Shown piece after piece: positions 1 through 64,000 of a DNA stretch of 64,000 nt. Position 1 is the first letter of the stretch; every line of letters starts with the position of its first letter. Location of the stretch: the NCBI RefSeq assembly GCF_010548145.1, contig NZ_JAAGLN010000001.1:62001-126000 (forward strand), given 5' to 3'. This DNA is from Streptomyces sp. SID10853 (GTDB lineage: Bacteria; Actinomycetota; Actinomycetes; Streptomycetales; Streptomycetaceae). The notes beneath the pieces were generated by a model. That model was not told where the DNA came from. It did no database searches and saw only the letters and a program-made list of their open reading frames with translations. A program made the translations under genes and the position numbers.

Positions 1-1
1 A

Positions 2-247
2 ATGGCGGACACCGTCGTCATCTACTCGCAGAAGAAATCCGAGGCCGAGGCGACGATGTCCCGGCTGGGCCTGCCGTCCTGGACGGCGGAGCACATCATG
101 CGCCTGCGCCGCGGTATCGCGCTGTGGAAGGTCGGAGAGGTCATCTACCCCGGCGTCCAACACCTCTTGGTCGAAGCCGAACAGCACCTGTGCTTCTCCT
201 CAGGCGCGATGACCGACCTCACCAGCACCTCCCCGGACGCCGAATGA
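2..247 (+). CDS. C-terminal end of a VirB4-like T4SS ATPase (5' truncated)
   Basis: Only about 80 C-terminal residues lie in the window; the gene enters from the left edge, so the first ATG is probably internal. The tail has the shape seen at the end of VirB4/TraC-type conjugation ATPases: a run around RLRRGIALWKVGEVIYP followed by a hydrophobic strand and a short acidic end. No Walker motif is present because that part lies outside. The next gene starts inside its stop codon (ATGA), and a coupling protein follows at 0.9 kb, which supports a place in the transfer operon. A different transfer ATPase is possible. Confidence 0.5.
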   Translation: MADTVVIYSQKKSEAEATMSRLGLPSWTAEHIMRLRRGIALWKVGEVIYPGVQHLLVEAEQHLCFSSGAMTDLTSTSPDAE

Positions 248-630
248 ACAGGTACCACTACCTCCCCGCCACTGACCCTTTCCACACTGATTCGGAGCGC
301 GCACCCTCCATGACTATCGCCGCCACCGAGACCACGTTTCCGGCTGACGAGCACGCGGTACGCCAGGACATCGACCAGCTGCACGCCGATGCCCTCCAAC
401 TCGCTCGCCGCACGAAGGCACTGGCCACGGCACTCGACCACGGCGACTACTCCGCCGCCGGTGGCCGCGTCCGTACGGCCGTCGCCCACTTCTGGCGAGC
501 GGCGGAAGATCTCCACAGCGCCTTCCACACCGCTCCACCGCGCTGTGCTGGCCCTGAAGCTTCGCTGTCCCGGCTCTGCGGCCGACGGATGCGCTACCTC
601 GCCACCCGGGCCGCTAGGAGGACCGAGTAG
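244..630 (+). CDS. Hypothetical protein of the transfer operon
   Basis: 128 residues from the ATG that overlaps the previous stop (ATGA). A second in-frame ATG at 310 has a GGAG about 11 bases upstream and would give 106 residues. The middle is helical and rich in Ala/Arg/His (around ADALQLARRTKALATALDH). There is no signal peptide or membrane segment and no family I recognise. Tight packing between the ATPase tail and a small membrane protein suggests an accessory role in conjugation. Confidence 0.5.
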   Translation: MNRYHYLPATDPFHTDSERAPSMTIAATETTFPADEHAVRQDIDQLHADALQLARRTKALATALDHGDYSAAGGRVRTAVAHFWRAAEDLHSAFHTAPPRCAGPEASLSRLCGRRMRYLATRAARRTE

Positions 631-887
631 TGGGGTTCATACCGAGCGCGATTCCCCTGGCCCTCTACGCCATGACCGCCGTATGCGCGGTGGCTCTGGT
701 GACGCTCTGGCTCCTGACGAACCGCCGTCGACGCAACGCCGGATTCGCGGACAGGGGGCGGCTCAAACGTCAGATGTCGGCGAAGGCGATCTTGAAAGCC
801 ACGGAGATCCGCCCCTCCCTTACGCGCGGCCATGCCGCCCCAACATCCGCTGTGAGCCTCGCGAAGAGCCCATCCGCCGGTTCTTGA
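630..887 (+). CDS. Small membrane protein, possible detached N-terminus of the coupling protein
   Basis: 85 residues from a GTG at 630 that shares a base with the previous stop; an AGGAGG lies about 10 bases upstream. One strong membrane segment spans residues 5-28, then a basic stretch RNRRRR-like and the run LKRQMSAKAILKATEIRPSL. That run is what usually joins the membrane anchor to the ATPase domain in actinobacterial VirD4-like coupling proteins. Here the frame stops at 887 and the ATPase domain starts separately at 925 in another frame. It may be a genuine split protein or the result of a frameshift. Confidence 0.6.
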   Translation: MGFIPSAIPLALYAMTAVCAVALVTLWLLTNRRRRNAGFADRGRLKRQMSAKAILKATEIRPSLTRGHAAPTSAVSLAKSPSAGS

Positions 888-924
888 CCCATCCCCTTCA
901 GCACCCCTCGCTCCGGAGCACGTT

Positions 925-2373
925 ATGCGCCACACCCTCGATCCTCACGACTTCGGCTACTCGCTCGGCACCTCGCAGCGCCCGAAGGGCGTCGATCTCT
1001 GGTCCCGCGCCGACAAGGCATGCCGGGTCATCGGCCCGATGGGCAGCGGAAAGACGCTGAGGTTCTTCGCCCCGCTGATCCGCAAGTGGGCCGGGCCGGT
1101 CCTGGCCACCTCGACCAAGCCCGATCTGGTCGAACTGACCCTCGACGCCCGGCGGCAGGGCGGCCGCCCCGTCGCGGTCTTCGACCCGCAGAACATCGCT
1201 CCGAGCCTCCCGCGCTTCCGGTGGACGCCTATTAATGGGGCAGCCGACACGGAGGTGGCGATGATGCGCGGGAAGTCGTTCGTCGCGGGCTCGCGCACCC
1301 CCAACAGCGCAGCACAATCCAGCGAGGGCAGCACCTTCTACAAAGGGCAGGCTGCCAAGATCCTGGCTGCCTTCCTCCACGCCGCAGCCCTCGACGGCGC
1401 CTCCCTCGAATGGGTACTGCGGTGGGCCCGCAAGCTCACCGACCCGGCGCCCCTCGGCATCCTCGACGCTCACCCCGGCGCCGGCCCCGGATGGGCGGAC
1501 ATGCTTCGCACGGCCACTACCGGTGACAGCCGCACCGTCGGCAACACCGCCACGTCCCTCGATGCGGCTCTCGAACCCTTCATGCACCAGTCGGTGATCG
1601 ACTCCCTCCAGGGAGACGGCGAGGACCCCACGGACTTCGACGCCTTCCTCGACGCCGGAGGCACTCTCTACCTTCTAGGCAAGGACTCGGAGGTGAACAG
1701 CGTCGCACCGCTGACCACCGCGATAGCCGAAGATCTTCTGGACCTCGCGGAGGAACACGCCCTCGTCTCCCCGGCCGGGCGGCTGGACCCCCCTCTCCTC
1801 GCAGCCCTGGACGAGGCACCAAACATCGCGCCCATCCCCAGCCTCCGTCAGCGCGTGGCCGACGGCCGGGGCCGTGGCATCACGGTCATCTACGGCCTCC
1901 AGGCATGGGCGTCTGCTCGTGCCCGCTTCGGTGAGGACACCGCCAAGGAGCTGGCAGCCTTCACCAACAACGTCATCGTCCTGCCCGGGGACAAGGATCC
2001 TGACTTCCTCAAGGACATGTCCGACCTGTGCGGTCAGGTCGAACGAGAGCGCACGACGAAGACAACGTCCGGCGGGGACAGGGGCGGTCACTCGACAGCC
2101 ACGCATATGGCGCTCGAACCCGTCCTTCGAGGAGACGAGATCAGGGGCCTGCCCGAGGGAAACGCCCTTGTCCTCGCGGACAACCTCCCGTCGATCGTCA
2201 CCCGGCTTGACGGCATGTGGACCTGGGATTCCTGGTCCGAGATCGAGGGTCACGTCCGAGACCTGCGAGCTGCCAACGAAGCCGAGCGGACCCGGCGGGC
2301 CACGGAGAAGATGAACCAGGCCAATGCCCACGCGACAGCGTGGGCCAGCCGTCAAGGAGCGGCTGCCGCATGA
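925..2373 (+). CDS. VirD4/TraG-like type IV coupling protein (ATPase part)
   Basis: 482 residues. The N-terminus enters directly into the nucleotide-binding domain: Walker A GPMGSGKT near residue 37, a Walker B-like LLAALDEAPNIAPIPSLR near residue 295, and the TraG/VirD4-like run GRGITVIYGLQAWASARARF. The role is to bring the relaxase-DNA complex to the secretion channel at the inner membrane. No transmembrane anchor is encoded in this frame; one is in the preceding small gene. The start is supported by CCGGAG six bases before the ATG at 925. The next gene starts at 2370 inside the stop (ATGA). Confidence 0.85.
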   Translation: MRHTLDPHDFGYSLGTSQRPKGVDLWSRADKACRVIGPMGSGKTLRFFAPLIRKWAGPVLATSTKPDLVELTLDARRQGGRPVAVFDPQNIAPSLPRFRWTPINGAADTEVAMMRGKSFVAGSRTPNSAAQSSEGSTFYKGQAAKILAAFLHAAALDGASLEWVLRWARKLTDPAPLGILDAHPGAGPGWADMLRTATTGDSRTVGNTATSLDAALEPFMHQSVIDSLQGDGEDPTDFDAFLDAGGTLYLLGKDSEVNSVAPLTTAIAEDLLDLAEEHALVSPAGRLDPPLLAALDEAPNIAPIPSLRQRVADGRGRGITVIYGLQAWASARARFGEDTAKELAAFTNNVIVLPGDKDPDFLKDMSDLCGQVERERTTKTTSGGDRGGHSTATHMALEPVLRGDEIRGLPEGNALVLADNLPSIVTRLDGMWTWDSWSEIEGHVRDLRAANEAERTRRATEKMNQANAHATAWASRQGAAAA

Positions 2374-2879
2374 CCGAGACCTTGACCCAGTTCGAGCCCT
2401 TCCCTGAGCTTCCTGCACTGATCTTGGACTACATCGCCGAGCGGAGCACAGAGGACTCCGTGGTGGAGGGCCCCGCTCCCTGGGACCTCGGAGCCCTGCC
2501 AGCGGAATTGCTTGATCAGATGCCCACATGGCTCGACTCCGTGTGCCGCTGGCTGAACGGGCGGTACGCCTGGCAACCCCAGGACGTCATCCCGCCTTGC
2601 TGGACGGAGCATGAGGGCCTTGGGTATGAGATCGCGGCCCTGGCCTTCGCCAGAACCGAGGCGTACGCGGTCGCTGGATCGTCGGTTGTCTGGCACGAGC
2701 AGTACGACCGATTCCTCACCAGGATGAACAAGGCCCTCGGACAGGCCGGAGACGAATGCAGAGTCGGGCGACACGTAGACAGGCCGGCGCGCTTTCAGCT
2801 CGCGGCCTGGCCTCCACGAGCCGGTAATGAGTCCGAGGAGTCGCAGGTCCCCGAGCGCCGTGGGGAGACCGGTCGATGA
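2370..2879 (+). CDS. DUF4913-like protein of the transfer operon
   Basis: 169 residues, start overlapping the coupling-protein stop. The central part (PTWLDSVCRWLNGRYAW ... CWTEHEGLGYEIAALAFARTEA ... WHEQYDRFL) has the spacing of Trp, His and Tyr that I associate with DUF4913 proteins, which often follow VirD4-like genes in Streptomyces elements. The C-terminal 40 residues are charged and probably disordered. Function is unknown; operon position suggests conjugation. The family assignment is from memory and only moderately secure. Confidence 0.6.
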   Translation: MTETLTQFEPFPELPALILDYIAERSTEDSVVEGPAPWDLGALPAELLDQMPTWLDSVCRWLNGRYAWQPQDVIPPCWTEHEGLGYEIAALAFARTEAYAVAGSSVVWHEQYDRFLTRMNKALGQAGDECRVGRHVDRPARFQLAAWPPRAGNESEESQVPERRGETGR

Positions 2880-3307
2880 TGACGGACCCCGCCGTGGTCT
2901 TCTCGACAGAGCATGATCACGCCCTGGTCGCACAAAGCGGTTGGGAGCAGGAGGAAGCCCGATCCGTTCTCCGCGATCTCGGCTGGGAGTGGGCAGAAGA
3001 ACTGCATGCTCTCGTTCCCCCGGACGACGTGTCGGACGTTGACGCTGGTGTTCAAGCGGTGGAGGAACTACACCTGCACGGGCATCGCATCGGATACACC
3101 GTGGGGCCGTACGGCGCGACGCGCCTGACCCCGGGAAGTGCGGAGCAGGTCATCACGAAGTTGCTGGCAGGGCCCAGGTCCCAGCCACCGAAAGGCGAGG
3201 GCGACGGTGCTCACGCAACTCCGATCCAACGGCCCGCAGCCTACGGTGAAATCACCACGGCAGAAGGCCCCTTCTCTACAGAGCCCTTCGACGGCCCTGC
3301 GATTTAG
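2876..3307 (+). CDS. Hypothetical protein, last gene of the transfer operon
   Basis: 143 residues; the ATG at 2876 overlaps the previous stop. Residues 1-95 look folded (SGWEQEEARSVLRDLGWEW ... LHLHGHRIGYTVGPYGATRL), with alternating helix and strand; the last 45 are Pro/Gly/Thr-rich. No motif points to a function. It closes the rightward overlapping gene run, and a gap of almost 700 bases with inverted repeats follows. Confidence 0.55.
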   Translation: MMTDPAVVFSTEHDHALVAQSGWEQEEARSVLRDLGWEWAEELHALVPPDDVSDVDAGVQAVEELHLHGHRIGYTVGPYGATRLTPGSAEQVITKLLAGPRSQPPKGEGDGAHATPIQRPAAYGEITTAEGPFSTEPFDGPAI

Positions 3308-3420
3308 CGGCCGTTCGCATGCTCTGTGCCGGGGGCGCCGGCGGCTGCTGCTGCTGAAAACTGGCTCCGGACGCCTGAAACAGCTCGATGAGGGAGCTGC
3401 TCGATGAGCAGTCCCAAGTG

Positions 3421-3440
3421 ACCTACTCACGTGAGTAGGT
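3421..3440. promoter_or_regulatory. Perfect 20-bp palindrome, probable operator
   Basis: ACCTACTCAC is followed at once by its exact reverse complement GTGAGTAGGT, with no spacer. This is the shape of a dimeric repressor site. It lies in the 677-bp non-coding gap (3308-3984) after the transfer genes. Two direct copies of GCTCGATGAG at about 3383 and 3400 lie just upstream. No regulator gene is adjacent. Confidence 0.6.
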
Positions 3441-3634
3441 GGCCTGGACGGCGCGTTGGGACGCCCCCGTATACGTGGCTAAGTTGAGGCAGCGACAGGT
3501 TTCTACGGCTATGCTCGAAGTTGCCAAGAGGCCAGCGACAAGATCGCAGGCAGTGCGAGATACGGGCACCGACCGCCGAAGATGGCCATCCCAACGGCCG
3601 GCGCCCTGTCGGCTACTGGCTGCCGAAGCGGTCG

Positions 3635-3660
3635 CTCATCCAGATCACAATCTGGATGAG
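3635..3660. repeat. 11-bp inverted repeat with 4-nt loop
   Basis: CTCATCCAGAT, loop CACA, then ATCTGGATGAG: a perfect 11-bp stem in the same 3308-3984 gap as the 20-bp palindrome. It has no T-run after it, so it could be an operator or a factor-independent stop. I see no convincing gene in this gap; two short rightward frames (3439-3663 and 3521-3760) have no clear ribosome site and no recognisable family. Confidence 0.5.
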
Positions 3661-3984
3661 TAACCAGATTCGGCGGCCGGTCAGCCGCTTGGTCCGCGGC
3701 TTTCCGTGTGCTCCCATCTCACCCTCCCCTCACCGTCGTAGGACGCGCCCGAACAAATGAACGGGCAGGCGAGGTGGGTGCCGGTAGCCGTGGCATTCTC
3801 ACTCTATGTGCCGAAGAACCCTGCCATGACGGGTTCAGGCAACCAGCGAGGCATATCGGTCGTGATCCACCCCGTTGGTTGCCTCAGGCGCATTCGACAA
3901 TGCCCAATCGGCTCGTGATTTGGCACTGCGCGGAAGAAGTATCGTCGCGCACCACGGATTTAGTGATCAGTGGCGTCAAGAGAT

Positions 3985-5094
3985 TCAAAACCGGAGACGG
4001 TCTCGGAGCTCTGCCAGCAGCGGCCGCAGCCCGGATTCTCCCGCGTGGCCGACGCGGTACGTGCTGGCGTCGGGATTGTCTGGATCGGGCTCGGGATACT
4101 CAAGGGACAGGGCGCGCCAGCGGACCATGACCGGGTCGTCTGGGTCGTCCATCCGATGCCCGAGCGCTTCGAGTCGGCGAGTCCACCGGTCCTGCATCCG
4201 GGGCTGGCTGAAGTCCGTCCAGTTCCCAGCCAGTTCCTCCACGTCATCGCGCGTCAGGGCTGCGACGGGGGCTTTGCGCTCACACGCCAGGAGGTAAAAA
4301 GCGATGGCCAGCGCACTGCTGCCGTCCACGTCCGAGGCCCCATTGTGGGGGATCTCCTGGGACCCAAGACCTGGCGTGACGATGGCACAGACCCTTTCCC
4401 ACGCGGCTTGCCACCGCTCGTCGCCCTCTCTGCTGGCTTGGGCTGCCAACTCGGCGAGTCGTTCGCCGACCGTGAGCTTCGGCGTGCCACACAGCGTGAG
4501 CGCCGCAAGGTGATTCCAGGTGTAGTAACCGCGGTCGACATCCTGACGCATGTACACGGCGTGTAGGCGATCGATCGTAATCTCGAAGCGGTCGGGGCGA
4601 CTGTCACGAACTTGCCGGTTAAACGCGGCATCGTGTACGTCCTCGGAGCGGTAATACGCCACGGTGGAGTGCGGCCAGGCCCGCGGTCCAGCTGGCCGGA
4701 GCCTGATGCCTTCCACTGCCGATACCGCCGTGCGGACCCTCGCGGTGAGCGCGGCCAGCTTGTTCTCCGGGTACATAGCTACCGTCAGCGCGCTCGGCCC
4801 CGGCCATACTGGGCCCATCTGCACGGTCGCAGAAGTGCCGTTCCAGGCCAGGTCCTTTCGGACGCTCTCGACTACCCGTTCCACTTGGTCCCGGGTAAGG
4901 CCGTGGTGGACCCCCTGCACGGTCCAATGCAGCCACTTGGGCGGGACCGTACCGACCCGCTCTCCGTACGTCGACAACAGCCCCTCGTACGCCTTCGCGA
5001 ACTCCACGTACTTCGGATCATCCAGTTGCGCGATGAAGTGTAGATATGAGCCGCCGCCCGACCATGTCCTCTTCGAGGAGAAGAACCTCTCCAC
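3985..5094 (-). CDS. 2'-5' RNA ligase-like / 2H phosphoesterase family protein
   Basis: About 369 residues from a GTG at 5094 (GAAGG eight bases upstream); a GTG at 5121 is an alternative, and the frame stays open to 5382. Two His-x-Thr motifs, LHWTVQG and HSTVAYY, are about 115 residues apart, the signature of the 2H phosphoesterase fold, so cyclic phosphodiester or 2'-5' linkage chemistry is likely. The C-terminal 150 residues are helical and acidic (around ALTRDDVEELAGNWTDFSQ) and match no family I know. It faces away from the transfer operon; no partner gene is obvious. Confidence 0.65.
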   Translation of the reverse strand: MERFFSSKRTWSGGGSYLHFIAQLDDPKYVEFAKAYEGLLSTYGERVGTVPPKWLHWTVQGVHHGLTRDQVERVVESVRKDLAWNGTSATVQMGPVWPGPSALTVAMYPENKLAALTARVRTAVSAVEGIRLRPAGPRAWPHSTVAYYRSEDVHDAAFNRQVRDSRPDRFEITIDRLHAVYMRQDVDRGYYTWNHLAALTLCGTPKLTVGERLAELAAQASREGDERWQAAWERVCAIVTPGLGSQEIPHNGASDVDGSSALAIAFYLLACERKAPVAALTRDDVEELAGNWTDFSQPRMQDRWTRRLEALGHRMDDPDDPVMVRWRALSLEYPEPDPDNPDASTYRVGHAGESGLRPLLAELRDRLRF

Positions 5095-5261
5095 GCCCCC
5101 GCCCTTCAGCTGCCGGGCCACCTCATGTGACCGTCTCCGCCCTCCACCGTAAGGGCTAGGTCGGACATAGTAAGCGCCCCTCAGGGGCGTGCAGTTGCTC
5201 CGGCATGGAACCCGCCCCCGGCATGTACCAGGGGCGGTTCGCGGCGGGTGCGCCCCGTGGG

Positions 5262-6230
5262 TCAGTCCGTGGCGTCCAGCATTGCTGCTGCGATGTGGTC
5301 GGCTGCATTTCGGTGGCCGCGGACGTTGGGGTGCACGAGGGCCGGTTGGTCGGGGAAGCGGGTGAAGATGCCATCCACCCACCTGCCGGCGTCGCAGACG
5401 CTGTGGCTGTGAGAGGAGCCGTAGAGGTCGACGAAGCGGGCCGCGTCATGAGTGCCAGCCGATTTCCCGATGGCCTTGTTGAGGGGTTCCAGCACGTCGG
5501 TGCGCAGCCAGTCCAGGTCGCCCTGGGTGATGGAGCCGAACTGTTCCAGGTCGTTGTAGCGGCACTTGGAGGTGTCCTGGGGGATGACCGTGGGGTAGCC
5601 GACGGCCAGGACCTTCGCGTGCGGGGCACGCTCATGGAGCACGGTGAGCATCTCGTTGTACTGGCGGCTCACCTTGTTCAGCCGGGCGGCGATGCCTCCG
5701 GCCAGATCATCCTTGCACGGGGTGCCCACACCGCCGCTGCCCGAGCCCAGCTCCTGGCACTTGAGGAGGATGTCGGCAAAACCGAGGGTGTTGCCGCCCA
5801 CGCCGACGGTGACCACGTCGGTGCCGGGACCCACGGCCTCGGACTGGGGCGGCACCGCGGGGAAGGGGTAGTCCGGGTCCGAGGAGATGGGCGGCAGATG
5901 ACGGCCGACCGGCTCCTGGGGCTGGGACGTGACGTTCTCGATGGTGGCGGCCCCGCAGCTGACATTGGTCAGGTCGAAGAGTGAGCCGAGTTCACGTTCG
6001 ATGACCTGGGGGTATGACTGGTCGGTGCGGTCGCAGCCGTCGCGGGGGTATTCGAAGGTGTCCCCGGCGGCTTGGATGACCCCGGCGGTGTAGGAGTCAC
6101 CCAGGGCGACCCACTGATATCCCGCCGCAGCGGCGGGTTGCGCCCCGGCAAGTTGAACGGGCGCCAAGGCGGCTGCGGTGAAAGCCGCAGCCGAGCAGAG
6201 CAGGGCCAGACGAGCGCGGAAAAGTGCCAC
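5262..6230 (-). CDS. Secreted SGNH/GDSL-family hydrolase
   Basis: 322 residues from a GTG at 6230 with TTGGAG six bases upstream. A classical signal peptide (about residues 1-37, ending near AQPAAAA) is followed by block I VALGDSYTAG with the nucleophilic Ser, a block III-like GGNTLGF, and block V HPNVRGH with the catalytic His. Two Cys pairs (GCD...VSC and KCQ...PCKDD) fit extracellular disulfides. Likely an exported esterase or lipase. The 584 bp upstream to the EEP-family gene at 6815 holds the divergent control region and no gene I can support. Confidence 0.85.
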   Translation of the reverse strand: MALFRARLALLCSAAAFTAAALAPVQLAGAQPAAAAGYQWVALGDSYTAGVIQAAGDTFEYPRDGCDRTDQSYPQVIERELGSLFDLTNVSCGAATIENVTSQPQEPVGRHLPPISSDPDYPFPAVPPQSEAVGPGTDVVTVGVGGNTLGFADILLKCQELGSGSGGVGTPCKDDLAGGIAARLNKVSRQYNEMLTVLHERAPHAKVLAVGYPTVIPQDTSKCRYNDLEQFGSITQGDLDWLRTDVLEPLNKAIGKSAGTHDAARFVDLYGSSHSHSVCDAGRWVDGIFTRFPDQPALVHPNVRGHRNAADHIAAAMLDATD

Positions 6231-6814
6231 GAAATCTCCAAGGAGCGGGAGTTGATCTCCCGTCGACCATAGAAGATTGATCACAAAGGGCACTGCATTG
6301 CATACGTACAGTAACTTGTGGCGCTCGGTCATACACCTGTTGGGGGACGCGATATCGGCGCACTCGCAGGTCGGACTGATTCCCGAACGCCTCGGCGCCA
6401 CATCTGGTCATTGCGGGATACATCTTTGACTGGCCGAGCGGCCCAAAGGCGGAGCGCGGGTCCGGGCTGGTTGTCTTGTTCTCGATCTTCACCTATAGGC
6501 CAGCGCACTGCCACGGCAACCCAGTTGCTGCATGCGGTGCTGGAGCAGTGGCGGCTCAGGCACGCGGTGCGGGTCGCAGAACCAACTCACCCTATGAGAA
6601 AGCACGCCTAGGGGGAGTTCCAGCCACATAACCGAAAGCAGTACCCCAGTGCCGTGACCGGTCGATACCGTTCCCCAGGAAGCCGTTCGAGTTGGAGGCT
6701 GGGCGACCAGCCCTGGCGGAGCGGGACTCCCCTGCACTGGTAGGCCGCAGTGGATTGGAGCGACCCCGGCACCAGCCACTCGCGGCCGTCAACAGTCCTG
6801 TTAGGAGACCCAAA

Positions 6815-7648
6815 GTGACCACGATCAGAGTCGTCACATTCAACACGCTGTTCGGCGGTCACGATGACTTCGGACTCGGCGCCGACGACCGATGGCACGG
6901 ACAGGTCGAGTACCTCAGAGGGCTTGAGGCGGACATCCTCGCGTTGCAGGAGTGCAATTTCTGGGACCTTCTCGGCAAGCGGCGCATGTACCAAACCCTC
7001 AACGCCCTCGGCATGGGCAGCGCCCATCTCGCGTATGCCAACGAGACCACCAGCGGTCACCGGTTCCACACCGTGATCATGCTGAGCCGCCGCGTGCAGG
7101 TCGCCGCGCAGGACGCTGACCGGAATCGGTATCACCACGTCATGGGCTGGGCGAACCTGATCCTGCCGGGCTTGGAAGGTCTGCTGGAGTTGCGAAACCT
7201 GCATCTGGACCCCTTCGACCCGCGTAACAGGGCGCGCGAGGTGTCGCCCCTCGGGGTCCTTGCCGCTCCCGGCCGCCGATCGTTGATCGTCGGTGACGTC
7301 AACTGCATCGGCCTCGAATTTCCGGAGCCTGACTGGGGCCAGCTACCAGCGCATGCCGTTAACGGACAGCTGCGCCTGCCCCGCGAGGAGGAGGTCTCCG
7401 ATCGGGACGCGACCGAACTCCTCGCCCGCGCCGGCTTCAAGGACGCCAGCCATCCCTTCAAACAGGAAATGGCCGCGACGGCAGCGTTCGGCGACGGCGA
7501 CGTCCCCCGGCGCCAGGACCTCATCCTCATGAGTCCCGACCTGGCCCCGGCTCTTGACGACTACCGGGTGGACCTGGAGCCAGTGGACAAGGAGCTGTCA
7601 GATCACGGCGCCGTGAGCGCTGACTTCGACCTGAGCCGCCTCCCCTGA
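6815..7648 (+). CDS. Endonuclease/exonuclease/phosphatase (EEP) family protein
   Basis: 277 residues from a GTG with AGGAG seven bases upstream; the open frame extends further up without a ribosome site. EEP landmarks occur in order: VVTFNTLFGG, LALQECNFWD (metal-binding Glu), NLHLDPFD, GDVNCIG (the GDxN motif), and SDHGAVSADF at the end. No signal peptide is present, so it is cytoplasmic. Substrate may be nucleic acid, phospholipid or phosphoester; the sequence does not say which. It converges on the leftward gene ending at 7660. Confidence 0.8.
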   Translation: MTTIRVVTFNTLFGGHDDFGLGADDRWHGQVEYLRGLEADILALQECNFWDLLGKRRMYQTLNALGMGSAHLAYANETTSGHRFHTVIMLSRRVQVAAQDADRNRYHHVMGWANLILPGLEGLLELRNLHLDPFDPRNRAREVSPLGVLAAPGRRSLIVGDVNCIGLEFPEPDWGQLPAHAVNGQLRLPREEEVSDRDATELLARAGFKDASHPFKQEMAATAAFGDGDVPRRQDLILMSPDLAPALDDYRVDLEPVDKELSDHGAVSADFDLSRLP

Positions 7649-7659
7649 GCCGCAGCCGG

Positions 7660-8619
7660 TCAGCGGGGGCGGGCGGAGAAGCCCCTGACCCGCCTCGTGA
7701 TCCGCTCGACAATCCCGGTTCGCATGCCGACGCTCGTCCGGTTCACCGCTGCCCGCAGGAACACATTGGTCTCCGCCGGGTCGAGGTGCCGGGGCAGGTC
7801 CGGCGTCGCAATCAGCAGCTCTCCAAGTTGGTGCGTCCCCGGGGCAGAGGGGCGGGAGCCCGTAGCCCGGGCGACAGCCATCCGTACGTGTGCAGCGTCC
7901 AGCCGCGCCCGGAGTGGATGGACGTGCCCCTTGCTGCATTCCAGGGTGGCCACCGGACCGTCGACGTGCACCTCAAGCACATCGTCACCGTATATACAGC
8001 GCAGTGGAACGATGCTGTCGGTGCTCACAAGCTTGAACTGGTGGGCCTTGATGACGAGAGGGCTAGAAGCGACCCGTGGTGCGACGGCCCGCTCACGGTC
8101 CTCCGCGTACTCAGCGAAGAGCTGGCCCAGGCGATCGGTAGCGCCCCTCATAGGGGAAGGGCCCGGGCTGGGAGGTTCGATGTCGTCAGCCAGTCCACTC
8201 GCGTTGAGGCGGCCAGCGTACTGATCACGGGCCGAATTGAACAAGCTCCACAGAGCAGTATCCGGATCTGTAATGGTGGTTCTCTGCCCAGTCTCGGCCA
8301 GAGCCTGAGTCATCTCGTCGATGATCTTTGGCTCACAGTCCGCCGGCCCGGCCAGGGCCTCGCGCAGCTCGGCGACTGGGACATCGTGGGGCACGCGGTC
8401 GCCGGAGTACGTGCGGGCGAACAGAAGTAGGCTCAACGTGAGCAGATCGGTGGGCGACGAATCACCCCGCTCCCAGGGCTGGCCAGCGAGCAGACGAGCC
8501 GCCTCATGGACTGCAGGGCTCCAAGAAGCCGGTGCCGAGGAGGGAAGCAGCAGGCTCATCTCCAGGCCGAGAACTCGCGCGCTCGGGTCGACGGCCTCCG
8601 TAGCAGGAGTGACAGACAT
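7660..8619 (-). CDS. Hypothetical protein
   Basis: 319 residues; the ATG at 8619 has GGAAGGA upstream. The first half is helical (RLLAGQPWERGDSSPTDLL, TYSGDRVPHDVPVAELREAL). The second half contains a strand-rich section ending in a Cys/His pair (ATLECSKGHVHPLRA). The tail is strongly basic. I recognise no family. A possible small gene (8663-8857) lies 44 bp upstream in the same direction. Confidence 0.55.
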   Translation of the reverse strand: MSVTPATEAVDPSARVLGLEMSLLLPSSAPASWSPAVHEAARLLAGQPWERGDSSPTDLLTLSLLLFARTYSGDRVPHDVPVAELREALAGPADCEPKIIDEMTQALAETGQRTTITDPDTALWSLFNSARDQYAGRLNASGLADDIEPPSPGPSPMRGATDRLGQLFAEYAEDRERAVAPRVASSPLVIKAHQFKLVSTDSIVPLRCIYGDDVLEVHVDGPVATLECSKGHVHPLRARLDAAHVRMAVARATGSRPSAPGTHQLGELLIATPDLPRHLDPAETNVFLRAAVNRTSVGMRTGIVERITRRVRGFSARPR

Positions 8620-8662
8620 GCGGCCATCCTTCCGGACCAACGCCCAGGACGAGGGCGAATGC

Positions 8663-8857
8663 TCAATTTCGACTGCGGTACGGCAGGCAGAGCAGGAACC
8701 CCGTCGGCAGCCGGTAGGTGGTGAGGTGACTTGATAGCGAGGACAGCCGGGAGTCGTCGCCAAGGTCGTGCTGTCGCTCCGCCGGGCCGTCGCGGATCGC
8801 GTCTTCGAGGAGCGACGCCACGCCCACGTCAGCCCGGTGAGGGGCGAGCGCCGTCAT
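8663..8857 (-). CDS. Possible small hypothetical protein
   Basis: 64 residues from an ATG with GGAAGA five bases upstream. The peptide reads plausibly at the start (APHRADVGVASLLEDAIRDG) but ends in a short hydrophobic, basic tail. No family is recognised. The surrounding 8620-9151 stretch otherwise has only one hairpin near 9.1 kb. Confidence 0.3.
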   Translation of the reverse strand: MTALAPHRADVGVASLLEDAIRDGPAERQHDLGDDSRLSSLSSHLTTYRLPTGFLLCLPYRSRN

Positions 8858-9100
8858 GATGTCTTCCGCCAGCGCGCGCTGCAGGGCATCGACCAGGGGC
8901 CGCGTTCAGGAACCGTGCGATGCTCGGCAGAGGGAAGGCGACCCCGAACTTAGGGGCGCCGAACTGCCATGTCCTCACCTTCCAAAACTCCTCGAAGGCT
9001 GCCCTCATCCCTCTTTCGCAGCCCAGGGTGTCGCCTTCCCACTGTCGATCACGCAGGGGTACGCTCCACTGACCCATGGGTACGGCTGTACGACAGCGGC

Positions 9101-9135
9101 CCGTTTCCCCCCGCATCTGCCGTGGGGGGAAACGG
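9101..9135. terminator. 12-bp stem hairpin downstream of DUF397
   Basis: CCGTTTCCCCCC, an 11-base loop, then GGGGGGAAACGG: a perfect 12-bp stem 17 bases beyond the stop of the leftward DUF397 gene. No T-run follows. Position fits transcription termination of the XRE/DUF397 pair. Confidence 0.55.
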
Positions 9136-9151
9136 ACCGCTCTTGCAGCAA

Positions 9152-9391
9152 TCAGATGTCGAAGCGCCCAGCGGCTGCGCCGTCCACGAAACCGACGAAC
9201 GCCGAGGGGTCGAAGGTGAGGACCGGTCCGTTAGGGTCCTTAGAGTCCCGGACAGCGACCCGGTTTCGGGTATGCCGGAGGTCAGCGACCTCAAGGCAAG
9301 CGCCTCCCTGGTCGTTGCTGTACGAGGACTTGAACCAGGCTGCTTCGGTCAGGGCAGGGGCCGTGCTCTTGATATTGATGGCTACTTCCAC
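9152..9391 (-). CDS. DUF397 family protein
   Basis: 79 residues from a GTG. It has the DUF397 pattern: AAWFKSSYSNDQGGACLEVAD, then VRDSKDPNGPVLTF and a hydrophobic C-terminal F..F. Such proteins are encoded next to XRE/DUF5753 regulators in Streptomyces and are thought to modulate them. Here the reading frame overlaps the end of the XRE gene by 10 bp, which implies translational coupling and a functional pair. Confidence 0.9.
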   Translation of the reverse strand: MEVAINIKSTAPALTEAAWFKSSYSNDQGGACLEVADLRHTRNRVAVRDSKDPNGPVLTFDPSAFVGFVDGAAAGRFDI

Positions 9392-10248
9392 TCTCTTGCT
9401 AGTCGGTGCAGGAACCCGGCAGTCTCTGCCGGAGCCAGGGCGCTTTCACGCATAGCGTCAAAGCGGCGGATGTAGTTCTGAACAGTATTCGCCGAGTCGG
9501 TGACACTGATCGTGTCGGGCATGTCCACCTGCGCGATCGGATCCAGAGCATCAGGGAAGTCAAGAAGGATGAAGTTGCTCTGCGCTCGGTAGCTGACCAC
9601 TGAGTTTTGAAGGATCTGGATGATCACGTTGTCGAGTTGATTCAGCTCCGCGATCAAGTCGTACTGTGCCCGCATCACATCTGGCCCGGCCACCATGCGC
9701 CGTACGGAAGCCTCATCCATGATGACGCGCAGCTGCAGCGGGTTGTCATCGCGAGTGATCAGCTCCCGGCGTTCCATCCGGAGCCGAACGTTCGTCTCGA
9801 CGAACTCGGTCCTCGTCTCGTCCACAGGCTTCGCCAGCAAGAACAGGGCTCGTGCGTAGGCTTCGGTCTGCAGAAGGCCGAAGACAACCGCCGGCTCGAA
9901 GGCGCGCATCGCCTTCGCATCCTGCTCCAGCCCGCGGTAGGTCGGCATCTTGGACGGCATGACGTGGCGGTAGGGAGTCCAGGGTTCCTTGCTCAACGAC
10001 TCTCGGTGAAGCTGCAGAAGCGTCTCCCTGTCGTCCTTGCTGTCCAGCTCGTACAGGACCATGAGGGCTTCCAGGTCCGCTACCCGGGGCAGATCGTTCT
10101 CTCCGAGCTCGACACGTGCGAGCTTCGTGTGGGAGAACTTCAAGCTCTTACCCACGTCCTGGAGCGTGAGGTCCTTCTTCTCGCGGAGCTTCCGTAGCTC
10201 CTTTCCCAGTTCCCTGCGTCGGAACGTCGCTCCCCGTTTCGCTGCCAT
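9382..10248 (-). CDS. XRE-family regulator with DUF5753-type C-terminus
   Basis: 288 residues; ATG at 10248 with GGAGGG about eight bases upstream. An HTH occupies residues 10-65 (ELRKLREKKDLTLQDVGKSLKFSHTKLARVE). The rest is the DUF5753 domain usual for Streptomyces XRE regulators (GLEQDAKAMRAFEPAVVFGLLQTEAYARAL, then RQ-type repeats and a C-terminal YIRRFDAMRESAL). Pairing with DUF397 is the standard arrangement. Upstream, GGGCATTTGC and GCGAATGCCC form an inverted repeat (10368-10403) that could be its own operator. Confidence 0.9.
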   Translation of the reverse strand: MAAKRGATFRRRELGKELRKLREKKDLTLQDVGKSLKFSHTKLARVELGENDLPRVADLEALMVLYELDSKDDRETLLQLHRESLSKEPWTPYRHVMPSKMPTYRGLEQDAKAMRAFEPAVVFGLLQTEAYARALFLLAKPVDETRTEFVETNVRLRMERRELITRDDNPLQLRVIMDEASVRRMVAGPDVMRAQYDLIAELNQLDNVIIQILQNSVVSYRAQSNFILLDFPDALDPIAQVDMPDTISVTDSANTVQNYIRRFDAMRESALAPAETAGFLHRLAREWK

Positions 10249-10367
10249 TGCGTAGCCCTCCCCAGCCCTGTCGGTGCCCAACGTGCCCTATGAATGCTGC
10301 CGTTGCGGGTCGTGCCCACGAGTCTGCCACCCCCTGTGCCCCCTTGAACAACCCCTTGCCTGTGCTT

Positions 10368-10403
10368 GGGCATTTGCCAATTTCTGAATCACCGCGAATG
10401 CCC
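10368..10403. promoter_or_regulatory. Imperfect 10-bp inverted repeat upstream of the XRE gene
   Basis: GGGCATTTGC at 10368-10377 and GCGAATGCCC at 10394-10403 pair with one mismatch across a 16-base spacer. It lies in the 339-bp gap between the leftward XRE gene and the rightward gene at 10588. Several copies of TGCCC-N-TTG surround it. An autoregulatory operator is a reasonable guess, not shown. Confidence 0.35.
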
Positions 10404-10587
10404 TTGCACAGTAAATCGCACATGCAGCACGGTAGTTGTGCGGCTGATCGTGAACCTCGTTCGCTCCAGCCCATGGTGGCGTGCGCCCCCGAAGCCCGCG
10501 CGGCCCAGCTCCTGCGAGGCCCGCCAGGGAACTTCGGGGGCCGGGCTGCGCGACCAAGTCCTTCACCCCGACGAGCCGAGGCCAGCA

Positions 10588-11097
10588 ATGCGCCAGAGCA
10601 CCGCCCGCACAAACCAGTCCTGGATGGAACAGGAGCGCGCGTTCGATGCGCTCTGCCACCCCGAGACGGTCCGCGTTGAGCCCGACTCGTACGCGCAGCT
10701 TGCGGCGGCACGGCGCGGCCACCTCGGGCGTATAGTCGCGCAGCTCCACGCCAGGAGTCGGGTGCCGCGGGTATGCCTGTACTCGCTGTCCGTTGGCGGG
10801 CACGAGCCGCGGCACTCCTTGGACGCGACCGGGGCCTTCGCCGCCCGTCAGTCCTGGAAGGTCGGGGCCGGGCAGTCCTACACCGATCACCACGGTGCGA
10901 CGGACCCGGAGGGGCGGCCGGGGTGGTGCCGTGTGCGCCGGCAGATCCGGGGCGGGTACGCGGACGGGGTCGTGGTGGTCACGCACTCCGTCATCAGCCC
11001 GCGCCCTGATGAGTACAGGCGGCAACTCGACTGGTTCCAGGAGCACTCGGCGTTCGTCGCCGTGGTCGTGCCAGAAGTCCAAGAGGTGCAGAGGTGA
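10588..11097 (+). CDS. Hypothetical protein
   Basis: 169 residues from an ATG at 10588 with only a weak GAGG upstream. An N-terminal helix with an EQERAFDALCHPE run precedes an alternating strand/helix domain (RVPRVCLYSLSVGGHEP, GGYADGVVVVTHSVISPRPDEYRRQLDWFQEHSAFVAVVVPE). The second part resembles a Rossmann-like or resolvase-like fold but lacks a recognisable catalytic set. Unknown function; often such genes sit by XRE regulators. Confidence 0.5.
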   Translation: MRQSTARTNQSWMEQERAFDALCHPETVRVEPDSYAQLAAARRGHLGRIVAQLHARSRVPRVCLYSLSVGGHEPRHSLDATGAFAARQSWKVGAGQSYTDHHGATDPEGRPGWCRVRRQIRGGYADGVVVVTHSVISPRPDEYRRQLDWFQEHSAFVAVVVPEVQEVQR

Positions 11098-11135
11098 GCA
11101 CCCGGGCTACCGAGTCCAGGTGTGCCGGCACCGGG

Positions 11136-12056
11136 TCAGGGTGGGCTGACGCAGCGGAATCCGGTGTCGTTGTCCAGCATGCCGACGCTCGCCGCATTTT
11201 CCATGGACGGCGCTGCGCGCTGGAAGGGGCTGCTGAATGCACTGCCCTTCAACTGGAACCGGTTCGTTCCGTCCGTTCCGGGTGTGGAGCACCACTCCCA
11301 CACGTTGCCGCACAGGTCCTGGACGCCGTACGGGCTGACGCCGGACTGGTAGCGGGTGACGGGTGTGGTGGAGCCGATCCCGGACTCGGCTGTGTTGCAC
11401 TTCGCGGCCGTGGGCGAGCTGCCCCACGGGTACGCGTGCCCCTTTGGGCCTCGGGCGGCCTTCTCCCACTGACGGGCGGTGGGCAGCTGCTTGCCGCACC
11501 ACCGGGCGTAGGCGGTGGCGTCGCTCCAGGTCACCCACACCACGGGGTGGTCGTAGAGGGAGTTCGGGCAACTGCCGCCGAGCCAGTGTTGTGGTGCCCG
11601 GTGTCCGGTGGAGCGCACGAACCGGTCGTAGTCGACATTGGTCGTGGGGTACACGTCGATACGGAACGCATCGAGCCACACGGCCGCGTCTTTGGGGCCG
11701 GAGAGGTAGATGCCCTCCTCGACGAGGGTCATGATCTTGCCGTCGACGGGGTGGCGGAGGGTGTGGGGGTCGCGGCGCAGCAGTTCCTCGGCGCGCTCGT
11801 CGGATCCTGCGGCGGCCCGCTCGGTGAGGAGCTGTGCGAAGCGCTGCTGGACGGGCTCGGGGGATCTGGAGAGCAGGGTGTCCAGCGCGGCCTGGTTGCC
11901 GGGGTGAGGCTTGATCGATTCACCCCGGCCCTCCCAGTTGACGAGCTGGCGGTGGCTGATGCCGACTGTCGCGGCGAAGTCCTTGCCGTTCATGCGCATC
12001 GCCTCGCGGAGCAGGGCGACTTCTCGGCCGGTCCACCGTGTGACCCCCGTTGTCAC
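11136..12056 (-). CDS. HTH domain fused to a formylglycine-generating-enzyme-like (SUMF1/EgtB/PvdO) domain
   Basis: 306 residues from a GTG. Residues 1-60 form an XRE-like HTH (LREAMRMNGKDFAATVGISHRQLVNWE). Residues 105-306 carry the FGE-sulfatase fold: WVTWSDATAYARWCGKQLPTARQWEKAARG, YPWG, GVQDLCGNVWEWC and a terminal GFRC. Members oxidise sulfatase cysteines, form C-S bonds or act as sensors. The Cys pair of true FGE is not clearly aligned, so activity is uncertain. The fusion suggests a regulator with a ligand- or redox-sensing module. It lies 15 bp before the aminotransferase gene end. Confidence 0.75.
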   Translation of the reverse strand: MTTGVTRWTGREVALLREAMRMNGKDFAATVGISHRQLVNWEGRGESIKPHPGNQAALDTLLSRSPEPVQQRFAQLLTERAAAGSDERAEELLRRDPHTLRHPVDGKIMTLVEEGIYLSGPKDAAVWLDAFRIDVYPTTNVDYDRFVRSTGHRAPQHWLGGSCPNSLYDHPVVWVTWSDATAYARWCGKQLPTARQWEKAARGPKGHAYPWGSSPTAAKCNTAESGIGSTTPVTRYQSGVSPYGVQDLCGNVWEWCSTPGTDGTNRFQLKGSAFSSPFQRAAPSMENAASVGMLDNDTGFRCVSPP

Positions 12057-12071
12057 GTGCTTCGCCTGCCG

Positions 12072-12872
12072 TTACAGGGTCTCGCCGGGGATGGACAGGT
12101 ACGCCTCGCGCAGCTCGGTCAGCACCGGGTGGTCGGTGGGCAGGTCGGTCTCATCGATGGCTGCCAGCGCCCTTACGCCGATGGAGGTGTTCGTGGCGAA
12201 TGCGGCCACCATGGTCTTGGCCTGGTCGAGGGTGACGGTGGCCGTGCGGTGTGCGGTGCCGGCGTGCTGCTGGACCAGGGCCATGGTCACGCCGGGCAGC
12301 ACCGGGGCCTTCGGCCATACCACGGTCCCGGTGCTTTCGATGAAGCCGACGTTCCAGGTGCCGCCCTCGCTCACGAAGCCGTCGCGGCCGACGAACAGCG
12401 CGTCGTCAAATCCGTTCAGCTGCGCCGTACGCCGGGCATGCAAAGCACCGAACAGGCCCGAATGCTTCACCTGCGGAAGGTCCCGTTCGTACTCAACGCT
12501 CTGCGCGCGGAGCGGTGGCGGGGGCATGGCCCCGCTCGGGCGGACGGTGACCAGGACTCCGGGCTGGTTCGCGTCGGCCGGGTGTGCCATCTCCACGGTG
12601 GGGTCGTAGACGGTGACGCGGACGACGCACGGGCCGTCGCGGCCCTCCAGCGCGGCGCGTACGTGGTCGCGGACACGTCCGGTGTCCAGCTGGGCTCCCC
12701 AGACGATCTTGCAGTCCCGCACCAGGCGCTCCATGTGCAGGGAGAGGCCGCGAATCGTGCGGTCGGCGTCCACACGCATGGACGTGAAATGCCCCAGGCC
12801 GGTCAGCGCCAGGGGGAGCAAGTCATCGCTGGTTACGGGTTTTTCATCGAGTGTGGCCATGCCGCTCAGCAT
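12072..12872 (-). CDS. Class IV PLP-dependent aminotransferase / aminodeoxychorismate lyase family
   Basis: 266 residues from the ATG at 12872; an ATG at 12860 is equally possible, since neither has a good ribosome site. Fold type IV features are clear: an N-terminal GLGHFTSMRV and SLHMERLVRD, then the Lys region VKHSGLFGALHARRTA, and NGFDDALFVGRDGFVSEGGTWNVGFI, the usual cofactor phosphate-binding segment. Substrate could be a branched-chain amino acid, D-amino acid or aminodeoxychorismate. It is the first gene of a leftward pair with the HTH-FGE fusion. A small TCAAC-TTC-GTTGA inverted repeat (12921-12933) lies in its upstream region. Confidence 0.8.
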   Translation of the reverse strand: MLSGMATLDEKPVTSDDLLPLALTGLGHFTSMRVDADRTIRGLSLHMERLVRDCKIVWGAQLDTGRVRDHVRAALEGRDGPCVVRVTVYDPTVEMAHPADANQPGVLVTVRPSGAMPPPPLRAQSVEYERDLPQVKHSGLFGALHARRTAQLNGFDDALFVGRDGFVSEGGTWNVGFIESTGTVVWPKAPVLPGVTMALVQQHAGTAHRTATVTLDQAKTMVAAFATNTSIGVRALAAIDETDLPTDHPVLTELREAYLSIPGETL

Positions 12873-13075
12873 GGCAGGACGGCCTGTCTCCCCGACACCC
12901 CGACCAGTGTTACTGACGGGTCAACTTCGTTGATACTTCCTTCCCTCTTCCTCACCTTCACGTGTTCGCTAGTTACCGTCCGGACACGTCTGGTGATCAC
13001 CGAGACGAGGTGTGCCCGGAGATGCCGCGCCACACCCCGACGTCTTTCGTGCACCGTCCACCTGGGAGGCTCCCG

Positions 13076-13510
13076 ATGACCCCCGCCGCAGCCGTCACCC
13101 CGCTCACAGCGCGGGCGTCGGCACCGGCCGCCCGATCGTTCTCGGTGGCCTTCGTCCCGGAGCATTCCAGCGTGGCCCGCATGCGTCGGGTCACCAGAGC
13201 TTGCATGCGCCACTGGCGGGTGGACGAGTGCCTGGCGGGAGACGTGGTGCTCGCCGTCTCGGAACTGGTCACCAATTCTGTCCAGCACGGTCACGGTGAC
13301 GTCGGACTGCGAGTGCGGTACGACGGTGACGAACTATGCGTTGAGGTCACTGACGGGAACCCGGCTCCGGCCGAACTTCGCTCTGCTGGCGACGATGACG
13401 TGTCAGGCCGCGGTCTCTTCCTCGTGGCCGTTCTCGCGAAGGACTGGGGCGTCAGCAACGACGGCAAAACCACCTGGTGCACGTTCCGCGTCCCCACGGG
13501 GAGGTCCTGA
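13076..13510 (+). CDS. ATP-binding regulator (HATPase_c, RsbW-like)
   Basis: 144 residues from an ATG with GGGAGG upstream. The GHKL ATPase core is present: N-box VVLAVSELVTNSVQHG with the Mg-binding Asn, a G1-box VTDGNPAP, and GRGLFLVAVLAKDWGV. Streptomyces encodes many such stand-alone anti-sigma-like kinases. It heads a rightward run with overlapping or close genes up to the graspetide maturase (its stop is directly followed by the next ATG), so it may regulate that operon. Confidence 0.8.
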   Translation: MTPAAAVTPLTARASAPAARSFSVAFVPEHSSVARMRRVTRACMRHWRVDECLAGDVVLAVSELVTNSVQHGHGDVGLRVRYDGDELCVEVTDGNPAPAELRSAGDDDVSGRGLFLVAVLAKDWGVSNDGKTTWCTFRVPTGRS

Positions 13511-14001
13511 TGGTCGCCGTCGACCACGCCACCGCCACAGGACTGCTGCGCCGGCCGTTCTCCTCCGACCACAAGGCGATGCGCATGCTCGCCGCAGCCC
13601 TGTCCCGCTCGCTCGCCACCGAAGGGATCCCTGGCGATCTGATCGACGCCCTGGAGGACGCGCTTCGCGTCGACCCCGACCCCAGGCCAGCGCCTGCTCG
13701 CAAACTCGACGGTCTGTTACACCGCCTCGGCCTCCCGCTTCCCCGGCCGCGTCGGCCCCCGAGGCCCGCCCTTCCGTTGACCCAGGAGGAGACAGCTCGG
13801 ATCACCGCCAGATTCCACAGGGCAACAGGCCAGCTCATTCACGTCGTTCAGTGGCGCACCGAGGTCTATCCGACCGAGGAGCTACGTCTCCTGCGGCTCC
13901 TGCGCAATGAACAACCGGCCCAGGAGGAATCCCGCGCGTACCTGCGCCGGTACGCCCTCGCCATCCTCGCCATCCTTGACCTGATGGGAGACGACGCGTG
14001 A
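13510..14001 (+). CDS. Hypothetical protein of the graspetide operon
   Basis: 163 residues, ATG sharing a base with the previous stop. A helical N-terminus (KAMRMLAAALSRSLATEGIPGDLIDALEDAL), a Pro/Arg-rich linker, and a helical C-terminus (RYALAILAILDLMGDDA). A TTA leucine codon at 13717 is rare in Streptomyces and would make translation depend on the bldA tRNA. Family unknown; the position suggests a part in peptide production or its control. Confidence 0.55.
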   Translation: MVAVDHATATGLLRRPFSSDHKAMRMLAAALSRSLATEGIPGDLIDALEDALRVDPDPRPAPARKLDGLLHRLGLPLPRPRRPPRPALPLTQEETARITARFHRATGQLIHVVQWRTEVYPTEELRLLRLLRNEQPAQEESRAYLRRYALAILAILDLMGDDA

Positions 14002-14309
14002 CGCGCACTCTCACCCCCGACGTCGGGCCTGCTTTCTGGAATGTGACGCCACAGCAGCAGTCCCGACCCGCCCGGCGCCGAGAAAACGAGACCTCACACA
14101 CTCTGGGAGGCCGCCGCGCCTCGGCGCCGGGCACCTACCTCTACATGGTGGTCCCCGCACTTCTCACCGCGCTGGCCCTCGCCCACATACGCAGGACGCG
14201 CTGCCGCAGGCCAACACCCGTTATGCACCGCCTCGTAGATGAAGAGGCGCGACGTTTCGCCGATTTGTGCAGCCTGTTGATCAACACTTCCGCAGAGGGT
14301 CCTCCATGA
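13998..14309 (+). CDS. Small membrane-anchored hypothetical protein
   Basis: 103 residues from a GTG overlapping the previous stop (GTGA). One membrane segment at residues 47-63 (TYLYMVVPALLTALALAHI) lies between two basic, otherwise unremarkable segments. The next frame begins inside its stop. Membrane anchoring fits export or immunity for the peptide; this is inference from position only. Confidence 0.45.
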   Translation: MTRTLTPDVGPAFWNVTPQQQSRPARRRENETSHTLGGRRASAPGTYLYMVVPALLTALALAHIRRTRCRRPTPVMHRLVDEEARRFADLCSLLINTSAEGPP

Positions 14310-14527
14310 TCTGCCGGGCGCTCTTCGAGTTCGGCGTCCTGCCAGCATTCCTTTGCGCCCTCGCACGGCACGTCCTCGCGAGGCACCGAGCTCTCAGCGG
14401 CGCCGCTCCGCCGAAGCCACAGCGCGAACCCAGCTTCACGCGGGCGTACTTGCTCGGATGCGCCGCCTTTCCACTGGCCTGCCTTGCCCTGCTTTCTCTG
14501 GCCATACTGCCCGGCCGTATTCCCTAG
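14306..14527 (+). CDS. Small membrane protein
   Basis: 73 residues from the ATG overlapping the previous stop. Two hydrophobic segments (FEFGVLPAFLCALARHVL and LLGCAAFPLACLALLSLAIL) flank a basic loop. It is the last gene before the two precursor peptides. A helper for export or self-protection is possible. Confidence 0.45.
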   Translation: MICRALFEFGVLPAFLCALARHVLARHRALSGAAPPKPQREPSFTRAYLLGCAAFPLACLALLSLAILPGRIP

Positions 14528-14565
14528 GCCCCCATACACGCCCACTCACTAACAACGGAGAACTC

Positions 14566-14754
14566 GTGCTTTTGCTACTCGCACTGACCCTGTGTACAGC
14601 CCCGAAGCCCATCCCCACCCCCGGCTCCGCGCTGCTGCCATTTGATCCCACCCGACAGACAACTCGCCGCCCGGCCGGGCACGTCGTTCCCGCCACCATG
14701 TCCGACGTAGGTGGGTCCCCGAACGAAACGGATAACTCCGGTCGCTTGTGGTAA
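14566..14754 (+). CDS. Graspetide precursor peptide 1 (ATP-grasp target RiPP)
   Basis: 62 residues from a GTG with CGGAG six bases upstream. The leader holds LALTLCTAPKP and the PFDPTRQTT motif; the core ends in DNSGRLW and carries Ser/Thr and Asp/Glu residues (TMSDVGGSPNETDNSG) that could form side-chain esters. The leader motif FDPxRQ and the position just ahead of an ATP-grasp maturase match the putative ATP-grasp target family that accompanies SAV_5884-type maturases. It shares the leader and C-terminal Trp with the second peptide downstream. Confidence 0.75.
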   Translation: MLLLLALTLCTAPKPIPTPGSALLPFDPTRQTTRRPAGHVVPATMSDVGGSPNETDNSGRLW

Positions 14755-14807
14755 TCAACTCCGCCCGCTCATCGCATTTCTGCGTCCCGTTTCCGTTGGG
14801 AGGTTTT

Positions 14808-14978
14808 GTGTCCCTGCCCCTGGCTCTGACACTGTGCACCGCCCCGAAGCCCTTTCCTGTCCGGGAATCGAGACCGGAGTTCGACCCGGTCCGTCAGATC
14901 ACTTCCCGCACGGCCGAAGCCCGGCCGGTCACGATGATTCCGGGCGAGAAGGACGACGGGTCCAGCGGCCTGTGGTGA
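14808..14978 (+). CDS. Graspetide precursor peptide 2
   Basis: 56 residues from a GTG with TGGGAGG four bases upstream. It aligns with precursor 1 through LALTLCTAPKP and FDPVRQITSR, then diverges to a shorter core TMIPGEKDDGSSGLW. The cores therefore differ in number and spacing of acidic and hydroxyl residues, so two products with different ring patterns are expected from one maturase. Tandem duplication followed by core divergence is the simplest origin. Confidence 0.75.
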   Translation: MSLPLALTLCTAPKPFPVRESRPEFDPVRQITSRTAEARPVTMIPGEKDDGSSGLW

Positions 14979-15024
14979 TGGCCAGCCAGCTTCTGTTGAT
15001 CTCGTTGATGTACGGAGACCTTTC

Positions 15025-16017
15025 ATGTCTTTATCACCAGAGGGACCCAGACCCACCTGCGTCATCGTCACCACCCAGGAAGACGTCACGGCAGACCTCG
15101 TCATCCCTGAGATCGAGCGCCTCGGCACACGGGTGGTCCGTCTGGACCTCGCTGACTTCCCACACGACGTCCGGCTGAGCGCTGTCGGCCCGTCCGACTG
15201 GACCGGCATGCTCAGCGTGCGCGATCACCATGTCCGGCTGAATGAGATCCGAACGGTGTGGTGGTGGCACCCGCAGCCTGCTCGCTTCGCTAAGGGCGAC
15301 GGCATGACAGAGGAGGAGGTCCAGTGGGCCGGCCGTGAGGCGACCGCAGGAGTGGCCGGTGTCCTGGCCGCTCTGCCGGACTGCCTGCACGTGAACCACC
15401 CCACGGCCACGCACGCCGCGCAGTCGAAGGCCGACGTCCTGGTGCAGGGGCCTCGCCACGGCCTCGCGGTCCCGCCCACCTGGATCGGTAACCATCTGGA
15501 TGGCGCCCTCCGGTTCTCGCGCCAGCAGGACGGGTTGATGTGCAAATCGATCTCCAGGCCCGCCATTCAGTATGCGAATTCGATGGCTGTCTTCTACACA
15601 ACCCCGTTGGACTCAGATGACCTTGACGAGAGCATCGCGGGATGCGCTCACCAGCTCCAGCGGAGGGTGCCCAAAGCGTTTGAGGTGAGGGTGACCTCGG
15701 TCGAAGGCAGGCTTTTCGCTGCACGGATCGACGCCCATTCCGCAGCGGCGAAGGCTGATTTCCGCGCTGATTATGGGGCCCTGACCTATACCCCGATCGC
15801 GGTTCCCTGCGCGGTGCGTTCTGGTGTATCGCGTTTGCTGACCCACTACCGCCTTCACTATGCAGCCCTCGATTTCCTGGTCGATGCGGAAGGCTGTTGG
15901 TGGTTCGTGGATCTCAACCCGGCCGGTCAGTACGGCTGGATTGAGCGGGCGCTGCCCGAATTGAAGATCACCGCGGAACTCGCCGGGCTTCTCGCCTCGT
16001 CGGGGGAGGCCGCGTGA
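15025..16017 (+). CDS. ATP-grasp ribosomal peptide maturase (graspetide ligase, SAV_5884-type)
   Basis: 330 residues, ATG with GGAG seven bases upstream. The N-terminal part has the MvdD-like pre-ATP-grasp pattern (VIVTTQEDVTADLVIPEIERLG, RLDLADFP, VWWWHPQPARF). The ATP-grasp core follows: KADVLVQGPRHGLAVPPTWIGN, CKSISRPAIQYAN, FEVRVTSVEGRLFAARI, and DFLVDAEGCWWFVDLNPAGQYGW with the metal-binding Asp/Asn. It should phosphorylate Asp/Glu side chains of the two precursors and join them to Ser/Thr or Lys. No methyltransferase of the kind often paired with it is seen nearby. Confidence 0.85.
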   Translation: MSLSPEGPRPTCVIVTTQEDVTADLVIPEIERLGTRVVRLDLADFPHDVRLSAVGPSDWTGMLSVRDHHVRLNEIRTVWWWHPQPARFAKGDGMTEEEVQWAGREATAGVAGVLAALPDCLHVNHPTATHAAQSKADVLVQGPRHGLAVPPTWIGNHLDGALRFSRQQDGLMCKSISRPAIQYANSMAVFYTTPLDSDDLDESIAGCAHQLQRRVPKAFEVRVTSVEGRLFAARIDAHSAAAKADFRADYGALTYTPIAVPCAVRSGVSRLLTHYRLHYAALDFLVDAEGCWWFVDLNPAGQYGWIERALPELKITAELAGLLASSGEAA

Positions 16018-16424
16018 ACACCACCACCAGGGCCCTCAACCAGGCAGAGATCCTGGTGCTTATCGACGCAGTGCTTGGCTGGGACCTGAACGGACCGGGC
16101 CTGCCGGAACCCGAGATCGCGTTGGGCATGGTCGAGGACCTGACCGCCTACGGACGGATCGCGGCCGGCACGCTGTGCACCCTGTGTCTCAGTATCCCTG
16201 CCCACTCCGCCGCCGGACACGGAGCGCAGGCCACGCTCAGCGAGGCCAGCCGGCGCCTGTACCTGCCACCCCCGCACGTCACCCGGCGGGCAGTCGCGCA
16301 CCGCGCCCAGAACCTTGCCCGCCTCTGCCGAGCCCTGTTCCGGGCGACCGCGCAGGTCGAGGAGCAGGCGCGCATCGCGCGCCACACATCACAGCACGTA
16401 GCTCAGGAAGGCACCCCAGGATGA
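16014..16424 (+). CDS. DUF6415-like protein
   Basis: 136 residues from a GTG overlapping the maturase stop (GTGA). All helical: LVLIDAVLGWDL, EIALGMVEDLTAYGRIAAG, LSEASRRLYLPPP and AQNLARLCRALFRATAQ. This order matches my memory of the DUF6415 family, which is annotated as linked to natural product loci in Streptomyces. Function unknown; translational coupling to the maturase argues for a role in peptide production. Confidence 0.5.
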   Translation: MNTTTRALNQAEILVLIDAVLGWDLNGPGLPEPEIALGMVEDLTAYGRIAAGTLCTLCLSIPAHSAAGHGAQATLSEASRRLYLPPPHVTRRAVAHRAQNLARLCRALFRATAQVEEQARIARHTSQHVAQEGTPG

Positions 16425-16867
16425 AGACATCGCACGCCGTACTCGCCGCCACCGGGGCCGCAGCTGTCGGGCTCGTGATGTGCGAGAGACACCACCGGCA
16501 GCGCCTGGCTCTGCACGCTGCTGAGATCCACCAGACATGGATCACCGAGCTGATTACGAACGCCGAGCTGCGAGCCGTCTGGACACCGTCAGGGGGAGGG
16601 GTGACGGATGAGGAGCACCTGCACGCCATCGTGGTCAACCGGATGATCAGCATGCTCTCCGTGCGATACCGCGTGGGGCTGCTCACCAAGCGGGCGTTGC
16701 GCATTCAGGCAGAGCGGCTGATGGACGCCGAAGTCGGCCGTCAGTACTGGAAACGGTACGGCAGTACGCGCGAGGCGGAGGCACCCGACCGGATCGACCG
16801 ACAGGTCCTCGATGTGCTTGCCGACGCGTACGAGGACACCTTGGACATGGCAGTGTCCGTCGGCTGA
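16421..16867 (+). CDS. DUF6082-like membrane-anchored protein
   Basis: 148 residues; ATG overlaps the previous stop (ATGA). A hydrophobic N-terminus (AVLAATGAAAVGLVMC) is followed by a helical body with ITNAELRAVW, NRMISMLSVRYRVG and GRQYWKRYGSTREAEAPDRI. This pattern of Asn, Trp and Tyr-Trp resembles DUF6082 proteins of Streptomyces. It ends the tightly packed graspetide operon; a strong hairpin follows at 17065. Confidence 0.6.
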   Translation: MKTSHAVLAATGAAAVGLVMCERHHRQRLALHAAEIHQTWITELITNAELRAVWTPSGGGVTDEEHLHAIVVNRMISMLSVRYRVGLLTKRALRIQAERLMDAEVGRQYWKRYGSTREAEAPDRIDRQVLDVLADAYEDTLDMAVSVG

Positions 16868-17064
16868 CCCACCCCGGGCTGGGGCCTCCTTCCAGCTTGA
16901 GCGGCGTGGGAGGAGGAGGCGCCTCGCGCCCGGTCACGCTCTCCGTACGGCGGAGTCAACGGCCGGCCCCCTGCTCGTCCGCCGCCCGGTGCGAGAGTCC
17001 CGTCCGGCGGACGAGTGCATGACCCGGTGCAGGGCCTGCAACAGGGCTCCGCAGCGGAAGAGCC

Positions 17065-17110
17065 GTGTGGGGAAGAGACCCCTCCCACCCCCGGAACCTC
17101 TTCCCCACAC
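17065..17110. terminator. 13-bp perfect hairpin after the graspetide operon
   Basis: GTGTGGGGAAGAG, a 20-base C-rich loop, then CTCTTCCCCACAC. The stem is perfect but no T-run follows. It lies in the 323-bp gap (16868-17190) between the graspetide operon and the DUF5999 gene. Termination is likely; a regulatory role for the next operon is possible. Confidence 0.55.
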
Positions 17111-17190
17111 ACGCTACCGCTCAGAGCAAAGCGGCTCTGTAATCCGCCGAGGCCGCCCCTTCCACAATGACATGAGAGAGGACGATCGAA

Positions 17191-17388
17191 ATGTGTGGGC
17201 ACGAATCCCCCTGCCCCGCGGCAATGTCCCCCGACCGGGAACGCGCCGAGGTTCTTGGCCGGGACAGCCTCTTGGGCTGGGCGCTGCTCTGCAACGGTGT
17301 GATCGTTTTCGATGACACAGGCTGCCTCCTGGCCACCGGCCAGATCATCGCGCCGCACCGGCCCGCGCTTGCGGGAGCACCGTCATGA
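17191..17388 (+). CDS. DUF5999 family protein
   Basis: 65 residues, ATG with GAGAGGA upstream. Pattern MCGHESPCP, ERAEVLGRDSLLGWALLCNGVIVFDDTGCLLATGQIIAPHRP is typical of this short Streptomyces family of unknown function. Its conserved Cys and His near the N-terminus may bind metal. The next gene starts within its stop codon, so it opens the nucleotide operon. Confidence 0.8.
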   Translation: MCGHESPCPAAMSPDRERAEVLGRDSLLGWALLCNGVIVFDDTGCLLATGQIIAPHRPALAGAPS

Positions 17389-18161
17389 CCACGGCCGCGG
17401 TGGCACCTGAGCAGTTCTACCAGGCAGGTCTCCACGTCCCGTTCATTGCCCCTTGGAGCAACGAGACGCCGCTCCCGGGCGAGATCGTCAAGATCACGGG
17501 GCGAGGTGGCTCGGGCATCGGGTACGCCGACGAGCTCAGCCAGGCTGACCGCCGGCGTGGCACCCTCTGGGTCCGGCAGGCGGTCCAGCGCGGCAGGGGA
17601 ACCTCCAACCTGGCCGCCGTGCACCCTTTGCGTCAGCGGCAGGCCATGTCGCACATGTTGTGCCAGGTCTGCGGCAGGACCACGTATGACGACTCATTCG
17701 CGCGCTGGGGCGAACGCCACCTGGTGATCACCCGTGCGGTGGGCGGTCGGCCGATCAGCGACGGAGAGAAGACCACCTCACCCCCGGTATGCGAGCCGTG
17801 CGCCGTCGAGTCCATTGGCGCCTGCCCGCACCTGCGGAAGGGGTATGCGGCTGCCCTGGTGGAGTGGACACAGTTCTGGGGAGTCGCGGGCATCGTCTAC
17901 GACCCGACGACCCTCCAGCCGATCGACCCCGGTGGGACTGGCGCTGAGGCCGAGGACGGTCTTGCCATGGTGCCATACGAGAGCCCCCTGATCCGGTGGA
18001 CGCTCGCGGCCCGCGATGTCTCAACCCTGCACGGCTGCACCCCTATTGACCTGGCCGACCTCGCAACCTACAGCGTCGCGAACCAGAACCCCCGTCCGGC
18101 AGGTGCTCCTGGCCATGGATGCCGGCGCCCTGTGAGAGGAGAAGAACATGTCTCACGCTGA
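17385..18161 (+). CDS. Hypothetical protein with a Cys-rich zinc-binding segment
   Basis: 258 residues, ATG overlapping the previous stop. Residues 85-150 contain CQVCG and CEPCAVESIGACPHL, spaced about 45 residues apart as in treble-clef or zinc-ribbon folds. The N-terminus is strand-rich (PFIAPWSNETPLPGEIVKITGRGGSGIGYADE). Its last 14 bases overlap the Nudix gene. Phage and plasmid genomes carry similar small zinc proteins; function here is unknown. Confidence 0.5.
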   Translation: MTTAAVAPEQFYQAGLHVPFIAPWSNETPLPGEIVKITGRGGSGIGYADELSQADRRRGTLWVRQAVQRGRGTSNLAAVHPLRQRQAMSHMLCQVCGRTTYDDSFARWGERHLVITRAVGGRPISDGEKTTSPPVCEPCAVESIGACPHLRKGYAAALVEWTQFWGVAGIVYDPTTLQPIDPGGTGAEAEDGLAMVPYESPLIRWTLAARDVSTLHGCTPIDLADLATYSVANQNPRPAGAPGHGCRRPVRGEEHVSR

Positions 18162-18648
18162 CACCAGCCCCCTCGCCCCGCCGCCCATCCGCATCGGCGG
18201 CCTCGGACTCATCCAGGACCCCGTGGGGCGGATCCTGATGGTCCGGCCCACCTACACGAATCCGAAGGGCCTCTTCCAGCTTCCTGGTGGTGGGGCAGGC
18301 GAAGGCGAGCCGGACTGGGAGGCCGCGGTTCGGGAGGTCCGTGAGGAGACCGGCTTGCTGGTCACCCCGCGGCGCCTCCTGGTCAAGGACTGGATGCCGC
18401 CACGGCTCCATCGTGCTGCCGGGCTGAACTTCGTCTACGACTGCGGCACGGCGCCAGCCGGCACCCCGATCACCCTGCCGCCCGGGGAACCGCCCGAGCT
18501 GGACAAATACCGGTGGATCGCACCCGCCGATCTCGACCTGCACTGCGCCGGCTACCAGGCCCTGCGTGTCCGCGCCGCACTCCATGCCCGAGAGACCGGG
18601 ACCCTGGCCGAGCTGAAACGCGGCCTCCCCATCTACACCGCGGCCTAG
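18148..18648 (+). CDS. Nudix hydrolase
   Basis: 166 residues, ATG with GAGAGGAG seven bases upstream inside the previous gene. The Nudix box is intact: GGGAGEGEPDWEAAVREVREETGLLV, with REVREE supplying the catalytic glutamates. It hydrolyses a nucleoside diphosphate linked to another group. Within the cluster it may sanitise or trim a modified nucleotide. A gap of 169 bp separates it from the thymidylate-synthase-like gene. Confidence 0.85.
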   Translation: MSHADTSPLAPPPIRIGGLGLIQDPVGRILMVRPTYTNPKGLFQLPGGGAGEGEPDWEAAVREVREETGLLVTPRRLLVKDWMPPRLHRAAGLNFVYDCGTAPAGTPITLPPGEPPELDKYRWIAPADLDLHCAGYQALRVRAALHARETGTLAELKRGLPIYTAA

Positions 18649-18817
18649 AACCACAGGACTCCATCGCCCTGAGCAGGACCCGGAACAAAGCTCGATGCCA
18701 GACGAACGACGGTGGAGTCGGCCCGGCCGCCCTTCTCGCCCGCGCTACCGCTCAGCCCCGCAGCACAGCGCATTGCCCACCAGCCGCGCTCGCGGCGTGC
18801 ACCGACTTGGAGGAGCC

Positions 18818-19837
18818 ATGCTCACTGCCCCGACCTATCGCAGTGTTGAAGGCGCATACCTTGCGTTGCTTCAACTGGTCTCGAACAACGCAGAGCAGCA
18901 CATCGACGCCCGTGGAAACGAAGCCCGCGAAGTGATCGGCGTTGGCTTCCGACTGCCCGACCCCCGCCAGAGGCTCCCTTACCTGGCGACGCGGAAGGCC
19001 AACCCGATCTTCCAGTTCGCCGAAGCGCTCTGGTACCTGGGCGGCCGCCGAGATCTGGAGATGATCGGCTACTACGCGCCGTCCATGCGCTCCAGCTCCG
19101 CCGACGGAATCAACCTCGGCGGATCCGCCTACGGCTACACCCTCTTCAACCCGGCCGATGGCGACACGGTCTCACCGTTCGACCGGGTTCTGGAGCTGCT
19201 GCGCACGGAGTCCGACAGCAAGCGCGGGTACCTTCCGGTCTTCTCCGCAGCCGAGCTGGCCGTCGACGACAACGTCGACATGGCTTGTCTGGCCGGGCTG
19301 CACCTGCTCGTGCGTGGAGGACGGTTACACATGGTGTGCCAGATGCGGGCCAACGACCTGGACTGTGGCCTGCTCAGCGACGTCTTCAGCTTCACGATGA
19401 TCCAGGAGTACGCGGCTGTGCAGCTCGGTCTGGAGCTGGGGACGTACACGCACGTCATCGGCTCGGCACACGTGAACGACTGCAACACGGACCGGGTAAG
19501 GAAGGTGCTGGCCGAAGCGGATGTACGGCGCAGCCCGCAGCACTTCCCGTTCCCGGCCATGTCACCGGAGACCGCCCCGGCCACCATCATGCGGGTCCTC
19601 GGCCATGAGGAGCTGCTGCGGACGAACAAGGTGCAGTACAGCGCGGACGATGTCGTGGGCCTCGACGTGGATGCGTACTGGCAGCAGGCCATCCTGCTGT
19701 TCGAGATCTACCGGCAGCTCGTGCACGACCCGAGCGACACCGTGAGCCGCGATGTACTGGACGCCCTCCACCCGGGTCTGCGCTGGCTCGTCGGACACAA
19801 ATGGGTCGCCTGCGCGACCGCCGGCGGCCAGCTGTGA
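18818..19837 (+). CDS. Thymidylate-synthase-family protein, predicted (d)CMP hydroxymethylase
   Basis: 339 residues; ATG four bases after GGAGG. The catalytic Cys157 sits in MACLAGLHLLVRGGRL, which aligns without gaps with the thymidylate synthase segment around its active-site Cys. In the following nucleotide-binding segment (RANDLDCGLLSDVFSF) Asp188 takes the place of the Asn that recognises uracil. The same Asn-to-Asp change distinguishes phage dCMP and antibiotic CMP hydroxymethylases. I therefore predict a cytidine nucleotide substrate and methylene-folate as carbon donor. A TTA codon at 19325 (Leu170) suggests bldA control. Downstream NDP-kinase gene overlaps by four bases. Confidence 0.75.
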   Translation: MLTAPTYRSVEGAYLALLQLVSNNAEQHIDARGNEAREVIGVGFRLPDPRQRLPYLATRKANPIFQFAEALWYLGGRRDLEMIGYYAPSMRSSSADGINLGGSAYGYTLFNPADGDTVSPFDRVLELLRTESDSKRGYLPVFSAAELAVDDNVDMACLAGLHLLVRGGRLHMVCQMRANDLDCGLLSDVFSFTMIQEYAAVQLGLELGTYTHVIGSAHVNDCNTDRVRKVLAEADVRRSPQHFPFPAMSPETAPATIMRVLGHEELLRTNKVQYSADDVVGLDVDAYWQQAILLFEIYRQLVHDPSDTVSRDVLDALHPGLRWLVGHKWVACATAGGQL

Positions 19838-20874
19838 GCCGGAAGCCGCCGAGCGGCACCGTCGTGGAGGGGATCGACTTCGACCGGTGGGCGGTGGTCT
19901 TGTGCAAGCCGGACGCCGTGGCGAGGGGCCTGGTGGACACGGTGCTGCAGCGGATCGCTGCCACGGGAGTTGTCATCACCGGCCGCCGCGACGTCACCGC
20001 ACAGGCATGGCAGGCCCACGTCGCCTATCACGATCTCCTCACCGACCCCCGCAGGGTTTCCCACCCGCTGCTGCCCGAGCGGATCGACGCCACGTACGTG
20101 GGCCGGCCCGTCGTCGTTGCCCTCGCGCACGGTGAACCTGGCGTGCACGCTCGCCTGCGGCAGCTGATCGGCCGTACCGATCCCGCGCACGCAGTACCCG
20201 GGACGATCCGCCGGGATCTTGGCGACGACAGCATCACCGCTGCGAACGCGGAGAAGCGCCTCGTCCGCAACCTCGTGCACACCAGCGACGATCCGGGCGC
20301 CGCACGAAGGGAGTTCGGTACGTGGTTCGGCTCCTGCCACGCACCCGGCACCCCTGACTTCGAGCGCTGCTCAGTGATCCTGTGCAAGCCGGACGCCGTG
20401 GAACGGAACATGGTGGATGCGGTCCTGGGACGGATCGCGGCCGCCGGGATCGCCGTCACGGGCCGCCGCGACATCACGGTGGAGGCGTGGCAGGCCCACG
20501 TCCACTACTGGGACCTGCTCGTAGACGCGGACTGGTTCCCCGACCGGGACATCCCCGCCTGCCTGGACGCCATGTACGCGGACCAGACCGTCGTCGTCGC
20601 CCTGGCCCACGGTGAGCCGGGGTTCCATGAACGGCTGAGGCAGCTCCTCGGGCATTTCGACCCGACGCACGCCGCCGCCGGCACGATCCGCGGCGACCTC
20701 GGTGACGACAGCCTCGACGCCGCGCTCGCTCAGAAGCGCCTCGTCCGCAACCTCGTGCACACCTCGGACGACCCCGGTGCAGCCCGACGCGACTTCGGCA
20801 CCTGGTTCGGCGCCGGCCACCGCGAACTCCTCGTGCCTCAAGGGCCGTTCGAACCCGCATCCGCTGATGCCTGA
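19834..20874 (+). CDS. Tandem double nucleoside diphosphate kinase
   Basis: 346 residues from a GTG overlapping the previous stop (GTGA). Two NDP-kinase domains follow each other (about residues 15-170 and 178-335), roughly 60 percent alike by eye. Each keeps the nucleotide-binding CKPDAV and the His of RNLVHTSDDPGAARR(E/D)FGTWF, which corresponds to the phospho-His loop N-x-x-H-G-S-D. In both, Gly of that loop is Thr. Ordinary bacterial enzymes are single-domain of about 140 residues. The likely role is to raise a modified nucleoside diphosphate to the triphosphate. Confidence 0.85.
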   Translation: MSRKPPSGTVVEGIDFDRWAVVLCKPDAVARGLVDTVLQRIAATGVVITGRRDVTAQAWQAHVAYHDLLTDPRRVSHPLLPERIDATYVGRPVVVALAHGEPGVHARLRQLIGRTDPAHAVPGTIRRDLGDDSITAANAEKRLVRNLVHTSDDPGAARREFGTWFGSCHAPGTPDFERCSVILCKPDAVERNMVDAVLGRIAAAGIAVTGRRDITVEAWQAHVHYWDLLVDADWFPDRDIPACLDAMYADQTVVVALAHGEPGFHERLRQLLGHFDPTHAAAGTIRGDLGDDSLDAALAQKRLVRNLVHTSDDPGAARRDFGTWFGAGHRELLVPQGPFEPASADA

Positions 20875-20901
20875 TCCCTTTCCCTGCGTCCGGAGGTCCC
20901 C

Positions 20902-22077
20902 ATGAACGTGCCCACAGCCGCTCCGCGCCGCGCTCTGCCGATTCTGTCGGCCGAGAAGATCGGCGGTCTGAAGCCGGAGCTGGCCGACGTGATCGAGTAC
21001 CGCAAATCGGGCCTGTCGCTGAACTGGATCGTGGGCTGCCCGCTGGAGTGCGGGTACTGCGTCCGCCACCTCTTCGACAACTTCGAGATGAAGGTCCCAC
21101 GGCGTCTGATGAGCGACGAGGAGGCCGTCACCCGGCTGGTCGGCCACCCGTACTTCCGGGCGCACAGGACGCCCATTCAGCTCCTGAACCGGGCCACGGA
21201 TCCCATGCTGCCCATCGTCAAGCCGCATGTGTTCAACGTACTGCGGCGCCTGGACGAGCAGGGCCTGACGAACCACGTCCTGATCATTACCCGCTGGAGG
21301 GTGAATCCCGAGGACTGCGCGGTCCTCAACTCCTTCAAGCACCTGCGCCTGACCGTGCTGGTCACGCACTCCAACATTGCGAACCCTGCCATCGAGCCCG
21401 TGGACTCCACCATCGCCGCGCAGAGCCTGCGCACCCTGTACGAGCACGCCGAGCGGTACCGGACGGTTCTGTACTGGCGGCCGATCGTGCCGGGCCTCAA
21501 CGACTCCGACACCGATATCGAGCAGGCCCGCGAGCTGTCCCAGCACGCGCACGCCACCGTCTTCACCGGACTGTTCTTCCGTGAGGAGATCGCCTCCTAC
21601 TACGAGGCACACGGCCTGCCCATGCCGTACGGGGAGACGGCCCGGCGGAAGATCATGCCCGAGGCCGCCGAGGAGCGGATACTCGCCGCCTTCCAACAAG
21701 GCTCCTGGGGAGCCCTGTTCCGCAAGACGAGCTGCGGCGTCGCCTACGCGCACGGTGAGGCCGACTACAACGGCCACTACGGGGTCCGCGAACTGTGCGA
21801 CATCTGCCCCGAGGAGCAGATAGCGCGCTGTCACGCAGCCTGGGTCAAGCCGGAACTCACGGCCGTCACCCAAGAAGCCCGTGTTCTCGGCGCGACCGGC
21901 GAGGTCGAGGTCAACGACCGTGCCATCGTCGTGGAGGGACTGGACGAGCCGCCGCGCTACTACCTCCAGCACGGCTTCGGCTACCAGTGCCACGACCGAG
22001 CCAAGCCGCACCACCACCGCCAGCACGGCCGAGCCCCCATCGGCTGGAAGGCGGGGAACGGAACCCGATCCGCATGA
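20902..22077 (+). CDS. Radical SAM enzyme
   Basis: 391 residues, ATG 28 bp after the kinase stop, with GGAGG upstream. The cluster motif CPLECGYC (CxxxCxxC) sits near residue 46, followed by the barrel (TPIQLLNRATDPMLPIVKPHVF, HVLIITRWRVNPED, VLYWRPIVPGLNDSD). A C-terminal set of cysteines (KTSCG, CDICPEEQIARC) could hold a second iron-sulfur cluster. Reaction unknown; modification of a hydroxymethyl-pyrimidine nucleotide is a natural guess. The exonuclease start overlaps the stop (ATGA). Confidence 0.85.
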   Translation: MNVPTAAPRRALPILSAEKIGGLKPELADVIEYRKSGLSLNWIVGCPLECGYCVRHLFDNFEMKVPRRLMSDEEAVTRLVGHPYFRAHRTPIQLLNRATDPMLPIVKPHVFNVLRRLDEQGLTNHVLIITRWRVNPEDCAVLNSFKHLRLTVLVTHSNIANPAIEPVDSTIAAQSLRTLYEHAERYRTVLYWRPIVPGLNDSDTDIEQARELSQHAHATVFTGLFFREEIASYYEAHGLPMPYGETARRKIMPEAAEERILAAFQQGSWGALFRKTSCGVAYAHGEADYNGHYGVRELCDICPEEQIARCHAAWVKPELTAVTQEARVLGATGEVEVNDRAIVVEGLDEPPRYYLQHGFGYQCHDRAKPHHHRQHGRAPIGWKAGNGTRSA

Positions 22078-22676
22078 ACTTCGCCTCCTGGCCCCCGCTC
22101 CTCGTTGTCGACGTCGAGGGCAACGGCGCCAACCCGCCCGACCTGGTCGAGGTCGCCGCCCTCCCCGTCGGCGGCGGACAGCCCGACACGAGCACAGCGG
22201 GAGCATGGCTGACCAAACCCCTGCACCCCGTCACCCCGTTCGCTGCCCGCGTCCACGGCCTGACCAACGAGCGGCTGGCTGCCGAGCCGAGCTGGGAGGA
22301 GATCGCCGACCAGGTCCACACGCTCCTGGGCGCCTCGTGGATCTGCGCCCACAACGCACACGTCGACTACCGGGTCCTGAAGGCGCACCTGCCGAAGTGG
22401 GAGCCGGCCGGCGTCCTCGACACGCTCCGCCTCGCCAAGGCCACCTACTCCGGCCTGGCGAAATATTCCCTCGACGCCCTGATCAAGCACGTACAGCCGG
22501 ACCTGAGCGCGGCCCCAGCACAGCGGCACCGCGCCACGTACGACGCCTACGCCACGGCGCAGATCCTCATCGCCATGGCCGCCCACTACGACACATGGGA
22601 CCAGCTCGTCGCGGCGGCCGTACCGCCCGGCCTGCCCGGCGCCCCCATTCCAGAAGAGGACCCAACCCTGTGGTGA
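22074..22676 (+). CDS. DEDDh 3'-5' exonuclease (DnaQ-like)
   Basis: 200 residues, ATG overlapping the previous stop. The exonuclease motifs are present in order: DVEGNG (ExoI, two acidic metal ligands), HGLTNE, AHNAHVDYRVL (ExoII Asp), and HRATYDAYATA (ExoIII His and Asp). The protein is a stand-alone domain without polymerase. In a nucleotide-modification operon it could release or recycle modified nucleotides from nucleic acid. The kinase-like gene overlaps by four bases. Confidence 0.85.
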   Translation: MNFASWPPLLVVDVEGNGANPPDLVEVAALPVGGGQPDTSTAGAWLTKPLHPVTPFAARVHGLTNERLAAEPSWEEIADQVHTLLGASWICAHNAHVDYRVLKAHLPKWEPAGVLDTLRLAKATYSGLAKYSLDALIKHVQPDLSAAPAQRHRATYDAYATAQILIAMAAHYDTWDQLVAAAVPPGLPGAPIPEEDPTLW

Positions 22677-23269
22677 CGAAGACTCCGCCCGTTCGTATCG
22701 GCGTACTCGGTGCTCACTCCACCGGCAAGACCATGCTGCTCAAGCGCATAGAGATGGAGCTGCGCGCCAACGGCGCCACCCCGGTACGCACCGGACGCAT
22801 CGGGAAGCGCGCCGCCCTCAACGGGCTGCCCAAGATGCAGCACCACACCGCCGCGTCCACCGAGTGGATCATCGCCCAGGGCATCGCGGACGAGATCGCT
22901 GCCGCTGCCCAGGGCGCGGATGTCGTCCTCGCGGACCGCGCCCCCCATGACGCCATCGCCTACCTCAACGCCGCCCTGGAATTCCGCGGCGAGCAGATCC
23001 ACCGCCTGGAGCGGAACCGGCTGCTGTTGCTCGCCTCGACGCAGCTGCCGAAGTACGACCTGCTCCTGGCGACGGTTCTCGATGCGACGGTGCCGGTCGA
23101 GAAGAAGCACGACTACGACCCCCGCTACCGGGCGCTGGTCGACCAGCACACCCACGCGCTCCTCACCGGTGAAGCGATTCCCCACCTGCGCGTCACCAAC
23201 GACCCCGACAGCCAGGCGCACGCCGTCGCCCAGGCACTGGAACTGTGCCTGCGGGAGGCCGCCGTATGA
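22673..23269 (+). CDS. P-loop kinase-like ATPase (possible nucleotide kinase)
   Basis: 198 residues from a GTG overlapping the previous stop (a GTG at 22670 is also in frame). Walker A GAHSTGKT at about residue 12, then VLADRAPHDAIAYLNAAL, which resembles the DR.P.D segment of NadR-like and AAA_28 small-molecule kinases. A short lid with ERNRLLLLAS follows. A (deoxy)nucleoside or nucleotide kinase is the reading that fits between a hydroxymethylase and NDP kinase; this is inference. Confidence 0.7.
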   Translation: MTKTPPVRIGVLGAHSTGKTMLLKRIEMELRANGATPVRTGRIGKRAALNGLPKMQHHTAASTEWIIAQGIADEIAAAAQGADVVLADRAPHDAIAYLNAALEFRGEQIHRLERNRLLLLASTQLPKYDLLLATVLDATVPVEKKHDYDPRYRALVDQHTHALLTGEAIPHLRVTNDPDSQAHAVAQALELCLREAAV

Positions 23270-24042
23270 GTACCGCACGGCCTGCGGGCCCGATCGAAAT
23301 CGCCGGAAAGACCGTCTCCCGCCTCGGGTTCGGCACGATGCGCCTGACCGGCCCCGGCACCTGGGGCGACCCCGTCGACCGCGACACCGCGCTCAGCGTG
23401 CTCCGGCAAGCCGTCCACACCCACGGCATCACCCACATCGACACCGCGGACGCCTACGGCCCCCACACCGTCGAGCACCTGATCCGCGAAGCCCTGTACC
23501 CGTACCCCGAAGACGTACTGATCGCGACAAAGGTCGGCATGCTCCGCCCGGCCCCCGACGTCTGGGCCCCGCACGGCCACCCGGCATACCTCCGGGCCTG
23601 CGTCGAAGCGAGCCTGCGCCGTCTCGGTGTCGAACGGCTGGACCTCTGCTACCTCCACCGCATCGACCCCGAGGTTCCCCTGACCGACCAGATCGCCGTG
23701 CTGAAGGCGCTGCAGGACGAGGGCAAGATCGGGCACATCGGCCTGTCCAAGGCCACTCCCGAAGACATCCGCCTGGTGGGCAAAGAGATCACCGTCGCGG
23801 CCGTGCAGAACGTCCTCAACATGAGCGACCGACATGATCCCGCCCTGGAACTCTGCCGGTCCCAGGGAATCCCGTACATCCCATACCGCCCGCTCGATGC
23901 CGGCACGCTTGCCCGTGAGAGCGGAGTCGCCTCCCCGCTGCACTGGCTGCTCGGCCTCGGCGATTACGTCGCCCCCATTCCCAGCACCAGCCGGCCGCAG
24001 CACCTCCATCAGATCGTGGCCGCCGTGGCGGACGACTCCTGA
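23266..24042 (+). CDS. Aldo/keto reductase
   Basis: 258 residues, ATG overlapping the previous stop. The barrel motifs are clear: RLGFGTMRLTGPG, HIDTADAYG with the catalytic Asp/Tyr pair, ATKVG with the Lys, ERLDLCYLHRIDPEVPL with the His, and the cofactor region VAPIPSTSRPQH. Uses NADPH to reduce an aldehyde or ketone. In this cluster it might act on a formyl or keto intermediate of the modified base or sugar. Confidence 0.85.
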   Translation: MSTARPAGPIEIAGKTVSRLGFGTMRLTGPGTWGDPVDRDTALSVLRQAVHTHGITHIDTADAYGPHTVEHLIREALYPYPEDVLIATKVGMLRPAPDVWAPHGHPAYLRACVEASLRRLGVERLDLCYLHRIDPEVPLTDQIAVLKALQDEGKIGHIGLSKATPEDIRLVGKEITVAAVQNVLNMSDRHDPALELCRSQGIPYIPYRPLDAGTLARESGVASPLHWLLGLGDYVAPIPSTSRPQHLHQIVAAVADDS

Positions 24043-24560
24043 TGCCCATGACGATGGCGCCCGTGATTCCCACCGGGCGCGGATCAGCTCCGTACGAGAA
24101 CTGGCGCCCCCCGATCACCGGGGTCTCTCTACTCGTCCCTGTGGGAGCGGATGCGCTGGTGGTCGCCAGCCTTCTCGGCGTCGTCATGATGCCCAGCGGG
24201 CCCGTGGACGAGGGACAGACGCCAGAGCAAGCCGCCCGCAATGTCCTTCGCGCCGCTCCGGACGGCCTGCCCAGCCTGCGCCGTGTAGCCCTGGCCTGGA
24301 CCCAGACGCGCCGTAGGAAGGTCTTCACACACGTGCTGGCGACGGCCCCGATTCCCCGAGACGCCGTCGGCCACCTGAACTACCGCGACCCCCGAGCACA
24401 CCTTCGCGTACTGCCGACGATGCGCGTCATCAACGACCTTCCGGTCAACGGGCGGCTGCGAGTCGTAGTCGGACTCCAAGCCCTCGCCACCGGCGAGACC
24501 ACAGTCATCGAAGGAGGTGTCATACGCTCCTCCGCTCCTCCAGGACTGGTTCAAGGATGA
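24042..24560 (+). CDS. Nudix-fold protein lacking the catalytic glutamates
   Basis: 172 residues, ATG sharing a base with the previous stop. A Nudix-like layout is visible: strands SLLVPVGADALVVASLL, then GPVDEGQTPEQAARNVLRAAPDG where the box should read G-x5-E-x7-REUxEE, then strands with TRRRKVFTHVLAT. The REUxEE glutamates are replaced (RNVLRA), so pyrophosphatase activity should be lost. A binding or regulatory role is more likely. It is the last of the overlapping set; a 330-bp gap follows in which I see no gene. Confidence 0.55.
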   Translation: MPMTMAPVIPTGRGSAPYENWRPPITGVSLLVPVGADALVVASLLGVVMMPSGPVDEGQTPEQAARNVLRAAPDGLPSLRRVALAWTQTRRRKVFTHVLATAPIPRDAVGHLNYRDPRAHLRVLPTMRVINDLPVNGRLRVVVGLQALATGETTVIEGGVIRSSAPPGLVQG

Positions 24561-24890
24561 CGGGCAGAGGTCCTTGGCCCGCACCCGCCGGCCCCGGACC
24601 TCTACCACCGCTCCGCTCAGCAACCGGCCTGTCACGACACGCACGCGTCCAAGACTGGCCGATCCGGCCCACCGAAAACTCACACGCCACATGCGGCGCA
24701 GGCACCGGCGTTTCGGCCAACCACCAGCACCTCACGACGGCTCCAGCGCGGCGATTACATGTTCGACCCCTTGCGGCTCAAGGGGCCAAGCACGTCCGGA
24801 ATCGAGCACGTTCGAATCCGTCGCAGCGTCGTTATGCCGTGCACTGCCGAGCCCTCCAGGTTCGGCACCGACCCCCAGGAGGGATGCAGG

Positions 24891-26780
24891 GTGACTGTGA
24901 ATGACGCCTCGACTGCACACACGGAGATGCCGCCCCCTCCGCCCCCGGCCGACCTCTCCTTCGAGGGGCAGTACGCCAAGAACCCCCTGGCAGAAGCCAG
25001 TTTCACGAAAATGTGCGGCAGGCTCCCCACCGTACTGAGGCACACCGCACGCCTGGCATGGGCCGTGGACCGGACCGCCGTCGTACTGCTGCTCGCCTGC
25101 CAAGCACTCACCGGAGCCTCGGCCACTCTGCTCCTCGCGTACACCGCGAAAGCCATGACGCACCTCCTCGGAACCGGACCGGTATCCGAACGCCTGCACG
25201 CCGCTCTGCCCGCGCTCATCGTCGTCACGGCTGCCGCGGGCGTAGGCCGCATCAGCAGCGCCCTGTCCTCCTACGCCGACGGGCGGATCACACCGCTCCT
25301 GATGACGGAGGCCGACGTCGCCCTCGTCTCCGCGGTGTGCCGGGTCGAAGCCTCCACGTACGGAGAGGACGGGTTCTCCGACCGGCAGGAGGCCGCGGAG
25401 GTCGGCGTCACCCGGACGCGGATGCTGGTCCAGGACGCTCAGCGGTTCATGGCCTCCCTGGTGCGCATGATCGCCGCGGGCGGTGTCATCACGGCGCTGC
25501 ACTGGATGATGCTGCCCCTCCTGCTGCTCGCGGTACTGCCGGCCGGCATGGGTGCCGTCCTGTCCGCGCGCGTCGACTACGAGACGCATTACGCCAACGT
25601 CGGCGACCGTAACGTCCGCGGCACCATGCGCTGGTGGGCCACCTACTCCCGATACGGCGACGAGGTCCGCGCCAACGGGATGACCGGTTACCTCATCTAC
25701 TGGTACCGCGCCCTGTCCGAGCGCATCGACGAGCGCACCCTGACCGCGGCCCCGCGCATGCTCCGTATCGTGCTTGCGACCAGCGCGCTGGGCGGTGTGT
25801 TCCTCCTCGGCACCTGGGCCACCCTCGCCTGGCTGGCCGCCACCGGCCGCGTCGCACTCCCGATCGCGGCCACCGCCGTGGTCGCCGTCCAGACCACGCT
25901 GGCCGCGCTGTCGCAGTTCGTCATCTACGGCGCCGCCCTGTTCCACACCTCGCTGTACCTCGCCGACATGCAGTCCTTCCTCGACACAGCCACCGAACGC
26001 GCCCCCAAACGCGGGAAGCTGACCATCCCCGGGCAGGTGGAGGAGATCCGCCTCGACGAGGTCGTGTATCAGTACCCCGGCAAAGACCAACCCGCCGTCA
26101 ACGGCGTCTCGCTCACCCTGCGCCGGGGCGAGATCGTGGCCATCGTGGGCGAGAACGGCTCCGGCAAATCGACCCTGGCCAAACTGATCACCGGAATCCT
26201 GCTCGCTGACAAGGGCCGAGTCCGGTGGGACGGCGCGGACCTGGCCGACGCCGATCCCGACTCCGTATGGTCACGGACCTCACTCGTCCCGCAGAACTTC
26301 GCCTGCTGGCCGCTGCGCGTCCGCGAGAACGTCACCCTCGGGCAGCCCAAGACCTTCGATGACGATCTGGTGTGGGCAGCGGTCGACGCGGTCGGGATGC
26401 GAGAAGAAGTCGAGAAGCTGCCCAAGCAGCTCAACACTCTGCTCGCCCGCGAGCTGTTCGGCGGCGCCGAACTGTCCGGAGGGCAGTGGCAGCGCCTCGT
26501 GTGCGCCAGAGCCCTGTACCGCAAGACCCCGCTATTGATCTTGGATGAGCCGACGTCGCAGATGGATCCGCGGGGTGAGCATCAGATCTTCCTGGAGATC
26601 AAGCGCATCGCAGCAGAGCGTATGACGATCGTCGTCACACACCAGCTGGAGAACGCCCGCCTCGCGGACCGAATCCTCGTCATGCGTGACGGCCGAGTGA
26701 TCGAACAGGGCGGATACGAAGACCTGGCCCACGCCGGCGGACTGTTCGCCGAACTCGTGGCCCTGGCGAAGGACCGGTAG
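24891..26780 (+). CDS. ABC exporter, fused permease and ATPase
   Basis: 629 residues from a GTG with AGGAGGG about nine bases upstream. Residues 60-340 hold about six membrane helices. The ATPase follows with Walker A GENGSGKST near residue 420, signature LSGGQ near 526, Walker B LLILDEPTSQMD near 547, and a switch His (VVTHQLE). Architecture matches homodimeric multidrug or lipid exporters. With the upstream genes it is the likely export or immunity pump for the product of the cluster. Confidence 0.9.
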   Translation: MTVNDASTAHTEMPPPPPPADLSFEGQYAKNPLAEASFTKMCGRLPTVLRHTARLAWAVDRTAVVLLLACQALTGASATLLLAYTAKAMTHLLGTGPVSERLHAALPALIVVTAAAGVGRISSALSSYADGRITPLLMTEADVALVSAVCRVEASTYGEDGFSDRQEAAEVGVTRTRMLVQDAQRFMASLVRMIAAGGVITALHWMMLPLLLLAVLPAGMGAVLSARVDYETHYANVGDRNVRGTMRWWATYSRYGDEVRANGMTGYLIYWYRALSERIDERTLTAAPRMLRIVLATSALGGVFLLGTWATLAWLAATGRVALPIAATAVVAVQTTLAALSQFVIYGAALFHTSLYLADMQSFLDTATERAPKRGKLTIPGQVEEIRLDEVVYQYPGKDQPAVNGVSLTLRRGEIVAIVGENGSGKSTLAKLITGILLADKGRVRWDGADLADADPDSVWSRTSLVPQNFACWPLRVRENVTLGQPKTFDDDLVWAAVDAVGMREEVEKLPKQLNTLLARELFGGAELSGGQWQRLVCARALYRKTPLLILDEPTSQMDPRGEHQIFLEIKRIAAERMTIVVTHQLENARLADRILVMRDGRVIEQGGYEDLAHAGGLFAELVALAKDR

Positions 26781-26866
26781 ACAGCCGTCGCTACTGCCCC
26801 CGCCGCGGGGAAACCCCGCTCCCTGCCCGCTTGAAATCCACCCGTACAAGATGAATCGAGACACAC

Positions 26867-27202
26867 ATGACCGAGACCTGGCAGACCATTGCCCACCTTG
26901 CCGGCCGCCTGGAAGACCACTCCACACTCCCTCGCGACCAGCGCATTCTCCTGCAACTGCTGAAGATCCAAGAGGAGGCCGGTGAGGTAGCGGAGGCCGT
27001 CATCGGTGCCACGGGGCAGAACCCCCGCAAAGGCCACTCCCACAGCTGGGCGGACGTTGAAGCCGAGGTCTGCGACGTAATCGTCACGGGCATGGTCGCC
27101 CTTCTCCGGATGAACCCCCAAGCCGAGTCGGTCTTCGCAACTCATATGGAGGGCATCGTCGCCCGGGACCTGAGTACGGTTGAGGGCACCGCCGCTCAGT
27201 GA
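26867..27202 (+). CDS. MazG-like nucleotide pyrophosphohydrolase
   Basis: 111 residues, ATG at 26867. The all-alpha NTP pyrophosphatase pattern is present: LLKIQEEAGEVAEAVIGATG with the EExxE metal ligands and, 40 residues on, WADVEAEVCDVIVTGMVAL with the ExxD pair. Such enzymes cleave non-canonical NTPs or dNTPs. Placed at the end of a modified-nucleotide operon, it could protect the host from misincorporation. Confidence 0.8.
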   Translation: MTETWQTIAHLAGRLEDHSTLPRDQRILLQLLKIQEEAGEVAEAVIGATGQNPRKGHSHSWADVEAEVCDVIVTGMVALLRMNPQAESVFATHMEGIVARDLSTVEGTAAQ

Positions 27203-27216
27203 CGAGTACGCCTGTA

Positions 27217-27260
27217 GAAGGAGGCGCACGGCTCATGCTCTGAGGTCGTGCGCCCTCCTG
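27217..27260. terminator. Hairpin between convergent MazG-like and relaxase genes
   Basis: GGAGGCGCACG at 27220 and CGTGCGCCCTCC at 27247 form an 11-bp stem with one bulged base. It lies in the 99-bp gap between two convergent stops and probably serves both directions. Confidence 0.6.
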
Positions 27261-27301
27261 CATCCCAGCGTGGGACAGACAGGGGGCGACGTCCAAGGCA
27301 G

Positions 27302-30300
27302 CTACAGCAGCGGCTCGGCCGGCGGTGAGCCCGGGTCGTCATACGGCTGCTGGGAGTCCGGGTGGGTATTGACCGCGTACGGGGACACAGGCCAAAGCGA
27401 AACAGAGGTGGGTTCTTCGTCATCGGGACGTTGTGCGTTCGGCCGGGTCCGCGCGGACATCTCGTCTCGAAGACCAGCCTCTCGGTATGCAGAGCCTCGG
27501 GCAGTACTGCGAGCACCGACCGCCTCAGCGCGTAGCTGCTGAGCACGTTGGTTGTCCCGTTCCTGGGCAAGACGCAGGAGGGAGCGCAATTCCTGCTCAG
27601 GTAGTTCCGCGAAGGTGAGCACATCCTCGTATTCAGCGACTGGTCCGGCCTGCTGGACAACCTGGTGGAGCCTCGTGTTCATTACCTCCAATCCCCTCCC
27701 GGCCTCCTGGCACGTACGCAGCAGTTCCTCACGATCGGTCTCGGCCGCAGCCCGCTCGTCCCCACGGAGTACCGGACGCCCGAAGAGGCCCGTCGCGGCC
27801 AGCTGCTGTTCGAGTCCTTGGATACGTGCCTCAGCGTCATGCAGTTGGGCAGTGCGTCCGGCGATCGTGGTTTCCAGCCCTCGGAGTTCACGGATTGCCC
27901 CGACACGGTCGGCAGCGTCCTGGTGCCGGCGGTTGAGCGCGAGGGCATTCGGCCCTGTTCCGGCGGCGACCTGCTGTTCGGCGCGGTCGGCGGCGGCCTC
28001 CGCCTTCACTGCCGCCGTCCTGGTGGCACGGGCCGCCGTGGCTGCTCTGCTCGCGGCGTTGCGTAGAGCCGCATTACTGAGGTGAGTGTAGGGACGATCA
28101 GCCGTCGACGCGGATCCCGAGGGCGTGGCCGCGGTGCGCCGGTGCTCAGACTCCGGCGTGTCCTCGGGGCCGTCCGTCTCGTACGGTTCCCCGGCGGCGG
28201 GAGCGCGCGGGATCGGCAGATCTGCTACGGCCTGACGAACGTGGGCAGGCACCGCGTTCTTCGGAAGCTCGGTGAGGATCATGCGTTCCTCGGTGCCGTT
28301 CTCGATCTCGCGGATGAGGCCCGCGACGGCGCGGTCAAGCTGTTCCTGGTCGGTGAGTGCGTCGCCGTGGCGGGCGCGGTCGGCGTCGGTCTCGTAGACG
28401 GAGAGCGGCAGGAAAAGGTGGGACTCAGCCTTGTCCCTCGACATCATGGTGTAGAGGGCGTTCGCCTGGGCGCCGGGTCCGTAGACCAGAGCCTCTTGGA
28501 CGGTCAGGCCCTGGGACTTGTGGCCGGTGATCGCGTATCCGAGGCTGAGTCCGCCCTGTGCGATGTAGTCGGCGTCGACCCATTCGGCAACGTCACGGGG
28601 GCCGTCGGCGGTCTTCTCTCGCCACTCGACCAGCACTCGGCGTTCCTCGTCCACAGCGCGCACGATTCCGCGGTAGCCGTTCAGGACGTCTTCGTTCTGC
28701 CCTCGGCTCTTTTTGCCCCGGTAGTCGTTGACCCGAAGGAGCACCTGGTCACCGACGGACAGGGTCAGCTCGCCGCCGCCGGGCAGCGCGTATGCGTGCT
28801 CAGGGCCGGTGAGGTCGCCATTCTCCTTGCGCAGTGCGCGGGCGCCGGTGTTCAGCTCCTCCACGATCTCGTTGGTGGCCGCGAGCATGAGGAGCTGCTG
28901 CACGGCGGTGTGGTCGTCGGTGTGCGCGGCCCGCTTGTCGGCCCAGACGGTGAGCATCGCGGCGAGGGTGGTGTCCTTGTCCGCGAGAGCGTGCACGCGG
29001 CCGGTCCCGGCGAAGGCACGGAGCGATTCCACGCGGTTGTCGTCGCGCCACAGCTCCAGTGCCCGGCGCTCGACCAAGTCCTTCTGGCGGAAATTCTGGC
29101 TGAGGGTAAGCCCGCCCACGAGGTGGTGCACGGCAGCGAAGCTGCCACCGATGCCGGGCGAGTGGAGCTGCTTGGGGTCACCGATACCGACAACCTTCGT
29201 GCCGGTTTCCGCGGCGTGGGTGAGGAGTTCGGCGACGTCGCGGTCATCGCACATCGCGGCTTCGTCTACGACCAACACGTCCACGCCGGTGAGGCCGGAG
29301 CCTCCGTTGCGGATGCCGGTCAACCAGGACGCGAGGGTGCGGGACTCGATGCCCGCCTCGGCCTTCAGGTTCGCGGCGGCGACGGCGGCCGTACTCGTGC
29401 CGGCAATGACGAGACCGTGCGCCTCCCATGCCTGGCGTGCGGTGTCCATGATCGTGGTCTTGCCCGATCCGGCGATGCCCACGACGGCGTCGATTCCGTG
29501 CCCGGCCGTGAGCAGCCGTTCGAGGACGGCACGCTGTTCGTCGGAGAACGTGAAGCTGCCGCCGTGCTGGGCCTCGACGGTGGACAGCGTCATGTCGACC
29601 GTGTCGCTGCTGACGACGGCGGCCTGAGTCCCGAGCCGGTTCGTGGCCTCGGAGACGATCAGCGCTTCGGCTGCCACGACATCAGCCGTGGTGTACCGGT
29701 CGGCGTGTGCGAAGTGCTGGGCGCCCTTCGGGTTGAGCCGGACCGCGTATCCGGCGTGCCGCAGTACGGAGTTGGTGAGCTGTTCGGCCTCGGCGGCGTC
29801 CGCGACGCCGTACGGGAGGGCGTCCAGCACGGCGGCGATGGCGGCGGCGTGGGTGAACTCCTTGGCGTGCGCAGTTAGGCCGGTCTTGGGGTCGAAAACC
29901 TGGGCGCACAGCTCGCCCAGAGTGGGGTTCTGGTCTGCTCGGGCCTGTTCCATCGCGCTGGCAGCGATGGCGTCGGGGTCGTCACCGGCCGCGCGGCCTT
30001 CGGCCTGCCAGTAGGCGCGGAGGACATCGTCCCCGACCCCGGCAGCCTCACCGTTCTTCGCGGCCTTGGACGCGGTGGAGGCGGCGGTGCGCTCGCGGGT
30101 CGTGGCGCTGTCGTAGTCGATGCCGAGTTTCGTCAGCAGGTCCCGGACCTGGCTGTCGCGCTTGCTGAACAGCCGGATCGTAGCCTCGGGGATCGCTGCG
30201 ATCTCCCAGGCGCCGGTCCGTTCCTCTCGGCGGAAGCTGATGCCGAAGGTGTCGGTCAGCTCACGGCGGATGCGGGCGTTCATGAGGGACTGGGTCGCGC

Positions 30301-31732
30301 GGGTGTGACGGTGGAGGTCGCGGCCCCCGCTGGCCATCGTGGACCACTTGCCGTCGGTGCCCTTGACCATGTTGGCGAGGGTGAAGTGCAGGTGGAAGTG
30401 GGGGTCACCGTACGGGGCGCCGTCCACGGGGCGGGCGGCGCGGTGGACCATCATCCAGCCGGAGAACCCGCTCGTCTTCACGGTCTCGGCTTCGTCGCCG
30501 TCGCCGTGGTGGCCGCGCATAGCGTACGCGGTCCACCGTTCCAAGGCGCCGATGGACTCGCGGCCGGCAGCGGTGTAGATGCCCTCGACCTGAGCGGCGA
30601 TCTCCTCGGGCGCGTACGCGAGGAACGCGGACTTCGACTTCGCCAAGTCCAAGGTGACGTCCGCGCCGAAGTTGCCGACTTGCACGCGGCCTTCGAGGAG
30701 GGCGGCCTTGATGTCCTCGGCGTCCCACACGTCCTCCGGCGCGAGTCCTGCCGCCTTGGCCAACGCGACGGCTTCCCGCACGTCCATCGGCAAATCCCGG
30801 AGACGGCGCCCGCCTTCGCCTTGGGTCTGGGCGTATCGGCGCTTCATCGACGTGGCGTCGAACAGGTCGGCGGGCTCCTGGCCGGTCTCGGTGGCGCGGA
30901 CTTCGACCGCGCGCAGAAGTGCACGGGCGTCCAGGTGGCCGCCCGCCTCGACGGTGACAGCCTTCTCCACCGTGTCCTCACCGTAGAGGTCGACGGCGTC
31001 GATGCTGACGGCGTCGGCGAGCTTCAGCACCGTCGAGACAGGGACGCGGTGCGACTCCCCGAACCGCTTGAGCTGGCTCTCCATCCGGCGGAAGGCGTCC
31101 TGCTTGCGCTTGGAGTCGAGCAGGGAGGTCGGGTTCACGCTGCGTTCGGCGGCGGCGCGGCGGATGGCGCGGGCCAGTGGGGCGGCGGGCAGCTTAGCGG
31201 CCGGCGCGATGGCCAGCTTGGGTTCCACGAGGGTCTGCCCGGTCCGCGGGTCTTCCCCGAGCATGAGGCGCCGGGCGGCCGGGAACTGCTCGGGGGAGAG
31301 GACGCTGCCGGGCGTGATGTCGAACTCGGCGAGCCCGCCGCCGATCCAGACCAGGGGCCGTTCGCTGGCATCCAGGTGGTAGTCCACCTGTCCGTCGGCG
31401 GTACGTGGGGGAAGGGCGTGTTCACCGTAGAGGTCGCGGGCGTCGAGCCCGGCTGCGGCGGCGACTTCGACGGCGTCGAACCCGCTGATGCGCGCCGTGC
31501 CCGTGCTGCGGATAACCCCGCGGGCGCGAAAGAAGGCGCGCTTGGCCTCGCGGGAGCCGAGTAGGGACGCGACGGGGGCACCGGCCGCTTCGGCTTTGGC
31601 CTCGATGGCGGCGACGAGGGGGGCGGCGTCGACGGCGGCGGACTTCCCGCAGCCGTGCCCGCCGGTTAGGCGGTACTCAACTTGTTCGTCGGACGGGCCG
31701 ATCATGGTCACCCATCCCACCGGCCCGCTCAC
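27302..31732 (-). CDS. MobF-family relaxase/helicase (TrwC/TraI-like)
   Basis: Up to 1,476 residues from a GTG at 31732; GTG 31711 is a possible later start. N-terminal YRLTGGHGCG holds a candidate nicking Tyr, and the metal-binding three-His motif PHFHLHFTLAN is at residues 444-454. The helicase part has Walker A GIAGSGKTT near residue 754, VLVVDEAAMCDD, and a UvrD-like C-terminal motif GYAITGHKSQGLTVQEALVYG. A coiled, Gln/Arg-rich tail ends it. Three similar helical repeats (38-104, 185-252, 271-340) interrupt the relaxase domain. It nicks oriT, carries the strand and unwinds DNA during conjugation. Confidence 0.9.
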   Translation of the reverse strand: MSGPVGWVTMIGPSDEQVEYRLTGGHGCGKSAAVDAAPLVAAIEAKAEAAGAPVASLLGSREAKRAFFRARGVIRSTGTARISGFDAVEVAAAAGLDARDLYGEHALPPRTADGQVDYHLDASERPLVWIGGGLAEFDITPGSVLSPEQFPAARRLMLGEDPRTGQTLVEPKLAIAPAAKLPAAPLARAIRRAAAERSVNPTSLLDSKRKQDAFRRMESQLKRFGESHRVPVSTVLKLADAVSIDAVDLYGEDTVEKAVTVEAGGHLDARALLRAVEVRATETGQEPADLFDATSMKRRYAQTQGEGGRRLRDLPMDVREAVALAKAAGLAPEDVWDAEDIKAALLEGRVQVGNFGADVTLDLAKSKSAFLAYAPEEIAAQVEGIYTAAGRESIGALERWTAYAMRGHHGDGDEAETVKTSGFSGWMMVHRAARPVDGAPYGDPHFHLHFTLANMVKGTDGKWSTMASGGRDLHRHTRATQSLMNARIRRELTDTFGISFRREERTGAWEIAAIPEATIRLFSKRDSQVRDLLTKLGIDYDSATTRERTAASTASKAAKNGEAAGVGDDVLRAYWQAEGRAAGDDPDAIAASAMEQARADQNPTLGELCAQVFDPKTGLTAHAKEFTHAAAIAAVLDALPYGVADAAEAEQLTNSVLRHAGYAVRLNPKGAQHFAHADRYTTADVVAAEALIVSEATNRLGTQAAVVSSDTVDMTLSTVEAQHGGSFTFSDEQRAVLERLLTAGHGIDAVVGIAGSGKTTIMDTARQAWEAHGLVIAGTSTAAVAAANLKAEAGIESRTLASWLTGIRNGGSGLTGVDVLVVDEAAMCDDRDVAELLTHAAETGTKVVGIGDPKQLHSPGIGGSFAAVHHLVGGLTLSQNFRQKDLVERRALELWRDDNRVESLRAFAGTGRVHALADKDTTLAAMLTVWADKRAAHTDDHTAVQQLLMLAATNEIVEELNTGARALRKENGDLTGPEHAYALPGGGELTLSVGDQVLLRVNDYRGKKSRGQNEDVLNGYRGIVRAVDEERRVLVEWREKTADGPRDVAEWVDADYIAQGGLSLGYAITGHKSQGLTVQEALVYGPGAQANALYTMMSRDKAESHLFLPLSVYETDADRARHGDALTDQEQLDRAVAGLIREIENGTEERMILTELPKNAVPAHVRQAVADLPIPRAPAAGEPYETDGPEDTPESEHRRTAATPSGSASTADRPYTHLSNAALRNAASRAATAARATRTAAVKAEAAADRAEQQVAAGTGPNALALNRRHQDAADRVGAIRELRGLETTIAGRTAQLHDAEARIQGLEQQLAATGLFGRPVLRGDERAAAETDREELLRTCQEAGRGLEVMNTRLHQVVQQAGPVAEYEDVLTFAELPEQELRSLLRLAQERDNQRAQQLRAEAVGARSTARGSAYREAGLRDEMSARTRPNAQRPDDEEPTSVSLWPVSPYAVNTHPDSQQPYDDPGSPPAEPLL

Positions 31733-31756
31733 CCCCCTTGCTGCTACATCCAGTTC

Positions 31757-31824
31757 CAGCCATCTTGGCCGATTGTATCGTCACGGAGTGACGATACCTT
31801 GGTCCTCTAAATTCAGGATGGCTG
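31757..31824. other. Nested inverted repeats upstream of the relaxase, candidate oriT
   Basis: Inner repeat GTATCGTCAC-GGA-GTGACGATAC (31775-31797) is perfect over 10 bp. It lies inside an outer pair CAGCCATC (31757-31764) and GATGGCTG (31817-31824). The relaxase start is 25 bp away. Paired inverted repeats next to the relaxase gene are typical of MobF origins of transfer. An operator for the divergent genes (relaxase and 32043) is the main alternative. Confidence 0.45.
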
Positions 31825-32042
31825 CTTGATCATCGGCTTGTTGCTCGGGAACAGCGGGATGGTCGTCCTGGTTCCGGAGGCTGTTACCTCCGCGTGTACT
31901 TGGGTGCGGACATCTGCCGAGTCGTTCGACTCTGAGCTGTGGGCGGCCAGCTGGTGAGGGTGGGGCACCGTCTCGCTGCCCCGAAATCCCGTTGTCAGAG
32001 GGGGTGCCTACGGTGGGTGCAACCAATGCAACGGAGGCGACC

Positions 32043-32966
32043 GTGACGATGATCCGCTACATACGTGCCGTCGAGCGCTTGCCGACTCCGCAGCGAGCCG
32101 TTGTGGGAGGAGCCGTTTTCCTGGCTGGCACGGTGGCCCTGTCCTCGGCGATGGTCCACGGCGGCATCTGGCCTCCGCTCGCTCTGGCTCTGGTCGTGGC
32201 GCCGGTCCTGTGGGGCGGATGGCTGATGAACGGCTGGTTCCGGTCGCTCCCGCCGCTCTGGCAGAAGAGGGGCACCGCGGTCCCTCTCCTCCTGTACACG
32301 CTGTGGGTGGTTGCCATGAGCGTCTACGCCGTGGCGTCCACCAACACGGACCGAACTTCGGCCAGCTTGGTGCTCCTCATCCTGTGGGGCACGCACTCCG
32401 TGTACGCCGCGAGCTTCGAGCCGGAGGAGTTCCCCTGGGAGCGCTTGCGATGGCGTTTGGGGAGAGCTATCCACCTGCGCGTGTTGATGTTGTGGTTCGG
32501 CATCGTGGGGCTGACTCTTCTGGTCCGCACGACGTTCGACGCGGATACGTACCGAGTGTTCGTCAACGGGACCACCTTCACCCTGCTTGTAGGCGGGGTG
32601 GCTGCTTCGTTGAAGACCTACGCCCGCTTCCGGAAGGTCTGCACAGGGGTCAACCGGCACACTCAGGGCATGGTTCGCTCCCTGGAAGAACTCCGTGAAG
32701 CGACAGATGCCGAGGCAAAGAAGCTCCAGCAGGCAGCCCGCAGGGCATGGGATGCACTGGCAGAAAACCTCGTGACGCGGGTGGACACCGGCTTCAGCGT
32801 CCCTGGGGTGTCCGTGCTGCCAACAGCAGCAATAGCCGCGCTTGAGGATTTGATGGAAAGGGCGCTGTCGGCTGGCCCGGCTGCCAGTGACTCAGCAGAG
32901 GCGGTTGGGGTCCGTCTCACTCAGCTCAAGGCAGCTGTCCAGGGCCGAATCGATACAGCAGCATGA
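32043..32966 (+). CDS. Polytopic membrane protein with C-terminal helical domain
   Basis: 307 residues from a GTG with CGGAGG upstream; the frame is open further but without a site. Five to six membrane segments lie in residues 20-190 (AVVGGAVFLAGTVALSSAMV, LALALVVAPVLWGGWLM, PLLLYTLWVVAMSVYAVA, VLMLWFGIVGLTLLV, FTLLVGGVAASL). The last 100 residues are helical and charged (EELREATDAEAKKLQQAARRAWDAL). Function unknown. It is the first gene on the presumed early-transferred side of oriT and converges on the gene ending at 32984. Confidence 0.6.
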   Translation: MTMIRYIRAVERLPTPQRAVVGGAVFLAGTVALSSAMVHGGIWPPLALALVVAPVLWGGWLMNGWFRSLPPLWQKRGTAVPLLLYTLWVVAMSVYAVASTNTDRTSASLVLLILWGTHSVYAASFEPEEFPWERLRWRLGRAIHLRVLMLWFGIVGLTLLVRTTFDADTYRVFVNGTTFTLLVGGVAASLKTYARFRKVCTGVNRHTQGMVRSLEELREATDAEAKKLQQAARRAWDALAENLVTRVDTGFSVPGVSVLPTAAIAALEDLMERALSAGPAASDSAEAVGVRLTQLKAAVQGRIDTAA

Positions 32967-32983
32967 TGAAGCCCCGATGGTGA

Positions 32984-34588
32984 TCAGCTGATGGTGACTG
33001 TTACCCGGAGGGGACGGAGGTTCACGTCGGCCCCGGTCTCCTGCCCCAGGTACGCCTGACGGTATCCGCCCAATTTCGCGGCACCGCCGCCCAGGACGAT
33101 GGTGTACTCACCGGGTAGCAAGTCGATCCAGCTGGAGCCGTGCGAGCTGGTCCAGTCATCAGTACGTGTGCTGTCGAAGTCGGAGACTCGTGAGGCTCCG
33201 TCCTCCTGCACCAAATGGAGTGCACCGCGGACACGGAAGTCAGTGTCCGGCAACCAGACGGAATGCAAGGCGTAAGAGGCAGTTCCTGACCACACGGCGC
33301 GGATGCTGTGCTGGCCCTTGTCGTTCGTGCAGATCTGCGCGCCGAGCAGATGCTCGACTCGGCTCCACCCGTCGTTGCTGAAGTCGGTACCACCGACGAA
33401 TACGCGCTCTCCATCGGGGCGGCCGACCTCGAAGGCGGCGCGGTACGCGTCCGCCGCTGCTCCCGCTCTTCCTTCGGCTTCGGCCACAGCACTTTCCCAT
33501 TCATCCACCGGGATGGTGGTGGCGCGTTCCACTTCCACGGCGTGGGAGAGACCGGTCCAGGTCAGCAGGAGCCGCTTCTGCGGCGACCGATTGGGAGCGA
33601 AGCTGATGTAGGTAGCCAAGCTGGGGAGCATCGGTGACCAAGGGTCACCTCGGAAGATGAGGTCCGAGCGCTCCGTCCAGGACGCCTGCGGGGCGGTTCC
33701 CGGCCCCATTGGGGCGAGCGTTCCGTCATGAGTGGCGATCCGCACGAGGGGAGTGTCTTCGTCGGTGAAGACGATGGAGAAGGCGATGTGCAACTCGCCG
33801 TCGTAGACCGCCGTAGCCACGCGCTCCCCCCGCACAACATCGAGAAGAGGCGAACTGACCTGCCGCCCGGAGGCGTCGAACTCCAGACCATCAACTGCCC
33901 GGTAGTGCATCACAGCGCCGTCGTTGACGAACAGGTGGAGCACGTCTCCGTAGGAGACGAGGGAAAGGGTTCGTCCGAGTTCCTGAGGAAGATGGGGTGC
34001 GTCTGTCCAGCCCGACCCGTCGAATAGACGGTGCACGCCGATCTCTCCGCTTGCGGCTTCTGCATCGGTGGGCTTGTCCTGGTAGACGGCGTGCAGCCGG
34101 TCCTTATGCACCGCGAGGGCAGGGGTGGACACTCCCCTGCCCAGCCCGTGGCCGGCAGGTGTCCAGGTCTCTGCTTCCTCGTCGAGGATCACGAGCCCGA
34201 GTTCACGGCGGCCGTACTCGTCTTCTACCGCGTTGGCGTCGGCCTGGTATGCGAGGAACAGCTGCCCGCGAAACGAGGCAAGGGAGGGCAGCTGTGCCAC
34301 CTCCACACCATCGACCTGCCGCTTGGGCGCCCAGTCGGCGCCAGCACCGGTTCCGTCACCGCCGACGGGGTCGAAGACCGTCCACCAGAGGGTGGGACGC
34401 TCCTCCTCTGATCCGGCATCGGCCATGCTCTGGCGGCCTACTTGCACGCAGTACAGCTTGCCGTCGTGTTCGGCGACCACTGCGGCATCTGCGGCCAGCT
34501 CAGTCAGGGAGGCCACATCGGCGCTCCAGTCCGCCGCGGTGCTGAACGATGCCCACCGGAGCTGGGTCCTACCGGCTTGTGCGGCCAC
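32984..34588 (-). CDS. Hypothetical protein, probable beta-propeller with C-terminal beta domain
   Basis: 534 residues from a GTG with AGAGGA seven bases upstream; no signal peptide. Several repeats of about 50 residues follow one pattern, a Pro-rich start, G.L...Y or V and a W (SLASFRGQLFLAYQ, TPALAVHKDRLHAVYQ, SLVSYGDVLHLFVN, ATAVYDGELHIAF), which is propeller-like. The C-terminal 130 residues (ALHSVWLPDTDFRVRG, GEYTIVLGGGAAKLGG) look like a beta sandwich. A sugar- or lectin-type binding protein is possible but unproven. The 274 bp up to the zinc-ribbon gene end hold nothing else I can support. Confidence 0.5.
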   Translation of the reverse strand: MAAQAGRTQLRWASFSTAADWSADVASLTELAADAAVVAEHDGKLYCVQVGRQSMADAGSEEERPTLWWTVFDPVGGDGTGAGADWAPKRQVDGVEVAQLPSLASFRGQLFLAYQADANAVEDEYGRRELGLVILDEEAETWTPAGHGLGRGVSTPALAVHKDRLHAVYQDKPTDAEAASGEIGVHRLFDGSGWTDAPHLPQELGRTLSLVSYGDVLHLFVNDGAVMHYRAVDGLEFDASGRQVSSPLLDVVRGERVATAVYDGELHIAFSIVFTDEDTPLVRIATHDGTLAPMGPGTAPQASWTERSDLIFRGDPWSPMLPSLATYISFAPNRSPQKRLLLTWTGLSHAVEVERATTIPVDEWESAVAEAEGRAGAAADAYRAAFEVGRPDGERVFVGGTDFSNDGWSRVEHLLGAQICTNDKGQHSIRAVWSGTASYALHSVWLPDTDFRVRGALHLVQEDGASRVSDFDSTRTDDWTSSHGSSWIDLLPGEYTIVLGGGAAKLGGYRQAYLGQETGADVNLRPLRVTVTIS

Positions 34589-34862
34589 GGGAAATTCCTC
34601 TCACATACGGCTGGGCCGGGCAGGGCGCTCAGAGCGTCCTGCCCGGCCCTGATGATTCACCGTACCGAATTCGCCGCTTCCGGTTCGAAAGAGGAGCGGT
34701 CTCTCAATCAGCGCTGTTACCCGGCTTCCACTGCGGGTCCCTTTTATTGCTGAGCAGAGTGTGACTCTGACGATGTCGGTCCGCGACGCAGGAAGTACTG
34801 CGTGATGTGAAGGAGGGGAGTGACACGATCCGGCCCGATGGTGGTCCTGCCCGCTTCATTGA

Positions 34863-35036
34863 CTATTTCATCGGCCAGTCGCCGAATGGGACCGGTGGCT
34901 GGTGAGTAGCTTCTCGCACGGCTTCGTCCGTCCCGCACGTAGTGCAGATCCGTACGTCACGGTCGGCCGTGAGACGAGTCCGGGCCGGGCTTTCACCGAT
35001 CGGCCCTCCACAGCGCGGGCAGCAGTTTTCGAGCAC
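34863..35036 (-). CDS. Small zinc-ribbon protein
   Basis: 57 residues from a GTG with GAGGAG seven bases upstream, inside the stop region of the HTH gene. The peptide has CCPRCGG near residue 5 and ICTTCGTDEAVREA near residue 30, two CxxC knuckles about 22 residues apart, then a short acidic/Trp tail. This form of small zinc ribbon is common in actinobacterial phages and mobile elements. It is too short for most ORF cut-offs. Translational coupling to the HTH gene suggests a joint role in regulation. Confidence 0.7.
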   Translation of the reverse strand: MLENCCPRCGGPIGESPARTRLTADRDVRICTTCGTDEAVREATHQPPVPFGDWPMK

Positions 35037-35039
35037 GGG

Positions 35040-35693
35040 TCACTCCTCGGGATGCTCGCGGGCGGACTTGAGGATCAGGTTCCAGACAGGCCGAGAGTAG
35101 GTCTTCTCTGTCTGCTGCTGAAGTCGAGGGATCAGGGTCGCGTTCGTGGCGCCGGGGTTCGCCGCGATGGCCTCTCGTGCGAGAGCGAGCCGCTCGTCCC
35201 CCTGGTACGGGTAGGCCAGGCCCCGGCGGCCCTTGGGCCGCCCGCCGGCGTGGCCACGACCTTTCCGGTTCGCGAGGTACTGCCACAGCCTCCAGCGCTT
35301 CCACTTCGGACGCCGCCGGGTCGGGAGCTCGTCCCAGTCGTCCGGTGCCGGCCACCCGTCGGGCGGGTTCTTGACGTAGTGGGAGACGGTGGCGGAGTCG
35401 GCGAACCCGCAGACTTTCGCCGCTTCGGCCGGGCCGACCATCTCTTCGGGGTCGCCGTCGAGCTTCGGCGAGTTCGTGGTGTTCGCGGCTGCGCGCTGTC
35501 GCTGAAGCTCATGGTGCCACGATGCCCAGACGTCGTCGTCCCAGTGCATGACGCCGTCGATGGTCTCCGCGACAGGCGGGTGACCGTTGTTCTCCCGGTC
35601 GGTCCAGAGGTTCTGAAGCGTGGACTCGCTGAGGCCGTGAGCTTGGCGCAGGTCCGCTCGTGAGTAGAGCGTGCGGCTGGTTTTTCTGGGCAC
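35040..35693 (-). CDS. DNA-binding protein with two HTH-like segments
   Basis: 217 residues; GTG at 35693 with CAGGAGAC six bases upstream. Residues 5-60 (RTLYSRADLRQAHGLSESTLQNLWTDREN ... HWDDDVWASW) look like a MerR/excisionase-type winged helix. Residues 80-140 (GPAEAAKVCGFADSATVSHYVKN ... KWKRWRLWQYLANRKGRG) look like a second. The C-terminus is helical. It could regulate the block upstream or act as an excision or partition factor. It is the last regulatory-looking gene of the leftward block. Confidence 0.6.
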   Translation of the reverse strand: MPRKTSRTLYSRADLRQAHGLSESTLQNLWTDRENNGHPPVAETIDGVMHWDDDVWASWHHELQRQRAAANTTNSPKLDGDPEEMVGPAEAAKVCGFADSATVSHYVKNPPDGWPAPDDWDELPTRRRPKWKRWRLWQYLANRKGRGHAGGRPKGRRGLAYPYQGDERLALAREAIAANPGATNATLIPRLQQQTEKTYSRPVWNLILKSAREHPEE

Positions 35694-35736
35694 GGTCGTC
35701 TCCTGTGTACTCGGGGTCGTGACCGCTCGGTGGGGG

Positions 35737-36015
35737 TCACTGGGTGTCGTCCGGATCCGGGGCCGGCGCCCATGTACGGCTGCCCGCCTTGTCGAGCCGG
35801 GTGAGGGTGGCGATGTCGGCCAGGGGAACGGCCGCGGCCCAGTCGGCGCGGCCGAGGTGACCGGTGGGGAGGTTGAGCACGACGTGCCGTCCGGTCGGGG
35901 GGAAGTCCTCAACAACCACGAAGCTGTCAGTGTGATCAGCACCGATGCTGTTACCCCTCTTGAGCTGGGCGATGTCGCCAGGCTGGGGACAGTCTGGGTG
36001 TCGGTCGCATATCAT
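35737..36015 (-). CDS. Hypothetical protein
   Basis: 92 residues, ATG at 36015. N-terminal MICDRHPDCPQPGDIAQL, with two Cys and a His, precedes a strand-rich middle (FVVVEDFPPTGRHVVLNLPTG). Similar short proteins occur on actinobacterial plasmids. The upstream region carries the CTCTCACCAG element (36028-36037) and a degenerate copy of the repeated promoter at 36161. Confidence 0.5.
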   Translation of the reverse strand: MICDRHPDCPQPGDIAQLKRGNSIGADHTDSFVVVEDFPPTGRHVVLNLPTGHLGRADWAAAVPLADIATLTRLDKAGSRTWAPAPDPDDTQ

Positions 36016-36160
36016 GATGTGGTCTTTCTGGTGAGAGAGACACCGACGGCCAGCGCCTTGTTGCCCTTGTGCGCTGGCCGTCATCTGTTGTCTGGGATGG
36101 TGCGGCGTCCGTGGGACGCGCTGCCGCCCGGAGGTTGCCCGCTCCGCTAACGGCGGAGTA

Positions 36161-36189
36161 ATTAAACCACCTTTGCGTTGAGTGGGGGT
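36161..36189 (-). promoter_or_regulatory. Degenerate copy of the repeated promoter
   Basis: The TTTAAT minus-10 is kept within the shared GGTTTAATTA, but the place of the minus-35 reads ACCCCC instead of TTGNCN. A GGTTGCCC core also occurs at 36133. It may be weak, activator-dependent or decayed. It faces the gene at 36015, about 146 bases away. Confidence 0.35.
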
Positions 36190-36217
36190 GGGGCCCTGAT
36201 CCGGAGGACCGCGGTCA

Positions 36218-36823
36218 TCAGAAGAGGGCCCCCTGATCCGGGGGGCGGCGGCTCCTGCCGCTCGGTGGCCGGGCGACGTGAAGTTCATAGCGGGGGTGTC
36301 CCGCGTTCGGTGGAGCGTGAGCTTCGCGGCGGTACCGGCTCCAAGCCAGGACTGGGGCGCCCTGGTCGATCCAGCCTTCCGGGTACTGGGAGGTGAGCTG
36401 AGCCCAGCGGCTCCGGCTCTGCTTAACGGCCCATCGGTCCTCGACGATGGTGATCGGTGGCAGCGTCCGCCAGCCGGGGAATGCGTGGTCGTGGGCGTCC
36501 TCCACTGCCTCGTTGTCGCCGTCGCCGTATCCGCTACCGCGGTGAACGGGGCCTTCCCAGTCGCAGGCGAGACACCCGCCCCGGAACTGCTGCTCTTCCC
36601 GGCGGCCGGTCCATCGGCTGCGGGAGATCAGGGTCGGGGTGTGGTGTGCGGGCGGGTCCAGCTCGTGACCGAGGTCGCAGTAGGCGCCGCCGGGGTGTCC
36701 GGGCTGGATGTGCCACGCCTGCGCCGCGGTCTCGGGCCGGTGGCGGGTCCGCGCGTTGCGCACTCGCCAGTAGTACGTCTGCCGCGCCCGTGCCCCGCTC
36801 GGCTCGGCGACGGTGGCCGTCAC
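36218..36823 (-). CDS. DUF6349-like protein
   Basis: 201 residues from a GTG overlapping the next gene upstream by four bases (GTGA). Features: CDLGHELDP, GGCLACDWEGPVHRG, DNEAVEDAHDHAFPGWRTLPPI, and QYPEGWIDQGAPVLAWSRYRR. The Cys/His set and the PGWR.LP and PEGW segments match what I remember of the DUF6349 family of actinobacterial phages and plasmids. Likely a zinc-binding protein acting on nucleic acid; function unproven. Confidence 0.6.
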   Translation of the reverse strand: MTATVAEPSGARARQTYYWRVRNARTRHRPETAAQAWHIQPGHPGGAYCDLGHELDPPAHHTPTLISRSRWTGRREEQQFRGGCLACDWEGPVHRGSGYGDGDNEAVEDAHDHAFPGWRTLPPITIVEDRWAVKQSRSRWAQLTSQYPEGWIDQGAPVLAWSRYRREAHAPPNAGHPRYELHVARPPSGRSRRPPDQGALF

Positions 36824-37218
36824 GGTGTCCTGCTTCCGGCGGCGAGCACTTCGCGGAGGGGGTCCGCGAGCACGGCCTGTTCGTCGGGGGCATCGAGGAA
36901 TCGCGGCCCGTACGCACGGCGCACGGCTCGGCGGGCGTCCTGGTGGCGATCAAGCTCCGGGTAGTACGGCGACCGGTCGAGCACTCCATAGCCGTGCTGG
37001 GTGAGCACATCGGCGATCACCGAGCGGACCCGTACGGGGTCGAGGGTGGAGAGGTCGGTTTCCCCGGGGGCCGCGAGGAGTACGCGGATCAGCTCGGTCG
37101 CGCTGAGCCGGGGGTGGAGGGGAACGCTGAGCCGGTGGACGCCGTCCCTGCTGGGGGTGGCAGCTCCTCGGCGGCTCGGCGTCCTGGTGGTGCTGCGGTC
37201 TTCTGTCGTCTCATCCAT
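36820..37218 (-). CDS. Hypothetical protein
   Basis: 132 residues; ATG at 37218 with GAAGG nine bases upstream (the frame stays open to 37350). The middle LSATELIRVLLAAPGETDLSTLDPVRVRSVIADVLTQHGYGVLD is helical with a conserved look, followed by AVRRAYGPRFLDAPDEQAVLADPLREVL. No family recognised. Overlaps its downstream neighbour by four bases. Confidence 0.5.
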   Translation of the reverse strand: MDETTEDRSTTRTPSRRGAATPSRDGVHRLSVPLHPRLSATELIRVLLAAPGETDLSTLDPVRVRSVIADVLTQHGYGVLDRSPYYPELDRHQDARRAVRRAYGPRFLDAPDEQAVLADPLREVLAAGSRTP

Positions 37219-37262
37219 CGTGCTGGCCTTCGATGACTCGGGATGCTGGCGGGCGGTGAGGG

Positions 37263-37691
37263 TCAGAACGGGGCGCGTTCGGCGCGGGTGGCGGCGGTGC
37301 GGAACGCGCGGGCGGCGTCGGCGGCAGTATGTCCGGGCTCGGCGCTCCACCGGTCGAGGACCCGGCGGTGCAGGACCTTGGCGGCTGCCGGGTCGTCGGC
37401 GTCCACGGGGTGACCGGTGAGGGCTTCCGCGAGGAGGGCGAACGCCTCATCGCGTGCGCGGTCGATGCGGTCCCAGTCGTACGTCCGGCCGGCGGCTCCC
37501 CGCCCGTGTCCGGCGGCGACTTGGAGGGCGCCGCGCGGCCAGCACGGCAACGTGGCGGTGCGGCCGGGACCGTCGAACAGGCGCGGGCCCTGGTGGATGC
37601 CGACGTGTTCGATGTGGCGGGCGGCCCATTCCAGGATCGCGGTGGGGGCGTCAGCGATGACGATGCTCTCGGGGGTGTGGCGGGTCGGCAC
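37263..37691 (-). CDS. DUF6197-like protein (paralogue 1)
   Basis: 142 residues from a GTG with GAAGGA eight bases upstream. The segment AILEWAARHIEHVGIHQGPRLF matches ILTAAADHIARVGLYQGDHRW of the gene at 48998-49462, and both end with a helical stretch. That is the pattern of the DUF6197 family of Streptomyces elements. Function is unknown. Two diverged copies in one element suggest an old duplication or separate acquisitions. Confidence 0.6.
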   Translation of the reverse strand: MPTRHTPESIVIADAPTAILEWAARHIEHVGIHQGPRLFDGPGRTATLPCWPRGALQVAAGHGRGAAGRTYDWDRIDRARDEAFALLAEALTGHPVDADDPAAAKVLHRRVLDRWSAEPGHTAADAARAFRTAATRAERAPF

Positions 37692-37752
37692 GGTGCTGTC
37701 CTTCGGGAGAGCCGGGGGCGGCGGCACGCTGCCGCCGCCTCCGGTCGGGCTG

Positions 37753-38403
37753 CTAGTGGTAGGCGGGGATCAGTCGGCGGACCTTGTCCTCCCCGATGCA
37801 CCCGCCCTTGTGGCGGCGCGCGCTCGGCGGCTCCCCGTTGCGCCCGCGCAAGTGCGACCAGAACTTCAGGCCCTCCCAGCCACACAATTCACAGTGCAGG
37901 TACCAGTGGTTATCGCTGCCAGGGAACCCGGTGAGGACCGCCCGCCAGAAGTGGTCCCCCAGTCCCGCGAACGCGATCTCGGCGCCCTCGGTATTGCGGT
38001 AATTGACCGGCATCCGCGGGTGCAGGAGGGGCACCGGCCCGACCAGCGGCGTGGGGGCCTCGGCGAGGACCTGTCCCATAGGGACCGCGCCGATCCGACC
38101 GGCGGCGTACTCCTCGGCGAGATGCGCGGCGGCCATCTCGGTGCCCGGGGTCCCCTTGGCCGGGCGGCGAAGGTTGTGTTCGCCTGCGGTGGTGAGGACG
38201 AGCCAATCCCGGTGCCACCGGAAGGCGCGGCCGATGACCTGGTCTTCGCCGACGATCACGGGGTATCGGCACTGGATGTCGGGGGTGCCGACGCGGTACG
38301 TCGGGACGGTGGTGCCGCCGCCGGTCGCGGGGACGATGAGCCTGCCCATTTCGGTGTCGGGGACGGTGATGGTCGCGGGTCGTTCGAGGAGTTGCGTAGT
38401 CAT
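37753..38403 (-). CDS. Hypothetical protein with a C-terminal zinc-binding motif
   Basis: 216 residues, ATG at 38403. A strand-rich N-terminus (RYPVIVGEDQVIGRAFRWHRDWLVLTTAGEHNL) precedes CELCGWEGLKFWSHLRG ... RRHKGGC, a likely zinc site. CTCTCACCAG lies at 38418-38427 before the ribosome site. Typical of uncharacterised plasmid leading-region genes. Confidence 0.5.
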   Translation of the reverse strand: MTTQLLERPATITVPDTEMGRLIVPATGGGTTVPTYRVGTPDIQCRYPVIVGEDQVIGRAFRWHRDWLVLTTAGEHNLRRPAKGTPGTEMAAAHLAEEYAAGRIGAVPMGQVLAEAPTPLVGPVPLLHPRMPVNYRNTEGAEIAFAGLGDHFWRAVLTGFPGSDNHWYLHCELCGWEGLKFWSHLRGRNGEPPSARRHKGGCIGEDKVRRLIPAYH

Positions 38404-38475
38404 GGTGGGGCCCTGTTCTGGTGAGAGAGGGGCCCGCCCCGGCGTGCTCGGCCGCCGGGGCGGGCGGGAGCGCGA

Positions 38476-39873
38476 TTACGCGGCCTCGGCGTCCTGGGCC
38501 TGCGGGGCGGCGGTCCACTTACGGCGCGGGGTAATGCCCAACTCGGCGAGGAGGGGGGCGTGGCTGCCGTTGTCCGCCACCCATTCCCAGTCGGCGCCCT
38601 CGGTGCCCGGCCGGTCGGTCCAGGTGAGCATGTAGGAGCGGCCGGAGGTGCGGGGGTCGCCACACACGGCCTGCGCTTCGCGGCGGGTCATCGCCCACAA
38701 GGCGCGCTTGCGACGGCGCGGGGAGTTCTTCGAGGCAATCAGCACCAGCGCCATGCCGTCCAACCAGCTCGCCCCCACGGCGGGGGCCGCTGCTGCGGTC
38801 GGCTCCCCGACCGGTACAGGTTCCTCGACCGCCGGGGACTGCTCGGCGATCTCCTGCGGTTCGGCGCCCGGGGCCTGGGGCGGCTGCTGCATCTCGTCGG
38901 CGCTCTTACGCCCGGATACGTCGTCGTAGGCGGCGGTCCATGTCCAGTCGTCGTACTGGTTGCCGGTGGCGCGGACGATGCTCCTGCCGGGGCTGTTGTG
39001 GATGTGCGGGATGGTCACGGACTTCGGGTTGACCCGCAGGACCTCGTACCAGGTTCCGCGGTAGAGAACGAAGTCCCCGCGCTTGAAGTCGGCCCGCGAC
39101 CAGATCTTGAAGCCCTCGGCTTCGGCGTCCTTGATGACCTTCTCCCAGTGGGCGATCTCCTCAGTCAGCTCCTGGTGCTCGATCTCCAGCTCCGGGTCTG
39201 CCGGGTTCCGGGAGAACCCCTTGGCGGACTGGCCGCGCTGCCACTTCTCGACCGCGCGGAGGTCGGCCCGCAGCTTGTCGAGACGGCGGAGCGTGCGGCC
39301 TGGGTCCTTCCTGAACTGCTGGTAGTTCGCGGCGGCCTGCGCCCGGCCGGTCCAGTGGGAGGCGCGGTCGCTGCCGCTGATGCTCTTGTGCATCGCGTCG
39401 TCCATCCGTGCGTGATCGCGGCGGGCGCGGCCCTCGGAATGGTGACCGACGAGGATCGGCTGACCGAAGGCGAACCGCTCGGATATGTCGTGGCTCTGCT
39501 TCCACGCAGCCTCGGAGGACTGGGCGGCGTTGGCGGCGTACTCCCCGAACCGTTCGGCGCGGCCTTCGGCCTCCTCCTTTCGCTCCTGTTCGGCCTCGCT
39601 GAAGCTCCGGCGGTCGGAGTTGTCGATGGTCAACGTGACCTCGAAGCCTGCGTCTCGGAGTCGCTGGGCGAGGCGTTCGAGCGAGGGGGTGTAGGTGGCG
39701 TGGTCGCGGCTGTGGGGGAGGTACCAGCAGTCGAGGTTCCTGCTCCAGCGGAAGGGCTGGCGCTGGGTGCGGCCGTACTCACGGAGTCGCAGGATCTCGG
39801 CCGATCCGTCGCCTCGGCTGGTCCCCTCGATCAGGGTTCCTTCTCGGCGGGTGTGGGTGATCTCGATAGTCAT
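38476..39873 (-). CDS. DUF3560 family protein
   Basis: 465 residues, ATG at 39873 preceded by CTCTCACCAG. Core: SEAEQERKEEAEGRAERFGEYAANAAQSSEA, then RFAFGQPILVGHHSEGRARRDHARMDDAMHKSI and a coiled helix; this is the DUF3560 signature. N-terminal 100 residues contain RWSRNLDCWYLPHSRDH and YTPSLERLAQRLRDAGFEV. A C-terminal region has a KOW-like strand run (GDFVLYRGTWYEVLRVNPKSV). Common on actinobacterial plasmids; probably interacts with DNA early after transfer, but function is not known. Confidence 0.8.
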   Translation of the reverse strand: MTIEITHTRREGTLIEGTSRGDGSAEILRLREYGRTQRQPFRWSRNLDCWYLPHSRDHATYTPSLERLAQRLRDAGFEVTLTIDNSDRRSFSEAEQERKEEAEGRAERFGEYAANAAQSSEAAWKQSHDISERFAFGQPILVGHHSEGRARRDHARMDDAMHKSISGSDRASHWTGRAQAAANYQQFRKDPGRTLRRLDKLRADLRAVEKWQRGQSAKGFSRNPADPELEIEHQELTEEIAHWEKVIKDAEAEGFKIWSRADFKRGDFVLYRGTWYEVLRVNPKSVTIPHIHNSPGRSIVRATGNQYDDWTWTAAYDDVSGRKSADEMQQPPQAPGAEPQEIAEQSPAVEEPVPVGEPTAAAAPAVGASWLDGMALVLIASKNSPRRRKRALWAMTRREAQAVCGDPRTSGRSYMLTWTDRPGTEGADWEWVADNGSHAPLLAELGITPRRKWTAAPQAQDAEAA

Positions 39874-39887
39874 TGAACTGGTCTTTT

Positions 39888-40201
39888 CTGGTGAGAGTTT
39901 GTGGTCCGCAGGGCGGACCGTGCGTTGGCAGCGGTGCTGCACCACCGGCGTGGGCCGTGAGGGACGATCGGCTCGCGGGTCGTCGCGCCTGCGCGGCGAC
40001 AGGGGCAGTCGCGCCCCCGCGGGGCGCGTCCGCTGCGGTCCGGTGCCCGTCGTCGGTCGGCGGAGCCGCCTGCGGCGGAGTCGGCCGGCGGCGGTGAACG
40101 CACCGGACCTGTCCTGCCGCCCCGAAGGGGTGTCCGCTGGGGGTGCTCGGGGGCCTGCCGGTCCGGAGGGTTGCCCTCCCCCGGACCGGCGGGCCTGGTT
40201 G
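39888..40201. other. Non-coding leader with strong hairpin between two leading-region genes
   Basis: No gene is seen in these roughly 314 bases. A long inverted repeat at 40158-40191 (GCCGGTCCGG ... CCGGACCGGC around GGTTGCCCTC) is another member of the hairpin family found beside the repeated promoters, here without a promoter. CTCTCACCAG (minus strand) lies at the left end, 39888-39897. Confidence 0.5.
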
Positions 40202-40624
40202 TCAGCTGCGGTGGAGCGTGTGGCGGGCGGCCGGGTCGGCGTCGGCAAGGCCGGTCCGCTCGCGCCATGCCTGGCGGACGGCGGTGCGGAGCGCGTCCCC
40301 GTCGTCGTAGGCGAACCGGCCCCGGCGCAGACCGCACACGATGTCGCGGAAGACGTCCGGGTTCATCGTGGTGAGCGTGTCGTCCAGCGGGGTCAGCTCG
40401 TGCGGGTGCATCGCCTGGACGCTGTCGCCGGGCTCCGGGGCACCGAGGGTGAAGAACCAGACCACGGACATGGTGGCCTCGTCCGCGAACTCCGGACCGC
40501 CGAAGGGACCGACGACGACGGCGGGGCGGGTGTCCTGCTGGTGGCCCCGGTGCCACGGTCCGGCGATCACGAGCGTGGCGGTGGGGAAGTCGCGGACGGT
40601 GGGCTTCTGGTCGGTGGTGAGCAT
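40202..40624 (-). CDS. Hypothetical protein
   Basis: 140 residues, ATG at 40624 with AGGGA upstream and CTCTCACCAG at 40638-40647. Begins TTDQKPTVRDFPTATLVIAGPWHRG and contains SVVWFFTLGAPEPGDSVQAMHPHELTPLDD; the C-terminus is helical (DALRTAVRQAWRERTG). No family is recognised. First gene behind the promoter at 40720. Confidence 0.5.
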   Translation of the reverse strand: MLTTDQKPTVRDFPTATLVIAGPWHRGHQQDTRPAVVVGPFGGPEFADEATMSVVWFFTLGAPEPGDSVQAMHPHELTPLDDTLTTMNPDVFRDIVCGLRRGRFAYDDGDALRTAVRQAWRERTGLADADPAARHTLHRS

Positions 40625-40719
40625 GTCGAATCCCTGTCTGGTGAGAGGTTCCGCCGGGGCCGGTCGGCCCCGGCGGGGGGGTCGGTCGGGGGGTTGCCCT
40701 CCCCCTTCCGACACCATTA

Positions 40720-40748
40720 ATTAAACCATGTTCTTGGGTTCGGGTCAA
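40720..40748 (-). promoter_or_regulatory. Repeated leading-region promoter, copy 1
   Basis: On the minus strand: TTGACC, 17 bases, TTTAAT. It is the best match to the sigma-70-type consensus among the six copies. The transcript would begin close to GGTGTCGG, form a hairpin (40685-40712) and reach the ATG at 40624 after roughly 90 bases. Confidence 0.75.
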
Positions 40749-41599
40749 CCGGTCACGGCAAGTTCGCGGCGGCGCTCGGCGGCGGCCCGGACTGTGCTTG
40801 CGATGGCGCGGCCGGTCTCGATGGCCCGTACGGCGGCCTCATGAACCGGGGGCTTCTTGCCATCAGTGATGATGCCCGCGAGCGGCGGCATGACGGCGGG
40901 GCCGGGAGCGATTCCGAGGATGAGCGCGGCGACGTGGGCGGCGGACGCAACTTCCGCTTCGCGCTGCCCGTACACGGGTGCGTCAAGTTCGCTGATGCGC
41001 CGAAGCGCGGAGTTGTAGAGGTGGAGGCGGACGGCGTAGTCGCACTCCCCGTCGGCGTCGGGCACGCCGTCGGCTCCGGAGATGGCGGCCCAGACTTCTT
41101 CGACGGTGAACCGCGCGGGCGTGGGCGGCTCGTAGTCGTCCCCGTCGGTCTGGCTGATGTCGAAAACCGGTCCGGCCTTAAAGCCGGACACCTTGCGCGA
41201 CTCGCCCTCGGCGGTCTCGGCGGCGGTCTCCCGATGCCCGCCGTCGGCGGGTGCGGCCGTGGCCTCCTGGCCACCCTCGGGCCGCCGCTTGATGGGCGTC
41301 CAGATGCGGAGCGAGGTGGAGCCCTTGGTCGGGAAGCGTCCGACCTTCCGCCAGTCGCCGGAGCTGAGTATGTGGGTGGCGTTGGGATGCTGAGCGGCGA
41401 CGGCAATGCAGTTGGTGGGGCTGCGGTCGTCGCGGTCAGTGTGGGTGAGGTTCGCGGCCGTGCGCATGACGGCGGCCCAGAAGTCTTCGCTGCTGACCAT
41501 CGCGCCGTACGCACGATCCATGACGGCTTCTAGTTCGCCGCGCATCTTGACGGAGTAGGCCCGGCGCTCTTCGTCGGTCATCTTCGGCTTACGGGGCAT
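40745..41599 (-). CDS. ArdC-like antirestriction / ssDNA-binding domain protein
   Basis: 284 residues; ATG at 41599. The N-terminal 150 residues follow the ArdC N-domain: FWAAVMRTAANLTHTDRDDRSPTNCIAVAAQHPNATHILSSGDWRKVGRFPTKGSTSLRIWTPI, then VSGFKAGPVFDISQTDG. That domain binds single-stranded DNA and protects incoming plasmid DNA from restriction in known ArdC proteins. The peptidase half (HExxH) of full-length ArdC is absent; the C-terminus is helical. It stands behind its own copy of the repeated promoter, as expected for an early anti-restriction gene. Confidence 0.75.
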   Translation of the reverse strand: MPRKPKMTDEERRAYSVKMRGELEAVMDRAYGAMVSSEDFWAAVMRTAANLTHTDRDDRSPTNCIAVAAQHPNATHILSSGDWRKVGRFPTKGSTSLRIWTPIKRRPEGGQEATAAPADGGHRETAAETAEGESRKVSGFKAGPVFDISQTDGDDYEPPTPARFTVEEVWAAISGADGVPDADGECDYAVRLHLYNSALRRISELDAPVYGQREAEVASAAHVAALILGIAPGPAVMPPLAGIITDGKKPPVHEAAVRAIETGRAIASTVRAAAERRRELAVTG

Positions 41600-41690
41600 G
41601 TCGCGGTCCTCCTGGTGAGATGGACGTCCGGGGCCGGCTGGCCCTCGGGGCGTCGATCGGGGGGTTGCCCTCCCCCTTCCGACACCATTA

Positions 41691-41719
41691 ATTAAACCAT
41701 GTTCTAGGGTGATCGGCAA
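41691..41719 (-). promoter_or_regulatory. Repeated leading-region promoter, copy 2
   Basis: Minus strand TTGCCG, 17 bases, TTTAAT, 92 bases from the ArdC-like start. The leader hairpin around GGTTGCCCTC (41663-41672) and CTCTCACCAG-like sequence (41612-41620) follow. The minus-35 overlaps nearly the end of the neighbouring gene at 41724. Confidence 0.75.
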
Positions 41720-41723
41720 CCCC

Positions 41724-42083
41724 CTAAATCCAGTACAACCCTGCTTCGTTGCTCACGGCGCGGTATGCGGCTATGACCTCGTCCTCTATTCGCGTCCAGC
41801 GTTCGAGGATATCGGGGGCGGTCTTCTTGTCGCTGGCCGCGCGCGTGGCCCTGCGCCATTCAATGGCGATTTTGAGCGTGCGGAGTTGGGAGCGGGTGAG
41901 TTCCCATCGGCCGGAATCTGGCAGCTCGTTACCGTAGGCCATCCCAACGGCGTTGTTGATGTGCTCGGTACCGGACCACACAATGTGTGTGGACTGGAGC
42001 GCAAGGGCGCGCTTAAGGGTGCACCTGAGGTGCGGGGCCTGCACGATCCATTGCGGTTCGATGACGAATATGTCGGCGCTCAT
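41724..42083 (-). CDS. Hypothetical protein
   Basis: 119 residues; ATG at 42083 with AAAGG eight bases upstream. Includes LKRALALQSTHIVWSGTEHINNAVGMAYGNELPDSGRWELTRSQLRTLKIAIEWRRATR and a helical end. No family recognised. Base composition is visibly less GC-rich than the neighbours. Confidence 0.5.
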   Translation of the reverse strand: MSADIFVIEPQWIVQAPHLRCTLKRALALQSTHIVWSGTEHINNAVGMAYGNELPDSGRWELTRSQLRTLKIAIEWRRATRAASDKKTAPDILERWTRIEDEVIAAYRAVSNEAGLYWI

Positions 42084-42143
42084 CCTGGGCCTTTCTGGGG
42101 AGGGCAGCGCGCTGGGTCGCGCGCCGCCGTAACGCACGGGGAG

Positions 42144-42776
42144 TTAGAGGGCGTATCCGTCGACGTATTGGCCGCGCTCCCCCTCGGGGGTCTGGACGTG
42201 GGGAAGGAATCGGCTCACCGCGAATACGACGGCGTCGGCAATGATTCGGGGTGCGTCGTTGAGTACGAGACTCACGGTGTCGCCGTCGAGCCCGATACGG
42301 ACTTCGCCCGGTTCAAGATTCATGTAGACATGGGCGGTTGTGCCGTCGATTCGGGTTCGCGCTCCGGGGAGTCGGGCGGAGAGTTCGCGGGCGGCTTCCT
42401 CGACGTCCCGGCGCATTGCGGCCTGCGCGCGGTTGTGTTCCTTCACGCGCTCGTGAACGTCACGGTGCACGGGGATGAGATCGGCGGCGATCTGGGCCGC
42501 GATGTCCGCCGGGTCCTCGGTCATGGCGACTCGGACCGTGTCGCGCTCGCCCCTGCGGAAACCGTAGTCGGTGGCGGGGAATGCGCCCCGGATGTGCAGG
42601 TGTCCGGGGTCATCGAACCGCTCGGAGAGGTGGAGCTGTCGGCCGTCCAGGTGCGTGAACGTGGCGGCGTGGTCCAGCTCCTGGAGGCCGTGGCGCGCGG
42701 GCTGCGGTCGCCAGTTCCCGCCGAGTTCGAGGGCGATCGGGTGGGACAGTTCTGCGACGGTGAGAGGCATATTCAT
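42144..42776 (-). CDS. Hypothetical protein
   Basis: 210 residues, ATG at 42776 with AGGAG eight bases upstream. A strand-rich first half (ATFTHLDGRQLHLSERFDDPGHLHIRGAFP) is followed by a helix (RDVHERVKEHNRAQAAMRRDVEEAARELSARL) and more strands (THVYMNLEPGEVRIGLDGD-like). No catalytic motif. A degenerate leader hairpin (CGTTGCCCTC at 42839) lies upstream. Confidence 0.5.
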   Translation of the reverse strand: MNMPLTVAELSHPIALELGGNWRPQPARHGLQELDHAATFTHLDGRQLHLSERFDDPGHLHIRGAFPATDYGFRRGERDTVRVAMTEDPADIAAQIAADLIPVHRDVHERVKEHNRAQAAMRRDVEEAARELSARLPGARTRIDGTTAHVYMNLEPGEVRIGLDGDTVSLVLNDAPRIIADAVVFAVSRFLPHVQTPEGERGQYVDGYAL

Positions 42777-42857
42777 TGGTCGTTCTCCTGGCGGAAGAGT
42801 TGGCGGCGGCCGGTCGGCCTGCCTGGTAGATGACGGGGCGTTGCCCTCCCCGCCCGA

Positions 42858-43043
42858 CTATTCTGATTCGACCGTTACTGAGCACTGGTGCCCGAAAATG
42901 ACCTTGAGCATGGAATCGACGTAGGGCACATCGCCACTTATTCGGGCCTTCAGCCCACATCGACCGCACTCGTAATTGACACTCAGAGCGTTAGGCCGGA
43001 TCGCGTCAGCGAACCGAGTAAAAGCTGCTTTAACCGTCTTCAT
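42858..43043 (-). CDS. Small Cys-rich protein, probable zinc ribbon
   Basis: 61 residues; the ATG at 43043 has AAGG eight bases upstream, and a GTG at 43052 is too close to it. Contains YECGRCGLKARISG and a terminal HQC, enough for one zinc site. CTCTCACCAG at 43056-43065 and the promoter at 43134 lie just upstream. Unknown role. Confidence 0.55.
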   Translation of the reverse strand: MKTVKAAFTRFADAIRPNALSVNYECGRCGLKARISGDVPYVDSMLKVIFGHQCSVTVESE

Positions 43044-43133
43044 TTCCAACACCTTCTGGTGAGAGTGAGTGTCGGCGGCCGGTCGGCCTGCCGTGTGCCG
43101 GTCGGGGGTTGCCCTCCCCTTCCGACATCACTA

Positions 43134-43162
43134 ATTAAACCACGTTCTAGCGGGTGGCGCAA
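43134..43162 (-). promoter_or_regulatory. Repeated leading-region promoter, copy 3
   Basis: Minus strand TTGCGC, 17 bases, TTTAAT, 91 bases before the small zinc gene. Beyond it (upstream of the promoter) comes the 156-nt folded element at 43245. The promoter and the folded element are repeated together at 50.4 kb. Confidence 0.75.
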
Positions 43163-43244
43163 CCCGGACATGGGCCCTGACCTGCTCTTTCCTCGTTCCG
43201 CCGACCCGCACTCACCCGGCCGGGCCGCGCCCACCACGAGCCTG

Positions 43245-43400
43245 GGCGGGGTTCCCTCCTCGGTCGGACAGCTCCGCCGTATCAGGGTTCCGGGCGCGGT
43301 GTCCTGGCTCGCGCAGCGACCGCGAAGCGGCTCGGCCTGGACTCCGCGCCCGGGTTCCTGATACGCCCCCCGGGTGTCCGGCCGAGGAGGGAACCCCGCC
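43245..43400 (+). repeat. Folded 156-nt element, copy 1 (nested inverted repeats)
   Basis: Outer arms 43245-43270 and 43375-43400 pair over 26 positions with a single G-T wobble. Inner arms 43278-43299 and 43344-43365 pair over 19 positions around a 3-base internal loop. The centre contains small hairpins such as CCGC-GAA-GCGG. A near copy lies at 50475-50631, and similarity extends over roughly 350 bases on both sides, including the adjacent promoter. The 43044-43531 gap has no gene. A structured RNA or single-strand DNA signal on the plus strand fits the wobble pattern. Confidence 0.7.
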
Positions 43401-43531
43401 TCCACCACCCGCACCACAACGAACCCGCACCCAACCAACCAGCCCCCACCCCCTCCGAGTAGGACCCGCCGGAGGCAGCCCTTCCACCCCGCCGGCACCC
43501 ACCGAATCGGCGGGCATCAACTCCGAGCGGA

Positions 43532-43741
43532 TCAGGAGGCGGTTCGCCCTGGCCGTCCACCATGCAGAGCAGCCCAGCCCGCGGACCGCTGACCTTGCCA
43601 GTGGGAGTGGAACACCACGGTCGCCGACAGGTGAATGAGCCTTCTGCGGAGCGCGGTGGACGGATGCACGGCGAGCTGCCGGTAGGTGGCGTGCCAGTCG
43701 TCTCGGGCACGGTCGAGATCAGGAGGAGTCGTCCGTTGCAT
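43532..43741 (-). CDS. Small hypothetical protein
   Basis: 69 residues from the ATG at 43741. The sequence DLDRARDDWHATYRQLAVHPSTALRRRLIHLSATVVFHSHW has the look of a short helical protein that recurs in Streptomyces mobile elements. AGGG lies close upstream. Function unknown. Confidence 0.5.
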   Translation of the reverse strand: MQRTTPPDLDRARDDWHATYRQLAVHPSTALRRRLIHLSATVVFHSHWQGQRSAGWAALHGGRPGRTAS

Positions 43742-43843
43742 GGCCCTAATTCCATCATGTGTTCGATTTAGTGGGCACGTCGATCTTGCTGAGTGTCCGG
43801 GAGGTCGAGCAGCATGCGCCCGGATCGGTCACCACGCCCGTCG

Positions 43844-44944
43844 TCACCACAAGGCGGGCTGCACGGCGGTGTGCCGGTGCAGGGGCAGGATGAGCCGGAC
43901 GGGCGGGCTCGTGACGGAGTTCACCGCGGGGTGCGCGCCGGGGCAGTGGCCGCCCTCGTCCTCCCATCGGTCGACGGTGTCGCGCTCGGCGCGGGCCCGC
44001 TGTTCGGTGAGCGTGACCGGCTTTCGGTACAGGTTCCGGGCGCTGGAGTCGAGCGGCGGGAGCGCGCGGGCTGCTGCCTTCTGGTCGTCACGGCGCTTGT
44101 GGCGCCGCCGTACCCGGGCGAACCGCGACTCGTAGGCGGCCTGTTCGCTGTCGTGGAGTCCGGCGGGGTGGAGCCGGGCCAGCTCAAGGGCGACCTGCCC
44201 CATCGGGCTGGGGGTCAGTACGCGAGTGCCGTCGTCCTGGCGGACGGCGACGAGGAACCGCGCGGCGAACAGGGCCTCGGTCCGGTCGCGGCTGACCCGC
44301 CGGCCACCGGACCACAGGCCGCGCCGGGCCGCCTGCCGGGCCGCCCCCTCTCGCCAGTACAGGCGCCCGGACTCGGCGGCCTCCAGCACACGGACGTGCC
44401 CCGCCGTCCAACCGAGTTCGGCAACGTGGCCTTCGGCGAGATACCGGTTCCTCACCGCCCGGTCCCGGTTGTCCGCGTCCATGCCGGTGGCCGCGCGCTC
44501 CTCGGCCTCCCGCTCGGCCTCTTCCCGGCGCCGTTCGGTCTCCCGCTCGGCGTACTCGCCCGCCGTCAGCTTCCGCTCCAGCTCGGCCCGCAGATCCGCG
44601 GCCGTCGTCGCGGCTCCGGCGGCCGACTGCGCCCGAACAGCGTGGCCGACGGCCTCACGGGCGCAGTACGAGGGGGCACTGCTCGGCATGGTGGGGTCGT
44701 CGGCGTACTGCTCGGCGCGGTCGGCCCACCTCTCGGCTTCGACGGCTTCCTTGTGGGCCGCGTGCATGGCCGCCTCCAGCCTGGCGGCGGCTCCGGATCG
44801 GCTGCGGCACATGGCGGTCATGGCGTCGTCGGCTGCGGTGACGGCGAGGATCGCGGCCTGCCGGGCGACCTGGATGCAGGTCTGCGGAGACGGGTCTCCG
44901 GGGTGGGCGACCTCATGTTGGACGACGGGTACGTTCGCGGGCAC
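43844..44944 (-). CDS. Hypothetical protein with coiled coil and HTH-like segment
   Basis: 366 residues; GTG at 44944 with GAGGAA upstream. Ala/Glu/Arg-rich helices cover residues 20-150 (MHAAHKEAVEAERWADRAEQYADD, AGEYAERETERRREEAEREAEE). A winged-helix-like part follows (TAGHVRVLEAAESGRLYWREGAARQAARRGLWSGGRRVSRDRTEALFAARFLVAV). The basic C-terminus may bind DNA. Unknown function. A 342-bp gap upstream (44945-45286) holds GC-rich inverted repeats and no gene. Confidence 0.5.
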   Translation of the reverse strand: MPANVPVVQHEVAHPGDPSPQTCIQVARQAAILAVTAADDAMTAMCRSRSGAAARLEAAMHAAHKEAVEAERWADRAEQYADDPTMPSSAPSYCAREAVGHAVRAQSAAGAATTAADLRAELERKLTAGEYAERETERRREEAEREAEERAATGMDADNRDRAVRNRYLAEGHVAELGWTAGHVRVLEAAESGRLYWREGAARQAARRGLWSGGRRVSRDRTEALFAARFLVAVRQDDGTRVLTPSPMGQVALELARLHPAGLHDSEQAAYESRFARVRRRHKRRDDQKAAARALPPLDSSARNLYRKPVTLTEQRARAERDTVDRWEDEGGHCPGAHPAVNSVTSPPVRLILPLHRHTAVQPALW

Positions 44945-45286
44945 GGGGGTGTTCCTCGGGATCGGTGGTGCGGTCGGCGGCGTGCCGTACCGATGTCGGG
45001 GAGGTGCCGCCCGTCATCGTGCGGAGCGCGATGGACAGTGCCGTCGTGCCCGAAGGGCACGCCCTTGGGCCCGGCGTCCGGACGGGACGGGAGGGCCGCC
45101 CGCGGCCCGGACGTTCCGGCCGGCTGCGAGCCGGGCCGGGCTGAGCCGTCCCGCAGGGACGCCCTTTGTACGGGGCCCGATGTCCGGTACCCGGCCGCCG
45201 ACGCGGCGGTTCCGGACGACGGTGGGCGCTGCGTGGGGTGGGCGGCTCGATGCCGCCCACCCCACGGCCCGGCGGCCGGGCTCCTG

Positions 45287-46504
45287 CTACGCGGCGACCG
45301 GTTCGCGTGCGGCAACCCGGCACCGGGTGAGCACGGTCTGTGCGGTCTCGCCGTAGATGGAGTGGTCCTTGACCGTGCCGGTCAGCTCGACCTCGTCGCC
45401 CTGGTCGGGGACCGTCCCGGCGCTGCTGAACCACACGAACACGTTGCCGCTCGGGTCCTGGAACTTCACCAACCTGCGGCGCTGGGTGTGGTAGCCGTAC
45501 GTCCGGCCCTCCAGCTCGATCACAGTGGTGACGGTGGCGGTGGTGTTGATCCGCTCGCCCACCGTGCCCTGCGGCTTGCTGTTCTGGGCGGCCCGCTCGG
45601 CGGCTTCCTTCTCTTGGTCGCGGTACCAACCCGCGATGGCGGACACGAGCGTCGGGAGGTGGCGCGGATCGACGGTCTCACCCTTGGCGAGTTGCCCCAC
45701 CTTGTGGCGGTAGTCGGAGAGGCTGCCGTATCCCTGGACGGCCCATGCCCGGACGGCGGCGGCGGTGGTCGGCGCGTCGGGGTCGGTGTCGATGGCGTCC
45801 TTCCACTCCTGCGGGGCCTTGCGGTCGAAGAAGTACCCTTCGACGCCGTCGGCGGTCGGAGACGCGTCCTTCCACTGCTCGGACCGGCTGTAGAACCGGC
45901 CCTCCTCCTTGACGATGGCGGCGGTCACCCGCAGGACCTCGATCACCGGGACGCGGAGGTCGGCCGGGATGCCGCCCCCCTCGCCGTCCCAATCGGAGTC
46001 CTTCAGCGTGCCGAACCGCCACAGGGCCTCAAGTCCCTTGATCGGCAGACCGGTGTACGGCTCGACGCACGTCGTGCCCAACTGCCGCATCTCGCCGTTC
46101 TCGTGGCGGGCAAGGTAGGTGGCGGTGCGGTGCCGGGCGACGGCGCACCCGTGGCAGAAGTTCTCGATGGCGCGGTACTGGCGCGCGGCCTCGGCGTCCT
46201 GCTCGGGCAGACCGGGGAACAGGCTGGTGATCGTCTCGCCCTCCTCGTCGTGGTCCAGGCGGGCGATGACGGTCCAGCCGTGGTGACGGGGGATGTCGCC
46301 GGAGATCGTCACGGTGACGGTGGGGCGCTTGCCGATCACGCGGCCGTCAAGGTCGCGGTAGTCGGCAAGGAACGGCTCGGAGATGTCGAGCGCGTACGCG
46401 CTGAGGTGGTGGACAGCGGCGCGGGCGTTGGTGGCCTCGACAAGCTGACGGACGCGGGACTGAGCGGTCGCGGGGATGGAAAACCGCATGGCTGCGCTGG
46501 TCAT
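45287..46504 (-). CDS. Hypothetical protein with Cys site and C-terminal OB-like domain
   Basis: 405 residues; ATG at 46504 with AGGAG nine bases upstream. A CHGCAVARHRTATYLARHENGEMRQLGTTC segment could bind zinc. The last 90 residues (VTTVIELEGRTYGYHTQRRRLVKFQDPSGNVFVWFSSAGTVPDQGDEVELTGTVKDH) resemble an OB fold as in single-strand-binding proteins. A DNA-processing role soon after transfer is plausible, not shown. CTCTCACCAG lies at 46519-46528. Confidence 0.55.
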   Translation of the reverse strand: MTSAAMRFSIPATAQSRVRQLVEATNARAAVHHLSAYALDISEPFLADYRDLDGRVIGKRPTVTVTISGDIPRHHGWTVIARLDHDEEGETITSLFPGLPEQDAEAARQYRAIENFCHGCAVARHRTATYLARHENGEMRQLGTTCVEPYTGLPIKGLEALWRFGTLKDSDWDGEGGGIPADLRVPVIEVLRVTAAIVKEEGRFYSRSEQWKDASPTADGVEGYFFDRKAPQEWKDAIDTDPDAPTTAAAVRAWAVQGYGSLSDYRHKVGQLAKGETVDPRHLPTLVSAIAGWYRDQEKEAAERAAQNSKPQGTVGERINTTATVTTVIELEGRTYGYHTQRRRLVKFQDPSGNVFVWFSSAGTVPDQGDEVELTGTVKDHSIYGETAQTVLTRCRVAAREPVAA

Positions 46505-46638
46505 CGTGGGTACTCCTGCTGGTGAGAGAGGAATCGCGGGCCCGGCCGGGCGGGTTGCCCTCCGCGTTCGGCCGGTCTCGGGCCGACTGGCGGCCCGTCG
46601 TGTCGGAGGAGGGTTGCCCTCCCCCTCCGACACCATTA

Positions 46639-46667
46639 ATTAAACCATGTCTTGGGGTGTGGGGCAA
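46639..46667 (-). promoter_or_regulatory. Repeated leading-region promoter, copy 4
   Basis: Minus strand TTGCCC, 17 bases, TTTAAT, with a 135-base leader to the gene at 46504. This leader contains two GGTTGCCCTC cores (46612 and 46553). The first hairpin differs from the others by a paired change (G-T wobble positions become A-T), which supports the stem. Confidence 0.75.
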
Positions 46668-47062
46668 GCATCCCGGCCGGGGATGGCGAGTGCGGCGCGG
46701 TCACGCAGGAACGCGGCGAACAGGGCGGCGGTGTAGCTGTCGGCGGTGCCGTACGTGCGGCGGCAGTCCAGTGCGCCGATGCGCTCGCCCCGGTGGTGGA
46801 CGGGGAACGCTGCGCCGGGGGCGGGGATGGCGAGCGCGTACAATCCGCGCGGCGTGTCCACGCGCAGGACGACGGCAGCGGCCTGGTGGTCGTAGGCGGC
46901 GGACCAGCGGCGGGGCCCGATGCCGAACTCTGCGAGTCCACCCGCGATGGCGCGGACCTGCATGATGTCGGCGGCGGTACCGGGGTCGGGCTCGGCGGGG
47001 GCGGGAACGCATCCGCAACCGTGGTCGTCGGCGTGGGTCTCGGGCAGAGCTGTACGGGTCAC
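46640..47062 (-). CDS. Hypothetical protein
   Basis: 140 residues; GTG at 47062 with CAGGAG upstream. HADDHGCGCVPAP at the N-terminus may be a metal site; then a strand-rich stretch (SAAYDHQAAAVVLRVDTPRGLYALAIPAPGAAFPVHHRG) and a helix (DSYTAALFAAFLRDRAAL). Its end overlaps the promoter of the next gene downstream. Unknown role. Confidence 0.5.
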   Translation of the reverse strand: MTRTALPETHADDHGCGCVPAPAEPDPGTAADIMQVRAIAGGLAEFGIGPRRWSAAYDHQAAAVVLRVDTPRGLYALAIPAPGAAFPVHHRGERIGALDCRRTYGTADSYTAALFAAFLRDRAALAIPGRDACPTPQDMV

Positions 47063-47128
47063 TGTGGGGCTCCTGGGGTGACCGGGGGCGGGAGGGTTCC
47101 CGCCCCCGGCATCGGGCGGCTGAGGTGG

Positions 47129-48904
47129 TTAGGCGGCGGCTTCGTCGTCGCTGTCGCTGGCCGGGTCGTCGACCTCCTCGGCCTCCGGCTCGCCCGTCTC
47201 CTCGTCGGTGCCGGGCTCCTGCTCGGCCTCCGGCTCACCGCCCGCCGTGATCGCGCGGGGCTTCTTCTTCGACGGGTCGTAGGGCTCCCCGTCCACGACC
47301 GACTGCTCAATGGGCGTGAGCGGGTACCCGAGGGACGCGAGCACCTGGAACCACCTGCCGGTGGGCTTCCGGGTCCACGGGGCGTGCTGGCTGTCCGTCC
47401 TCCACGCGGAACGGTTCGCACACTTCTCCCGGACGGCGGCGATGGCGGCGAACTGGAGCTGCGGGGCCCTGCGGGGGTCCTTGGCAACGTGCCCGGCGAA
47501 GCTGCCCCGGTCCTTGGCCTGCTCGGTGCTCAGCCCCAGGAAGGCGGCCAGGATCTCGGTCGTCGGCTCCTTGACCAGCTCGTCAAGTCCCCAACTGCCG
47601 TTCAACAGGGCATTGTTCACGTGCCCGATCAGAGTGTTGGTGGTGGCCTTCGGGAGGTTGCGCCGCTTGATCAGGTCAGTGATCCACTTCCGGCGCAGGG
47701 CTTCGGCCGCGTCCCAGTCGATGTTCCCCTTCTTGACGGCGGCGCGGGCGGCGCGCTCGGCCTCCACCTCGGCGGCGGTCTTCGTGCCGCTGCTGCCGCT
47801 GCTGCCCTCGGGCACCGTGTGCCCGTACAGGCCGGGGGCTGAGCAGTAGGGCTCGTACCGGTCTGCCCGCCGCTCATCGAACACCCACACCAGACCCTTG
47901 CACTCGGCGTGCTCCTCGGTGCTGATGCCGCGCAGTCGCCATACGGGCATGGCGCGCTCGGACAGTTCGTCGGCGTCCCTGATCTTCTGCCCGGCCGCCT
48001 CCAGCTCGGCGCGGTGGGCCTCGGCCTTCGTCCGCTTGTCGCGCTTGGTCCGCTCGACGGCGATGGCCCAGTCAACGTCTCCCTCGTCGGCGTCGTCGTC
48101 GGCGGCGGCCTCGGTGATCGCGGCGAGCGCTTCGGCGTCGTCCGCGAACTCCGACAGCGCGGCCAAGTGCTCGAACGTCCACTCGTAGCTGCTCGCGCCG
48201 CTGACGGCGGCCGACAGCTTCTCGTCGGACCGGACCTTGACCAGCGTCTTGACGTCCTTCTGCCGCACGCCTGCGGCCTTGGCGATGCGGCCCACCTGCG
48301 CGCCCGCTTCGGCCGCGCTGAACATCGCCTGGTTCATCTCGGAAGTGCTCAGGCTCTTGCGGTGCTGAGCGGTCGTGATCATGTCGAGGAACTGGCCCGC
48401 CGCGTCGCGGTCGTCGTCCTCCCACTCGTACGGCAGGTGGGTAAGACCCGCGTCCGTCGCGGCGTGGTAGCGGCGGTTTCCGTCGTTGACCTGGAGGACT
48501 CCGCCGTCGAGTCGCTGGATCTTGACGGGGATGCGGCACCCCTCGGTGCGGAGCGAATCCACGAACGGCGCACTGATATCCAGGTCTTCGCGGGCGTTCT
48601 TCGGGTGCGGGGTGAGCGCGTCGATCCGGATCACGGGGCGCGGGGTGACCGGCACGGTCTCCAGTCCTGCGGCGACGGCGGCGGCCAGCCGCTGGAACCC
48701 GTCGATGACCTGCGGCACGTCGCCGTGGGTGCGCACGACGTAAAGCGGCTCCTCGACGCCGTTGTCCTTCACGTCGGCCAGCAGATCGGCCGGGGCCTCG
48801 ATGTCGCGGACGTTGCCGGGGTGCGCGGCCAGCTCGGCGACGGTGAGCGTCGGCCACGGGGCAGGGGCGGCCTGGACGCCGGCCTGGGTCTTGGTGTTCG
48901 TCAT
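47129..48904 (-). CDS. ParB-like protein with two N-terminal ParB domains
   Basis: 591 residues; ATG at 48904 with AAGGA upstream. Residues 18-85 (LTVAELAAHPGNVRD ... PQVIDGFQRLAAAVAAGL) and 90-165 (IRIDALTPHPKNARED ... LQVNDGNRRYHAATDAGL) are two successive ParB-type nucleotide-binding/nuclease domains. The usual ParB HTH follows (MFSAAEAGAQVGRIAKAAGVRQKDVKTLVKV). The 350-residue C-terminus is helical and very acidic at the end. No ParA gene is seen. It may stabilise the element or act on incoming DNA. Confidence 0.8.
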   Translation of the reverse strand: MTNTKTQAGVQAAPAPWPTLTVAELAAHPGNVRDIEAPADLLADVKDNGVEEPLYVVRTHGDVPQVIDGFQRLAAAVAAGLETVPVTPRPVIRIDALTPHPKNAREDLDISAPFVDSLRTEGCRIPVKIQRLDGGVLQVNDGNRRYHAATDAGLTHLPYEWEDDDRDAAGQFLDMITTAQHRKSLSTSEMNQAMFSAAEAGAQVGRIAKAAGVRQKDVKTLVKVRSDEKLSAAVSGASSYEWTFEHLAALSEFADDAEALAAITEAAADDDADEGDVDWAIAVERTKRDKRTKAEAHRAELEAAGQKIRDADELSERAMPVWRLRGISTEEHAECKGLVWVFDERRADRYEPYCSAPGLYGHTVPEGSSGSSGTKTAAEVEAERAARAAVKKGNIDWDAAEALRRKWITDLIKRRNLPKATTNTLIGHVNNALLNGSWGLDELVKEPTTEILAAFLGLSTEQAKDRGSFAGHVAKDPRRAPQLQFAAIAAVREKCANRSAWRTDSQHAPWTRKPTGRWFQVLASLGYPLTPIEQSVVDGEPYDPSKKKPRAITAGGEPEAEQEPGTDEETGEPEAEEVDDPASDSDDEAAA

Positions 48905-48996
48905 CGGTCCTTCTTCTTCCTGGTGAGAGTTGGTCGGGCCGTCCGGCCCGGTGGGGTGTCGGTCGGGGGGTTGCCCTCCCCCTTCCGACACCATTA

Positions 48997-49025
48997 ATTA
49001 AACCATCTTCTTACGGGTGGGGCAA
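48997..49025 (-). promoter_or_regulatory. Repeated leading-region promoter, copy 5
   Basis: Minus strand TTGCCC, 17 bases, TTTAAT, 93 bases before the ParB-like start. The leader has GGTTGCCCTC (48969-48978, plus strand) and CTCTCACCAG (48920-48929). It overlaps the 3' end of the DUF6197-like gene at 48998. Confidence 0.75.
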
Positions 49026-49462
49026 CCGGGGGTGCTGTGATCGCCGTCACTCGGGTGCAGCGCTGCGGCGGCGCGGATCATCGCGGCGGCCTCGGCGGTG
49101 GTCCGCTCGGGTTCGTCCCCCCAGCACCACAGGAGAGTGCGCCGGTAGGCGTCCTCCGTGAGCTTGAGCTTTCGCCACCGGACGCCGGACACGGGGCGGC
49201 CGTTGGCGTGGTTGCTGAGCACCACAAGGGAGTCGGACAGGGCGCGTTGGAAGATGTCCCACGGTTCACCGCGTACGGACCAGCGGGGCCGGACGGAGCG
49301 CACGCCGCGTTCCCATGCGTGCAGCACGGTGCACGGGGCGCTGTCGCCCATACGGCCGGGCTGCCAGCGGTGGTCTCCCTGGTAGAGCCCGACCCGTGCG
49401 ATGTGGTCGGCGGCGGCGGTGAGGATGCGGGCGGGGGTGGCCGGGGGCTTTCGTGTCGCCAC
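48998..49462 (-). CDS. DUF6197-like protein (paralogue 2)
   Basis: 154 residues from a GTG at 49462 with AGGAGG seven bases upstream; the ATG at 49468 is too near that site. ILTAAADHIARVGLYQGDHRW matches the paralogue at 37.3-37.7 kb. Then VLHAWERGVRSVRP and VVLSNHANGRPVSG, and a helical RTTAEAAAMIRAAAAL end. Unknown function. Confidence 0.6.
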   Translation of the reverse strand: MATRKPPATPARILTAAADHIARVGLYQGDHRWQPGRMGDSAPCTVLHAWERGVRSVRPRWSVRGEPWDIFQRALSDSLVVLSNHANGRPVSGVRWRKLKLTEDAYRRTLLWCWGDEPERTTAEAAAMIRAAAALHPSDGDHSTPGCPTRKKMV

Positions 49463-49535
49463 GGTCATGCCTCCTGAGTTGGTCGCGGACTCGGCAGTCG
49501 GGGGGGCGGACGACCGCCCCCCGACCCTGGCGGGG

Positions 49536-50276
49536 CTACGCGGCTATGGACCCGGCCGAGGTGCGGCCGATCCGCTTACCGCCGATGTCGGCCCGGCTTC
49601 CCGCGACCCATCCGGCCCCGTACCCGTTGCCGGTCATGGTCGTGGTGCCACCCTTCCGTGAACGCGGGTATGCCTGCTGGTAGTTGCGGGAGACGACGGC
49701 CTTGCGGTCCGCGAGCACAAGGGCCGCGCTGCGGCCGGTGGCGCTGGTCTCACCCCTAGCCTCTTCGCGTGCGCCGCGCTCGGCCTCCTCGATGCGGTCG
49801 CCAACCCGATTGATGAAGCCGAGGAGCCAGGATCGACGCCAGGCACGCGCGCCCTGGCCCGGCGGGACCGCCTGAGCGGCAAGTCCGCTGTTCATCTGGA
49901 GCAGTAGAGAGGTGTAGAGCAGCTCGACGCGCTGAAGGTCGCTCGCGTACCCGAAGACGTGCACCCGGCGGGCCGGACCGCTGCCGTCCCGGCCAAGGTG
50001 AATGAGCTGGCATCCGAGAGCAAGCGCAATGCGGTTGATGAGGCGGACCCGCTCCATTGCCCAGGGGTTATCCAGAACGATCTTTCGATCCGCCGGGGCG
50101 TCACTGGCAGGGTTGGCGTCGTTGAGCATGGCCTGTTCGACGCCGTACTTCGCCATCATCTCGAACGCCCGCTTCCGGGCAAGCTCCGCCTCCGACTCCG
50201 GCGTACGGGGGTCCTCCGCCTTGGCGAGAAGGGCGCGGATGGTTTCGAGCTTCGCGGGGGCCTTCGTGGTGCTCAC
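49536..50276 (-). CDS. DUF2786 family protein
   Basis: 246 residues; GTG at 50276 with AGGAG eight bases upstream. The N-terminal ETIRALLAKAEDPRTPESEAELARKRAFEMMAKYGVEQAML is the DUF2786 motif. The second half (RVRLINRIALALGCQLIHLGRDGSGPARRVHVFGYASDLQRVELLYTSLLLQM ... WRRSWLLGFINRVGDRIEEAERGA) matches the DUF7168-like partner region found in phage and plasmid proteins. First gene of the leftward block behind the promoter at 50365. Confidence 0.8.
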   Translation of the reverse strand: MSTTKAPAKLETIRALLAKAEDPRTPESEAELARKRAFEMMAKYGVEQAMLNDANPASDAPADRKIVLDNPWAMERVRLINRIALALGCQLIHLGRDGSGPARRVHVFGYASDLQRVELLYTSLLLQMNSGLAAQAVPPGQGARAWRRSWLLGFINRVGDRIEEAERGAREEARGETSATGRSAALVLADRKAVVSRNYQQAYPRSRKGGTTTMTGNGYGAGWVAGSRADIGGKRIGRTSAGSIAA

Positions 50277-50364
50277 GTTCGTTCTCCTAGTGAGAGAGGT
50301 TGTCGGCGGCCGGTCGGCCTACCGGTGTCGGCCGGGGTGTTGCCCTCCCCTTCCGGCATCATTA

Positions 50365-50393
50365 ATTAAACCACGTTCTAAGGATTGAGTCAA
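50365..50393 (-). promoter_or_regulatory. Repeated leading-region promoter, copy 6
   Basis: Minus strand TTGACT, 17 bases, TTTAAT, 89 bases before the DUF2786 start. It is the rightmost copy and has the second folded element just upstream. Its leader hairpin carries a compensated T-A to C-G change (GTCGG/CCGAC becomes GCCGG/CCGGC). Confidence 0.75.
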
Positions 50394-50474
50394 CCCGGAT
50401 ATAGGCCCTGACCTGCTATTTTCCCGCACCACCGGCCCGCACCCGCTCGGCCGGGCCCGGCCACAACGGGCCTC

Positions 50475-50631
50475 GGCGGGGTTCCCTCCTCGGTCGGACA
50501 GCTCCGCCGTATCAGGGTTCCGGGCGCGGTGTCCTGGCTCGCGTAGCGACCGCGAAGCGGCTTGGCCTGGACGCCGTGTCCGGGTTCCTGGTACGCCCCT
50601 TGGGGTGTCCGGCCGAGGAGGGAACCCCGCC
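50475..50631 (+). repeat. Folded element, copy 2
   Basis: Near-identical to 43245-43400. Outer arms 50475-50500 and 50606-50631 are unchanged. In the inner right arm three bases differ from copy 1 (two C-to-T and one A-to-G), and each turns a Watson-Crick pair into a G-T pair on the plus strand, so folding is kept. On the minus strand the same changes give A-C mismatches. The 50277-50816 gap has only this element, the promoter and its leader. Confidence 0.7.
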
Positions 50632-50816
50632 TTCACCACCCGCACCACGACGGCGCAGCACCTGACCGACCAGCCCCCACCCCCTCCGAGGAGGACCCGC
50701 CGGAGGCAGCCCTTCCGCCCCCGCTGGCACCCAATGAGCTGGGTTCGAGATGTCCGCGGACCTATGCCTACGGTGCGCGCGACGAGCAGTAGTTTCGAAC
50801 AGAACTGGGGACACGT

Positions 50817-51266
50817 GTGAGCACCAATTCGGCAGGACCGATGAGCGCGTCGGAGCTACGGCGGCGGGTTCGCGCTGCTGAAGCGGTGAAGGCGAAGACG
50901 CGGGAGATGGCCGCCGAGAACGCGCTGACCGCGCGGGAGACTGCGGTGAAGGCGGCCAAGGCGAAGGAGGAGGCCGACGTCACGGCGCGGGAGGCTGCTG
51001 CGGTAGTCCTGCGGCTGTTCGACAACAACGCCGAGTTGGTCTCGGAACTGCTCGGCGTCCCGGCGGAGGAGCTGGAACGCGAGGCGAAGCCTGTTACCGC
51101 CGCTCGGGCGAAGGAGATCATCGAATCGCTGCGAGCCCGCGCCGAGCGACCCCGCTCCGCCCGACCCCGGAAGCCTCGGCCGGCTGGGGCAGAGACGTCT
51201 TCTCCAGCCTCGGGCACCCCGGCCCCGATCGTCGCGGCGGACAGCAGCCGGGCTGATGCCGCCTGA
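50817..51266 (+). CDS. Hypothetical coiled-coil protein
   Basis: 149 residues from a GTG with GGGGA six bases upstream. Residues 10-70 are a long Ala/Lys/Glu helix (RRRVRAAEAVKAKTREMAAENALTARETAVKAAKAKEEADVTAREAAAVVLRLF), then VSELLGVPAEELEREAKPVTAARAKEI, and a Pro/Ser/Ala-rich tail. No membrane segment. The first rightward gene after the leftward block. Confidence 0.5.
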   Translation: MSTNSAGPMSASELRRRVRAAEAVKAKTREMAAENALTARETAVKAAKAKEEADVTAREAAAVVLRLFDNNAELVSELLGVPAEELEREAKPVTAARAKEIIESLRARAERPRSARPRKPRPAGAETSSPASGTPAPIVAADSSRADAA

Positions 51267-51456
51267 GAACGGCCTCGGGCCCGGCCTCTTCCCCCTCACG
51301 TCGGTGAACGGGGCCGGGCCCCACACGTTGACTAACAGCTTGCCCTCATCGGTGAGCCAACGACCGTGCGCATACCGGCCGTTGAGTGGCTGCTCTGGCT
51401 GGCCGATGAGTCCGTTCGGACCCGGTCATGTCAGAGGCCGATGCCATGATTCCGAG

Positions 51457-51999
51457 ATGTCCACCGCCTCTCTCGTCTTTCAGCAGCTCACCTCACCGAA
51501 CGAAGCCACACCAGTACTTCGACGAGCTCTCACCGAGTGCTGGATCGAGGTCACCAACGCCGGCGGCGCGGCAGGTTTCCCCTTCCCACCCGTCGACGCG
51601 GCCACCGTGACTCCGGCCCTGGATCGCATCGTCGACCTGCTCGCCCCCGACACCAACCGAATCCTCACGGTGACCACGGACGGGGAACTCGCGGGCTGGC
51701 TCAACGTCCGCCGCGATCGTTTCGAGGTGATCGCACACTGGGGAACCCTCCACCACGTTCAGACCCGCACCGCCCTTCGCGGACGCGGCTTCGGACGCGC
51801 TCTCACGAAGGAGGCGCGCAGAGTCGCCAGGGACGAGATGGGCCTGGAGCAACTGCACCTCGCCGCCCGTGGCGGTGTCGGCCTGGAGCACTTCTACGGG
51901 CGCCTCGGCTGGAAGGAAGTCGGCCGATGGCCTGGCGCCCTCCGGCTCGCAGCAGACGATGACCGCGACGAGATCCTTATGATCCTCGACCCGCTCTGA
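51457..51999 (+). CDS. GNAT-family acetyltransferase
   Basis: 180 residues from the ATG at 51457. No clear ribosome site precedes it, so the start or a leaderless transcript is uncertain; the frame opens at 51256. GNAT features: GELAGWLNVRRDRFEVIAHWGTLHHVQTRTALRGRGFGRALTKEARRVARDEMG with the acetyl-CoA binding RGRGFG, then LHLAARGGVGLEHFYGRLGWKEVGR. The acceptor is unknown. Confidence 0.75.
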   Translation: MSTASLVFQQLTSPNEATPVLRRALTECWIEVTNAGGAAGFPFPPVDAATVTPALDRIVDLLAPDTNRILTVTTDGELAGWLNVRRDRFEVIAHWGTLHHVQTRTALRGRGFGRALTKEARRVARDEMGLEQLHLAARGGVGLEHFYGRLGWKEVGRWPGALRLAADDDRDEILMILDPL

Positions 52000-52061
52000 G
52001 TGATCCCGCAACGCAGTTGAACTGAACGGCAGACTTCTCCGTCACAGGTCAGGAGCTCCTC

Positions 52062-52676
52062 ATGGACCCGCTCCCCTTCGAGGGCCTCTACGTGTCCCCT
52101 CGGGCCGTTCACCGCGACGAACAGCTCTCCCTGCTCGGAACACCGCAACCCGCTAGAGTGCCCGCCGAACTCTGGCGGTCTTGGCTCAGCGACACCTCCG
52201 TAGTCGAACGGTTCGAGGCGAAGCGCTACCGGCAAGCCGATGACGCATGCTGGCCCTGGACGGGAGCGGTCAGCTCGACCGGCCATGGGTCTTTCCGCGC
52301 GGCGAGCCTGCCCGGCAAGTCTCGCCGCGGCACCGTTCCCGCCCACTTGTTCGCCTTCCAGCTGTCGCACGGCGTCATACCCCGCCTGGGCTGGACCGGC
52401 ACAGACGACCCCGTTCTCTGCCACCGTTGCGATTCCCACGGCTGCACCAACCCCGCCCACGTGAGATTGGGCACCAGCGCCGAGAACCGCACGGAGTGGG
52501 CACAGCGGCACCGCGATCCGGGCGGTCCTCTCGCGGATCTTCGCGGAGCCGCCGGACGCACCCGAGCGATTGCCGACGCGATCCGTGAAGGCCTCCGCCG
52601 AGGCGAGTCACCACAGCAGATCGAACAGCGCATCCAAGACGCCGAACGCCAGGGCCTCCCACTGACACTCTGGTGA
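52062..52676 (+). CDS. HNH endonuclease
   Basis: 204 residues, ATG with AGGAG six bases upstream. The centre DDACWPWTGAVSSTGHGSFR and LFAFQLSHGV lead to LCHRCDSHGCTNPAHVRLGTSAENRTEW, an HNH_3-type active site with zinc-binding Cys residues. The C-terminal helices may bind DNA. Such enzymes occur in phages and mobile elements. A truncated relative follows at 52784. Confidence 0.8.
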   Translation: MDPLPFEGLYVSPRAVHRDEQLSLLGTPQPARVPAELWRSWLSDTSVVERFEAKRYRQADDACWPWTGAVSSTGHGSFRAASLPGKSRRGTVPAHLFAFQLSHGVIPRLGWTGTDDPVLCHRCDSHGCTNPAHVRLGTSAENRTEWAQRHRDPGGPLADLRGAAGRTRAIADAIREGLRRGESPQQIEQRIQDAERQGLPLTLW

Positions 52677-52783
52677 CACCCCAGCGAGTGAAAATCCAGA
52701 AGCCGCCCGACTCTCAACGACGTTGATCACCACGGCCACCGCGAAGGCCCTCGCCTCTTGGCACCACAGGGCGAACCGCTCTC

Positions 52784-53056
52784 ATGAGAGTCCCGAACTC
52801 TGGGGAACACTTCAACCATTCGTGCCAGCAGCCGACGCATCTCAGGTTGGGCACGGCAGCGGAGAACCGGGCCGAATGGCTGGCCAGGCGCCGAGATCCT
52901 GGGAGCCCCTTGGCCGATCTCCGCGGCCCAGCTGGTCGCTCCCGGGCAATCGGCACAGCGATCCGCTCGGGGGTAGCAAACGGCTATTCCATGGGAAAGA
53001 CCGCGGGCCGTATCCGAGCGGCAGTCGCCGCAGGACAGCCGCTCAGTCTCTGGTGA
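52784..53056 (+). pseudogene. Truncated relative of the HNH endonuclease
   Basis: 90 residues matching only the last third of the gene at 52062: CQQPTHLRLGTAAENRAEWLARRRDPGSPLADLRGPAGRSRAI against CTNPAHVRLGTSAENRTEWAQRHRDPGGPLADLRGAAGRTRAI. The first half of the HNH site, including the first Cys pair, is missing. A remnant after duplication is the simplest view; a short expressed DNA-binding tail cannot be excluded. Confidence 0.6.
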
Positions 53057-53087
53057 TCACGTCTCCGCCGCGGTGACCGTGTCTATC

Positions 53088-53114
53088 CGCCCGGGGGTAA
53101 CCCGCCCCCGGGCG
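53088..53114. terminator. Bidirectional terminator between HNH remnant and integrase
   Basis: CGCCCGGGGG, a 7-base loop, then CCCCCGGGCG, a perfect 10-bp stem in the 70-bp gap between two convergent reading frames. Confidence 0.6.
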
Positions 53115-53126
53115 ACAGGGGGAGCG

Positions 53127-54980
53127 CTATGAGCCCGCGCTCTTCACCAGGTCGAGATACGGGCTTTGCCCACATATCTCTCGGGCCTTCTCACAGGAAC
53201 TCTCGAAAGCCATTTGCACGGCTGCCTTACTGGTCCCTCGGACGTACGCCTCCGTCGTGGCTGCCGGACCCGGCCGGAATTCGGTGCGCATCTGTGCGGC
53301 CTTGTCGGTGTAGAGGTCGGTCTCGAACTCCCAGGCCCATCGGCTGGCCAACGGCTGGGGCTCATAGGACAGATCGCCATTTGGGCTGAAGGAGGCCATC
53401 TGGTGGTGAACGAACTGTCGGCCCGGCATCCGGGTCCAGACCTGACCGCCGCCTGTCCACCGTTCGCGTTCCTCCGGACCCGCAGCCAGGATCCGGTTAG
53501 CCAGTTGATCGGTCCAACCCTGGGCTCGCAGTTCCGCGATCCTTCCCGCACGGTCACCGTCCCATTGGTCTGCAACGTCCTGGGCGTGCTGCCGGTCGGC
53601 GAACGGTATCTCTCGGCCCGCCAGCGTGACGACGAAGACAGGGCCGGCTGTCCCACGTGGTTCCCCTTCGCTCATGTCTGTCCACGGGTCGGAGACAACC
53701 GCGCTCCGCTGGTACGGGACGGCGTCAGCGAGACCGGAGTGGAGCAGGAAGCCCGGCAGTGGCGCGGTCGGGTCCATGGCCCATTCAATGGCGGCCATGA
53801 CCTCATCATCCAAGGCGTCCAGGAGGTGACCGTACCGGTCAACGGTGGTGGTGATGGACTCGTGCCCCAACCTGACCTGGATGGCCGGCAGCGGCACCTT
53901 CGCGGCGATCAACCACGACGCGTGCGAGTGCCGAAGGTCGTGGATCCTGGGCCGCTTGATCAGTCCGTACTTCTCCGCCGCGAGCTCGATAGCAGGGAGC
54001 CATCGCAAGCGACGAAAGGTTCCTGCATCCCATCGCCCGCCTTCTGGCCCGGTGTAAAGGAGATCGCCCCGCTTCAGCCCCTTGGCCCGGCGCTGGAGCT
54101 TCTCCCACAGACTCCACCTGATGACGAGCGTCCGGCGGGACTTCCTGGACTTCGGGGCGCCCATGTACGGCTGCCCGTCCTCGTTCCGCTTCCACGCACG
54201 CTGGACCCTGATGGCGGGACGTCCATTGCGACGCCTCAGGTCCCGAGGCTGGAGTGCAGTGGCCTCGCCCCAGCGGAACCCGGTTTCCGTGATCAGTTCC
54301 GCGAGCTCTTGGGCCTCAGGATCCACGCCAAGACATTCGTGGATCCATGCCCACTCGTCCCGTTCTAGGAAGACCGCCTCCTCCTCTTCCTCCTCGCCAT
54401 CGAGACGGGGTAGGCGGGTCTTTGCGCATGGGTTGGAAGCCCGTAGCGACGGCTCAGCATCAACAGCAGATTGCAGGATCGCGGCCAGAAGCCCGTGCTG
54501 GTTCGAGATCGTCTTGGGCTTGTACTTGGTCCTGGAACTCCGGTCTGGGGGGTCCAGCGGTGCGACACGACCATTCTGAAGATCGTTGACCCAGTGCTGA
54601 ACCATGTCCCGGATGATGCTGCCCTCGCCGTCCTCGACCGAGTACGGCTTGAACCACGGCGACATGTTGTTGACCACCAGCTTCTTGTACTTCGATCGGG
54701 TATCACCCTGAATACCCGTAAGCCGGTCGATGTAGGCCAAGGCGAAGGGTTCGAACATCGTTTCCGGCCTGCGCAGGTCGGCTATGAACCCTTGCCCTCG
54801 CACCCACCCAGGCGGCCACTGCTGCCCGTGTCCATTCACCAGATCGCGGAAGCGCTCAGCGGCTGTCTCGTCTTCGAAGACCTCTGACTCCTGCTTGGCG
54901 TTCCGACGCCCGCCGGCTCTCCACAGCACGGTGAAGCTCGCCGTTCCGTCCCTTTTTTCCCGCTTCTTGATTGATGCCAC
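53127..54980 (-). CDS. int: Tyrosine recombinase / integrase of the element
   Basis: 617 residues from a GTG at 54980. An N-terminal arm-binding part (EDETAAERFRDLVNGHG), a core-binding part (residues 75-190), and the catalytic domain: Arg236 in TGFRWGEATAL, HDLRH (His347, Arg350), LGHESITTTVDRYGHL with His373 and nucleophile Tyr383. A further 215 residues follow the catalytic domain, which most integrases of this group lack; that part includes GREIPFADRQHAQDVADQWDGD and GTSKAAVQMAFESSCEKAREICG. It integrates and excises the element at the tRNA-Ala 3' end. No excisionase gene is seen next to it. Confidence 0.9.
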   Translation of the reverse strand: MASIKKREKRDGTASFTVLWRAGGRRNAKQESEVFEDETAAERFRDLVNGHGQQWPPGWVRGQGFIADLRRPETMFEPFALAYIDRLTGIQGDTRSKYKKLVVNNMSPWFKPYSVEDGEGSIIRDMVQHWVNDLQNGRVAPLDPPDRSSRTKYKPKTISNQHGLLAAILQSAVDAEPSLRASNPCAKTRLPRLDGEEEEEEAVFLERDEWAWIHECLGVDPEAQELAELITETGFRWGEATALQPRDLRRRNGRPAIRVQRAWKRNEDGQPYMGAPKSRKSRRTLVIRWSLWEKLQRRAKGLKRGDLLYTGPEGGRWDAGTFRRLRWLPAIELAAEKYGLIKRPRIHDLRHSHASWLIAAKVPLPAIQVRLGHESITTTVDRYGHLLDALDDEVMAAIEWAMDPTAPLPGFLLHSGLADAVPYQRSAVVSDPWTDMSEGEPRGTAGPVFVVTLAGREIPFADRQHAQDVADQWDGDRAGRIAELRAQGWTDQLANRILAAGPEERERWTGGGQVWTRMPGRQFVHHQMASFSPNGDLSYEPQPLASRWAWEFETDLYTDKAAQMRTEFRPGPAATTEAYVRGTSKAAVQMAFESSCEKAREICGQSPYLDLVKSAGS

Positions 54981-55000
54981 GAGGGGACCGTACGACAGGT

Positions 55001-55021
55001 CCGTGTTGACACGGTGTTGAC
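55001..55021. other. Candidate integrase arm sites / integrase promoter region
   Basis: Two direct copies of GTGTTGAC (55003-55010 and 55014-55021) lie 11 bp apart, and CCGTGTTGACACGG (55001-55014) is a palindrome. They sit between the integrase start and the tRNA-Ala 3' end. Spacing of one helical turn fits protein binding. Confidence 0.4.
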
Positions 55022-55035
55022 GTTACAAACACGGA

Positions 55036-55075
55036 GAGGGCTCCTGCCCTACGTTTCCGCAGGTCAGGAGCCCTC
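55036..55075 (-). terminator. Terminator after tRNA-Ala, on the element side
   Basis: GAGGGCTCCTG (55036-55046) pairs with CAGGAGCCCTC (55065-55075), an 11-bp perfect stem. Reading leftward from the tRNA, the stem is followed by TCCGTGTTTGT. As the element is joined at the tRNA 3' end, this stop is probably supplied by the element and shields int from tRNA read-through. Confidence 0.6.
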
Positions 55076-55083
55076 GCGCGCTG

Positions 55084-55156
55084 TGGAGCCTAGGGGAGTC
55101 GAACCCCTGACATCTGCCATGCAAAGACAGCGCTCTACCAACTGAGCTAAGGCCCC
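55084..55156 (-). tRNA. tRNA-Ala (anticodon UGC), probable attachment site
   Basis: 73 nt folding into a full cloverleaf: acceptor GGGGCCT/AGGCTCC, D-arm GCTC-AGTTGGTA-GAGC, anticodon loop TTTGCAT with anticodon TGC, T-arm AGGGG-TTCGACT-CCCCT. CCA is not encoded. The integrase lies 104 bp from its 3' end, so the 3' half is the likely attachment core. The second attachment site is outside the window. Confidence 0.9.
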
Positions 55157-55307
55157 GTAATGGGTTGGTGCGAGAACAAGAGTAGCGGGTCACAGGGGTG
55201 ATCTCACAAAAGGATTGGGACTCCCGGTCAGTGACCGCTCTCCGTAGGATGCACGAGGAGGTTCGCGGCAGCGAAGCCGCCGCCTGGGGAAGCGATGGGG
55301 AGACGCA

Positions 55308-55856
55308 ATGGACGCAGCACAACAAGAGGCAACCGCGAGAGCGAGAGACCTTCAGCGCAGTTGGTACGGAGAGCCGCTGGGGGCGCTCTTCCGTCGCCTC
55401 ATCGATGATCTCGGCCTCAACCAGGCCCGTCTCGCCGCCGTACTCGGGCTGTCCGCGCCCATGCTCTCCCAGTTGATGAGTGGCCAGCGCGCCAAGATCG
55501 GAAACCCGGCCGTGGTCCAGCGGGTCCAGGCACTTCAGGAGCTTTCCCGCCTGGTCGCCGACGGAAGCGTCAGCGCGGGCGAGGCAACGGATCGGATGGA
55601 AGAGATCAAGAAGTCCCAGGGCGGCTCAGTCCTCTCCACCACCGGTCAGACCACGTCCACCACGGGCGCGCCGACCGTGCGCCGGGTGGTACGCGAGATC
55701 CAGTCACTGCTGCGCTCCGTATCAGCTGCGGGCGACATCATCGACGCCGCGAACTCCCTCGCCCCGACCCACCCCGAACTGGCAGAGTTCCTCAAGGTGT
55801 ACGGCGCCGGGCGCACCGCGGAGGCGGTCTCGCACTACGAGGCACACCAGAGCTGA
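55308..55856 (+). CDS. HTH DNA-binding protein (core genome)
   Basis: 182 residues from an ATG at 55308. An XRE-like HTH (GALFRRLIDDLGLNQARLAAVLGLSAPMLSQLMSGQRAKIGNP) is followed by QALQELSRLVADGSVSAGEATDRMEEI and a C-terminal domain with REIQSLLRSVSAAGDIIDAANSLAP. Conserved across Streptomyces beside the downstream kinase. First gene outside the element. Confidence 0.75.
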   Translation: MDAAQQEATARARDLQRSWYGEPLGALFRRLIDDLGLNQARLAAVLGLSAPMLSQLMSGQRAKIGNPAVVQRVQALQELSRLVADGSVSAGEATDRMEEIKKSQGGSVLSTTGQTTSTTGAPTVRRVVREIQSLLRSVSAAGDIIDAANSLAPTHPELAEFLKVYGAGRTAEAVSHYEAHQS

Positions 55857-55935
55857 AGCCGGGGCCCGGCCGGCTGAACCCAGTCGGCCGTGGCTCAGCC
55901 AACAGGGGGGCGGGCACAGAGTATGGGTACAGCGC

Positions 55936-57279
55936 ATGGGTGAGGTCTTCGCCGGTCGGTACGAGCTGGTGGACCCGATCGGACGCGGGGGTGTCGGGGC
56001 GGTCTGGCGTGCGTGGGACCACCGCAGACGCCGCTATGTGGCGGCCAAGGTCCTCCAGCAGAGCGACGCGCACACCCTGCTGCGCTTCGTACGTGAGCAG
56101 GCGCTGCGGATCGACCACCCCCATGTGCTCGCCCCTGCCAGCTGGGCCGCTGACGACGACCAGGTGCTGTTCACCATGGAACTGGTCAGCGGGGGCTCTC
56201 TCGTCCAAGTCGTCGGGGAGTACGGCCCGCTGCCGCCGCGGTTCGTCTGCACGCTGCTCGACCAGCTGCTGGCCGGGCTGGCTGCCGTCCACGCGGAAGG
56301 TGTCGTGCACCGTGACATCAAGCCGGCGAACATCCTGATGGAAGCCACCGGGACCGGGCGGCCGCATCTGCGGCTCTCCGACTTCGGCATCTCGATGCGC
56401 AAGGGCGAGCCGCGCCTCACCGAGAGCAACTATGTGGTGGGGACGCCCGGCTACTTCGCACCGGAGCAGATGCTGGGCGCGGAACCGGACTTCACCGCCG
56501 ACCTGTTCGCGGTCGGGCTGGTCGCGCTGTATCTGCTCCAGGGCGCCCGGCCCGACTCCAGAGCGCTGGTGGAACACTTCGCCGCCCATGGAACGCCCGG
56601 CGCACCCCGGGGCATCCCCGAACCGCTGTGGCAGGTGCTCGCCGGCCTGCTCCAGCCGGATCCCCAGGCCCGGTTCCGTACGGCGAACGGCGCCCGTAAA
56701 GCGCTGGCCACGGCAGTGGAGCTGTTGCCCGAACCGGGGCCCGGCGAGCAGCCCGTCGAGGTCCGCGACCAGATCGGGCCGCTGCCCGGCGGATTCGGCC
56801 CCGAAGGGCCCGTGTCTCAGCAAGGGCCCGTGTCTCAGCCCCCGGTGCAGCAAGCGATGACCCAGCCGGGCATGCCTGCCCACCCGGCCCACCCGCAGAC
56901 CGAGCAGCAGCCCGTACCCCACCCGCAGCAGCCGCAGCACCCGGCGATGTCGGAGACAGGCAGCTTCCACCTCGCCCCGCCTCCCCAGCCGACTGCCCCA
57001 GCACCGGCCCCGACGGCCGCAGCCGCCCCCACGGTTTCGCATCCGGCATCCCCCGTCCATGCTCAGACTCCTGCGCAGATTCCTGCTCAGCTCCCTGGTC
57101 AGGCCCTGTATGAACAGCCCCACACTGATAGGTACACCGCTCAGCCCTCGCAGGTTCCCACCCAGTCGGTACCAGTCCCGCGCACACGTCCGGGACCGCC
57201 CCCGAAGGTGACGGTCCCCGTCCTGGTCATCGCACTGATCTGCTTCGCGGTGGGCATCTGGGCGCTGACGCAGAGCTGA
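55936..57279 (+). CDS. Membrane-anchored Ser/Thr protein kinase
   Basis: 447 residues from an ATG at 55936. Kinase landmarks: GRGGVGAVWRAWD, VAAKVL with the ATP Lys, HRDIKPANILM, SDFGIS, and GTPGYFAPEQ. A long Pro/Gln-rich linker follows, then one membrane segment at the end (VTVPVLVIALICFAVGIWAL). Signal-transducing Hanks-type kinase of the PknB group but with no extracellular PASTA domain. Confidence 0.9.
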   Translation: MGEVFAGRYELVDPIGRGGVGAVWRAWDHRRRRYVAAKVLQQSDAHTLLRFVREQALRIDHPHVLAPASWAADDDQVLFTMELVSGGSLVQVVGEYGPLPPRFVCTLLDQLLAGLAAVHAEGVVHRDIKPANILMEATGTGRPHLRLSDFGISMRKGEPRLTESNYVVGTPGYFAPEQMLGAEPDFTADLFAVGLVALYLLQGARPDSRALVEHFAAHGTPGAPRGIPEPLWQVLAGLLQPDPQARFRTANGARKALATAVELLPEPGPGEQPVEVRDQIGPLPGGFGPEGPVSQQGPVSQPPVQQAMTQPGMPAHPAHPQTEQQPVPHPQQPQHPAMSETGSFHLAPPPQPTAPAPAPTAAAAPTVSHPASPVHAQTPAQIPAQLPGQALYEQPHTDRYTAQPSQVPTQSVPVPRTRPGPPPKVTVPVLVIALICFAVGIWALTQS

Positions 57280-57366
57280 TACGGAACTGCCCGGAGCTGA
57301 CGGGAGCCTCCCGCGGCCGCCTCGCCCCGGGCCCGCGCGGCCTCGCCACAGCGCCGCCCAGCCGGG

Positions 57367-58689
57367 CTACCAGGCAGAAGGCGGCCGGTACTGCGGCGCG
57401 GACTGCCGTCCCGGCTCGTGGGCTCCCTGGGCCGGCACCGCTTCCGCGCGCCGCCTCGCGATCAGCGTCCACACGCCGAGCCCCAGCACCAGCACCGTGC
57501 CCGTACCTGTCCCCGCGATCCCGACCAGCCTCATGGCTCCGTGGCCCGTGCCCTCACCGGCTGACATCCCGTAGTGGGGCACAGCGCCCGCGTACGCCGG
57601 CGGGGGCCCCTCTGCGCCCTTGACGCTCATCCTCAGCGTCAGCCCGTACGCCTTCTCCCTGAAGCTCTTCGCAACGTCCGGGCTGAGGGTGACCGCGAAG
57701 TAGTAGTCACCCGCCATCCGCGCCCCGCTGACCTCTTCACTCGCGCTGTACCGGTTCCGGTACGCGACCGGTGGCAGCGGGTCCGGTGCGGCCGACTTCG
57801 GCTTCCCGTCATACGCCGTATAGCCCGTGGCGACCCCCGACCGGACCGGGTTGTACAACTCCACGTGAAGAGCATCGGCGACAAAGCCGCTGCCCGATGA
57901 GCTTCCGAGATCGGCGCTCGGAAAGAGCTGCTGCCCCCAGCCCACCGGCACCCGGTAGAAACGGGTCTGCCCGGGCTTGATCCGGTCGCCCCAGACCCCG
58001 GGCTTCAGGGCGGCGGCGTCATTGAATCCCGTCCCGCCCTTGATCGGCTGTGCCGTCCCCGAAGGCGGAACGGGCGATGCGGACGGCCAGCTGCTCGGCG
58101 CCTCCGTCGGACCCGCCGAGCCCGACGTCAGACCGGGTTCGGAATCGACACGTATCTCCAGCCCCCACTCATCCCGGGCAGAAGTCGCCTTGGTCGTCCT
58201 CTCGATCACCACGTAGTACGGCCCTGCCGACTGGCAGGAGGTGCCGTCCTTCTCGACAGTGCGCGTGGCGTGAGCGGCGATCGGCCGGGGGTACCCGGCG
58301 GAGCCGAACACCGCATCGTCGTCAGCGCCGCAGGAATCGCCTGTGAGGTCCTGGAGGGACACCTTGATGCCGTCGGTGTAGTCGACCTTCTCCTGCGCCC
58401 CCAGGCCCGGCACAGCCACTGCGGAGACGTAGGTATCGGACGTGGCGTCCAGCTCGACCTGGTAGTAGAGCTGGCCACCCGGCTTGATCGAGGAGCGGTA
58501 GGTCGACCCGGCCTTGAGCTGCTTCGCGTCGGTACTGGCCACAGCGCCCGCCACCGTCGTCGCATGCTGGTCGAAGACGTACGGATCGGACTCACCCGCC
58601 GCCGCTGCCTGGCCGGGCAACGCCCCTACCGAGCACACGGCCGCCACCGCGGCCAGCACGATCCGGCCCCTGCTGTGCAGCCCCTTCAC
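57367..58689 (-). CDS. Secreted, membrane-anchored protein of unknown function
   Basis: 440 residues from a GTG at 58689 with GGGGGAA upstream. Signal peptide (residues 1-32, ending at GQAAAAGE), then a repeated strand-rich extracellular part (QLYYQVELDATSDTYVSAVAVPG, RFYRVPVGWGQQLFPSADLG), and a C-terminal membrane helix (GTGTVLVLGLGVWTLIARRR). Typical of a conserved actinobacterial surface protein near gyrA. Confidence 0.7.
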   Translation of the reverse strand: MKGLHSRGRIVLAAVAAVCSVGALPGQAAAAGESDPYVFDQHATTVAGAVASTDAKQLKAGSTYRSSIKPGGQLYYQVELDATSDTYVSAVAVPGLGAQEKVDYTDGIKVSLQDLTGDSCGADDDAVFGSAGYPRPIAAHATRTVEKDGTSCQSAGPYYVVIERTTKATSARDEWGLEIRVDSEPGLTSGSAGPTEAPSSWPSASPVPPSGTAQPIKGGTGFNDAAALKPGVWGDRIKPGQTRFYRVPVGWGQQLFPSADLGSSSGSGFVADALHVELYNPVRSGVATGYTAYDGKPKSAAPDPLPPVAYRNRYSASEEVSGARMAGDYYFAVTLSPDVAKSFREKAYGLTLRMSVKGAEGPPPAYAGAVPHYGMSAGEGTGHGAMRLVGIAGTGTGTVLVLGLGVWTLIARRRAEAVPAQGAHEPGRQSAPQYRPPSAW

Positions 58690-58969
58690 CTGATTCCCCC
58701 GTTCTCCGCCCGGCAGCCAGGAGCCAGGCGGGCTCAAGCTCATATCTCGCGATCACCAGCGTCACAAGGGCCGCAGGGCCCACAAGCCACCACGGCGCTG
58801 AGCGTGGTCCCGCCCCATCCTGCCCCGGCCCTCATCGCATTGTCTGCGTGCACAGCTGAATCGTCGCGGCCGTTCCCGCGGGGTCTCTTCTGTCACCCAG
58901 TGGTTGTTCCACGTGAAACACCGGCGGCGGGGCCGGCTCCCACTCCCGGGACAGCCCATCTGAAACGCA

Positions 58970-59007
58970 GCAGGGCCCCGATCGCAAAAAAGCGATCGGG
59001 GCCCTGC
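58970..59007. terminator. 16-bp perfect hairpin with A6 loop
   Basis: A 16-bp stem around GGGCCCCGATCGC, loop AAAAAA, lies 18 bp beyond the stop of the leftward DLW-39 gene. Strong enough for termination. The rest of the 335-bp gap (58690-59024) has no gene I can support. Confidence 0.65.
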
Positions 59008-59024
59008 ATTCAAGACGCTGTGTC

Positions 59025-59159
59025 TCACACACCCGAACCTGCGGGCACGGAGTCAGTCGCCTCCGTCCACAGATCCTGCTCGGCGCGATCCGCCTGGATC
59101 TGGCGGTACACGAGGAGCCCGCCGATGGCAGCCAGTGCGACCAGGAGAAGCTTCTTCAC
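59025..59159 (-). CDS. DLW-39 family small membrane protein
   Basis: 44 residues from a GTG. One N-terminal membrane segment (KKLLLVALAAIGGLLVYRQI) and the signature AEQDLWTEATD. This short family is found near gyrA and tRNA-Ile in actinobacteria. Function unknown. Confidence 0.9.
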   Translation of the reverse strand: MKKLLLVALAAIGGLLVYRQIQADRAEQDLWTEATDSVPAGSGV

Positions 59160-59271
59160 CGCGCGACCTCGTCTTTCCTTGACGTAAGGGACTTCTGGCG
59201 CCCGACTATACACACCGGCCGATACCGATCGGTGACCTAGTTCCCATCCAACTATCAGGCCCGGTAATGCA

Positions 59272-59304
59272 GTCGGCCCGGACGGTAAAACCGTCCGGGC
59301 CGAC
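59272..59304 (-). terminator. Terminator after tRNA-Ile
   Basis: A 15-bp perfect stem (GTCGGCCCGGACGGT and its complement) with a 3-base loop lies 9 bp beyond the tRNA 3' end. Confidence 0.7.
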
Positions 59305-59312
59305 CTTCGCGG

Positions 59313-59386
59313 TGGGGCTAACAGGATTTGAACCTGTGGCCTCATCCTTATCAGGGATGCGCTCTAACCAACTGAGCTATAGCCCC
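59313..59386 (-). tRNA. tRNA-Ile (anticodon GAU)
   Basis: 74 nt cloverleaf: acceptor GGGGCTA/TAGCCCC, D-arm GCTC...GAGC, anticodon stem ATCCC-TGATAAG with anticodon GAT, T-arm CAGG-TTCAAAT-CCTG. CCA is not encoded. It is the tRNA-Ile normally found downstream of gyrA. Confidence 0.95.
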
Positions 59387-59445
59387 GCGCTGCCCCTGAA
59401 GATTAGCGCACTCCAGGGCCAGTCCCAAAATCGATAGCCGAGCCG

Positions 59446-60078
59446 CTACTCGTCCTCGGCGAGGGTCAGCTCGACGCCGCCCACAAACCCGGCCGACAGG
59501 TTGTAGATGAAGGCGCCCAGCGTCGCCAGCGCTGTGGCCAGCACCACATCGATCACCGCGATGACCGACGTGAACAGCAGCACACGCGGCAGCGAGAGGA
59601 ACGACTGAAGATCGAAGCCGCTGCCGTCACTTGAACCGGTGGCCTCACTGATCGTCCCGCCCACGGTCGAGAAGACGCCCATGGCATCCATGACCATCCA
59701 CAGCACAGCGGCGGCCACGATGGTGCAGACGCCCAATGCGATGGACAGCAGGAAACTGACCTTCATGACCGACCAGGGATCGGCCTTGGCCACCCGCAGC
59801 CGAGCCTTCCGCGTGCGAGGCGTCGTACGTGCCCCGGTACGCGGACGCCGCACCCCCGCCTGCGTACCGGCACCGGCCGTACGCGGACGGCCCTGCGGGC
59901 CGCCGACCGGCGTCGGGTACGCCTGCGGAGGCTGGTACGGCTGCGACTCATACTGCGGCTGCGGCTGCGCCCCACGCGTGTCCGTCACCGTTCCCCCTTG
60001 AGAGTCCGCGGCTGGGCCACGGGCACTGCGTGCTCCAGCTCCGGAAGCGGCCGCTCCGTCGCCCGTGGCTCCACTCAC
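59446..60078 (-). CDS. DUF3566 membrane protein
   Basis: 210 residues; GTG at 60078 with AGGAG six bases upstream inside the gyrA end. A Pro/Gln/Tyr-rich N-terminal half precedes ARLRVAKADPWSVMKVSFLLSIALGVCTIVAAAVLWMVMDAMGV and a second membrane helix (VLLFTSVIAVIDVVLATALATLGAFIYNL). Located directly after gyrA in actinobacteria. Confidence 0.9.
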   Translation of the reverse strand: MSGATGDGAAASGAGARSARGPAADSQGGTVTDTRGAQPQPQYESQPYQPPQAYPTPVGGPQGRPRTAGAGTQAGVRRPRTGARTTPRTRKARLRVAKADPWSVMKVSFLLSIALGVCTIVAAAVLWMVMDAMGVFSTVGGTISEATGSSDGSGFDLQSFLSLPRVLLFTSVIAVIDVVLATALATLGAFIYNLSAGFVGGVELTLAEDE

Positions 60079-60081
60079 GTT

Positions 60082-62718
60082 CTACTCCTCGTGCTCCCCA
60101 GTCGAAGGCTCGGTGCCTTCGACTACCGCTTCGACCGTGTCAGCTTCGACCGAACCACCGTCGACCGCATCCGCATCCGCATCGCCGTCGACCGCGTCAA
60201 TCTCTTCGGCCTCTCGGCCGGCCTCGGCGTTGCGAGCGATGCCGACCACGGCATCGCGCTTGCCCAGGTTGATCAGTTGGACGCCCATGGTGTCACGGCC
60301 CGTCTCCCTGACTTCATTGACTCGCGTACGAATCACACCACCGCCGAGCGTGATGGCCAGGATTTCATCCGTACTCTCCACCACCAGCGCACCGACCAGC
60401 GAGCCCCGGTCCTCCACGATCTTGGCGGCCTTGATACCCAGACCGCCGCGGCCCTGGACGCGGTACTCGTCGACGAGGGTCCGCTTGGCGTACCCGCCGT
60501 CAGTGGCAGTGAACACGAAAGTACCCGGCCTGACGACATTCATCGAGAGCAGTTCGTCGCCCTCGCGGAAACTCATGCCCTTGACACCGGATGTCGCACG
60601 TCCCATCGGGCGCAGAGTGTCGTCCGTCGCCGTGAACCGGATCGACTGGGCCTTCCTGCTGACCAGCAGCAGATCGTCTTCGGCCGACACCAACTCGGCG
60701 CCGATCAGCTCGTCGTCGCTGCCGTCCGGGGTCTCCCGAAGGTTGATCGCGATGACGCCACCCGAGCGGGGCGAGTCGTAGTCCTTGAGCGGTGTCTTCT
60801 TCACCAGGCCGCCCTTGGTGGCCAGGATCAGATACGGCGCCGCGTCGTAGTCACGGATCGCCAGGATCTGCGCGATCTGCTCGTCCGGCTGGAACGCCAG
60901 CAGGTTGGCGACGTGCTGGCCGCGCGCATCACGGCCCGCGTCCGGGAGTTCGTACGCCTTCGCCCGGTACACCCGTCCCTTGTTCGTGAAGAACAGCAGC
61001 CAGTGGTGGGTCGTCGAGACGAAGAAGTGGGCGACGATGTCGTCCTGCTTCAGCTTGGTGCCCCGCACGCCCTTGCCGCCGCGCTTCTGCGAGCGGTAGT
61101 CCTCGGTCTTGGTGCGCTTGACGTAACCACCGTTCGTGATGGTGACGACAATGTCCTCCTCGGCGATCAGGTCCTCGATGGACATGTCACCGTCGAAGGG
61201 AACCAGCTTGGAGCGCCGGTCGTCGCCGAACTTGTCGACGATGACCGCCAGTTCCTCACTGACGATCTGCCGCTGACGCTCGGGCGAGACCAGGATCGCG
61301 TTGTACTCGTTGATCTTCGCCTGAAGCTCGTTGAACTCGGCGGTGATCTTCTGGTGCTCCAGAGCGGCCAGTCGGCGCAGCTGCATCTCCAGGATCGCGT
61401 TCGCCTGGATCTCGTCGATCTCCAGCAGGCCCATCAGGCCCTCGCGCGCGACATCGACCGTCTGGCTGCGCCGGATCAGCGCGATGACCTCGTCGATCGC
61501 GTCCAGTGCCTTGAGCAGACCACGCAGGATGTGGGCGCGCTCCTCGGCCTTGCGCAACCGGAACCTGGTGCGCCGGACGATGACCTCGATCTGGTGCGTC
61601 ACCCAGTGGCGGATGAACGCGTCGATCGACAGCGTGCGCGGTACGCCGTCGACCAGCGCCAGCATGTTGGCGCTGAAGTTCGACTGGAGATCGGTGTGCT
61701 TGTAGAGGTTGTTCAGCACGACCTTGGCGACCGCGTCCCGCTTCAGCACGACGACCAGACGCTGCCCCGTACGCGAGGAGGTCTCGTCCCGCACATCGGC
61801 GATCCCGCCGATCTTGCCGTCCTTCACCAGGTCGGCGATCTTCTGCGCGAGATTGTCCGGGTTGGTCTGGTACGGAAGCTCCGTGACCACGAGGCACTGG
61901 CGGTTCTGGATCTCCTCGACCGCGACCACCGCGCGCATCGTGATGGAGCCGCGCCCTGTGCGGTACGCCTCCTCGATGCCCTTGCGCCCCACGACCAGCG
62001 CGCCGGTCGGGAAGTCGGGGCCCTTGATGCGTTCCAGCAGAGCGTCCAGAAGGTCCTCGTGCGAGGCGTCCGGGTTCTCCAGATACCACTGGGCGCCGGC
62101 CGCCACCTCGCGCAGATTGTGCGGAGGGATGTTGGTGGCCATACCGACCGCGATCCCCGCGGAGCCGTTGACCAGCAAGTTCGGGAACCTGGCCGGGAGA
62201 ACCACCGGCTCCTGGTTACGGCCGTCGTAGTTGTCCTGGAGGTCGACGGTCTCCTCGTCGATGTCCCTGACCATCTCCATGGACAGGGGCATCATCTTGC
62301 ACTCGGTGTACCGCATGGCGGCGGCCGGGTCGTTACCGGGAGAGCCGAAGTTCCCGTTCGAGTCCACCAGCGGCATACGCATCGACCAGTGCTGGGCCAG
62401 CCTGACCAGGGCGTCGTAGATCGAGGAGTCACCGTGCGGGTGGTAGGTACCCATGACGTCACCGACGACACGGGCACACTTGTAGAAGCCCTTCTCGGGC
62501 CGGTAGCCGCCGTCGTACATCGCGTACAGCACCCGGCGATGGACGGGCTTCAGACCGTCCCGTACGTCCGGCAGCGCACGCGACACGATGACGGACATCG
62601 CGTAGTCGAGGTACGAGCGCTGCATCTCCGTTTCGAGCCCCACCGGCTCGACACGCATACCGATCCCGGGGACAGCGGGCGGCTGTTCGGGCATCACAGG
62701 GGAATTCTCGTCGGCCAT
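60082..62718 (-). CDS. gyrA: DNA gyrase subunit A
   Basis: 878 residues; ATG at 62718. N-terminal [42 protein letters not shown], the quinolone region [13 protein letters not shown] with the sensitive-type Ser and Asp, and the catalytic Tyr in AAMRYTE. C-terminal pinwheel repeats end in an acidic tail. Together with GyrB it introduces negative supercoils. Core gene that fixes the chromosomal locus. Confidence 0.98.
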
Positions 62719-62759
62719 TGCTGGTCAAAGTCCTTTCAGTGCGGTCAGCCAAGACCGAC

Positions 62760-64000
<1,241 letters not shown>

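What the first reader, a model, noticed from the sequence alone, without database searches (positions are those of the whole stretch)
35040..50400. Leading-region-like block driven by six copies of one promoter
Seen: six minus-strand promoters (40720, 41691, 43134, 46639, 48997, 50365) all read TTGNCN, exactly 17 bp, TTTAAT; a seventh at 36161 keeps only the minus-10. Five leaders run 89-96 nt from the minus-10 to the start codon; one is 135. The genes include an ArdC-like antirestriction protein, a double ParB-like protein, DUF3560, DUF2786 and an OB-like protein. Known: leading regions of conjugative plasmids (F, and others) carry repeated ssDNA promoters (Frpo-type) before anti-defence and SSB genes. 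Inference: all genes here use the plus strand as template, as expected if the plus strand is transferred first from an oriT near 31.8 kb. I am not aware of such a repeated-promoter leading region described in an actinobacterial ICE. The many unknown genes are then candidate anti-defence factors.
Basis: partly seen in the sequence, partly recalled or inferred. Interest (0 to 1): 0.87.

Follow-up and report, generated by a model that had tools for sequence, protein, structure and literature searches.

The report
Plasmid-specific RNA hairpins on arrival genes
In Streptomyces mobile elements, the genes expected to enter a new cell first carry, just before their start codons, a small hairpin whose loop sequence is the same across one element but differs between element families, which looks like an unrecognised RNA-level switch for genes that help a plasmid settle in.

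Summary
But the promoter is only the front of a larger unit: promoter, 5'-leader hairpin with loop AGGGCAAC, second hairpin, and CUCUCACCAG 20-26 nt before the start codon. The loop also occurs in leaders without an intact promoter. Other Streptomyces elements show the same layout with other loops: AUGGCAG, GCGGGAAU, GCGGCAAC, A[AG]CGGCA. Loops are nearly exclusive to their element type. In GCGGGAAU plasmids 13 of 26 hairpins lie 21-39 nt after the previous stop codon, and promoter-free stems covary. Two window promoters also follow a conserved ~170-bp Y-shaped inverted repeat. Leading-region placement is supported by gene orientation, a conserved candidate oriT, ArdC/ParB/DUF3560 homologues and T4SS genes. 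A Frpo-type ssDNA promoter is not supported: the -10 has no partner. Best reading: an establishment regulon controlled at RNA level through an element-specific loop; the factor that reads it is unknown. The nearest described analogue is EGeRS1 of pLS20, mechanism also unknown.

The parts
50365..50393 (-). promoter TTGACT-N17-TTTAAT of DUF2786 gene
48997..49025 (-). promoter of ParB-like gene
46639..46667 (-). promoter of 405-aa gene (phrog_2319)
43134..43162 (-). promoter, -35 reads TTGCGC (not TTGNCN)
41691..41719 (-). promoter of ArdC-like gene
40720..40748 (-). promoter of DUF6409 gene
36161..36189 (-). degenerate copy: -10 TTTAATTA kept, -35 lost
50326..50358 (-). leader hairpin, loop AGGGCAAC (leader folds no better than shuffles, z -0.9)
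48955..48992 (-). leader hairpin, loop AGGGCAAC
   Evidence: z -3.8
46600..46633 (-). leader hairpin 1 of 405-aa gene
46542..46575 (-). second AGGGCAAC hairpin of the same leader, different stem
43093..43131 (-). leader hairpin, loop AGGGCAAC
42832..42855 (-). promoter-free AGGGCAAC hairpin before 210-aa gene (a longer piece around it folds no better than shuffles, z -0.08)
41649..41686 (-). leader hairpin, loop AGGGCAAC
40679..40715 (-). leader hairpin, loop AGGGCAAC
   Evidence: z -4.3
40157..40190 (-). promoter-free AGGGCAAC hairpin directly after the DUF6409 stop codon
36045..36082 (-). AGGGCAAC hairpin with a different stem before DUF6211 gene, behind the degenerate promoter
43240..43410 (-). 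Y-shaped long inverted repeat, copy 1
50470..50641 (-). Y-shaped long inverted repeat, copy 2 (94% identical)
49536..50276 (-). DUF2786/DUF7168 protein, 246 aa
48998..49468 (-). DUF6197 protein
47129..48904 (-). ParB-like protein, 591 aa
45287..46504 (-). 405-aa protein, phrog_2319 (unknown function)
42858..43043 (-). 61-aa ORF behind promoter 43134
42144..42776 (-). 210-aa protein, conserved in relatives
40745..41599 (-). ArdC-like protein, 284 aa
40202..40624 (-). DUF6409 protein
38476..39873 (-). DUF3560 protein
37753..38403 (-). 216-aa protein; homologues in types A, B, C (short matches in E) carry the leader of their own element type
36820..37350 (-). DUF6181 protein
35737..36015 (-). DUF6211 protein
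35040..35693 (-). multi-HTH protein, 217 aa, family found in types A, B, C and E; candidate regulator
31775..31807 (.). candidate oriT: hairpin GTATCGTCAC-TC-CGTGACGATAC with conserved flank; nic expected on the + strand (inferred)
27302..31732 (-). MobF/TrwC relaxase-helicase
925..2373 (+). T4SS protein, TraM-recognition-domain homologue (78% to pMDJK44.2)
53127..54980 (-). tyrosine integrase next to tRNA-Ala 55083-55156

Best explanation
The block is the leading (first-entering) region of a MobF-type ICE of Streptomyces. Its genes form an establishment regulon whose shared regulatory unit is a structured 5' leader: a hairpin with an element-specific loop (here AGGGCAAC), usually a second hairpin, and an element-specific sequence (here CUCUCACCAG) next to the ribosome-binding site. 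Operon heads additionally carry a common promoter and, at two of them, a conserved Y-shaped inverted repeat upstream that may insulate or gate transcription. Proposed mechanism: a trans-acting factor specific to the element (protein, or less likely RNA) reads the loop in each cistron's leader and sets translation, attenuation or stability, so that the establishment genes are switched together, most plausibly on in a naive recipient and off once the factor has built up. Shown: the unit, its structure (strongly in type C), near element-specificity of the loops, cistron-by-cistron placement in type C, and restriction to one block in two complete plasmids. Inferred: RNA level rather than DNA level, the trans-acting factor, the direction of control and the timing.
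For: AGGGCAAC sits in hairpins with and without the promoter in the window. The same architecture with other loops occurs in other Streptomyces plasmids. Type C: of 99 GCGGGAAT octamers scored in 15 loci, 91 are followed within 60 nt by the pre-SD pattern (background rate 9%), and 84 of those 91 form a stem of at least 6 of 9 pairs, against 1 of the 8 others; 29 distinct promoter-free stems pair 262 of 290 cells against a mean of 191 (sd 5.6, max 210) in 1000 shuffles. 26 of 26 structured copies in four annotated plasmids are intergenic, 25 of them 45-69 nt before a start codon, 13 of them 21-39 nt after the previous stop. An unsupervised loop count gives 2-6 distinct stems in 16 type C/E loci against at most 2 in 8 control windows and 80 shuffles. 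Loops are nearly type-exclusive over 51 loci. The homologous 216-aa gene carries the leader of whichever element it sits in, A, B or C. Confined to one block of two complete plasmids. Leading-region anatomy.
Against: Within type A, the type of the window, covariation is weak: 85.8% of cells paired versus 84.3% shuffled (reached by 7 of 500), covariation score reached by 98 of 500; the unsupervised count finds AGGGCAAC with only 2 stems in 10 loci and not at all in about as many other type A loci, hardly above controls. The leader at 50365 folds no better than shuffles (z -0.9) and the piece around 42847 has z -0.08. Under a strict register only 6 of the 10 block octamers of the window count as structured. 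The 216-aa gene of the window has CUCUCACCAG but no AGGGCAAC loop. The shuffles do not correct for relatedness of the loci. No trans-acting factor was identified; the 216-aa protein gave a poor model and no fold match. G-U versus A-C counts, which could tell which strand folds, only lean to the RNA sense (9 v 5 and 28 v 19; 25 v 4 for the Y element, biased by how its pairs were chosen). No expression data.
Confidence: 0.55

Rival explanations
1. Frpo-type single-stranded DNA promoters: the entering + strand folds so that the -35/-10 become double-stranded and RNA polymerase transcribes the leading genes before second-strand synthesis.
For: Gene orientation and candidate oriT make the + strand a plausible template T-strand. 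Establishment-type genes. Strong hairpins near each promoter. The -35 is often paired in ssDNA folds (0.26-0.99).
Against: No perfect complement of the -10 hexamer within 400 nt of any of 6 promoters; mean pairing of the -10 is 0.09-0.67 and 0.35 or less in 31 of 36 folds. Only 2 of 6 -35 boxes have a perfect partner nearby. The conserved hairpin is downstream of the -10 and recurs without any promoter.
Confidence: 0.07
2. Repressor-based transcriptional control as in p576 EGeRS2: ordinary double-strand promoters repressed in the donor by an element-encoded DNA-binding protein (the multi-HTH protein at 35040-35693 is the candidate) and transiently derepressed on entry; the leader hairpins only stabilise or insulate mRNA.
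For: -35/-10 with 17-bp spacing can be read by eye in types A-C. The multi-HTH family occurs with the regulon in types A, B, C and E, with two winged-helix-like domains in the model (MerR-type row Z 6.2, BldC row Z 6.7, middling).
Against: Does not explain promoter-free hairpins with a fixed loop before each cistron, nor loop exclusivity between elements. Binding site not tested. Several distant homologues of the protein lie in loci where no recurrent loop was found (L088, L090-L092).
Confidence: 0.2
3. The hairpins are RNA-processing or mRNA-stabilising sites (RNase III/J/E type) that cut polycistronic mRNA into single-gene units, or attenuators/terminators.
For: Position between cistrons right after stop codons; strong GC-rich stems; EGeRS1 of pLS20 blocks read-through from upstream promoters (PMC8708921, section 13).
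Against: A general host nuclease or terminator gives no reason for an invariant loop that differs between elements in the same genus. By eye no U-tract follows in the leaders printed.
Confidence: 0.13
4. The hairpins act as DNA in the transferred single strand, for example as priming or protein-loading sites for second-strand synthesis; their place before genes is secondary.
For: Confined to the putative leading region in two complete plasmids; both strands would fold.
Against: Fixed distance to the start codon and coupling to a pre-SD motif on the coding strand are unnecessary for a DNA role.
Confidence: 0.05

Closest known systems
EGeRS1 of pLS20-family plasmids (Bacillus), PMC8708921
   Same: Several 62-95% identical, highly structured upstream sequences placed before establishment genes including ardC; found in several plasmids (passages, sections 13 and 20 read).
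   Different: EGeRS1 is 420-751 bp with no promoter detected; here there is a recognisable promoter, a separable small hairpin per cistron and an element-specific loop. In pLS20 the transferred strand is the non-template strand; here it is inferred to be the template. No sequence comparison with EGeRS1 was run.
EGeRS2 / Reg repressor system of p576 (PMC8708921, section 20 read)
   Same: Repeated promoters before establishment genes, a regulator encoded by the element.
   Different: p576 uses a ribbon-helix-helix repressor; here the candidate regulator is a multi-HTH protein and there seems to be an extra RNA layer.
Frpo/ssi promoters of F-like plasmids (PMC11541004, passages read)
   Same: Leading region, anti-defence-type genes, repeated regulatory sequence.
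   Different: The -10 is not in a hairpin and has no ssDNA partner.
Translational-operator hairpins (phage coat operators, CsrA sites; recalled, not tested)
   Same: Short loop motif in varied stems upstream of many start codons.
   Different: No binding protein known; loop differs by element; no Rfam match in the sequences searched.

Membership tests
Leading region of a conjugative element | adjacent to oriT/relaxase and transcribed toward it | tested here: met
   mobF 27302-31732, candidate oriT 31775-31797, block genes on the minus strand; same arrangement in pMDJK44.2 and four other annotated plasmids. The oriT is a sequence candidate only.
Leading region of a conjugative element | carries anti-restriction/establishment genes | tested here: met
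   ArdC-like, ParB-like, DUF3560, DUF2786. No SSB recognised; no PADLOC match in 10 proteins.
Leading region of a conjugative element | enters the recipient first and is expressed early | not testable with these tools
   needs mating and RNA-seq
Frpo/ssi ssDNA promoter | -35 and -10 base-paired within an ssDNA hairpin | tested here: not met
   no -10 complement for 6 of 6; -10 mean pairing 0.35 or less in 31 of 36 folds, -35 pairing 0.26-0.99
EGeRS1 | long repeated structured sequence upstream of several establishment operons | tested here: met
   Y element plus leader: 2 copies in the window, 9 in NZ_CP108590, 59 matches in all loci searched
EGeRS1 | sequence homology to pLS20 EGeRS1 | not tested
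   pLS20 sequence was not fetched
Known RNA family (Rfam 15) | match at gathering score | tested here: not met
   window, L006, L053, L055 and L057: no match except two tRNAs in the window; one chance-level hit at E 0.59. L005, L058 and type E loci not searched.
ICE | integrase, relaxase and T4SS in one integrated element with defined ends | tested here: inconclusive
   integrase and relaxase and T4SS homologues at C111:59288-60811 and 62928-64367 lie in one contig; the second att site was not found in the window. Related elements lie in contigs of 7-8 Mb (G023, G025).

The most novel reading that the evidence does not exclude
Streptomyces conjugative elements carry a modular, orthogonal RNA 'address code': each element family tags the cistrons of its establishment regulon with a hairpin bearing a family-specific loop, read by a cognate factor encoded by the element, so that a resident element of another type cannot silence the incoming element's genes. 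Genes exchanged between elements acquire the tag of the new element.
Probability: 0.35. Interest if true: 0.92.

Novelty: new variant of a known kind. Interest (0 to 1): 0.8.

Why it matters
How establishment genes of Gram-positive conjugative plasmids with EGeRS1 sequences are switched on in recipients is stated to be unknown (PMC8708921, section 20). Here the candidate control element is small, repeated many times per plasmid, comes in at least five loop types and can be swapped, so the question becomes testable with loop mutants and loop swaps. It also gives a simple sequence tag (loop plus pre-SD motif) for finding new establishment and anti-defence genes in Streptomyces plasmids, many of which are annotated only as hypothetical proteins.

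Tried and rejected
Frpo model: rejected. Plain promoter array: rejected because hairpins recur without promoters. Known RNA family: no Rfam match in what was searched. Phage origin: no near match in the phage collection; 12 viral contigs each hold a single match to the leader pattern, treated as chance, loci not read; one viral-contig search for the multi-HTH family found no relative. Antisense RNA with a complementary loop hairpin: no structured copy on the opposite strand of two complete plasmids; other RNA forms not excluded. CsrA-like reading of the loop: only recalled, and AGGGCAAC has no GGA. Strand test by G-U versus A-C: leaning only. Structure of the 216-aa protein: pLDDT 65.6, best Foldseek E 1.2; not interpreted. 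Multi-HTH protein: Foldseek had no match at E 0.001 or better; in the second look the best row is a phage-packaging-redirecting protein (6hn7, Z 7.0, residues 5-78), then BldC (Z 6.7, residues 83-144) and MerR/excisionase rows near Z 6, all of which the tool calls middling. Attachment site: the tRNA-Ala 3' end is not repeated within the window. Y element beyond the genus: 24 of 296 genomes matched at E 0.001; beyond the own genome near-full-length matches came from 3, all of the same genus; the rest are short, among them one 46-nt match in another family (L129) with no leader unit in the sequence printed. My first genus pattern had a wrong gap and missed even the own genome (199 genomes spent for nothing). 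Literature: ten searches listed no paper on such leaders in Streptomyces elements; I saw listings with titles and abstract openings, passages of PMC11541004, and passages plus sections 13 and 20 of PMC8708921.

Rows dropped: of 34 type A promoter leaders found, one (L045:5715) was left out of the alignment and three 46639-type leaders were trimmed to their first two hairpins. In the type A tally three loci (L106, L117, L121) were left out as repeats of L043, L037, L045, judged from equal contig lengths; there 144 octamers in 25 loci gave 94 with and 50 without a following pre-SD pattern (background 3%), 62 and 12 of them structured. The 51-locus matrix and the 59 Y-element matches do include such repeats. 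In one search octamers within 60-70 nt of a locus end were skipped. In one search one of the 38 'unit downstream' cases (L005 14672) is not a real unit by eye, and some true units (window 50470) escaped the pattern. In one search type D is not separable because its motif is degenerate. L099 has a type C leader before its 216 gene but no recurrent loop.

Full report
1. What was claimed and what is there. The pattern TTGNCN-N17-TTTAAT has 5 matches in the window, all minus strand, none in 100 shuffles. The whole 7.77-Mb assembly holds only these five. The repeat search shows that the repeated unit is not just the promoter but a 77-nt stretch reaching from the -35 well past the expected start of transcription. 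Downstream of TTTAATTA follow a G-rich hairpin with loop AGGGCAAC, a second hairpin around GGCCGACCGGCC, and CUCUCACCAG, which begins 20-26 nt before the start codon.

2. The hairpin is separable from the promoter. AGGGCAAC occurs 13 times in the window (2.0 expected, no shuffle as high); 10 of these lie on the minus strand between 36060 and 50346. Four of the ten have no intact promoter directly upstream: 42847, 40177 (just behind the DUF6409 stop), 46561 (second hairpin of one leader) and 36067 (behind the degenerate promoter); three of these have stems unrelated in sequence to the others. CTCTCACCAG occurs 7 times exactly, 0.17 expected, also before the 216-aa gene, whose leader hairpin lacks the loop. 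Folds of the six promoter leaders have z-scores of -4.3 to -0.9; the 50365 leader is not better than shuffles.

3. Relatives. AGGGCAACN{20,50}CTCACCAG was searched in 246 genomes of the genus: 43 have at least one match and 6 have five or more (G000, G006, G023, G025, G085 clustered in one contig; G113 on two contigs); no genome has more than 2 matches to the reversed control. The S. alboflavus plasmid pMDJK44.2 has homologous genes in the same order with the same hairpins, a MobF relaxase and a T4SS. In 33 aligned type A leaders the hairpin is conserved, but the stems vary too little for covariation to be decisive.

4. A second component. Two of the window promoters have their -35 about 75-80 nt behind an imperfect inverted repeat of about 170 bp, 94% identical between the copies (coordinates). 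BLAST found 12 Streptomyces plasmids with it, one with nine copies. In the loci collected there are 59 matches, repeats of the same element included; in 38 of 59 a promoter-leader unit follows 92-152 nt downstream by a strict pattern (one of these looks false), against 2 on the other side. An alignment of 30 copies has a conserved Y-shaped tip with two small hairpins, and 7 of 29 predicted pairs show changes on both sides.

5. Other loops. Reading the leaders in those plasmids showed the same unit with different loops. Type B (S. phaeochromogenes plasmid NZ_CP108590): AUGGCAG. Type C (S. cellulosae, S. anulatus, S. violaceus, S. reticuli and others): GCGGGAAU. Type D (NZ_CP107959): A[AG]CGGCA. 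The promoter-proximal stem GUCGGAAGGGG is shared by types A to C, with one extra G in D, although the loop is not. Each type also has its own pre-SD sequence.

6. The strongest evidence is type C. In 15 loci (276 kb) 99 GCGGGAAT octamers were scored; 91 are followed within 60 nt by the pre-SD pattern (background 9%), 84 of these 91 form a stem of at least 6 of 9 pairs, and 1 of the 8 others does. Of 54 distinct stems, 29 have no promoter motif; in these 262 of 290 cells are Watson-Crick pairs, against a mean of 191 (sd 5.6, maximum 210) when right arms are shuffled; relatedness of the loci is not corrected for. In four annotated plasmids 26 of 26 structured copies are intergenic, 25 of them 45-69 nt and one 119 nt before a start codon; 13 start 21-39 nt after the previous stop codon. 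In the complete S. anulatus plasmid (99.8 kb) the 9 structured copies all lie at 69.5-77.8 kb on one strand, with 6 unstructured octamers, two of them also in leaders; in NZ_CP108590 all 11 structured copies lie on one strand in the block that spans the record start, with 7 unstructured heptamers elsewhere. Controls: the same unsupervised count gives at most 2 stems per loop in 8 control windows and 80 shuffles, against 2-6 in 16 type C/E loci. For type A loci the unsupervised count reaches only 2 or nothing.

7. Exclusivity. Over 51 loci, 26 with at least two structured type A loops hold 1 structured type C loop, 1 type B and no type E; 15 with at least three structured type C loops hold 2 structured type A loops, 2 type B and no type E (type D is too degenerate to score). 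The 216-aa gene is about 70-73% identical between types A and C, yet carries GCGGGAAU and ACCUCAAC in type C, CUCUCACCAG in type A, and a UGGCAG hairpin with CCUUCAACAC in type B.

8. Leading region. The relaxase is MobF/TrwC. Just upstream of its start, the hairpin GTATCGTCAC-NN-CGTGACGATAC with the flank AGGACCAAG is the same in 8 of 8 elements apart from one loop base, while the sequence further upstream diverges; in the window it lies at 31775-31797. By analogy with MobF oriTs (recalled: hairpin 5' of nic) the more conserved flank suggests nicking of the + strand, which would send 33-50 kb in first with the + strand as template. T4SS homologues in the same contig (83% and 78% to pMDJK44.2) make self-transfer plausible. 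Homologues of ArdC, ParB, DUF3560, the 405-aa protein, the 216-aa protein and the multi-HTH protein occur in the type B plasmid.

9. Regulator. A 217-aa protein (35040-35693) belongs to a family found with the regulon in types A, B, C and E: 21 of 150 genus genomes at E 1e-10, the own one included, and 32 named loci. Several distant homologues lie where no recurrent loop was found (L088, L090-L092). The AlphaFold model (pLDDT 77.6, pTM 0.41) has two winged-helix-like domains and a third helical part; the second-look alignments are middling: MerR-type HiNmlR Z 6.2 (rmsd 2.3 over 60 residues) for the first, BldC Z 6.7 (rmsd 2.2 over 54) for the second, and a phage-packaging-redirecting protein as best row for the first (Z 7.0, rmsd 3.1 over 69). 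It is a natural candidate for a DNA-binding regulator; nothing links it to the RNA loop.

10. Mechanism. ssDNA promoter: the -10 hexamer has no perfect complement within 400 nt (6 of 6) and is mostly unpaired in folds of either strand, while the -35 is often paired, so Frpo is not supported. I favour RNA-level control through the loop by an element-encoded factor, because the loop is constant within and different between elements, the stem is free to change if pairing is kept, and the place is tied to the start codon and not to the promoter. EGeRS1 of pLS20, the nearest described case, blocks read-through and showed no constitutive promoter, and its mechanism is stated to be unknown (PMC8708921 sections 13 and 20). 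The Y element could serve such an insulating role here; that is inference.

11. Limits. No expression data; the factor is unknown; the strand test by wobble pairs only leans to the RNA sense; type D rests on few copies and type E on seven; names of proteins follow family databases. Novelty: no Rfam match in the sequences searched and no paper found in ten searches of an open-access library, which does not include most subscription journals.

Noticed in passing
L150 1659-11041 (NZ_CP023977, pMDJK44.2): The closest annotated relative of this ICE carries a type I-E CRISPR-Cas gene set (cas3, casA-E, cas1, cas2), so an element with establishment genes also carries a defence system.
   Followed up: no
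window 18695-19837 and L150 47614-50841: A thymidylate-synthase-like gene in the window resembles in kind a thymidylate synthase / nucleoside-diphosphate kinase / radical SAM cluster on pMDJK44.2, possibly shared nucleoside-type biosynthetic cargo.
   Followed up: no
L005 and L006 (NZ_CP108590), upstream of type B promoters: The type B promoters printed (8 of 8 that follow a Y element) carry a CRP-like palindrome TGTGATNNAG[AG]TCAC upstream of the -35; I did not see one in the type A leaders by eye.
   Followed up: no
L122 (Streptomyces niveiscabiei) about 380: A leader with the shared stem but loop UUGAUG next to the Y element may be a further loop type.
   Followed up: no
L055 4525, L057 8172, L058 11375, L054 14418 leaders: The multi-HTH gene of type C has its own leader variant (GGGGCGCAAAAGCGUGGGAAUCCC in three of the four, similar in L058), different from the other cistrons printed, as if it were regulated separately.
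   Followed up: partly
L129 (another family of the class), about 1505 on the minus strand: A 46-nt match to the Y-element tip outside Streptomyces, 89% identical, without a leader unit in the stretch printed.
   Followed up: partly
G069 and G049 (loci L072/L081 and L075/L082): Distant multi-HTH homologues occur twice, towards both ends of one contig, consistent with terminal inverted repeats of linear chromosomes.
   Followed up: no
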